Virus record (IMG/VR): IMGVR_UViG_3300021424_000234 | Span: 1-23,788 of that record | Length of the DNA: 23,788 nucleotides | Strand: one strand, 5' to 3' | Source of the DNA: a virus | Shown: positions 1 through 23,788 of the stretch, one piece after another | How the letters are laid out: every line of letters starts with the position of its first letter | How positions within the stretch are numbered: position 1 is the first letter of the stretch | Translations under genes and position numbers: made by a program | The notes under the pieces: model-generated | Databases searched by the model: none | Told to the model about the DNA's origin: nothing | What the model saw: only the letters and a program-made list of their open reading frames with translations

Positions 1-47
1 CCCCACGCAATCCCCATTTGTCACCACCACCCCCCACCGGCCACCAC

Positions 48-371
48 ATGCTCCCACAAAGACCCACATGGACTCACCTTGCTAACTGCCGAGGTAAGAC
101 GGACCTTATGTTCCCGAAGGAGTATAAGGACATTACGTACATCACCAAAGCGCGCCAGATATGTAAGCATTGTCCGGTGAAGGACCTGTGCCTGGACTAC
201 GCGCTGGAGTTCCCACCTGCGGATATGCATGGGGTGTGGGCAGGGCTGACACCGCGACAGTTGGCCGCCGAGCAGCGCAAGAGGGGGATCACACCGATCC
301 GCCCGACGATCGCGCAAATGTGGTCGAGTAGTAAGTCCATTGGAACTCATTCAACAGAAATTGGTGGATGA
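48..371 (+). CDS. WhiB-family transcriptional regulator (first copy)
   Basis: WhiB-like (Wbl) protein, 107 aa from the ATG at 48. These proteins bind a [4Fe-4S] cluster and usually act with the host primary sigma factor as redox-sensitive regulators. The four cluster cysteines are C14, C39, C42 and C48 (C-x24-C-x2-C-x5-C), followed by the Wbl turn GVWAG at about 62-66. An in-frame TTG at 18 would add 10 residues; neither start has a clear Shine-Dalgarno. The C-terminus looks rearranged: the codons for TIAQMW recur 65 bp downstream, just past the stop, so the present tail may come from a small duplication. It is the only plus-strand gene before 8300 and converges on an RHH gene. Family call is strong; start and target promoters are uncertain. 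Confidence 0.88.
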   Translation: MLPQRPTWTHLANCRGKTDLMFPKEYKDITYITKARQICKHCPVKDLCLDYALEFPPADMHGVWAGLTPRQLAAEQRKRGITPIRPTIAQMWSSSKSIGTHSTEIGG

Positions 372-388
372 CGATCGCGCAAATGTGG
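305..388. repeat. 19-bp direct repeat at the end of the WhiB gene
   Basis: GACGATCGCGCAAATGTGG occurs at 305-323 and again at 370-388, 65 bp apart. The first copy lies in the WhiB coding sequence and the second just after its stop codon. Read in the second copy's own frame, the sequence gives TIAQMWGD and a stop, which looks like an ancestral C-terminus displaced by the intervening 46 bp. Confidence 0.8.
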
Positions 389-399
389 GGCGACTGATT

Positions 400-753
400 C
401 TATTGCACCCGGATTCCGCAGTGCGTACAGAAGCCCATTCCGTCTGACTGCCAGCGGCCTTCTTCGTCCAGCGCGGGGCACTTCGTCTGACCGCAGGGGC
501 CGGTGATCTTCTCACCGGTGGCCCAGGCTCGAATCTGGTCAGCCGTCGTCGGTAGTGGCCTCGTCGCTACGGGTGGGGCCGGCAGCGCTCCGTCCTCTTC
601 GAGCCACTTCTTCACCGCGGACAGGAGCACAGCGTTCACACTCGTGTCGAGTTCGTCCGCCCGCTCGATGATCTTGTTCTTCATCCAGCCTGGGACTCGT
701 AACTGTAAGTAGACAGTCCCAGTTGTGGTGGCTACTTGTGGCTGCCTACCCAT
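400..753 (-). CDS. Ribbon-helix-helix protein with C-terminal zinc ribbon
   Basis: 117-aa protein. Residues about 14-52 (YLQLRVPGWMKNKI, then a helix-turn-helix ending AVKKWL) read as an Arc/CopG/MetJ-type ribbon-helix-helix (RHH), a dimeric DNA-binding fold. A proline-rich linker leads to a C-terminal cysteine cluster (CGQTKC, then CTHCG) that probably binds zinc. The ATG at 753 lacks a clear SD; TAAAGT ends about 7 nt upstream, so a leaderless message is possible. It is last in a run of three RHH genes downstream of the replication genes, and the gene at 1043 has the same RHH-plus-zinc layout. Likely a small DNA-binding regulator; specific target unknown. Confidence 0.75.
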   Translation of the reverse strand: MGRQPQVATTTGTVYLQLRVPGWMKNKIIERADELDTSVNAVLLSAVKKWLEEDGALPAPPVATRPLPTTADQIRAWATGEKITGPCGQTKCPALDEEGRWQSDGMGFCTHCGIRVQ

Positions 754-773
754 AGTTATTACTTTACAACTAC

Positions 774-938
774 TTACTGTAGTGACTGGCCGGCGTCGCG
801 CTCGATCAGCGTCACCAGGTACTCGGTGATCGACATGTCGTTAAGGCTGGCAACCTCAATAAGATGTCGCTTAATCTTCGGCGTCAGTTTGATTGTCAGC
901 GTTGGGTTGTTGGTTGGCTTGCGGCCGGGGCGATTCAT
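774..938 (-). CDS. Small ribbon-helix-helix (Arc-like) protein
   Basis: 54-aa gene read directly from the sequence. A basic, proline-rich N-terminus (NRPGRKPTNNP) precedes an Arc-like beta strand (LTIKLTPKIKRHL) and a helix-turn-helix (VASLNDMSITEYLVTLIERD). This is the usual size and pattern for a DNA-binding RHH dimer. An AGGA lies about 8 nt before the ATG. The gene sits between two larger RHH-zinc proteins. Probably a transcriptional repressor or a DNA-architecture protein; the operator is not identifiable. Confidence 0.72.
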   Translation of the reverse strand: MNRPGRKPTNNPTLTIKLTPKIKRHLIEVASLNDMSITEYLVTLIERDAGQSLQ

Positions 939-1042
939 TTGGTGATCCTGTCAACGATAAGGAAGGAGGCGATGCAAAAGATTGTTAGAAGTAAAACATC
1001 CATATTTTTTACCTACATTTTTCTACAGTTTTTCCCAGGAAT
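939..1042. other. AT-rich intergenic segment
   Basis: The stretch 985-1035 is far richer in A and T than anything around it, with several runs of T on the plus strand. It lies between two RHH genes. It could hold the promoter of the 774 gene, RHH operators, or a strand-opening site. No perfect inverted repeat or classic -35/-10 pair stands out. Confidence 0.4.
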
Positions 1043-1354
1043 TTAGCGGATTTTCATCCCACATTTTAGACAGCGTTCTCCGCGAAGATTCCATCTCCTG
1101 TATTCCAAGGGATGGGAACATTCGAGCAGGTCTTTGGCGGCGGCATTCAGAGCCTCGCGGATAAACTCGCTCAGCGTTACGCCTGACTTCTCTGCGGCTT
1201 CCTTCCACCGGAGGTGATCCCCCTCGATGGCGCGTATCAGAACTTGTTTCGAGGCCGGCGCTCCAGGCTTTGAACCGATATTGGATACGCGCGAAAGTTT
1301 CATCGTTTCCGCAACATGGTCTACCGCAGAGTTCAAATTGTCCTCTTCACTCAT
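1043..1354 (-). CDS. RHH-like DNA-binding protein with C-terminal zinc motif
   Basis: 103-aa protein starting at the ATG that overlaps the stop codon of the upstream HTH gene by 8 nt (TATGAGTGA). Residues about 37-72 (QVLIRAIEGDHLRWKEAAEKSG, then VTLSEFIREALNAAA) match the ribbon plus two helices of an RHH domain. The C-terminus carries C-x-H and CLKCG, a probable zinc site. Its layout mirrors the gene at 400-753, suggesting diverged paralogues. Expression is probably coupled to the replication operon. Function as a DNA-binding regulator is inferred from the fold only. Confidence 0.75.
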   Translation of the reverse strand: MSEEDNLNSAVDHVAETMKLSRVSNIGSKPGAPASKQVLIRAIEGDHLRWKEAAEKSGVTLSEFIREALNAAAKDLLECSHPLEYRRWNLRGERCLKCGMKIR

Positions 1355-1949
1355 ACGCGCTCTCCTCCCGGGGCTGTGCGGTGGGTAGCGCGCGCGGGGC
1401 TTCAGAGTCCCCTGTGATCTGGCGCACGACATCTAGAGGCAGTACGCCGGCGGCTCCCATGAGTTCGAGCAACTTACGCGCTTCCTGCTCAGCGGACACC
1501 AAAGAGACCGCCAGAGGGGCGTCAGCGCCCGCCAGAGCGGCTCTGGCCGGTTGGTCACTTGTGTCTACCGTGAGCGATACGTTCGTCTGCTCCATGCCCA
1601 GCAACTTACTCCGCCGGTCCATGATGGCCAGCACCTGTTGAATTGCCTTGAGATCAGGCTCGACCGTCGTTTCCGTGCCGTCGTTGAGGGCCACCTTGCG
1701 GTGCTGAGTCATCGGCCAGACGGCCTGCTGCAGTGCGTCTAGTCGCTCCAGTTCCATTCGAAGCACTTCTGGGTACGCCATGAGCGCTTCTTTGTTTAAC
1801 TTCTGTAGTTGCCGCTGGATCGCATTGCTACATGCGCCTACCGATATGCCAAACCGTCGTGCAATTTCGTTGACAGATACGCCGGCTTGGCGCATCTTGA
1901 AGATGCGTAGATCGCGCTCGGCTAGGAACTCTTTGGATAAGCCGGCCAT
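1347..1949 (-). CDS. HTH DNA-binding protein, candidate small terminase subunit
   Basis: 200 aa. The N-terminus (RIFKMRQAGVSVNEIARRFGIS) is a clear helix-turn-helix like those of resolvases and small terminase subunits. The middle (ELERLDALQQAVW, then LKAIQQVLAIMDRRSKLLGME) matches the helical region common in phage TerS-like proteins, where the DRRxKLLG signature recurs. The C-terminal 60 residues look flexible. Its ATG overlaps the primase stop codon by one base (TAATG), so it is translated with the replication genes. A replication-linked DNA-binding role is the alternative; no large terminase gene is in the window to settle it. Confidence 0.6.
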   Translation of the reverse strand: MAGLSKEFLAERDLRIFKMRQAGVSVNEIARRFGISVGACSNAIQRQLQKLNKEALMAYPEVLRMELERLDALQQAVWPMTQHRKVALNDGTETTVEPDLKAIQQVLAIMDRRSKLLGMEQTNVSLTVDTSDQPARAALAGADAPLAVSLVSAEQEARKLLELMGAAGVLPLDVVRQITGDSEAPRALPTAQPREESAYE

Positions 1950-3655
1950 TACGGCTCCCGGAACTCGATGACTCTGAAGGGGAACAACTCGTCTCGCTGC
2001 ATCCTCCGCGGCCAGTTACGAACATCGCGCCCGCCTCGGAAGTTTTTGACAATATAAGTATACCTCTCGGTAGCCACTGGATCAGGCTCTAATGCCAATC
2101 CGAATTCAGGCCAGCGCGACCAGACCGCGGAGCCGAAGGGCCGCAGGTCTCTTCCGCCTACCGATGACCCCAAAGGTGCGTGATGTTCCAGCCATAGGGC
2201 GCACTTGTAGTGCGTGCGGATCGAGTCCAGGTACTTCGCCACCTCGATGGCGATCGATTCGCTGGTTCGTGAGCCTGGATCAACGAACGCTTTGTACAGC
2301 GGGCCCAGGCAGATCAGTTCAGGCCTGGTGCGCTCGATGACGTCCTCGACCAGAATCCTGTCCTGGGAGTTGAGTAGGTCAAGGCCGGCGGGCTTGATGA
2401 GGAGATGCGCCTCGATCTTGGTGGAGCGGGCCCGCTCTTGTGCCGCCCGCATGATCTTGGATGATGTGCGCCGGATGATGCGTGCGGGGTTTTCGAGGTC
2501 AATCGTCAAAGTTCTGATCGGCTTCATCCGGCCCCAGGTGAATGGCTGAATGCCGGCAGCGGACATGATCGCCACCTGGCGGGCCAGCATCGTCTTGCCT
2601 ACACCTTCGGCCGCCACCACAATCACCCGCTCGCTGCGCTCGAGCGCGCCCGGGATGACCCAGTCATAATCCTCGTCAACACTTTCAGCGATGAACTCCG
2701 CCCAGTCGACCAGGGTCCCTGAGTCGTAGAACCCTTCGTCATCGAACTGGATGCGATCGATCGCGTTGCGGGCCCGGGTCAACTTCTGCTGGATTGTCAG
2801 CCGCTGATTGTCGTGCAACTTATGCAAACCGTCGATCAGTTCTGCGAACTCGTCGCGCTCCTGGATCGGTTCAGGAGATTCTTCTAGCGGGTTGTAGGGG
2901 ATAAGGTTGGCGAGTGGCTCTCCTCTTCCCAGAAGTTCGGCCAGATCCTTGGCGTTATCCGGCGGCCGGAATGCCTCGACTTCGCAGCCGGCGGCCTGAA
3001 GTTCGCGAAACACGTGAGCCGCATGTTCGAGTCCTGTCTTATCGTTGTCAGCAATAATCGTGACTGATGTGCCGGCCAGGGCTTCGGTGTGAATCCGCTG
3101 CCATGAGCCCGCACCGTTGGGCATCGTCGTTGCGACTTCACCGGTTTCGTTGACAGCATCGGCATCCTTCTCGCCCTCAACGACCCATATATGCCCACCG
3201 TTGGCCGCTGCCTGGACAACTGCCGGCAGGTTGTACAGAACCTTGGGCGTTGATCCCAGTGAGTATGTCCACCCGCCGCGGCCGTCTGGCTTGCGCTGGC
3301 GGAATGTCTTCTTGCCGAACTGATCAACGAAGCGCTGCTTCTGGAACAGCATCTCCCCGTTCTGGTCGTAGTAGTTGTAAGCCTTGACAAGGGTAAGGCG
3401 CGGCTCTTCGTCCTTCTCCTTGCGCGGCGGCATCAGGTCCTTGACATCGAGCCCCACCGCAGCGCAAATCTGATCGAGGGAGCAGGGCGTCCCCCGGTGG
3501 CACGTGACGAGCACGCGGCCGTCGTCCCCCTCGGCAATGTGCATCGAGGGATTCTTGTCGTCATCCCGGCATGGGCACCTGGCCATCCATCCTGAGCCGT
3601 CCTTACGCACACCGTTGAGGCGCTCCAGGAAGTTATCGACCTCGGTTGATGCCAT
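1949..3655 (-). CDS. Bifunctional DNA primase/helicase
   Basis: 568-aa replication enzyme expected to lay RNA primers and unwind DNA at the phage fork. Order of parts: a CHC2-like zinc site (C27, C29, C52, H53, C58), a TOPRIM core with VVEGEKDAD (158-166) and the acidic DND (203-205), then a RepA/DnaB-type ATPase with Walker A AEGVGKT (349-355), a Walker B-like TIDLEN (384-389) and a LICLGPLY segment near 448. The C-terminal GSAVWSRWPEFG region is typical of RepA-like helicases. The ATG at 3655 has a good SD (GGAGAGGGAG) and overlaps the loader-like gene upstream by 23 nt. Length and domain order are normal for phage primase-helicases. Confidence 0.9.
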   Translation of the reverse strand: MASTEVDNFLERLNGVRKDGSGWMARCPCRDDDKNPSMHIAEGDDGRVLVTCHRGTPCSLDQICAAVGLDVKDLMPPRKEKDEEPRLTLVKAYNYYDQNGEMLFQKQRFVDQFGKKTFRQRKPDGRGGWTYSLGSTPKVLYNLPAVVQAAANGGHIWVVEGEKDADAVNETGEVATTMPNGAGSWQRIHTEALAGTSVTIIADNDKTGLEHAAHVFRELQAAGCEVEAFRPPDNAKDLAELLGRGEPLANLIPYNPLEESPEPIQERDEFAELIDGLHKLHDNQRLTIQQKLTRARNAIDRIQFDDEGFYDSGTLVDWAEFIAESVDEDYDWVIPGALERSERVIVVAAEGVGKTMLARQVAIMSAAGIQPFTWGRMKPIRTLTIDLENPARIIRRTSSKIMRAAQERARSTKIEAHLLIKPAGLDLLNSQDRILVEDVIERTRPELICLGPLYKAFVDPGSRTSESIAIEVAKYLDSIRTHYKCALWLEHHAPLGSSVGGRDLRPFGSAVWSRWPEFGLALEPDPVATERYTYIVKNFRGGRDVRNWPRRMQRDELFPFRVIEFREP

Positions 3656-4097
3656 AGTGCTCCCTCTCCCATTCTGCTACGACGAGCCTGTACACAGAGA
3701 GAAACGATTCGCGATCCCCGTTGGTGTGGAGGCCGAACGCGCTCGTGCCGCCAAGGCGGTTCAAAGTTACACGAACCAGGGGATGCATGTCAAGTATTTC
3801 GACGCCGGCTCCCGCAGAGTCTGCTATCGAACGGAACTGCTGCCACGCGATGATGGGCTCCAGCGGGGCTTCGATCTTCTGAATGAGGACTCTTTTGCGC
3901 ACCGTGCCTACGCGCGGCATGAAGCGCTCATCCTCGATAATGAGATCGTCAATTACGCGCAAAACATTGACGCCGTCGATGTCCTGGAGTACGTGATACC
4001 AAGTCTCGTACATTTCCTTCTTGGCCGACATGACCAAGTTCTGGTTCCAGGCGGAACAAACTCTGTCAACTATTTTGACAATCTCTTCCTTGGTCAC
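3633..4097 (-). CDS. Helicase-loader / replisome-organiser-like protein
   Basis: 154 aa, GTG start at 4097 overlapping the upstream stop (GTGA) with SD TGGAGGAAGA. The N-terminal half (KKEMYETWYHVLQDIDGVNVLRVIDDLI, then ERFMPRVGTVRKR) matches the small helical domain seen in phage helicase loaders. The C-terminal half (AWQQFRSIADSAG, then DRESFLSVYRLVVAEW) is the paired domain seen in many actinophage replication proteins. Position directly before the primase/helicase supports a role in loading it onto DNA. The family assignment is by pattern and is moderately secure. Confidence 0.6.
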   Translation of the reverse strand: MTKEEIVKIVDRVCSAWNQNLVMSAKKEMYETWYHVLQDIDGVNVLRVIDDLIIEDERFMPRVGTVRKRVLIQKIEAPLEPIIAWQQFRSIADSAGAGVEILDMHPLVRVTLNRLGGTSAFGLHTNGDRESFLSVYRLVVAEWEREHYGINRGR

Positions 4098-4522
4098 TCT
4101 TCCTCCATGAACGCACGGGCCGCGTCGGTCTCGCCCAGGGCCAGACTAACAAACCGTTGCACGTGGTCATGGGACCTGAAGATCAAATCGATATCGGTGT
4201 ACTTGGCGCCGCGGGGATTGTCTCCCATATGCCAACCGGACTTCGCGCATCCCCTGATGGCGAGCCGGCACGTATCGATTCCGTAAATGCACAGCGCCGC
4301 AGCGATACGCGCGTAGCGCTTTTCCGTGAGAAGAACACCGGACGCCGCAGATTGGTGAAGAGTTTGCTGCCAAAGTTGGAACAGTTCGACAACTTCAGCG
4401 TTATTTGCCTTGGCAACATAAGCACGCGATTCCGCGGAGGTGTGTTGTACCGGCAATTCAGGAACAACCTTTTGAACATTTGGATCGTCAAAAAGTGTCA
4501 GTTGTTCATCTTCATCATTCAC
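4094..4522 (-). CDS. Phage replication-associated protein
   Basis: 142 aa from a GTG at 4522 with a strong SD (GGAGG) 7 nt upstream. Longer versions reading back to 4696 have arginine-rich, non-conserved N-termini and are unlikely. The acidic N-terminus ends in LTLFDD; the C-terminal domain (YARIAAALCIYGIDTCRLAIRGCAKSGW, then HMGDNPRGAKYTDIDLIF and RSHDHVQRFV) matches the short conserved module found at the end of many phage initiator/replisome proteins. It is first in the overlapping replication operon (4522 to 1043). Likely an accessory replication initiator. Confidence 0.65.
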   Translation of the reverse strand: MNDEDEQLTLFDDPNVQKVVPELPVQHTSAESRAYVAKANNAEVVELFQLWQQTLHQSAASGVLLTEKRYARIAAALCIYGIDTCRLAIRGCAKSGWHMGDNPRGAKYTDIDLIFRSHDHVQRFVSLALGETDAARAFMEEE

Positions 4523-4893
4523 AGTAGGCCTCCACCCTATCTCTAGTTTGTTTGGGTTTCTTACCCTACACCGTACCAGGCTCGATCTTCGCTTTACCTT
4601 CACCCCAGGCTTACTTCTGAGGGAGAGCCGGAGAGCGGGAGAATAGGCCCCCCTACCCCCAGAAGGGTGTTGAACCCTGGAGGTATTAAGGGGCATATCC
4701 TAAAGATCACTTCCGAGGTTTTCACCGGATCGCGTGGTCCATAGGCGTAAGGTCCCTAAGTTTCCTTACGACCGCGCTGGAGTTGCACCAGTCCTCAATA
4801 CAGTTCTTCTAGCGACGGCTGCTGGCGGTCCCGCCCATTCCTTCCGTCACTGCATCGAGCAGCGTTGTTCCGTTTATGTGGAGGAAAGCCCCC
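4523..4893. other. 371-bp non-coding region upstream of the replication operon
   Basis: No ORF of either strand looks credible: those present are short, arginine-rich or overlap known genes. This is the longest gene-free stretch in the left half and lies directly before the replication genes, the usual place for a promoter or origin. A CCCTC/GAGGG hairpin (about 4890-4903) overlaps the end of the DUF1599 gene. I see no iteron array and no copy of the right-half promoter. Confidence 0.55.
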
Positions 4894-5397
4894 TCAGAGA
4901 GGGAGACGGAACCATCCTCGTCTCAACATGATACCAATGGTTGAGTACCCGGCAATGTCAAGCAATGTGTCAATTTTGGATTCATCGACTTCTGGGGCGT
5001 AATCCTGGGTCGAGAGGTTGTCAAGACGCGAAATCTTATCCCAGACTCGAATCATTAAACCCTTCTGCCCGAACCGCAGGATGTTGTTCGGACCATAGTC
5101 GTGCTGCTTCTTGCACAGCGTGGTGACCAGGGTCTTTGCCGAAATCGCGGAGTCATCTTGAATTGAGTATTCAATCGCCATCGATCCAAGGGTGGACCAT
5201 CGAGCAATCAGTAAATCGGTCGTCGGGCTCTCGAAGAAATCATTGATGATCTTCTCGTGATGCTCCTTCAGGCCGGCCACTGAAACCTTCGCATGAGGAC
5301 GCACGCATCCAAAGATGATTTCGCTTGCGGTTTCGGCCGCCTCTTTCCAGGTAGTCGGCTCGATATGCATACCGTCATTCTTATCACGACTGGTCAT
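4894..5397 (-). CDS. DUF1599 / nucleotide-modification-associated domain protein
   Basis: 167 aa. The centre and C-terminus (KKQHDYGPNNILRFGQKG, then MIRVWDKISRLDNL, E-SKIDTLLDIAGYSTIGIM) carry the YG, R-x-DKxxRL and DTLxDIAxY signatures of the DUF1599 family, named in Pfam as nucleotide modification associated domain 1. That family is found with DNA base-modification genes in phages and may act on nucleotides or hypermodified bases; the reaction is not established. The ATG at 5397 overlaps the upstream stop by 14 nt; the next in-frame ATG is at 5370. No thymidylate synthase-like partner is in the window. Confidence 0.7.
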   Translation of the reverse strand: MTSRDKNDGMHIEPTTWKEAAETASEIIFGCVRPHAKVSVAGLKEHHEKIINDFFESPTTDLLIARWSTLGSMAIEYSIQDDSAISAKTLVTTLCKKQHDYGPNNILRFGQKGLMIRVWDKISRLDNLSTQDYAPEVDESKIDTLLDIAGYSTIGIMLRRGWFRLPL

Positions 5398-5755
5398 CGA
5401 GATCGTCATCAATATCGGCAAATCCTGCGAGGCCTTCCTGAATGTAGTAGTCATGAAGCGCAGCCGCCGTCAGTTCGAAGTACTTGCGATTCAGTTCGTC
5501 CACGCATCCCTTCAGGATCGTGTCTTTGTCCTCCCAGGGCCGGCGCTCCTGAAAGTGTTCGATCAACTTCTTGATCCGCCACTTGTAGGCACGCGCGTTG
5601 AATGCCACGATGACGCGCTTCTTATCGAACGTAGGGTGGATGATGGGGCCCGCCTCGTGCTTCATTGCTATGTCGCCGGCCAGGATGACCGTGGCGGAAA
5701 GTTCGCCAGACTCCAACTCGAAAATAACTCCATCGTCAGGTAGTGAGAATGTCAT
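5384..5755 (-). CDS. Hypothetical phage protein, 123 aa
   Basis: Not recognised. The protein begins with beta-type sequence (DDGVIFELESGELSATVILAGDI), continues with a basic helix (KWRIKKLIEHFQERRPWEDKD) and ends in a very acidic tail (DIDDDLDDQS). The start has SD AGGGA about 8 nt upstream. It overlaps the DUF1599 gene by 14 nt, so the two are probably co-translated and functionally linked. No membrane segment or cysteine motif. Confidence 0.6.
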   Translation of the reverse strand: MTFSLPDDGVIFELESGELSATVILAGDIAMKHEAGPIIHPTFDKKRVIVAFNARAYKWRIKKLIEHFQERRPWEDKDTILKGCVDELNRKYFELTAAALHDYYIQEGLAGFADIDDDLDDQS

Positions 5756-5776
5756 GATTGTTCCCTAGTAAACGCT

Positions 5777-5807
5777 TATAGGGGGCAGCGCTAGGCTACC
5801 CCCTATA
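5777..5807 (-). terminator. Hairpin between two minus-strand genes
   Basis: TATAGGGGG at 5777-5785 pairs with CCCCCTATA at 5799-5807 (9 bp, loop 13 nt). It lies immediately after the stop of the 5812 gene in the direction of transcription. The U-tract is weak, so it may only attenuate readthrough into 5384-4894. Confidence 0.6.
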
Positions 5808-5811
5808 AATC

Positions 5812-6225
5812 TCAGTTGTTGATGTTCTTGGTGATCTCGTCGAACGCTTCGCGCTCGGCCTGTCGGGCGGCCATGAACTTGCGAAAGTCCTCGGACACCT
5901 CTGCGTCGAGTTCTTGCGCGTGCTCCTCATCGTCGGCGTGATACTTCGCCCAGTAGGCAGCGCGCCCCTCTTCGTTCATGTCACGAACCTCGCGGTCCCA
6001 GGCGATCCACATCCCGATCCCGCTGAGTTCGTTGTACTCCTCAGGGGTGAGACCGGTGACGCGGAGCAAATACTCCTTAATGTTGGACAGCGTGGCCGGC
6101 GTGAACTTTCCCTCAGCCATGACCTTGGCCATCATGTTGCTTCGGGCCTCTGACAGCCAGACCAGTTTGTCGGTGTCGAGTGGGTGCATCCCATCGAACG
6201 GGGGCTTGTAATCGAAATCGAACAT
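5812..6225 (-). CDS. Hypothetical acidic helical protein, 137 aa
   Basis: Start at the ATG at 6225, which has SD GAGGAG 5 nt upstream; the reading frame extends back to 6411 but that part is unlike protein. Sequence MFDFDYKPPFDG is followed by mainly helical, charged sequence with a GLTPEEYNELSGIGMW segment. The last 50 residues are highly acidic and helical (DDEEHAQELDAEVSEDFRKF), probably coiled. No known family recognised. It follows the zinc-ribbon gene after 8 nt, so it belongs to the 6852-5812 operon. Confidence 0.62.
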   Translation of the reverse strand: MFDFDYKPPFDGMHPLDTDKLVWLSEARSNMMAKVMAEGKFTPATLSNIKEYLLRVTGLTPEEYNELSGIGMWIAWDREVRDMNEEGRAAYWAKYHADDEEHAQELDAEVSEDFRKFMAARQAEREAFDEITKNINN

Positions 6226-6233
6226 TGTTCTCC

Positions 6234-6443
6234 TCAGGTGTTGGTGGTGACTGCTTGCCACAGGGATTGCGGAAGTGGCGATCCGAACTGGAAATCTTCC
6301 AGTGCTTCGAGTTCCCCGCAGGCCGAGCAGACGTGCGTCTTGTTGTCGGTGCGGGAGAGCGCGCCAGGGTATTCGCCTCGGCGTACGTTGTTGGGGATTC
6401 CCCCAAAACAACGCGGACAGGTGTGTAGGTCCATGATAATCAT
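6234..6443 (-). CDS. Small zinc-ribbon phage protein
   Basis: 69 aa with two cysteine pairs, CPRC near residue 9 and CSACG near 39. The intervening sequence (RRGEYPGALSRTDNKTHVC) is a pattern I know from many actinobacteriophage microproteins, where PGALSR is nearly invariant. It probably folds as one zinc ribbon and may bind nucleic acid or a host protein; no activity is established. The ATG at 6443 overlaps the upstream stop (ATGA), but the ATG at 6434 has better SD spacing (GAGGA, 8 nt) and may be the true start. Confidence 0.75.
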   Translation of the reverse strand: MIIMDLHTCPRCFGGIPNNVRRGEYPGALSRTDNKTHVCSACGELEALEDFQFGSPLPQSLWQAVTTNT

Positions 6444-6634
6444 TCCTCTGTTACCTCGATATCGATGGTGGATGCGCTTCGCACATCCCAGCCATAGAAA
6501 TCCTTGATGATGTTGCTGGCAAGATCGATGGCGACATCTTCGTCGCCCTCAACTCCTTGTACGTGAACTGTCATGGAGAAGTAATCGCCGACGAACAGAA
6601 CGGCGTAATCCTTCTCAACCATGCTGATGGTCAT
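6440..6634 (-). CDS. Hypothetical small protein, 64 aa
   Basis: Not recognised. It has alternating hydrophobic strands (YAVLFVGDYFSMTVHVQGV), one helix (VAIDLASNIIKDFYGW) and a final strand (ASTIDIEVTEE), a pattern consistent with a small alpha/beta fold. Start and stop both overlap neighbours by ATGA, which supports it being translated as part of the 6852-5812 operon. Confidence 0.62.
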   Translation of the reverse strand: MTISMVEKDYAVLFVGDYFSMTVHVQGVEGDEDVAIDLASNIIKDFYGWDVRSASTIDIEVTEE

Positions 6635-6852
6635 GATGTCTCCTTTGTGAGATTTGCTTCGGTCAGGGCTTCCTTCAGGGCGGTCAGGAGGAGGAAGTCG
6701 TCATCCTCATCCCCTGCTGATACGCGACCCCACATCTCTGACTCCGTGTCCCACACGGGCTTCGTGGGATCACAGATGGAATCGGTGATCTCGAAATGTG
6801 GGTCGCCGTTCTCATCGAACGTAGCGCAGACCACGAAGTGATGCTGTTTCAT
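6631..6852 (-). CDS. Hypothetical small acidic protein, 73 aa
   Basis: The start at 6852 is preceded by the leader/SD block common to this region (TACTACCGAAAGG); the frame continues back to 6903 through the leader but that is not coding. Sequence MKQHHFVVCATFDENGDPHF is strand-rich, followed by EITDSICDPTKPVW and a helical acidic end (LTALKEALTEANLTK). Not recognised. It is first gene of an operon driven by the promoter at 6911-6940 and overlaps the next gene by ATGA. Confidence 0.65.
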   Translation of the reverse strand: MKQHHFVVCATFDENGDPHFEITDSICDPTKPVWDTESEMWGRVSAGDEDDDFLLLTALKEALTEANLTKETS

Positions 6853-6882
6853 GTTTGCCTTTCGGTAGTAGGTAGTAAGTAT

Positions 6883-6919
6883 GTGGTGGCAGTCGCCTGC
6901 CACTGAGGCAATCCTATCA
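6883..6919 (-). repeat. 37-bp promoter/leader repeat, copy 1
   Basis: Identical to 7623-7659. It holds the -10 side of the promoter plus a leader hairpin, GTGGCAG-TCGC-CTGCCAC (6885-6902), which would form near the 5' end of the transcript. Confidence 0.85.
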
Positions 6920-6940
6920 GTTGGTGCTGATAGCGGTCAA
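6911..6940 (-). promoter_or_regulatory. SigA-like promoter for the 6852-5812 operon
   Basis: Minus-strand TTGACC (6935-6940), 18-bp spacer, TAGGAT (6911-6916). The stop codon of the upstream 6917 gene lies in the spacer next to the -10. Confidence 0.7.
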
Positions 6941-7162
6941 ATCGAAGAACTCGGGATAGGTGCCGGCGAAACCAACGTCGGGGTTGGCATCCTCCACCAC
7001 CTCGTAGTCGAGATCGCCGTTCGCGTTGGCCGAGAGATGAATGGTGATGAAGTTGTTGTTACCAATGTGGATGCCAACGATCACTTCCTCTCCGTTCTCG
7101 ATCCTCGACGTGAGCGAACGCTCCGGGAGTGTGAATATGTGGGTGAGATGTGTCGAGTTCAC
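6917..7162 (-). CDS. Hypothetical small protein, 81 aa
   Basis: Starts at the GTG at 7162, which overlaps the upstream stop codon (GTGA) and has SD GAAAGGAAA six nt upstream; the longer frame to 7243 is unlikely. The product is rich in predicted strands (THIFTLPERSLTSRIENGEEVIVGIHIGNNNFITIHLSANANG has been split by eye into short strands) and ends in acidic sequence. Unrecognised family. Its stop codon overlaps the next promoter, leaving no spacer between units. Confidence 0.65.
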   Translation of the reverse strand: MNSTHLTHIFTLPERSLTSRIENGEEVIVGIHIGNNNFITIHLSANANGDLDYEVVEDANPDVGFAGTYPEFFDLTAISTN

Positions 7163-7599
7163 GACTTTCCTTTCAGTGATTCTTTGTGCCAGATCAGGCC
7201 CTGAAGCAGGCCGTCGGTGACGCTGACGCGGAAGGTTCTCCACAGATCATCGTCATCGAGGATGTATGACGCAACGGCATTCAGTTCGTCGTCGGTGGCG
7301 GTGTTCGCACACCACACGAGTGCTTCGTGCCAACTCTCCTCGGTGCCGAACAACTCGGCATCGATCATCTCCCGAGCCTCCTCACGGAGAGCGGAAGGCG
7401 AGAATGCCATGGTGTTGCCGTACGTCATGTCGGTCAGGTTGATGGGCTTGCCGGCTTCGACTGCGAGGTCGAGAACCTGCTGATCGTCGAAGTAGTCGTC
7501 ACCGCTCATGGCATCCAAGATTTCCCTGGGGACACTGACGATGACGCACTCGTCGGCACTGATGATGGTGCCGGTTCCTTCGTGGACGATGTACTTCAT
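7159..7599 (-). CDS. Conserved actinophage protein, 146 aa
   Basis: The N-terminus MKYIVHEGTGTIISADECVIV is a pattern I recognise from many small actinophage genes, in which a strand followed by GTGxxI and DECVxV opens the protein; its function is unknown. The rest is helical and acidic (REEAREMIDAELFG, then DDELNAVASYILDDDDLW). SD GAGGAG precedes the ATG at 7599. It is translated together with 6917 through a GTGA overlap. Confidence 0.7.
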   Translation of the reverse strand: MKYIVHEGTGTIISADECVIVSVPREILDAMSGDDYFDDQQVLDLAVEAGKPINLTDMTYGNTMAFSPSALREEAREMIDAELFGTEESWHEALVWCANTATDDELNAVASYILDDDDLWRTFRVSVTDGLLQGLIWHKESLKGKS

Positions 7600-7622
7600 T
7601 GGTACTCCTCTGTAGTTAGTAG

Positions 7623-7659
7623 GTGGTGGCAGTCGCCTGCCACTGAGGCAATCCTATCA
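7623..7659 (-). repeat. 37-bp promoter/leader repeat, copy 2
   Basis: Perfect copy of 6883-6919, about 740 bp away, at the equivalent place in the neighbouring transcription unit, with the same leader hairpin (7625-7642). Confidence 0.85.
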
Positions 7660-7679
7660 CCTGTAAGCGAATGGATCAA
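7651..7679 (-). promoter_or_regulatory. SigA-like promoter for 7159/6917
   Basis: Minus-strand TTGATC (7674-7679), 17-bp spacer, TAGGAT (7651-7656). The -35 sits in TGATTTGATC, whose first TGA is 2 bp from the stop of the upstream 7681 gene. Confidence 0.7.
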
Positions 7680-7680
7680 A

Positions 7681-7962
7681 TCAGTACTCACACGGCCCAT
7701 GTATCTCGGCCGAGTAGCACTCTTCGTGGTAGTTGCCGTAGCGGTACTTGCCGGTGATGGGGTCGGTGAAATCGACGCGGACTTCGTGGTCGAGATAAAT
7801 CTGCTTCTCGCACTCGTCGCACTTGAATCCAGAACACTCGGCACAGCCCCAGCCGTCATCCACGGGAATGCGGTTGATGAACTTGCCAATCAGTGATCCA
7901 TCGTGGCGTGTGGCCCCGAGGGCGGTGGACTCACCGCAGTATGTGCAGGGGTCGATACCCAC
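7681..7962 (-). CDS. Cysteine-rich zinc-binding phage protein
   Basis: 93 aa from the GTG at 7962 (SD GAGGAGG, 7 nt); a GTG at 7968 overlapping the previous stop is the alternative. Cysteine pairs CTYC, CAEC, CDEC, then HEEC at the end suggest two zinc sites in a LIM/treble-clef-like arrangement (GWGCAECSGFKCDECEKQIY). Such proteins usually contact nucleic acids or host proteins; activity unknown. It is coupled to the 7965 gene, another cysteine-rich protein, as a two-gene unit. Confidence 0.7.
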   Translation of the reverse strand: MGIDPCTYCGESTALGATRHDGSLIGKFINRIPVDDGWGCAECSGFKCDECEKQIYLDHEVRVDFTDPITGKYRYGNYHEECYSAEIHGPCEY

Positions 7963-7964
7963 GA

Positions 7965-8159
7965 TCACGCCTCCTCGAACTTTGCGAAATAAGCATCCGC
8001 GTCGAACGCCTCCGCATCGAGGGCGCACTGCTCGTGCGCAAAGCCATCCTCGAAACGAACCGGCCCATTGCCGAACATGGCGAGCATGACCTCACCGCAC
8101 TCGCAACAGTTATCGCCGTCGGCGTTGCGCAACTCTGTATCTTCATGGGGGGTTCCCAT
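7965..8159 (-). CDS. Small zinc-finger protein, 64 aa
   Basis: ATG at 8159 has SD AAAGGAGAG and the standard leader block. Sequence holds CCECGE near residue 18 and HEQC near 46, a probable single zinc site with C-x2-C and H-x2-C ligands. The C-terminus is acidic and helical (LDAEAFDADAYFAKFEEA). It is the first gene behind the promoter at 8213-8241, which faces the HA-HTH gene promoter. Function unknown. Confidence 0.68.
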   Translation of the reverse strand: MGTPHEDTELRNADGDNCCECGEVMLAMFGNGPVRFEDGFAHEQCALDAEAFDADAYFAKFEEA

Positions 8160-8212
8160 AACTCTCCTTTGGTAGTAGGTACTAAATGGCAATCTCTCAA
8201 CCGCCAAAGCCA

Positions 8213-8241
8213 AATCTATCAGATAAATGGCTGGCCGTCAA
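8213..8241 (-). promoter_or_regulatory. SigA-like promoter for 7965/7681
   Basis: Minus-strand TTGACG (8236-8241), 17-bp spacer, TAGATT (8213-8218). Its -35 is 22 bp from the -35 of the plus-strand promoter at 8264, so the two are divergent and could share a regulator. Confidence 0.75.
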
Positions 8242-8263
8242 ATCGAAACAATCCGCGCAAACC

Positions 8264-8293
8264 TTGACACATACGCGCACCGTGGGCTAACTT
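8264..8293 (+). promoter_or_regulatory. Plus-strand promoter of the HA-HTH gene
   Basis: TTGACA (8264-8269), 18-bp spacer, TAACTT (8288-8293). The spacer contains TACGCGC (8272) and ACCGTGG, both hallmarks of the five intergenic arrays. The -10 ends 6 nt before the ATG, so the transcript would start at the start codon (leaderless). Confidence 0.75.
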
Positions 8294-8299
8294 ATTGAC

Positions 8300-8674
8300 A
8301 TGACCCGAGACGAACAGTTCCATACGCGCGTTCACATGATCGAGAAATACGCGCGAGAGAATGGCCACACAAATATCCCGCTGTCGCACAATACGCGCGG
8401 TGCGGCCGGCGAACGAGTCGCCATCGGCCGGTGGGCCAGTTACATCAAGAGTCGCTACCGAGCGGGGCTCTTGACCATCGAGCAGGCTCAGGCCTTCGAG
8501 CACATCCCTTCATGGGAGTGGGAGGCTCGTGCGCCTGGGGCGAAGATGAACATCGCTATGCACCGTGATGTCCACACGCTGCGCGGGATGCGACTGAGCC
8601 TACAGCAGATCGCGGATCGAGTAGGTTTGTCGCGTCAGCGCGTCCATCAAATCCTGAAAGGAAAGGCACAGTGA
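8300..8674 (+). CDS. Helicase-associated (HA) domain protein with C-terminal HTH
   Basis: 124 aa. Residues about 10-80 (MIEKYARENGHTNIPL, then IGRWASYIKSRYRAGLL and FEHIPSWEWEAR) match the helicase-associated domain (Pfam HA), which is normally repeated behind bacterial DEAD-like helicases and thought to bind DNA; here it stands alone. Residues about 94-121 (GMRLSLQQIADRVGLSRQRVHQILKG) form a typical helix-turn-helix. This suggests a two-part DNA-binding regulator. Three TACGCGCG motifs lie within its first 100 bp of coding sequence and one in its promoter, so autoregulation through that motif is plausible. There is no SD; the message is probably leaderless. It overlaps the membrane gene by GTGA. 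Confidence 0.78.
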   Translation: MTRDEQFHTRVHMIEKYARENGHTNIPLSHNTRGAAGERVAIGRWASYIKSRYRAGLLTIEQAQAFEHIPSWEWEARAPGAKMNIAMHRDVHTLRGMRLSLQQIADRVGLSRQRVHQILKGKAQ

Positions 8675-8940
8675 AGCAGTTGCGTTCAACCGACAAGCGC
8701 GAAGTCGAGTACGAGTGGGACGATGACGATGAACGGGTGTTCGTGCGTCGGGTCAATACGCCAGTCGGACTGATCCTCGCTGCGGTGACCGGTGCCTTCG
8801 AGGGCGTGCTGGCCTACGCGATTCTCCTCAACCTCAACGAGGCTGAGGTGCTGGCTGTCCAGCCACGGCTGTTGCCATTGGTCGGTGCCGGCGTTGCGTG
8901 GCGGTACTGGCGAACACTCGACAACTTTCTACGCAAGTAA
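8671..8940 (+). CDS. Small membrane protein
   Basis: 89 aa, GTG start overlapping the previous stop (GTGA) with SD AAAGG upstream. An acidic, basic-flanked N-terminus (EYEWDDDDERVFVRR) is followed by two hydrophobic segments, about 31-53 (VGLILAAVTGAFEGVLAYAI) and 65-78 (LLPLVGAGVAWRYW). Likely a two-pass inner-membrane protein with the acidic domain in the cytoplasm. No known family. Co-expression with a DNA-binding protein suggests an exclusion or membrane-signalling role, but this is only inference. Confidence 0.65.
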   Translation: MKQLRSTDKREVEYEWDDDDERVFVRRVNTPVGLILAAVTGAFEGVLAYAILLNLNEAEVLAVQPRLLPLVGAGVAWRYWRTLDNFLRK

Positions 8941-8947
8941 AGCACAA

Positions 8948-8973
8948 AGGGGCGAGCCTTTCGGCCCGCCCCT
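8948..8973 (+). terminator. Terminator of the plus-strand pair
   Basis: AGGGGCG (8948-8954) pairs with CGCCCCT (8967-8973), with GCC/GGC pairing in the loop. It starts 8 bp after the 8671 stop codon and could also stop transcription arriving from the right. No long U-tract. Confidence 0.7.
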
Positions 8974-8995
8974 CTGCGTCACCTACCACCAGTGA

Positions 8996-9160
8996 TCAGG
9001 TGTCCTTGACTGTTGTTGCCAAGAAGCGAATGTCGAGTAGTAAGTCCACCATGACTGGTGCCTCCACGACCGTCTTGTGCCCGATCTCGCTCAGGGCGAA
9101 ATCGATCTTGGCCAGCAAGGAATCGAGTGCTGTTACTTCTTGGTCGAGCGTGGGTTTCAC
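8996..9160 (-). CDS. Small hypothetical protein, 54 aa
   Basis: Starts at the GTG at 9160, overlapping the stop of the gene before (GTGA). Reads VKPTLDQEVTALDSLLAKID, then FALSEIGHKTVV and a hydrophobic end (MVDLLLDIRFLATTV): mostly helical, no motif recognised. Last of five overlapping genes from 10752. A 16-bp stretch near its end (9033-9048) also occurs at 324-339 in the WhiB gene. Confidence 0.55.
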   Translation of the reverse strand: MKPTLDQEVTALDSLLAKIDFALSEIGHKTVVEAPVMVDLLLDIRFLATTVKDT

Positions 9161-9498
9161 ACCGTCACCGCTGTGAGTACGTCGATCAGTTGGACGAGCG
9201 AGTCCTTGGCCTCGCCTCGATTGCCATACGCAGTGTACGCATCCTCGACGAACACATCCCACAGGGAGTCGTTGGCGATGATGTAGTCGTTGGCACCACC
9301 GTGGCCGGCGTTCTCGACCGTGGCAATGATCTTGTCGCCGGCCGTGAGACTGCCCACCCATGCGATCCCACGGGAGTGTTCCATCTCGTCCGTGATCTTG
9401 AGTGAGTATTTCCGCTCATCGAGCATGGAGTCGTCGAGCGGTTGCTGGACGTACATCCGGAACTCCTCGGGAATCGAGTTGTAGTTGTGCGTGGTCAT
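9157..9498 (-). CDS. Hypothetical protein, 113 aa
   Basis: The ATG at 9498 overlaps the stop of the 9495 gene (ATGA); an ATG six codons earlier lies inside that gene. SD GGAGAAG. The product opens MTTHNYNSIPEEFRMYV and has a central strand-rich part (RGIAWVGSLTAGDKIIATV) with HGGANDYIIAND, then a helical acidic end. Family not recognised. Part of the 10752-8996 operon. Confidence 0.62.
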   Translation of the reverse strand: MTTHNYNSIPEEFRMYVQQPLDDSMLDERKYSLKITDEMEHSRGIAWVGSLTAGDKIIATVENAGHGGANDYIIANDSLWDVFVEDAYTAYGNRGEAKDSLVQLIDVLTAVTV

Positions 9499-9617
9499 CG
9501 GTTGTTGCTTCTCCATTCGCAGTAAGCGTTGTAGGTCTCGTCGTTGTCAGGGTCGAGGCCGTTCGCCTCGCACCATTCGTCGTATGTCGGGTTCGGGTCG
9601 AACACTCGGATTGTCAT
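9495..9617 (-). CDS. 40-aa microprotein
   Basis: Read by hand: MTIRVFDPNPTYDEWCEANG is followed by LDPDNDETYNAYCEWRSNNR. It has SD GAGGAGAG 3-5 nt before the ATG at 9617 and ATGA overlaps with both neighbours, so it fills an otherwise unexplained gap exactly. Two cysteines 17 residues apart, acidic middle. No known family; the perfect fit in the operon is the main evidence. Confidence 0.72.
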   Translation of the reverse strand: MTIRVFDPNPTYDEWCEANGLDPDNDETYNAYCEWRSNNR

Positions 9618-9979
9618 GAACTCTCCTCGTCGTGCGTCAGTTGTAGTCCTGAAACGATGGACACCGGCTCGTATGCGTCCGTTGGGTCATCGCCCCACGA
9701 CAAACCTCCGGTAATCAACCAGTCGGTTCCGTTGATCCTCCGCACCTCCGTGTCACGAGAGCCATGCTCGTAGTACGAGTACACCTCTTCGATCTTGCCG
9801 ATGACATAGGAGACCGCCTCGGCATACTCCTCCTCGTCGGTCGCCTCATCAAACTCACGGGCGAAATACTCGGATAGAACATGGAGCAGAACCTCGGGTT
9901 CCATGGATTTGAGTTTGATGATTGCCTCGTCCTTGGTCTTGACAATCGGAGCCATGGCGATAGTCAGGTCGGCACTCAT
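9614..9979 (-). CDS. Hypothetical acidic protein, 121 aa
   Basis: ATG at 9979 overlaps the Api92-like gene stop (ATGA), with SD GAGGTGGGG. The first half is helical (KTKDEAIIKLKSMEPEVLL, then HVLSEYFAREFDEATDEEEY); the second half has an NGTDWLITGGLSWGDDPTDA segment that looks like a small beta domain. Unrecognised family. Operon position suggests a role with the Api92-like protein. Confidence 0.65.
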   Translation of the reverse strand: MSADLTIAMAPIVKTKDEAIIKLKSMEPEVLLHVLSEYFAREFDEATDEEEYAEAVSYVIGKIEEVYSYYEHGSRDTEVRRINGTDWLITGGLSWGDDPTDAYEPVSIVSGLQLTHDEESS

Positions 9980-10752
9980 GACCCCACCTCAAATGAGGCC
10001 ATGAGCGCAATCTGATTCTCGCAGTATTCGAGAACATCGGACTGGAGGTCACTCATCTTCTCGAAGTAGGAATCCCAGTCGATGTCGTCTTTCGCCTCGT
10101 GTTCGACAATCTCGGCGTACCGCTTCGTGTAGCGGTCGGGCAAATCCTTGTCATCGAACGAGGTGTAGAACATCGTCGCCACGCCGTTGTGGAAGTGCGA
10201 CGCACCGACATACAGGTTTGCTTCCTCTGTCACGGACACCTCGAACACCAAGTTCGGGAAGCGTTCGCTCATCTTGGAAACCAGCCCATCTGCCGGCGAC
10301 CACGCAGTCTCGTAGTACATCGAGACCTGTTCGTGCTCCTCGTCCAACTCGGGGTCGTTGTGCTCGAAGCGAGGTGCCCACTTGGTTCCCCACTCCTTGT
10401 TCGCCCAGTCGTACCAGTCGGTGTAGCCGGTCTCGGCGTATGCCTTCTGCCCAGCCTCGTAGAACTTGATGTTCTCGGCACAGAGTTCGTCGAAACGCTC
10501 CTGCGTCATCTGTCCCTCCGCCAACATCTCGACCCAATTGGGGTGCGGTTCAGGCGAGTAGGGGACAGGTGAGCGAGTGCCCATGAGTGCCTCGGGCATA
10601 GGGTGTGCTTTGGTCAGGTCGTAACTGATAGCCCCAGTCTCGGGGTCGGTGACCTTGATGAACTCCAGGAACTCCTGAAGGTCGTGGATGGCAGTCTGCT
10701 TGGACTCGGAAGTCGAGCGGACGGTCATCGAGTTGTATGCCCAGTTCGGCAT
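9976..10752 (-). CDS. Api92-like ferredoxin-fold phage protein
   Basis: 258 aa. The opening MPNWAYNSMTVRS is the signature start of the Api92/YubB-like family, small ferredoxin-like-fold proteins common in phages and plasmids (usually MPNWCxN). Further landmarks: AHPMPEAL, WYDWANKEWGTKWAP near 113-128 and YYETAWSPADGLVSKMSERF near 145-165, all in the expected order. The usual cysteine after MPNW is alanine here. Function is unknown across the family. First gene of a five-gene overlapping operon behind the promoter at 10807; SD AAAGGAG. Confidence 0.85.
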   Translation of the reverse strand: MPNWAYNSMTVRSTSESKQTAIHDLQEFLEFIKVTDPETGAISYDLTKAHPMPEALMGTRSPVPYSPEPHPNWVEMLAEGQMTQERFDELCAENIKFYEAGQKAYAETGYTDWYDWANKEWGTKWAPRFEHNDPELDEEHEQVSMYYETAWSPADGLVSKMSERFPNLVFEVSVTEEANLYVGASHFHNGVATMFYTSFDDKDLPDRYTKRYAEIVEHEAKDDIDWDSYFEKMSDLQSDVLEYCENQIALMASFEVGS

Positions 10753-10806
10753 GATGACTCCTTTGTAGGTAGGTACTTGATAGGTGTGGGTTTCCCCACA
10801 AACTCG

Positions 10807-10835
10807 ATCCTACACCAGCGGTGAGGCTGGGTCAA
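10807..10835 (-). promoter_or_regulatory. SigA-like promoter for the 10752-8996 operon
   Basis: Minus-strand TTGACC (10830-10835), 17-bp spacer, TAGGAT (10807-10812). It follows directly after the terminator of the VWA gene. Confidence 0.75.
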
Positions 10836-10838
10836 ATC

Positions 10839-10884
10839 GAGGGGTGGGGTGGGGACAAGGAGAACAAACCCTGCCCCACCCCTC
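10839..10884 (-). terminator. Terminator of the MoxR/VWA operon
   Basis: GAGGGGTGGGG (10839-10849) pairs perfectly with CCCCACCCCTC (10874-10884). It lies 7 bp after the VWA gene stop and runs into the GATTTGAC of the next promoter. Confidence 0.75.
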
Positions 10885-10890
10885 TCGCGG

Positions 10891-12360
10891 TCAGGACGCG
10901 GAGAGTTCCGAACCGACGATCTTGGTCGTGAGACGAACGCCCGACTTGGCGCGTCGCAACGCAGTCACAGCCTCACCCACGGTCGGAACCATGTGAACCT
11001 GATTCTTGCGAACGAAGCCGGCCACCTGCTTGCGAAGCGGAGCAGGTGCGAACCCGTCATCGGACACCGTGACATGACCGTCGCAGACCCACACCAACGG
11101 CTCGCCCTTCTTGCGAAGTTTGTTGGCGAACACCAAGGCAGGGTAGTCCACGCCGTTGCCACCGTTGCCGGAGCGAACCGCGCTACAGACCTTGCCACGG
11201 TCGGCGAGAATCCACACATTCGGGACACCCGACGAGTTGGGTCGGTGCGAGTAGCCCACGACCACACAGCCGGGAGCCTCGTTCACGAGAGCCATCACAT
11301 CGTCGTCGTTCAGCCTCATCGAGCCGGACTGGTCGATGAGAACGACACCGCCCTGCCCCTTGATCGTGCGGTCGAACACACGCTTGTCGGGGTCGGTCAG
11401 CAGTCGCTCCATTCGACGAGGCGAGACACCGATGTTGGTGGCCATACGCCGACGACCGAGGTTGCCCTTGACTCGACGAGTCAGCGGAACCGAACGATCG
11501 ACGATGAGTCGCGCCCAAGTCTTGCCACCGGCCGTCTTGGTCACAGCGTCGAGTTCCTCGTCGCTCGGCTCGCCGTCGCCTTCGTGTCCGTCCACGGAGT
11601 CGTCGTATTTGAGTAGAGCGTCCACGAGCGAAGCAAACCTGAGCGTGAACTTCGCCCCCTCAGGGAGGATGCGCTCGCCCTCGGCAAGAACGGTGTCGTG
11701 ATTGACGGGACGAGACGGCGTGCCGTCCGCCTTGTAGACCACGGGCGTGGTGCTAGCCATCTCACGACGAGCGTAGGTGACCGCACGAGAGTCACGCACA
11801 GGGCCGAAACGCTTGATCTCGGACTTCCACGAATCGAGCAGAGCCTTCTCGACACGCTTGGCCTTGTCAGCCATTTCGGGACTCACGGTACGCATACCAC
11901 GAAGCACATCCTTGCAGGCCTTGGTTCCGGCGGTAGCCGCGATGAACAGGACGGTGTTGTTCCAGTCCTTGTTCTCGGCCAGTCGCTTGCCAGTCTGTGA
12001 CTCCGACCCGTCACGCAGATTGTCCATGTCGAAGCCGGCGAGCGAGCAGAGCGTGTTCACACGAAATTCCTCCGAAGCCCGAATGGCCTCCGGCGAAATC
12101 GAGAACCCGTCGAACGAAGCCATCGACTCCGGGGACACCTTGGCGTGCATCATCTCGTGGGCGCGAACCGCACGGGAGAGGTCGTCGTCGCCGTAGGGAA
12201 CCGTCATGAGACGCTCGATACGGTTGGTGAACGCCTCGCCACGAGTGGCGTTGCCTTCCTTGACAGTCCACGGGCCTTGGGGGGAGTCCTCACGAGTGAG
12301 CCACTCCGGCATGGCCACCCCCTTGGGGGTGACCACACCAGCGTTGATCTTGGTGGTCAC
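10891..12360 (-). CDS. VWA-domain protein with N-terminal zincin-like motif
   Basis: 489 aa, GTG start at 12360 overlapping the ATPase stop (GTGA) with SD GAGGAGG. The N-terminal part has HEMMH at 68-72 and a downstream SEEFRVN (about 96-102), the HExxH plus glutamate arrangement of a gluzincin-type metallopeptidase. The C-terminal half is a von Willebrand A domain with the MIDAS motif DQSGS (343-347) and later acidic residues (VDYP, VCDGH) that can complete metal binding. Such two-domain proteins pair with MoxR ATPases in bacteria to act as metal-dependent chaperone or protease systems. Partner gene lies immediately upstream. Substrate unknown; could remodel a host or phage complex. Confidence 0.82.
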   Translation of the reverse strand: MTTKINAGVVTPKGVAMPEWLTREDSPQGPWTVKEGNATRGEAFTNRIERLMTVPYGDDDLSRAVRAHEMMHAKVSPESMASFDGFSISPEAIRASEEFRVNTLCSLAGFDMDNLRDGSESQTGKRLAENKDWNNTVLFIAATAGTKACKDVLRGMRTVSPEMADKAKRVEKALLDSWKSEIKRFGPVRDSRAVTYARREMASTTPVVYKADGTPSRPVNHDTVLAEGERILPEGAKFTLRFASLVDALLKYDDSVDGHEGDGEPSDEELDAVTKTAGGKTWARLIVDRSVPLTRRVKGNLGRRRMATNIGVSPRRMERLLTDPDKRVFDRTIKGQGGVVLIDQSGSMRLNDDDVMALVNEAPGCVVVGYSHRPNSSGVPNVWILADRGKVCSAVRSGNGGNGVDYPALVFANKLRKKGEPLVWVCDGHVTVSDDGFAPAPLRKQVAGFVRKNQVHMVPTVGEAVTALRRAKSGVRLTTKIVGSELSAS

Positions 12361-13082
12361 TTGGAGACCTCCTCGATCTTGATGGCGTCCATGATGGACT
12401 TGGCGTTCTTGCCGAACACCAGCGTCGCGGCTCGCTCCGAACCCAGCGTTCCACGCAACTTGGCGTATGACTGGAAGGTACGAATCGAGTACCGTCGCTC
12501 GTCGTCTGCGTCCACGCTGGCTGAGGCCACCTCACGCAAGTCCTCCGGCAGGGCCAACAGGGCGTTCGGGTGTGGGCGGTTGATACGAATAGCCACGGGG
12601 AACCGATCCCTGAGAGCGGTCGGGAGTTCCCTCATGTCCTCGATGTTCGTCGTCATGATGACGCTGAATCCGGGGAGGGGACGGAAGGTCTGCTTGGTCG
12701 CAGGGTGCGTCCAAGAGGCCGACTCCGGCGAGTCGAACATGGCGAGCAGGAGCGACAACACATCGCCCGACGCACGGTCGATCTCGTCTGCCACGACGCG
12801 ACCGCCGTGAGAGCCGTTGCCCTTCCAAGCACGGAGAACCGCGCCCTCGTTCCAAGTCCACTCGTTGCCCGTGGGCTGGAAGTGTCCGGTCACATCGGCC
12901 GAGGTCATCTCCTCGTTACAGACGACGCGGAACGCTCCGGTGGTTACATCGCCCATCGTGAGACCGGCGAAGGTCTTGCCAGTCCCCGGAGGGCCGAACA
13001 GCACGAGGCGATCGACACCCGAGGCGAGGCAGTCGTGTACATCTTGCCAGCACTGAGGCATGGCGGTATTGGTGGTGGTCAT
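12357..13082 (-). CDS. MoxR-type AAA+ ATPase
   Basis: 241 aa. Walker A GPPGTGKT (30-37), Walker B VVADEID (96-102), sensor 1 TTN (144-146) and arginine finger region ALRDRF (156-161) are all present. The segment DVTGHFQP plus WNEGAVLRAW is typical of the MoxR/CbbQ/NorQ group, which work with a VWA-domain partner. That partner is the next gene, overlapping by GTGA. It is shorter than many MoxR proteins (about 300 aa) because the C-terminal lid is reduced. Together they probably form an ATP-driven remodelling machine. SD GAAAGG; leader of the common type. Confidence 0.88.
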   Translation of the reverse strand: MTTTNTAMPQCWQDVHDCLASGVDRLVLFGPPGTGKTFAGLTMGDVTTGAFRVVCNEEMTSADVTGHFQPTGNEWTWNEGAVLRAWKGNGSHGGRVVADEIDRASGDVLSLLLAMFDSPESASWTHPATKQTFRPLPGFSVIMTTNIEDMRELPTALRDRFPVAIRINRPHPNALLALPEDLREVASASVDADDERRYSIRTFQSYAKLRGTLGSERAATLVFGKNAKSIMDAIKIEEVSK

Positions 13083-13132
13083 TGAGTTTGCCTTTCGGTA
13101 GTAGGTAGGTGGAGTGGTTGGCTCCGAATGAA

Positions 13133-13161
13133 GTCTCCCACATTCCCCCCACCCCTGTCAA
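13133..13161 (-). promoter_or_regulatory. Weak promoter candidate for the MoxR/VWA operon
   Basis: A good minus-strand TTGACA (13156-13161) is placed as in the other promoter units, but the -10 region (GGAGACTT around 13131-13138) fits poorly and there is no palindrome. Position and GATTTGACA context support it. Confidence 0.45.
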
Positions 13162-13193
13162 ATCGACGGGGTGAGGGGTCATGCGGAAAGGAG

Positions 13194-13215
13194 CCTGACA
13201 TGACCAAATGTCAGG
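13194..13215 (-). terminator. Hairpin after the 13228 gene
   Basis: CCTGACAT (13194-13201) pairs with ATGTCAGG (13208-13215), loop 6 nt, starting 13 bp after the stop codon in the direction of transcription. Could equally be a protein-binding palindrome. Confidence 0.6.
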
Positions 13216-13227
13216 TTGTGAGGGGTG

Positions 13228-13617
13228 TCAGGAGCGGTCGCCCCGAACACCCTTCTGCCCGTACACACGCACTTGCGTGGAATACGAGATCGTGACGGCC
13301 TGCTCGACCACGGGGGTCGGGACGAGGCCGGTCTCCACGGCACTGTCGAACGCCGACGAATCGACGGTCTGCTTCAGCACCATGTTGAGGACGGTCGCCG
13401 GCAGGTTCGCCAGCAGACTGTCCATGTCGAATGAGCGACGGGGACGGTTCTCCACGGCGACACGCACCTTGTCGGTGGTCTCGTAGTGGTCGATTCCTGC
13501 GTCGTCGAACAGGGCGACGAGCAGAGCCTCCGTGTCTCGCTTGGCCTGCTCGATCTCCTTCTCCTTGTCACGGAGAACCAAGAGATCGGCAATAGCACGG
13601 TCGATGGTAAGGGACAT
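13228..13617 (-). CDS. Coiled-coil phage protein (paralogue of 21957)
   Basis: 129 aa. The N-terminus is a helical, charged segment (LRDKEKEIEQAKRDTEALLV) likely to form a coiled coil; then FDDAGIDHYETTDKVRVAVE, RRSFDMDSLL, and a C-terminal strand ending TISYSTQVRVYG. The protein at 21957 has the same order: EQAKARAEAMLQQAYAKAGV, VVDGTKVAIV, YDPTRLAELV, TYQQVRVSK. The two are therefore diverged duplicates. Function unknown. It has an unusual control region: four tandem promoters over 260 bp and the first TACGCGC array upstream. Confidence 0.75.
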   Translation of the reverse strand: MSLTIDRAIADLLVLRDKEKEIEQAKRDTEALLVALFDDAGIDHYETTDKVRVAVENRPRRSFDMDSLLANLPATVLNMVLKQTVDSSAFDSAVETGLVPTPVVEQAVTISYSTQVRVYGQKGVRGDRS

Positions 13618-13652
13618 TGGTATTCCTTTCGGTAGTAGGTATTGCGTTTCCG

Positions 13653-13681
13653 AATCTATCGGACAGGTGTGAGCCTGTCAA
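13653..13681 (-). promoter_or_regulatory. Tandem promoter 1 of 4 (for 13228)
   Basis: TTGACA (13676-13681), 17 bp, TAGATT (13653-13658). The -10 lies between TCCGA and TCGGA, a palindrome with arms unlike other copies. Confidence 0.78.
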
Positions 13682-13720
13682 ATCGAATCGGCTAGGTGTC
13701 GGGAGAACTCGACAAACCTG

Positions 13721-13749
13721 AATCTATCAGGTGGGTGAGTCACCGTCAA
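13721..13749 (-). promoter_or_regulatory. Tandem promoter 2 of 4
   Basis: TTGACG (13744-13749), 17 bp, TAGATT (13721-13726), flanked by ACCTGA and TCAGGT. CGACAAAC follows on the plus strand as in most right-half copies. Confidence 0.75.
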
Positions 13750-13811
13750 ATCGGGCGAGTCACTTAGATAGTGCGTCATAGCAGGCCTGCCGAGTTGCCC
13801 CGACAAACCGA

Positions 13812-13840
13812 ACTCTATCAGACCATACAGGGCTGGTCAA
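13812..13840 (-). promoter_or_regulatory. Tandem promoter 3 of 4
   Basis: TTGACC (13835-13840), 17 bp, TAGAGT (13812-13817). No palindrome at the -10; weaker copy. Confidence 0.62.
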
Positions 13841-13879
13841 ATCGAGTTGGCTTGGTGTCGAGTTGCCCCGACAAACCCA

Positions 13880-13908
13880 AACCTATCAGCCCTGCCACCC
13901 TCTGTCAA
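13880..13908 (-). promoter_or_regulatory. Tandem promoter 4 of 4
   Basis: TTGACA (13903-13908), 17 bp, TAGGTT (13880-13885). Next to TACGCGC array A; no -10 palindrome. Confidence 0.7.
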
Positions 13909-13930
13909 ATCGAGGGGACACCACAAAGAT

Positions 13931-14196
13931 TACGCGCGCGTGGATCGTCATGTGCCTACCGTGGCCTACATACGCGCGAAGTGGGAGACATACGCGCGAA
14001 TCTGCCGGCCCATTACATACGCGCGAATCGTGAGGCCGCGTAAGACATACGCGCGAACGCCGCAGCCCCGCTGGTCCGTGGCCGCGCGAGCCCCGCTGGA
14101 TCGAGTGCGAGCGGGGCTCCAGGGCAGCGCAGTGTGCGGGGCTCCAGAATACGAGAAGCCCCGCCGTCCAGAAAGGAGGAAAGAAACGGCGGGGCT
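13931..14196. repeat. Array A: TACGCGC repeats plus octamer inverted-repeat module
   Basis: TACGCGC starts at 13931, 13971, 13991, 14018 and 14048, all in the same orientation, with GTGCCTACCGTGG at 13952-13964. Octamers follow: AGCCCCGC at 14064 and 14089 (25 bp apart), GCGGGGCT at 14111 and 14136 (25 bp apart), then an extra AGCCCCGC at 14157 paired with GCGGGGCT at 14189 (11-bp stem). No gene is credible between 13618 and 14297. The plus-strand ORF starting at 14208 overlaps the WhiB gene and looks random. Confidence 0.85.
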
Positions 14197-14297
14197 CTCG
14201 GACACACATGGAGGTTGTGCGTCGAGCACACCCTAACCGAGAACGCCGGCCGTCATCCAGCAACACCCGAACATTTGTTCGGATAATGGCTGGCTAT

Positions 14298-14522
14298 TTA
14301 GCGGGCTCGCTCCTTGACCATTCCGCGGTCGCGCTCGGTGGTGCCACCCCAGATGCCGTGCTCCTCATTCGCGCCAGCCACTCGACACTCATCGACGAGT
14401 GGGCACGACAGGCAGAGGGCGATGGCGATGGCCTCGCGACGGACGCGGGCCTGGGGTCGCTCTGCGTGAGGGGCGAAGAAGATTTTGCCCTTGCCCTTGC
14501 ACTTGGCTTCCTCGTTGTTCAT
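14298..14522 (-). CDS. WhiB-family regulator (second copy, short)
   Basis: 74 aa. Cluster cysteines C8, C37, C40 and C46 (spacing x28, x2, x5), followed by GIWGGTTERDR (56-66), a textbook Wbl signature. It is shorter than the first WhiB and lacks most N-terminal sequence. The ATG at 14522 overlaps the stop of 14519 (ATGA) and has SD AAAGGA; the frame extends to 14576 but inside the upstream gene. Expected to bind an iron-sulfur cluster and modulate host RNA polymerase. Last gene of the unit started at 15278. Confidence 0.9.
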   Translation of the reverse strand: MNNEEAKCKGKGKIFFAPHAERPQARVRREAIAIALCLSCPLVDECRVAGANEEHGIWGGTTERDRGMVKERAR

Positions 14523-14683
14523 TGCCCAATTCCTTTCTTCTGGTGCGCGGACAATTCGACGATGCGCTTCAGCCAATACTCAGCACCGCCTAGCGCATAC
14601 GGGTATCCATGCTCTTCGATCATGGCGGGGAGTTCCTTCAGCAGGTCTTCGATCCGCTGGACGTCGCATTCGGTGAGTGTCAT
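14519..14683 (-). CDS. Small helical protein, 54 aa
   Basis: Starts at the ATG at 14683, with SD AGGAGAA. It is mainly helical (VQRIEDLLKELPAMIEEHG, then GGAEYWLKRIVELSAHQKK). Not recognised. Translationally coupled to the WhiB gene by ATGA, so it may be its partner; this is position-based inference. Confidence 0.65.
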   Translation of the reverse strand: MTLTECDVQRIEDLLKELPAMIEEHGYPYALGGAEYWLKRIVELSAHQKKGIGQ

Positions 14684-14717
14684 TTCATTCTCCTGTTTCT
14701 GTGTTTGTAGATGATGG

Positions 14718-14745
14718 TGGGGTCGGCCTCCGAAGAGACCGACCC
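14718..14745 (-). terminator. Terminator after 14755
   Basis: GGGGTCGG (14718-14725) pairs with CCGACCCC (14738-14745), loop 12 nt with further GAAG-type pairing. It starts 9 bp after the 14755 stop; readthrough would reach 14519 and WhiB. Confidence 0.7.
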
Positions 14746-14754
14746 CTGAGCGGG

Positions 14755-15219
14755 TCACCACGATGACTGGTAGTAGAAGTCCCAGTCGTCGGGCATGGTG
14801 AGCAACTTCTCGATACGCTCGACCGTGTAGGCCAGCCCATCGAAGTACCACTTGTCGTACTCCGTGCCACCGAAGAAGAACCCGGACTCCGTGGGCAGGA
14901 GTTCGTCGGCCTTCGAGTGGTCGGCCAGCACCTCGCGACAGACGTCGCGCAGGCTTTCCAGCCCCTGACGTCCGACGTAGGACTCACGGCAGTCGTCCTC
15001 GCCACCCTGATGGTTGTCCACGAACCACTTGTGGATGGCGTTCTGCTTGCGCCAGTAGGCCACCATCACTTCGACGGTTGCGGAGGGCAAGTGGTCATCC
15101 ATGAACTCGCTGACTTGCACCGCCTTCATGATGTCGGCGTAAGCCTTGCGCTCGGCCTCGGGTCGCCATTCGGCGGGCGAGGTGTATTTCTTTGCGTGTA
15201 GGTACTGATCGAGTCCCAT
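14755..15219 (-). CDS. Conserved MGLDQYL-type phage protein
   Basis: 154 aa from the ATG at 15219. Landmarks MGLDQYLHAKKY, YWRKQNAIHKWFVDNHQGGEDDCRE (read as two blocks), LLPTESGFFFGGTEYDKWYF and the end DWDFYYQSSW are highly characteristic of a widespread phage and prophage family. All blocks are present and the length is normal. Its function has not been established to my knowledge. Leader and SD (TACTACAGAAAGGAA) are of the common type, behind the promoter at 15273. Confidence 0.88.
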   Translation of the reverse strand: MGLDQYLHAKKYTSPAEWRPEAERKAYADIMKAVQVSEFMDDHLPSATVEVMVAYWRKQNAIHKWFVDNHQGGEDDCRESYVGRQGLESLRDVCREVLADHSKADELLPTESGFFFGGTEYDKWYFDGLAYTVERIEKLLTMPDDWDFYYQSSW

Positions 15220-15272
15220 TGGGGATTCCTTTCTGTAGTAGGTATTTGGTTGGGTTGCCCCCACCACCACTA

Positions 15273-15302
15273 ATCCTAGTGGTGGCAGGGACAGGTTGTC
15301 AA
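15273..15302 (-). promoter_or_regulatory. SigA-like promoter for 14755/14519/WhiB
   Basis: TTGACA (15297-15302), 18 bp, TAGGAT (15273-15278). Perfect 9-bp arms CCACCACTA and TAGTGGTGG enclose the -10 core. Confidence 0.78.
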
Positions 15303-15548
15303 ATCAGCAACTGGCCATTTGGGTCTACCAGCGACGCCACGCTCGACCCCATCTAGGGGAAGTCGAACGGAGGTAGCACGCCAGGATCGGAAGATGCGGT
15401 GTCAGAAGTTCGGGCAGTAACACATGCACGGCAAGATCAACGGAACGCACAAGCCGGCAGGGGGAGCCAAACCGGAACCTCGACTCTGGGCGTCCTTCGT
15501 ACACGACGACGAACGACCAGAGCCACGGAGCCGACAACGAGCGCACGA
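15303..15548. other. 246-bp region with no confident gene
   Basis: No TACGCGC array, promoter or strong hairpin. A 46-aa plus-strand ORF (15424-15564, MHGKINGTHKPAGGAKPEPR at its start) has reasonable codon content but no SD and overlaps the 15549 gene. A frame just upstream ends RMRCQKFGQ. This may be the remains of a short gene. Confidence 0.35.
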
Positions 15549-15824
15549 TCAGATCGCGAGGTAGAGGCGTCGCGCTTCCGCGAGCGCGCCCCACAGCGTG
15601 TCGAACTGCTGGAACTCTCCGACCGTGTTGATGTGGCCGGTGGCGGGGTCGCTGTAGCGCACCGTGTACCGGCGCACCTTGTCGGGGCCTTTCTCGCTGG
15701 TCACGAAGAAGTCGCCGTAGGTGGTGCGACTCACGCGACTGTTGAAGAACCGCATGGCCTTTGTGTCGAAGAAGTAGTGGCCGGCGTCGATGTTCCGTTG
15801 CTTGATGGTGGTGATGGTGGTCAT
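15549..15824 (-). CDS. Conserved small actinophage protein, 91 aa
   Basis: ATG at 15824 with SD GAAAGGAAA. Reads GHYFFDTKAMRFFNSRV, then DFFVTSEKGPDKVRRYTVRY and TVGEFQQFDTLWGALAEA; this GHYFFDxxTMRFF / FVTSEK pattern recurs in many actinophage accessory genes. Mostly strands with a final helix. Function unknown. Single-gene unit behind the promoter at 15869. Confidence 0.78.
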   Translation of the reverse strand: MTTITTIKQRNIDAGHYFFDTKAMRFFNSRVSRTTYGDFFVTSEKGPDKVRRYTVRYSDPATGHINTVGEFQQFDTLWGALAEARRLYLAI

Positions 15825-15868
15825 GATTTCCTTTCTGTTGCTGATGGGTATTGCTTCCCCCACCCCTG

Positions 15869-15897
15869 AATCTATCAGGGGCAGGGGTCGCTGTCAA
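15869..15897 (-). promoter_or_regulatory. SigA-like promoter for 15549
   Basis: TTGACA (15892-15897), 17 bp, TAGATT (15869-15874) in the loop of CCCCTGA/TCAGGGG. The stop codon of the 15899 gene is the TGA of TGATTTGACA. Confidence 0.82.
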
Positions 15898-15898
15898 A

Positions 15899-16264
15899 TC
15901 AGAGGAGGTACTCCTCCTCGTCCTCGTCGTCCTCGTCCTCGCTGATGAGCACGATCTCGACACTGGCGATGCGCCCATTGACGTACGTGGCGTACACGGG
16001 GTAGGTGCCGTCGCCGTAGCCCGATGCGAACGCGATGCCGGTATCGAACGTGCCCAACTGCCCAGCACTGTCCTCATTGAGCGTCGCGCCACACGCGCCG
16101 TTGTAGGTGAACGGGTACTTGCCGTCCACGGCGTTTGCGGGGGCGTACGGCTGGTCGGCCCAGTCGTCGGCCTTGATGTAGCACGGGTCGCAGATCATGA
16201 GTTGGCCGGAGTCCACGCCCACGTGTCCGATGAGCACGGTTCCCGTGATGTTGGTGATGGTCAT
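15899..16264 (-). CDS. DUF4241-like phage protein
   Basis: 121 aa. GHVGVDSGQLMICDPCYI near residues 13-30 and GIAFASGYGDGTYPVYA near 75-92 are the hallmarks of a strand-rich family (DUF4241-like) found in phages and bacteria; the VDSGQ, CDP and GDGxYPV motifs are all here. It ends in an extreme acidic tail (SEDEDDEDEEE). Function unknown. The stop codon is built into the promoter of the next gene. SD GAGGAAC. Confidence 0.72.
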   Translation of the reverse strand: MTITNITGTVLIGHVGVDSGQLMICDPCYIKADDWADQPYAPANAVDGKYPFTYNGACGATLNEDSAGQLGTFDTGIAFASGYGDGTYPVYATYVNGRIASVEIVLISEDEDDEDEEEYLL

Positions 16265-16303
16265 TGTTCCTCTTTCTTGGTTGGGGTATTGCTCCCACCA
16301 CTG

Positions 16304-16332
16304 AATCTATCAGCGGTAGGTGGGTCTGTCAA
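16304..16332 (-). promoter_or_regulatory. SigA-like promoter for 15899
   Basis: TTGACA (16327-16332), 17 bp, TAGATT (16304-16309), arms CCACTGA/TCAGCGG with one mismatch. Confidence 0.82.
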
Positions 16333-16333
16333 A

Positions 16334-16370
16334 TCGAGGGGGAGTGGGGGGCTTGCGCCCCCCGCCCTCG
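16334..16370 (-). terminator. Terminator after 16372
   Basis: GGGGGGC-TTGC-GCCCCCC (16346-16363) inside an outer CGAGGG/CCCTCG pair. Same TTGC tetraloop as 20274 and 21377. Confidence 0.75.
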
Positions 16371-16371
16371 C

Positions 16372-16893
16372 TCAGTCGAGCCTGCTCCAGCACGAGGCCT
16401 TGATACCGGCCTCGCGGAGCACCTCGGCCACGGCGCGCATGGCCGCGTCCTTGCGCTCGTAGGACTGACTGCGCGCGTCCTCCGGCACGATGACGGACGA
16501 CCACACGGAGAGGCCACCGCCGTAGTGCTTGCTCGTGCGCACGTTGGCCTTGAGCCAGTGAGCGAACGACGAGTTCGCGGGCTTCACGACGAGCGACGCG
16601 AAACCGCACACGCCCTCGCTCACGTGGTACACGGGTTTGGTCTCGTCGAACGAGTCGTCGAACAGACCCTTCGCCGTGCCCACGAGCATGGGGGTGGGGA
16701 TGGCTTCGTGCCACGCCTTGATACCGGCCTGAACGGCGCGCGACCAGAGTTCGGCGTGACCGGCCTTGCGGGCCTTGCGGGCCTCGGCCTCGTCGCTGAT
16801 CTTGGCCTTCCACGCGGCCCGTGCCTCGGCGCGGTGAGTGGAGCAGTAGGCACTCTTGCCCACTGCGGGCGTGTCGCATGAACGACAAATCAT
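16372..16893 (-). CDS. Zinc-finger phage protein with VPTPM-type domain
   Basis: 173 aa. The N-terminus MICRSCDTPAVGKSAYCSTH is a C-x2-C / C-x2-H zinc finger followed by a basic-acidic helix. Then comes a domain I recognise from other actinophages: AIPTPMLVG, VYHVSEGVCGFASLVVKP, NSSFAHWLKAN, YGGGLSVWSSV, and a helical end (AAMRAVAEVLREAGIKA). Function unestablished. The gene has two promoters in tandem from a 68-bp duplication. SD GAAAGGAA. Confidence 0.8.
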   Translation of the reverse strand: MICRSCDTPAVGKSAYCSTHRAEARAAWKAKISDEAEARKARKAGHAELWSRAVQAGIKAWHEAIPTPMLVGTAKGLFDDSFDETKPVYHVSEGVCGFASLVVKPANSSFAHWLKANVRTSKHYGGGLSVWSSVIVPEDARSQSYERKDAAMRAVAEVLREAGIKASCWSRLD

Positions 16894-16942
16894 GATGATT
16901 CCTTTCTGTAGTAGGTAGCGTCAGGTTTCCCCGACAACCCCG

Positions 16943-16971
16943 AACCTATCACCCACAGTGTGCCGTGTCAA
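16943..16971 (-). promoter_or_regulatory. Proximal promoter for 16372
   Basis: TTGACA (16966-16971), 17 bp, TAGGTT (16943-16948); no -10 palindrome. Confidence 0.75.
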
Positions 16972-17023
16972 ATCGACGCTCCGTGGAGGGGATTCGGGGG
17001 TGTCGGTTTCCCCGACAACACTG

Positions 17024-17052
17024 AACCTATCAGACCGTAGTGAGCGTGTCAA
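17024..17052 (-). promoter_or_regulatory. Distal promoter for 16372
   Basis: TTGACA (17047-17052), 17 bp, TAGGTT (17024-17029) between CTGA and TCAG. Confidence 0.78.
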
Positions 17053-17107
17053 ATCGACGCTCCGTGGAGGGGGGAGAGAGGAACACGCACACGCGCGCGC
17101 GAGCGCA

Positions 17108-17315
17108 TACGCGCCCATGTGCCTACCGTGCGTGCGCATACGCGCGGTTCAGGATACGCGCGGTGCTCGGGTGTCGGATACGCGCGGTTGGTGGCCGGCG
17201 TCGAGGGCCTCGGTTACGCGCCGCAGCCCCGTAAGGATCGAGCGATTCGCAGCCCCGCTAGACAGACTCCTCCCCTGGGAAAGCGGGGCTTCCGTCTTGA
17301 GTTGAGTGCGGGGCT
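17108..17315. repeat. Array B: TACGCGC repeats plus octamer module
   Basis: TACGCGC at 17108, 17139, 17155, 17179 and 17215; GTGCCTACCGTG at 17119-17130. Octamers: AGCCCCG at 17225 and AGCCCCGC at 17251 (26 bp), GCGGGGCT at 17283 and 17308 (25 bp). The last octamer lies in the spacer of the plus-strand promoter for the 17332 gene. Confidence 0.85.
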
Positions 17316-17325
17316 TCGATACGAT
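17297..17325 (+). promoter_or_regulatory. Plus-strand promoter of 17332
   Basis: TTGAGT (17297-17302), 17-bp spacer, TACGAT (17320-17325). The -10 ends 6 nt before the ATG, as at 8293, so a leaderless transcript is expected. Confidence 0.65.
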
Positions 17326-17331
17326 TGAGCG

Positions 17332-17559
17332 ATGGACGGACATCTTCCCCCGCTGTATCAGTGCGACCTGTGTGGCCGCGACATTCTTCGGATTGAGAAG
17401 GACGTGTGGCTGCGCATCGAGGGCTATACCCGCATCACGAAGAAGGGCAAACTCAATGCCGGCGATGTGAAGATGCTGAAGATGATCGGCGGGGTTGCCT
17501 GTCAGACCTGTGTTGATCTGAAAGACAACCCCCCTGACATGTCTCTAACTCTGTTCTGA
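17332..17559 (+). CDS. Small cysteine-rich protein, plus strand
   Basis: 75 aa. CDLCGRDIL near residue 11 and CQTC near 58 form a probable zinc-binding pair; between them a strand-rich VWLRIEGYTRI and a basic KKGKLNAGDVKML. No SD; the promoter suggests leaderless expression. It is isolated among minus-strand genes and directly behind array B, like the gene at 20910 behind array D. Ends back-to-back with 17560 with no gap. Function unknown, possibly DNA or protein binding. Confidence 0.7.
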   Translation: MDGHLPPLYQCDLCGRDILRIEKDVWLRIEGYTRITKKGKLNAGDVKMLKMIGGVACQTCVDLKDNPPDMSLTLF

Positions 17560-17769
17560 TTAGATCAGAGTCACCTTGGTGCTCTCGACCCAACGCTCGC
17601 CACGGCCCGAGATGGGCGTGACCTTAAGGTCGATGTGTCCGTAGCGGAATCGAGCGTCCGTCACGGTGATCGAGACGATCAGTCCCTCCACGTCGATGGT
17701 GCCCATTCGGTGCTTAAACTCATCGAGGTTCGTATCGGTGATCTTCTTCTTGGTTTCTGTTGCTTCCAC
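17560..17769 (-). CDS. Hypothetical small protein, 69 aa
   Basis: GTG start at 17769 with SD AAAGGAAC. A helical, charged N-terminus (TETKKKITDTNLDEFKHR) is followed by strands (GLIVSITVTDARFRYGHIDL, then WVESTKVTLI). Resembles a small beta-sandwich or OB-like fold; family not recognised. Its promoter sits inside the end of the upstream 17812 gene. Confidence 0.65.
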   Translation of the reverse strand: MEATETKKKITDTNLDEFKHRMGTIDVEGLIVSITVTDARFRYGHIDLKVTPISGRGERWVESTKVTLI

Positions 17770-17808
17770 TTGTAGTTCCTTTCTATAGGTGGGTGTTGCT
17801 GTTGGTTG

Positions 17809-17838
17809 ATGTTAGAAGGGCTCTTCGCCCTTTGTCAA
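17809..17838 (-). promoter_or_regulatory. Promoter for 17560 inside the 17812 gene end
   Basis: TTGACA (17833-17838), 18 bp, TAACAT (17809-17814). The spacer is a hairpin, AAGGGC-TCTTC-GCCCTT (17816-17832), so it may end the upstream message and start the next. It differs from the common promoter. Confidence 0.55.
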
Positions 17839-18015
17839 GGCGACGCGGATCAGAGGCCTGTGCCGGCTTCCCGACATGAGCCACGCGATCGAGTCACGTA
17901 GTTGCCGTTCGATCACCTCGTAGTCCTCCATGGGGAGAGCCATGATGTTGGTGATGTCACGCTTGGCGTTGTTCAGGATGAGCAGGGCTCGCTCCTGGGG
18001 GTTGAGTTTGGTCAT
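17812..18015 (-). CDS. Small helical protein, 67 aa
   Basis: The ATG at 18015 has SD GAGGAG seven nt upstream; the ATG at 18045 has none. Reads MTKLNPQERALLILNNAKRD, then ALPMEDYEVIERQLRDSIAW: two amphipathic helices and a short basic end. Not recognised. Its final codons carry the hairpin and -35 of the next promoter. Second gene of the 18228 unit. Confidence 0.62.
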   Translation of the reverse strand: MTKLNPQERALLILNNAKRDITNIMALPMEDYEVIERQLRDSIAWLMSGSRHRPLIRVALTKGEEPF

Positions 18016-18048
18016 CTCTGGCTCCTCGATTGGTTCACGGAACATGGT

Positions 18049-18228
18049 TCAGATCATCTCTCCTTCTTCGTCCAACTCGAACCAGTCGAGTTCGACACAC
18101 TCGCGGGCGAGTTCGCCTCGTGCTTCTTTCTCGTCGAGCATTCGTGCCGACAGTTCGCGCGCCTGATCTGAGTCGTCGGCGTGGACGTAGGTACGGACGA
18201 TGTATTCGACCATGTAAAACTTCGTCAT
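18049..18228 (-). CDS. Small protein with alpha/beta pattern, 59 aa
   Basis: Starts at the ATG at 18228. MVEYIVRTYVHADDSDQARE gives a strand followed by an acidic helix (SARMLDEKEARGELARECV), then ELDWFELDEEGEMI. The pattern resembles small proteins in which a strand is followed by a DxxxA helix, but no family is certain. Behind the promoter at 18267; co-transcribed with 17812. Confidence 0.62.
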   Translation of the reverse strand: MTKFYMVEYIVRTYVHADDSDQARELSARMLDEKEARGELARECVELDWFELDEEGEMI

Positions 18229-18266
18229 GGGTTCCTCTCTGTGGGGTTGTTCTCCCCCCACACCTG

Positions 18267-18295
18267 AATCTATCAGGCGCAGGGGGAGCGGTCAA
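18267..18295 (-). promoter_or_regulatory. SigA-like promoter for 18049/17812
   Basis: TTGACC (18290-18295), 17 bp, TAGATT (18267-18272) between CCTGA and TCAGG. Stop codon of 18297 lies in TGATTTGACC. Confidence 0.8.
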
Positions 18296-18296
18296 A

Positions 18297-18656
18297 TCAG
18301 ACCGTGGTGGACTCGGGCCGCATCCGGAAGATGTCGTTCAGCGGGAGCACTCCCCGGATGACGCTCTCCGGCACGTCGTGGTTGTCGCCGTCGTACTCGC
18401 CGGCTTCGTTGAGACCGCCCACGACCACGCAGGGACCGTAGAGCGGACGAGCGAACAGGAGCGATGCGACGAGGTTGGGCGCCATGCCATCGGTCAAGCC
18501 GGTGTCATTGACGTACCCGACGATCGCACCGTCACGGGACCGTACGCAGTCGAACCAACCGCCGACCATCGAGTTGATGTCGATGTGCTCGGGCGCAAGG
18601 TTGCGGACATTGACGAGTCCTCGCTCGGAGTCGTCGTGGATGAACAGGATGTTCAT
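18297..18656 (-). CDS. DUF3846-like phage protein
   Basis: 119 aa from the ATG at 18656, SD GAAAGGAAA. The core INSMVGGWFDCVRS, GYVNDTGLTDGMAPNLVASLL and GPCVVVGG follows the order of the DUF3846 family (VGG, then N-E/D-G, then N-x-A-T/S, then G-x-VVVG), a short domain common in phages. Function unknown. Single gene behind the promoter at 18700; its stop is merged with the next promoter. Confidence 0.72.
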   Translation of the reverse strand: MNILFIHDDSERGLVNVRNLAPEHIDINSMVGGWFDCVRSRDGAIVGYVNDTGLTDGMAPNLVASLLFARPLYGPCVVVGGLNEAGEYDGDNHDVPESVIRGVLPLNDIFRMRPESTTV

Positions 18657-18699
18657 TGGGTTTCCTTTCTGTTGTTGGTGGGGTTGCCCCCCACCACTG

Positions 18700-18728
18700 A
18701 ATCTATCAGTGGCAGGGGGCTGAGTCAA
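18700..18728 (-). promoter_or_regulatory. SigA-like promoter for 18297
   Basis: TTGACT (18723-18728), 17 bp, TAGATT (18700-18705) with perfect arms CCACTGA/TCAGTGG. Stop codon of 18730 is embedded. Confidence 0.82.
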
Positions 18729-18729
18729 A

Positions 18730-19050
18730 TCAGCCGTAGACGAGCGTCCCGAACACAGCCCACTGAAGGACCACGTCGGCGGCGTCCGAATCGAAGTCGT
18801 CGTCCTGGATCGCCCGGGCGACAACCCGGTAGCCGGGCTTCTCCTCCTTGACGAACTGCTCCGCCAGCCGGCGGATGGCGGTAGCCGACATCGTCGTGAA
18901 GATGGCACCGTCCTCGTCGTTCGGATCGTCCATCCCGATGGTGATGGCATCGTCGCCGTCCACATCCAACTGGCGATACCAGTCGTACGTGTCCGCTCCT
19001 GAGAAGACGAGGTGGTCCACCACGTCCTGAGTGCTTGCGTTCCAGCGCAT
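18730..19050 (-). CDS. Hypothetical acidic protein, 106 aa
   Basis: ATG at 19050, SD GAAAGGAG. Sequence MRWNASTQDVVDHLVFSGAD, then DAITIGMDDPNDEDGA and AIRRLAEQFVKEEKPGYRV. Acidic loops (DDPNDEDG, DDDFDSDAAD) alternate with strands and helices. Family not recognised; it might be a small regulatory or inhibitor protein but nothing in the sequence proves it. Single-gene unit followed directly by the next promoter. Confidence 0.65.
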   Translation of the reverse strand: MRWNASTQDVVDHLVFSGADTYDWYRQLDVDGDDAITIGMDDPNDEDGAIFTTMSATAIRRLAEQFVKEEKPGYRVVARAIQDDDFDSDAADVVLQWAVFGTLVYG

Positions 19051-19096
19051 TGTGCGCTCCTTTCTTGTTGGGGAGCCGTTCTCCCCGACAACCCTG

Positions 19097-19125
19097 AACC
19101 TATCAGCCCCAGGGGTCGCTGTCAA
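19097..19125 (-). promoter_or_regulatory. SigA-like promoter for 18730
   Basis: TTGACA (19120-19125), 17 bp, TAGGTT (19097-19102) between CTGA and TCAG. Confidence 0.8.
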
Positions 19126-19174
19126 ATCGGGCCGAGGTGGTGGAGGGAGAGAGGAACGGGCGCACGCACGCACA

Positions 19175-19368
19175 TACGCACACCGTGCGCACGCGCGAGG
19201 GCATACGCGCTGTGCCGGCATACGCGCCATCCTGGGATACGCGCGGTTTTGATACGCGCGGTTTTGATACGCGCGGTTTTGGCCGGCAGCCCCGCTAGTT
19301 ATTTGCTTCGGCAGCCCCGCATCTAGCGATGTGCGCGGGGCTCTCGACCCTCGTATGGGGACGGGGCT
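19175..19368. repeat. Array C: TACGCGC repeats plus octamer module
   Basis: TACGCGC at 19204, 19221, 19238, 19253 and 19268, with a variant TACGCAC at 19175 beside ACCGTGCG. Three copies of GATACGCGCGGTTTT are in perfect tandem (19237-19281). Octamers: AGCCCCGC at 19288 and 19313 (25 bp), GCGGGGCT at 19335 and CGGGGCT at 19362 (26 bp). There is no gene from 19126 to 19423. Confidence 0.85.
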
Positions 19369-19423
19369 CTAGCCCAGATGGTGGGCGGGCGAGTGGGGCC
19401 AGGTTGCCCTGACCCCCTTCACC

Positions 19424-19654
19424 TCATGCTACGGCTGAGTCGCCGATGGCGCCGGCATTGAGCGCGACGAGTATCTCCTGAACCGCCATGAGAAACTCGA
19501 TGTCCGTGGCGGGCCTGCTGTCGCCGGCTTCGTCGTAGACGAGGTAGGTCCTGTCGATCAGGTGCTCATCGAGCGCGTGCTCTAGAGCCTCCGTGATCGA
19601 GCAGAGAACCCACTTGTCGTCGAGGATGTCCTGTGCGAGCGCGCCCAGGCTCAT
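19424..19654 (-). CDS. Hypothetical small protein, 76 aa
   Basis: ATG at 19654 overlaps the stop of 19651 (ATGA) with SD GGAGGTG. Sequence MSLGALAQDILDDKWVLCSI, then EALEHALDEHLIDRTYLVYD and helical EFLMAVQEILVALN. Largely helical and acidic, unrecognised. Second gene of the 19896 unit. Confidence 0.65.
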   Translation of the reverse strand: MSLGALAQDILDDKWVLCSITEALEHALDEHLIDRTYLVYDEAGDSRPATDIEFLMAVQEILVALNAGAIGDSAVA

Positions 19655-19896
19655 CGCGCCACCTCCGTGTTGTTGAGGCCCCACGAGATGGCCTTCATGA
19701 GGTACACGGCCAACTCGTCGGCCACGTCGGACAGGCGTACGATGTCGTCGCCGGTGTCGATGTCGGCCCACTCGGTGGGCGAGACGAACTCGTCGTTCTG
19801 AAGAACAGCCACCTCTTTGCGGCCGAACGACTCCACGATGGAGAACATCGCGCCGTTGGGCAGGATGGGCTGGATGCGCTGGATGTGGTCGGACAT
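19651..19896 (-). CDS. Hypothetical small protein, 81 aa
   Basis: ATG at 19896 with SD AGAAAGAAGGAA. The N-terminal half is strand-like (LPNGAMFSIVESFGRKEVAV, LQNDEFVSP) and the C-terminal half helical (IVRLSDVADELAVYLMKAI). No family recognised. Overlap with 19424 suggests a functional pair. Behind the promoter with the longest palindrome in the window. Confidence 0.65.
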   Translation of the reverse strand: MSDHIQRIQPILPNGAMFSIVESFGRKEVAVLQNDEFVSPTEWADIDTGDDIVRLSDVADELAVYLMKAISWGLNNTEVAR

Positions 19897-19928
19897 GATT
19901 CCTTCTTTCTGTTTGATGGGGTTGGGCC

Positions 19929-19967
19929 CCCTGCTACTGAATCTACAGTAGCAGGGGAGGTTGTCAA
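19929..19967 (-). promoter_or_regulatory. SigA-like promoter with a 12-bp palindrome (19651/19424)
   Basis: TTGACA (19962-19967), 16 bp, TAGATT (19940-19945). CCCCTGCTACTG and CAGTAGCAGGGG pair perfectly, with the -10 hexamer alone in the loop. The stop codon of 19969 is the TGA of TGAGTTGACA. Confidence 0.85.
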
Positions 19968-19968
19968 C

Positions 19969-20253
19969 TCAGTCTTCGTACTCGTCGAAGCAGGAGTCGA
20001 TGAACGCTTGGAGGTGGTGACCCTCCGCGATCGCCCACGCCGGCGCGTGAGTCGAGTCACGGTAGGTGATTCCGTCCGGCAACTCGATGAGCGTGTTCGG
20101 CTCGTCCATGACGATCGCGTCGATGGCCTTCATGCACGGCTCGATCATGCTGAGCGGAACCGGCGGGTAGTGGTTCGACGTGAGGTGCCACGTGAGTTGC
20201 TGTTCGAGGCTGATCGGCATTCCTGCCATCTCGGTTGCTGATTGGTGTCCCAT
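19969..20253 (-). CDS. Conserved actinophage protein, 94 aa
   Basis: Reads LEQQLTWHLTSNHYPPVPLS, then CMKAIDAIVMDEP, LPDGITYRDST and AIAEGHHLQAFID; this LTWHLTSNHYPPVP pattern recurs in many mycobacteriophage-type accessory genes. Function not known. Start at 20253 has SD AGAAAGAGAA. No promoter of its own: it follows a hairpin after 20306 and is probably read from the promoter at 20659 by partial readthrough. Confidence 0.75.
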   Translation of the reverse strand: MGHQSATEMAGMPISLEQQLTWHLTSNHYPPVPLSMIEPCMKAIDAIVMDEPNTLIELPDGITYRDSTHAPAWAIAEGHHLQAFIDSCFDEYED

Positions 20254-20273
20254 TGTTTCTCTTTCTGTTTGGT

Positions 20274-20297
20274 GGCCGGGGGCTTGCGCCCCCGGCC
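20274..20297 (-). terminator. Hairpin after 20306
   Basis: Perfect 10-bp stem, GGCCGGGGGC/GCCCCCGGCC, with TTGC loop. No U-tract. Confidence 0.75.
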
Positions 20298-20305
20298 GGG
20301 ATTGG

Positions 20306-20470
20306 TCAGAGGGTGATCCTGATGACCTGGACTTTGCTGGAGCCTTCCTCCAGGATCAGGTTGGCAACTTCTTGGGCCTGCTCGTAGTTGTAGAACAAGT
20401 CCACGAAGTTGCTCTCGTCGTCCGTCAGGACGAGGTAGTTGTCGCCAGCGCGGAGGTTGATGGTGTGCAT
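20306..20470 (-). CDS. Small protein, 54 aa
   Basis: MHTINLRAGDNYLVLTDDES, then FVDLFYNYEQAQEVANLILE and KVQVIRITL: strand, strand, helix, strand, as in a compact alpha/beta domain. Starts at 20470, five bp after the zinc-finger gene stop. Unrecognised family. Longer frames back to 20674 run through that upstream gene and are rejected. Confidence 0.65.
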   Translation of the reverse strand: MHTINLRAGDNYLVLTDDESNFVDLFYNYEQAQEVANLILEEGSSKVQVIRITL

Positions 20471-20475
20471 GGTTG

Positions 20476-20619
20476 TCAGTCTCCCCAGTCGAGGTCGCGC
20501 TCGCGCTCGCGCACTCCGTCTGCCCAAGCGCATAAGCACTCGTCGCAGAGCACAGTGTCGAACGACTTTCTGTAGTGGCCTTGCTCTTCCTGGCAGTGTT
20601 CGCAGGTGTCGGTGGTCAT
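20476..20619 (-). CDS. Zinc-ribbon microprotein, 47 aa
   Basis: Read by hand: MTTDTCEHCQEEQGHYRKSF, then DTVLCDECLCAWADGVRERE and RDLDWGD. Two CxxC pairs 17 residues apart make a complete zinc ribbon, ending in a charged helix. SD GAAAGGAAA six nt before the ATG at 20619 and promoter at 20659 support it. Nucleic-acid or protein binding likely, target unknown. Confidence 0.75.
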   Translation of the reverse strand: MTTDTCEHCQEEQGHYRKSFDTVLCDECLCAWADGVRERERDLDWGD

Positions 20620-20658
20620 GGTTTCCTTTCTGAGTCGGCGGGGTTGCCGACAAACCTG

Positions 20659-20687
20659 AACCTATCAGTCCCAAGGGTCGGTGTCAA
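20659..20687 (-). promoter_or_regulatory. SigA-like promoter for 20476/20306(/19969)
   Basis: TTGACA (20682-20687), 17 bp, TAGGTT (20659-20664) with CCTGA/TCAG arms. Confidence 0.8.
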
Positions 20688-20696
20688 ACCGGCCAT

Positions 20697-20906
20697 GTGC
20701 CAACCGTGGCCCTATAGATAGGGGCCGGCCATAGATAGGGGGCCGGGCCGGCCCTTCATAGATGGGGCCGGCAGGGTGGAGATACGCGCCAATCTCGTCG
20801 GCCCCAGGGATACGCGCCGATCCTGAGATACGCGCGATCGCGCGCGCTGCAGCCCCGGCAGAACGAATGCACGCGGGGCTCTGCTGCTATTGTAGTAAGC
20901 GGGGCT
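20697..20906. repeat. Array D: TACGCGC repeats plus octamer module
   Basis: GTGCCAACCGTGG (20697-20709), then three ATAGAT(A)GGG-GCCGG units (20713-20770, the first within a CCCTAT/ATAGGG palindrome), TACGCGC at 20783, 20811 and 20829, AGCCCCG at 20851, and GCGGGGCT at 20873 and 20899 (26 bp apart). One forward octamer is missing compared with the other arrays. The second GCGGGGCT abuts the start of the 20910 gene. Confidence 0.85.
20885..20893 (+). promoter_or_regulatory. Extended -10 for 20910
   Basis: TGCTATTGT gives TGN plus TATTGT (20888-20893), 16 nt before the ATG. The octamer GCGGGGCT lies where the spacer would be; no clear -35. Confidence 0.5.
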
Positions 20907-20909
20907 TCC

Positions 20910-21119
20910 ATGGACGACGACGCGACACCACTCGACATTCTTCGACTGCCCTGGGTGCGCGTATCACACGAGGTCAAGGAGAGCCGGCTCGCGATCTGTA
21001 TGGACTGCGATCGACTCAATGCGCTGAGCCAGTGCCGTGAGTGCGGGTGCGTGATGCCACTCAAGGTGCGTGTCCCCTCGGCCCGATGCCCACTCGGTAA
21101 GTGGGACGCTCAAGCCTGA
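20910..21119 (+). CDS. Zinc-ribbon protein, plus strand
   Basis: 69 aa. Residues about 30-60 hold CMDCDRLN, CRECGC and CPLGKW, a cysteine pattern (C-x2-C, C-x2-C-x-C, C) that I know from small zinc-binding phage proteins with a final CPxGKW. An acidic start (MDDDATPLDILRLPW) precedes it. No SD of note. Like 17332 it is a lone plus-strand gene directly behind an octamer module, so the two may be controlled alike. Confidence 0.75.
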   Translation: MDDDATPLDILRLPWVRVSHEVKESRLAICMDCDRLNALSQCRECGCVMPLKVRVPSARCPLGKWDAQA

Positions 21120-21135
21120 GGGGACTACACCTCGA

Positions 21136-21342
21136 TCACTGCTTGGCGAGAATCTGACGCTCGGCCTGACCGATCATTCGGTTCAGGTCGGCCCGCAGAG
21201 TGTGGATGTCGTTCAGAGCCTGACGGGTCGAGGCCTCGGGGAAGATTCGGTACAGGTGATCATCGAGCGCTCGCTCGTAGTCCCAGAGCAGGGTCTCGAT
21301 GTTCTGAAGGGTCTCGGTGGTGGTCGTGATGGTGATGTTCAT
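21136..21342 (-). CDS. Helical small protein, 68 aa
   Basis: MNITITTTTETLQNIETLLW, then DYERALDDHLYRIF and helical LNDIHTLRADLNRMIGQAER. A short threonine-rich strand is followed by helices that could form a coiled coil. SD GAGAGGAA. No clear promoter; probably reached from the promoter at 21888 through the hairpin at 21377. Unrecognised family. Confidence 0.65.
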   Translation of the reverse strand: MNITITTTTETLQNIETLLWDYERALDDHLYRIFPEASTRQALNDIHTLRADLNRMIGQAERQILAKQ

Positions 21343-21376
21343 GTGTTCCTCTCGGGGTGATAGTTGATGTTGGGGT

Positions 21377-21402
21377 GGCTAGGGGGCTTGCGCCCCCCAG
21401 CC
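21377..21402 (-). terminator. Hairpin after 21413
   Basis: GGCT-A-GGGGGC-TTGC-GCCCCC-C-AGCC, one mismatch in the stem, same TTGC loop as 16346 and 20284. Confidence 0.72.
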
Positions 21403-21412
21403 TCGGAGTGGG

Positions 21413-21847
21413 TCAGAAGGCGACCTCGGCCTCTGCCCACCAGAACTCGATTGCGTCGGCAAGCGGGCCTGCTCCGGCTTCCTCCATGATGTCCGGCGTG
21501 TTCTCGCCCTCGCGACGCATTACGGTCGTCCACTCGGAGCCGTTGTAGGCGACGGTGATTCGCACTCGGATACGATCAGGACTCTGGCTCGGGGGCGTGT
21601 CCGTGGGCGTGTCCGTGATCGGAGCCGCCCAGCCCGTACACACGAAGCCCACGGCGGTCGCCCCACGGGGGCGCGTGACGGCGGTGTCGCCGTCGAACAT
21701 GTCGTACGGGTCGTGCGACTGTCCGATCATCCAAGCCCCATCGGGGTCGGTGACATACAGGCGACTGTACATGTCGAACTGGTTGTCGCCCAACTCTCGG
21801 TGGACAAGTTCGTCGATCGTGCTCGCGATCTGGGTGATGGTGGTCAT
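21413..21847 (-). CDS. Hypothetical protein, 144 aa
   Basis: ATG at 21847, SD AAAAAGGAAA. A helical start (ITQIASTIDELVHRELGD), then strand-rich sequence (MYSRLYVTDPDGAWMIGQ), a proline/threonine linker (TDTPTDTPPSQSP) and a C-terminal domain (IRVRITVAYNGSEW, then ADAIEFWWAEAEVAF). Two-domain accessory protein of unknown function; no family recognised. Confidence 0.65.
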   Translation of the reverse strand: MTTITQIASTIDELVHRELGDNQFDMYSRLYVTDPDGAWMIGQSHDPYDMFDGDTAVTRPRGATAVGFVCTGWAAPITDTPTDTPPSQSPDRIRVRITVAYNGSEWTTVMRREGENTPDIMEEAGAGPLADAIEFWWAEAEVAF

Positions 21848-21887
21848 GGTTTCCTTTTTCTGCTGTTGGGGTTTCCCCTCACCTCTG

Positions 21888-21916
21888 AATCTATCAGGGG
21901 TAAGGGAGACTGTCAA
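21888..21916 (-). promoter_or_regulatory. SigA-like promoter for 21413
   Basis: TTGACA (21911-21916), 17 bp, TAGATT (21888-21893), arms CCTCTGA/TCAGGGG with one mismatch. Confidence 0.82.
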
Positions 21917-21929
21917 ATCGGGGGAGGGT

Positions 21930-21947
21930 GGGGGGCTTTCGCCCCCC
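21930..21947 (-). terminator. Terminator after 21957
   Basis: GGGGGGC-TTTC-GCCCCCC, directly followed by the promoter at 21888-21916. Confidence 0.75.
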
Positions 21948-21956
21948 GTCCCTCGG

Positions 21957-22316
21957 TCAGACCTTGCTGACTCGCACCTGCTGGTAGGTGGTCAGCGTGG
22001 TCACGGCTTCCGCCACCTCGGGGGCGATGTTCCCGAGGGTCAGAGCCGCCTTCCACTTCGTGCCGTCCACTTCCTGCTTCGTGACGCTGGCGAACACCTC
22101 GCTGGTGACGAGTTCCGCCAGTCGGGTCGGGTCGTACTTAGGACGCTCGCCCCTGACGATGGCGACCTTCGTGCCGTCCACGACTGCGAAGTCCACGCCG
22201 GCTTTGGCGTAGGCCTGCTGGAGCATGGCTTCGGCTCGGGCTTTCGCCTGCTCCGCTTCCTCGCAGGCCTTGCGGGCGTTCAGGTAGTCGATGACTGACT
22301 GGGTGAGTGTGGTCAT
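21957..22316 (-). CDS. Coiled-coil phage protein (paralogue of 13228)
   Basis: 119 aa from the ATG at 22316; the long proline-rich frame before it is not coding. Helical N-terminus (ACEEAEQAKARAEAMLQQAY), then AGVDFAVVDGTKVAIVRGER, YDPTRLAELV and C-terminal TTYQQVRVSKV. Same order of segments as 13228. Function unknown; two copies in one array suggest dosage or divergent partners. SD AGAAAGAGAGAAA; read from the promoter at 22625 through 22366. Confidence 0.75.
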   Translation of the reverse strand: MTTLTQSVIDYLNARKACEEAEQAKARAEAMLQQAYAKAGVDFAVVDGTKVAIVRGERPKYDPTRLAELVTSEVFASVTKQEVDGTKWKAALTLGNIAPEVAEAVTTLTTYQQVRVSKV

Positions 22317-22357
22317 GGGTTTCTCTCTTTCTGGGTTGGTGAGATGGGTTCGGGGTG

Positions 22358-22378
22358 GGTGGGGCTTATCGCCCCACC
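22358..22378 (-). terminator. Hairpin over the end of 22366
   Basis: GGTGGGGC-TTATC-GCCCCACC; the loop contains the TAA stop of the 22366 gene, so the last codons form half the stem. Confidence 0.7.
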
Positions 22379-22578
22379 AACTCCCGAGTGAGGGCGGTGC
22401 GGAAGTTGCTCTCCGCCGTGGCGAGCAGGGCTGAGGCCTCCCACTTCTCGGTGAGCGTGGAGTCAGCGTCGGCGTACACCTCGGCACAGTAGGAACGAGC
22501 CTGAGCGAGGTACGCTCGGGGCATGACGAGCCGAGCGTCGGCCTCGGGGGACAGGGTGGGCATGGGCATGGTGGGCAT
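22366..22578 (-). CDS. Small helical protein, 70 aa
   Basis: ATG at 22578, SD GAAAGGAAG. MPTMPMPTLSPEADARLVMP is followed by alanine-rich helices (AYLAQARSYCAEVYADAD, then EKWEASALLATAESNFRTAL). Not recognised. Possible helical bundle; first gene before the coiled-coil protein 21957. Confidence 0.62.
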   Translation of the reverse strand: MPTMPMPTLSPEADARLVMPRAYLAQARSYCAEVYADADSTLTEKWEASALLATAESNFRTALTRELVGR

Positions 22579-22624
22579 GGCTTCCTTTCGGGGTTGGTGG
22601 TGGGTGGTGTTCCCTCCACCCCTG

Positions 22625-22653
22625 AACCTATCAGGGGTAGAGGGGACTGTCAA
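22625..22653 (-). promoter_or_regulatory. SigA-like promoter for 22366/21957
   Basis: TTGACA (22648-22653), 17 bp, TAGGTT (22625-22630), perfect CCCCTGA/TCAGGGG arms. The stop codon of 22650 is inside the -35. Confidence 0.82.
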
Positions 22654-22916
22654 ATCGGTCGGCGGTAGACCCAGCAGTAGTGCCGGATGATGTGCCGCTT
22701 CCAGATGAGCGACTCCTCACGGAGGTCGGGCGAGGTGGCGAACCGACGGGCGAGGTCGAACACCTGACGGGTCGTGAGTCCGACGCTGGTGGTGCGTTCG
22801 CCCACGTTCACGGCCATGAGTTCGTCACAGGCCTGACGAATCTCGTCCCGCAGGTCGGGCGGGCAGACGCTCAGGTCGTCGGACTGGATGGTGGTGAGTA
22901 CCTGCCTCCACAGCAT
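22650..22916 (-). CDS. Hypothetical protein, 88 aa
   Basis: ATG at 22916, SD AAAGGAG. MLWRQVLTTIQSDDLSVCPP, then LRDEIRQACDELMAV, VGLTTRQVFDLARRFA and a basic aromatic end (WKRHIIRHYCWVYRRPI). The second helix pair has some resemblance to a helix-turn-helix, but the match is weak. Single gene whose stop codon overlaps the next -35. Confidence 0.62.
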   Translation of the reverse strand: MLWRQVLTTIQSDDLSVCPPDLRDEIRQACDELMAVNVGERTTSVGLTTRQVFDLARRFATSPDLREESLIWKRHIIRHYCWVYRRPI

Positions 22917-22959
22917 GGTGGCTCCTTTGCTTCGGTCGGCGGTGTTGCCGACAAACCTG

Positions 22960-22988
22960 AACCTATCAGCCCTAAGGAGCCGAGTCAA
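22960..22988 (-). promoter_or_regulatory. SigA-like promoter for 22650
   Basis: TTGACT (22983-22988), 17 bp, TAGGTT (22960-22965) with CCTGA/TCAG. Confidence 0.8.
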
Positions 22989-23032
22989 ATCGTGCCATCT
23001 AGCAGGGCAAACGCACCGAAACCCCTGCTCTT

Positions 23033-23281
23033 GTGCCTACCGTGGCTCGGTCTGCTAGGTTGGGGGGCATAGATAGGACAGGACGAGCCGGTGGGATACG
23101 CGCGGTTTCAGCCGGTTCCGTACATACGCGCCGGTCTGGCGATACGCGCGCTCACGGCGAGCGAGGATACGCGCGGTGGGCGAGAGCCCCGTATTCTCTG
23201 CCGGCCCTCGAGCCCCGCTGGTCACCAGCGTGAGCGGGGCTTACGACCTCGATGTGTCGTTACAATGATCGAGGCGGGGCT
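23033..23281. repeat. Array E: TACGCGC repeats plus octamer module
   Basis: GTGCCTACCGTGG (23033-23045), CATAGATAGG (23069), TACGCGC at 23097, 23125, 23143 and 23168, AGCCCCG at 23185 and AGCCCCGC at 23211 (26 bp), GCGGGGCT at 23234 and 23274 (40 bp, the only long spacing). A TACAAT lies between the last two. There is no credible gene from 22989 to 23307. Confidence 0.85.
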
Positions 23282-23307
23282 TCCGGCCCTGGTTGGGCCG
23301 AGGCCTC

Positions 23308-23556
23308 CTATCCCTCGTAGTCCCATTCCCAGTGGCCGTCATCGAACAGCATGATCCCCTCGGGGTGATCGCACAGGTCGATGTTGAGTGGCGCGTTTGT
23401 CGTCCATGTGAAGTCACGGTTCACGTTCACCGCGCACGGGTTGTCGGCGGTGAGGCTAGCCATCTCGACCAGTTTCGCGCACCCCGTGCCGGCGAGGAAC
23501 AGGACCGCTCCCCAGAACACGACTCGGACGAGCGCCCGGATTTGGTAGTAGTTCAT
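23308..23556 (-). CDS. Small membrane-anchored protein, 82 aa
   Basis: ATG at 23556, SD GGAGGGCAG, overlapping the 23553 stop (ATGA). A basic N-terminus (MNYYQIRALVR) leads to a hydrophobic segment at about 12-26 (VVFWGAVLFLAGTGC), then a 55-residue domain with two further cysteines and an acidic end. This could be a signal anchor or lipoprotein; the residues before the cysteine (GTG) do not fit a good lipobox. The exposed domain may lie outside the membrane. Unknown function. Confidence 0.65.
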   Translation of the reverse strand: MNYYQIRALVRVVFWGAVLFLAGTGCAKLVEMASLTADNPCAVNVNRDFTWTTNAPLNIDLCDHPEGIMLFDDGHWEWDYEG

Positions 23557-23681
23557 TCTGCCCTCCACTTTCGACAGGCACTCTTGCGAGCCTGTGCTTT
23601 CTTGTTCGGCATCGTCGATGCTCGCAGACGCTGGGTAGCGAAAGCAAATCGATCTTGCTCGTTCCACTTCTTGCGGTTCAT
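23553..23681 (-). CDS. Basic microprotein, 42 aa
   Basis: Read by hand: MNRKKWNEQDRFAFATQRLR, then ASTMPNKKAQARKSACRKWR and AE. Strongly basic, likely to bind nucleic acid. SD GAAAGGAAC seven nt before the ATG, common leader block, and ATGA overlap with 23308. Behind the promoter at 23732. No family recognised. Confidence 0.68.
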   Translation of the reverse strand: MNRKKWNEQDRFAFATQRLRASTMPNKKAQARKSACRKWRAE

Positions 23682-23731
23682 CGGGTTCCTTTCTTTCGGT
23701 AGTAGGTAGGGGGACGGCTTCCCCACCACTG

Positions 23732-23760
23732 ATTCTAGCAGTGGCAGGGGAGCCTGTCCA
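23732..23760 (-). promoter_or_regulatory. SigA-like promoter for 23553/23308
   Basis: TGGACA (23755-23760), 17 bp, TAGAAT (23732-23737) between CCACTG and CAGTGG. Confidence 0.75.
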
Positions 23761-23788
23761 GTCGGTCAGACGATCCGCCACTCCAAAA

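Follow-up and report, generated by a model that had tools for sequence, protein, structure and literature searches.

TACGCGC arrays at early promoters of a probable actinobacteriophage: candidate operators of a single regulator

The DNA analysed here, a virus record of 23,788 bases (the window), matches a section of G001, an 81-kb contig from the same phage, at 99.98% identity. It contains the HA-HTH and RHH genes, five intergenic arrays of the heptamer TACGCGC, a further cluster of this motif at the HA-HTH gene and a series of putative promoters (Table 1). MAGs of Actinomycetota and of Gammaproteobacteria each contain one relative of HA-HTH, and the relatives of the helicase are mostly actinobacteriophages; judged from these placements, the host would be actinobacterial and probably lives in freshwater. 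Elsewhere on G001, a tryptophan-halogenase-like gene is located at 46726-48201 on the minus strand (phrog_2928, E=8e-96).

Table 1. Genes, TACGCGC clusters and putative transcription signals of the window, and DnaA-box-like clusters of the relative L206 (last line)
Feature	Position	Strand	Remarks
RHH gene (CopG/HicB-like, zinc-ribbon-like tail)	1043-1354	-	Start codon inside GCGCGTATG (1354-1360); second candidate binder
Putative promoter GATTTGAC-N-GATAGATT	8210-8244	-	Leftward, adjoins HA-HTH cluster
Putative HA-HTH promoter TTGACA...TAACTT (TTGACAcaTACGCGCaccgtgggcTAACTT)	8264-8293	+	One TACGCGC in spacer; read by eye
TACGCGC cluster, 4 copies	8272-8398	+	HA-HTH promoter spacer (8272) and first codons (8323, 8348, 8392)
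HA-HTH gene, 124 aa	8300-8674	+	Pfam HA domain and sigma-region-4-type HTH; candidate binder
Putative promoter GATTTGAC / GATAGGT	13880-13911	-	Array 13931-14054; tandem -35s at 13836, 13745, 13677
TACGCGC array, 5 copies	13931-14054	+	
Terminator-like AGCCCCGC...GCGGGGCT hairpins	14056-14200	-	Gene side of array 13931-14054
Putative promoter GATTTGAC / GATAGGT	17024-17055	-	Array 17108-17221; second copy at 16967
TACGCGC array, 5 copies	17108-17221	+	
Putative promoter GATTTGAC / GATAGGT	19097-19128	-	Array 19204-19274
TACGCGC array, 5 copies	19204-19274	+	Copies 15-17 bp apart
Putative promoter GGTTTGAC / GATAGGT	20660-20690	-	Array 20783-20835
TACGCGC array, 3 copies	20783-20835	+	
Putative promoter GATTTGAC / GATAGGT	22960-22991	-	Array 23097-23174
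TACGCGC array, 4 copies	23097-23174	+	
TTATCCACA clusters (L206)	126-200, 809-892, 1602-1716, 2483-2493, 3864-3905	T strand	CGAACANNTGTTCG dyads nearby

Exact counting gave 33 copies of TACGCGC on the plus strand of the window and three on the minus strand (1230, 4309 and 20957), that is, 36 in all where 2.7 would be expected, the expectation being taken from 100 dinucleotide-preserving shuffles with the strands pooled (mean 2.67, maximum 7). When k-mers were counted by strand, as the first-pass annotation had proposed, TACGCGC proved to be the most strand-biased 7-mer of the window. That annotation had reported at least 32 plus-strand and about three minus-strand copies where about two were expected, with 22 of them in five intergenic arrays and four in the promoter and first 100 bp of the HA-HTH gene; its counts and coordinates are borne out. 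The other seven plus-strand copies (198-4306) are isolated, within or at genes. Neighbouring copies within clusters lie 15-51 bp apart, with 25 neighbour pairs no more than 60 bp apart where 3.0 are expected at random, and their copy-to-copy helical phasing is weak. Because only exact matches were taken, the seven core positions are necessarily invariant; beyond them, an eighth base, T, is conserved in 31 of 33 copies, C or G mostly stands on either side, and little else is kept.

The extended contig carries two further arrays (G001 9760-9823 and 10702-10781), which brings the intergenic arrays to seven and, with the HA-HTH cluster, the places to eight, over 17 kb. In the direction of transcription the site reads GCGCGTA; the early strand of G001 has 41 copies of it, of which 33 fall within the early region (8.4-28 kb). 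The motif is far from equally common elsewhere in the phage, the 46-kb late region having TACGCGC once per strand. Its orientation is 33:2 in the leftward early region and 0:5 in G001 1-8.4 kb, where the genes are oppositely directed (Fisher p=3e-5). Since the orientation flips where the genes flip, it follows transcription and not the strand, so that the fixed orientation proposed at first reading holds relative to the former and fails relative to the latter. Thirty of the 33 early copies fall outside called genes, the remaining three being within the HA-HTH coding sequence (p=1e-6, with genes called by a simple script).

The intergenic arrays share a common module, in which terminator-like AGCCCCGC...GCGGGGCT hairpins are followed by the array, usually by an ACGGT(A/G/T)GGCACATG-like element, and then by GATTTGAC-N17-GATAGGT. 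To the right of the other intergenic arrays the hairpins are arranged as at 14056-14200. Promoters and terminators were assigned by eye or by pattern and are thus putative; with this reading each of the arrays stands upstream of a promoter on the minus strand, as had been claimed, the array at G001 9760 having a less typical one. The distance from the last array copy to the -35 element ranges from 23 to 124 bp. The -10 sequence GATAGGT is found at six of seven array promoters versus one of six others (p=0.03), the internal promoters without arrays having mostly GATAGAT. The HA-HTH cluster, which covers the promoter and first 100 bp of that gene, also lies upstream of the leftward promoter at 8237. 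Single copies occupy the spacers of three putative promoters, that of HA-HTH itself and two minus-strand ones at G001 3039 and 5360, and the RHH gene contains further copies at 1286 (+) and 1230 (-) in addition to that at its start. An RNA-level element was considered and rejected on the absence of excess folding in the two arrays tested, of any Rfam family and of tRNA.

Other structures accompany the putative promoters. Those without arrays on the minus strand (15869-15900, 16304-16335, 18267-18298, 18700-18731 and 21888-21919) have an inverted repeat across the -10 element (for example CCCCCTGCCACTGATAGATTCAGTGGTGGGGG), with compensating changes in its arms, which is possibly an overlapping terminator or attenuator. 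Leaders after array promoters (minus strand, e.g. 16980-17010 and 19080-19100) carry a short TTGTCGG...CCGACA hairpin directly after the -10 element, whose arms are altered yet still pairing at 19121. The ACGGTAGG element of the array promoters resembles TTGACGGTGGTGGAA, a conserved one-stranded motif of L006, L111, L130, L166 and many relatives.

Comparison with related phages separates what is kept from what changes. G003, with about 72% identity over the aligned blocks, maintains the module layout with GTGCGCGTR in place of TACGCGC. Its 11 copies, all on one strand, comprise arrays of four and three, a pair in the HA-HTH region, a single copy where RHH starts and another at a different place. 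The HA-HTH promoter and first codons hold four motif copies in the window, five in L004 and at least two in G003; all three copies in the HA-HTH coding sequence are kept in L004, versus 21% of 7-mers in that stretch. In each of the five motif-bearing sequences examined (the window, L004, L023, L254 and G003) the RHH start falls within the motif or directly at it, and no motif was seen at this start among the more distant relatives listed. Viral contigs were also scanned for triple TACGCGC or triple GTGCGCGTR and judged for module-likeness from the number of copies, the strand bias and homology; only those of this phage and of G003 looked module-like, and most of five other strong matches, viewed singly, were short-period tandem repeats.

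In a more distant relative, L206 (44% identical in a 489-aa protein), this slot, here flanked by CGGGGCT hairpins and ACGGTGG promoters, is occupied by clusters of TTATCCACA, the DnaA-box consensus (12+6 exact copies in 20 kb). No DnaA C-terminal domain was found in its 69.5-kb contig. This suggests that array identity changes between lineages while the module stays, and the presence of DnaA-box arrays in the L206 slot makes the reader of this slot appear swappable. It is possible, as a tentative proposal, that related freshwater actinophages share one early-promoter module whose enhancer-like array (TACGCGC, GTGCGCGTR or DnaA boxes) occupies a swappable slot and is read by a lineage-specific DNA-binding protein. 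We know of no description of such a slot in phages; a limited literature search found none, and nothing was found on DnaA-box arrays in phages. Dispersed one-strand motifs of other HA-HTH phages (ACTAGATAAGT, CTAATAGATAACTC, GTGTAGGTAAGT and AAGGATAATGTAA) are real, and were rejected as homologues of the arrays for being placed differently and absent from the HA-HTH promoters of these phages. Separately, lineage-specific and strongly one-stranded motifs of 9-14 bp are dispersed in 15-40 copies in L166, L155, L148, L143, L107 and relatives (ACTAGATAAGT, GAGTAGATAAG, GGTGTAGGTAAGT, CTAAAGGATAATGTAA and CTAATAGATAACTC), some of them adjoining terminator hairpins or stop codons.

The TACGCGC copies are very probably the binding sites of one regulator. 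The earlier suggestion of sites for one protein is well supported by their transcription-fixed orientation, the constant promoter context, the lack of excess RNA folding, the copies in -35/-10 spacers and the conservation in the relative of about 72% identity. We consider it fairly probable that the arrays are operators of a single early-gene regulator with dual action depending on site position. Such a sequence-specific protein would read an asymmetric repeated site, C/G-GCGCGTAT-C/G in the direction of transcription. At the starts of early units, three to five copies would hold it in the interval from the preceding terminator to a promoter whose -10 element (GATAGGT) looks weaker, and from this upstream position it might activate or insulate. 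Against this reading, the variable array-promoter distance is awkward for direct contact with the polymerase, and the weak helical phasing counts too. Single copies in -35/-10 spacers (HA-HTH and the two promoters outside the window) or at the RHH start codon would instead serve repression or block transcription. A single regulator could in this way act on early promoters, on some other promoters and on its own level.

The most likely binder, with a chance a little short of even, is HA-HTH, which as a monomer would read the site with its two domains. In its favour, its own promoter and first codons bear the motif in the window, L004 and G003, and a fairly confident structural model (mean pLDDT 85, pTM 0.59) shows two separate domains of three helices each, the second being sigma-4-like, an arrangement that would suit a monomer on an asymmetric site, as for the cluster A repressor (PMC9283540). 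Against HA-HTH as the reader, as suggested earlier, its recognition helix SRQRVHQI is invariant or nearly so in about 35 relatives without the motif, and RHH bears the motif at its start as well. The HA-HTH promoters of motif-less relatives have a CGAACNNNNGTTCG dyad or no such site. Among 50 distinct sequences upstream of HA-HTH, 21 have the dyad 28-47 bp before the start, with 20 occurrences elsewhere in 781 kb; it is seen in L006, L104, L107, L148, L166 and others, and resembles an actinobacterial SOS box. Proteins of this type, combining HA and a sigma-4-like HTH, are encoded at no fewer than 238 viral loci, and to our knowledge no role has been described for them; comparison of HA-HTH with annotated phages gave no match, a search of its profile and model against the PDB gave no Rep-like match, and a literature search found nothing on HA-domain HTH regulators.

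RHH is an unlikely binder. Its family assignment is weak to moderate, with weak matches to ParG, NikA and TacA-type proteins, and its strand QVLIR, like the HA-HTH helix, is conserved across motif-less relatives. A host protein or an unrecognised phage protein is a serious possibility, less probable than HA-HTH. The O-like initiator was rejected as binder: the N-terminal part shows no conservation and is possibly non-coding, and no clade-specific DNA-binding part was found in it. Other small genes of the array-led units showed no recognisable DNA-binding domain, save a weak Arc-like match at G001 34679-35113.

Among other readings of the arrays, stoperators proper are rather unlikely: a lysogeny repressor bound to the arrays would halt elongating polymerase between units and shut the promoters it overlaps, in the manner of cluster A sites (PMC9283540, PMC6550527). 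The asymmetry of the sites, their one transcription-relative orientation and the copies at a regulator gene and inside the operon at the RHH start would agree with this. However, the arrays come directly after terminator-like hairpins and ahead of a promoter, so that little elongation would remain to be halted there, and neither an integrase nor a cluster A repressor homologue was found in the subset of proteins searched. It is quite unlikely that the arrays are sites of a host regulator, or a sink titrating a host protein, as DnaA boxes may be in L206. The host DnaA-box consensus in the slot of L206, yet no DnaA domain in that phage, would fit such a role, and no protein both recognisably DNA-binding and restricted to motif-bearing phages was found among the phage proteins searched; against it, several relatives have the motif on the two regulator genes that the phage itself encodes, and it matches no host motif known to us. 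Centromere-like or replication sites, bound by an RHH partition-type protein or, as iterons, by an initiator, with regulation secondary, are improbable: the RHH matches, the O-like initiator and the DnaA boxes of L206 could be so read, but eight arrays over 17 kb are each tied to a promoter, no ParA was found among the proteins searched and the initiator has no clade-specific DNA-binding part. A chance, codon-usage or repeat-expansion artefact without function is very improbable, for although slippage could have produced the near-identical 15-17 bp units of array 19204-19274 and codons may account for the isolated copies within 198-4306, eight separate arrays, whose inter-copy sequences are unrelated, hold the same position at each unit start, the layout is kept in G003 and the counts far exceed those of shuffles.

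Operators of one early-gene regulator remain the preferred reading, and the eight array-led sites together with HA-HTH and RHH would make up a concrete, testable regulon. Phages of the abundant freshwater Actinobacteria are known almost only from sequence. If the slot truly swaps between sites for a phage factor and DnaA boxes, it would show the re-wiring of phage early control.

The operators and stoperators of cluster A mycobacteriophages (L5, TipsytheTRex) are the closest known system. They number more than 20 asymmetric sites in one transcription-relative orientation, with copies at the regulator's promoter (PMC9283540, PMC6550527), and are bound by a monomeric repressor with two DNA-binding domains (PMC9283540). 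The sites described here likewise exceed 20 per genome, keep one orientation relative to transcription and include copies over the promoter of a regulator gene. Unlike the single cluster A sites dispersed in short intergenic spaces, they form arrays of three to five upstream of promoters and have a short core of 8 bp. The arraying at unit starts, and the lack of a Rep-like match when HA-HTH was compared with the PDB and a part of the genes was searched, are the reasons for not filing them as cluster A members. The start-associated sequences (SAS) of cluster K phages are also repeated, mostly in one orientation, and tied to gene starts, lying at the ribosome-binding sites of many genes (PMC3203893); one TACGCGC copy does contain a start codon, but the arrays stand upstream of promoters and the sequence is different. 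In omega/ParG-type arrays (pSM19035, TP228), short repeats near promoters are read by an RHH protein (PMC5016525), and here a candidate RHH of weak to moderate assignment is encoded with sites at its own gene start; unlike those contiguous or regular repeats, the copies are spaced, weakly phased, in one orientation and spread over eight places. Replication iterons, initiator-specific repeats at one origin, differ from promoter-tied arrays at eight places. Finally, the DnaA-box arrays of L206 and L100 share the whole module of CGGGGCT hairpins, array, ACGGTGG element and promoter, and differ in having TTATCCACA as their motif and in carrying their sites in mixed orientation.
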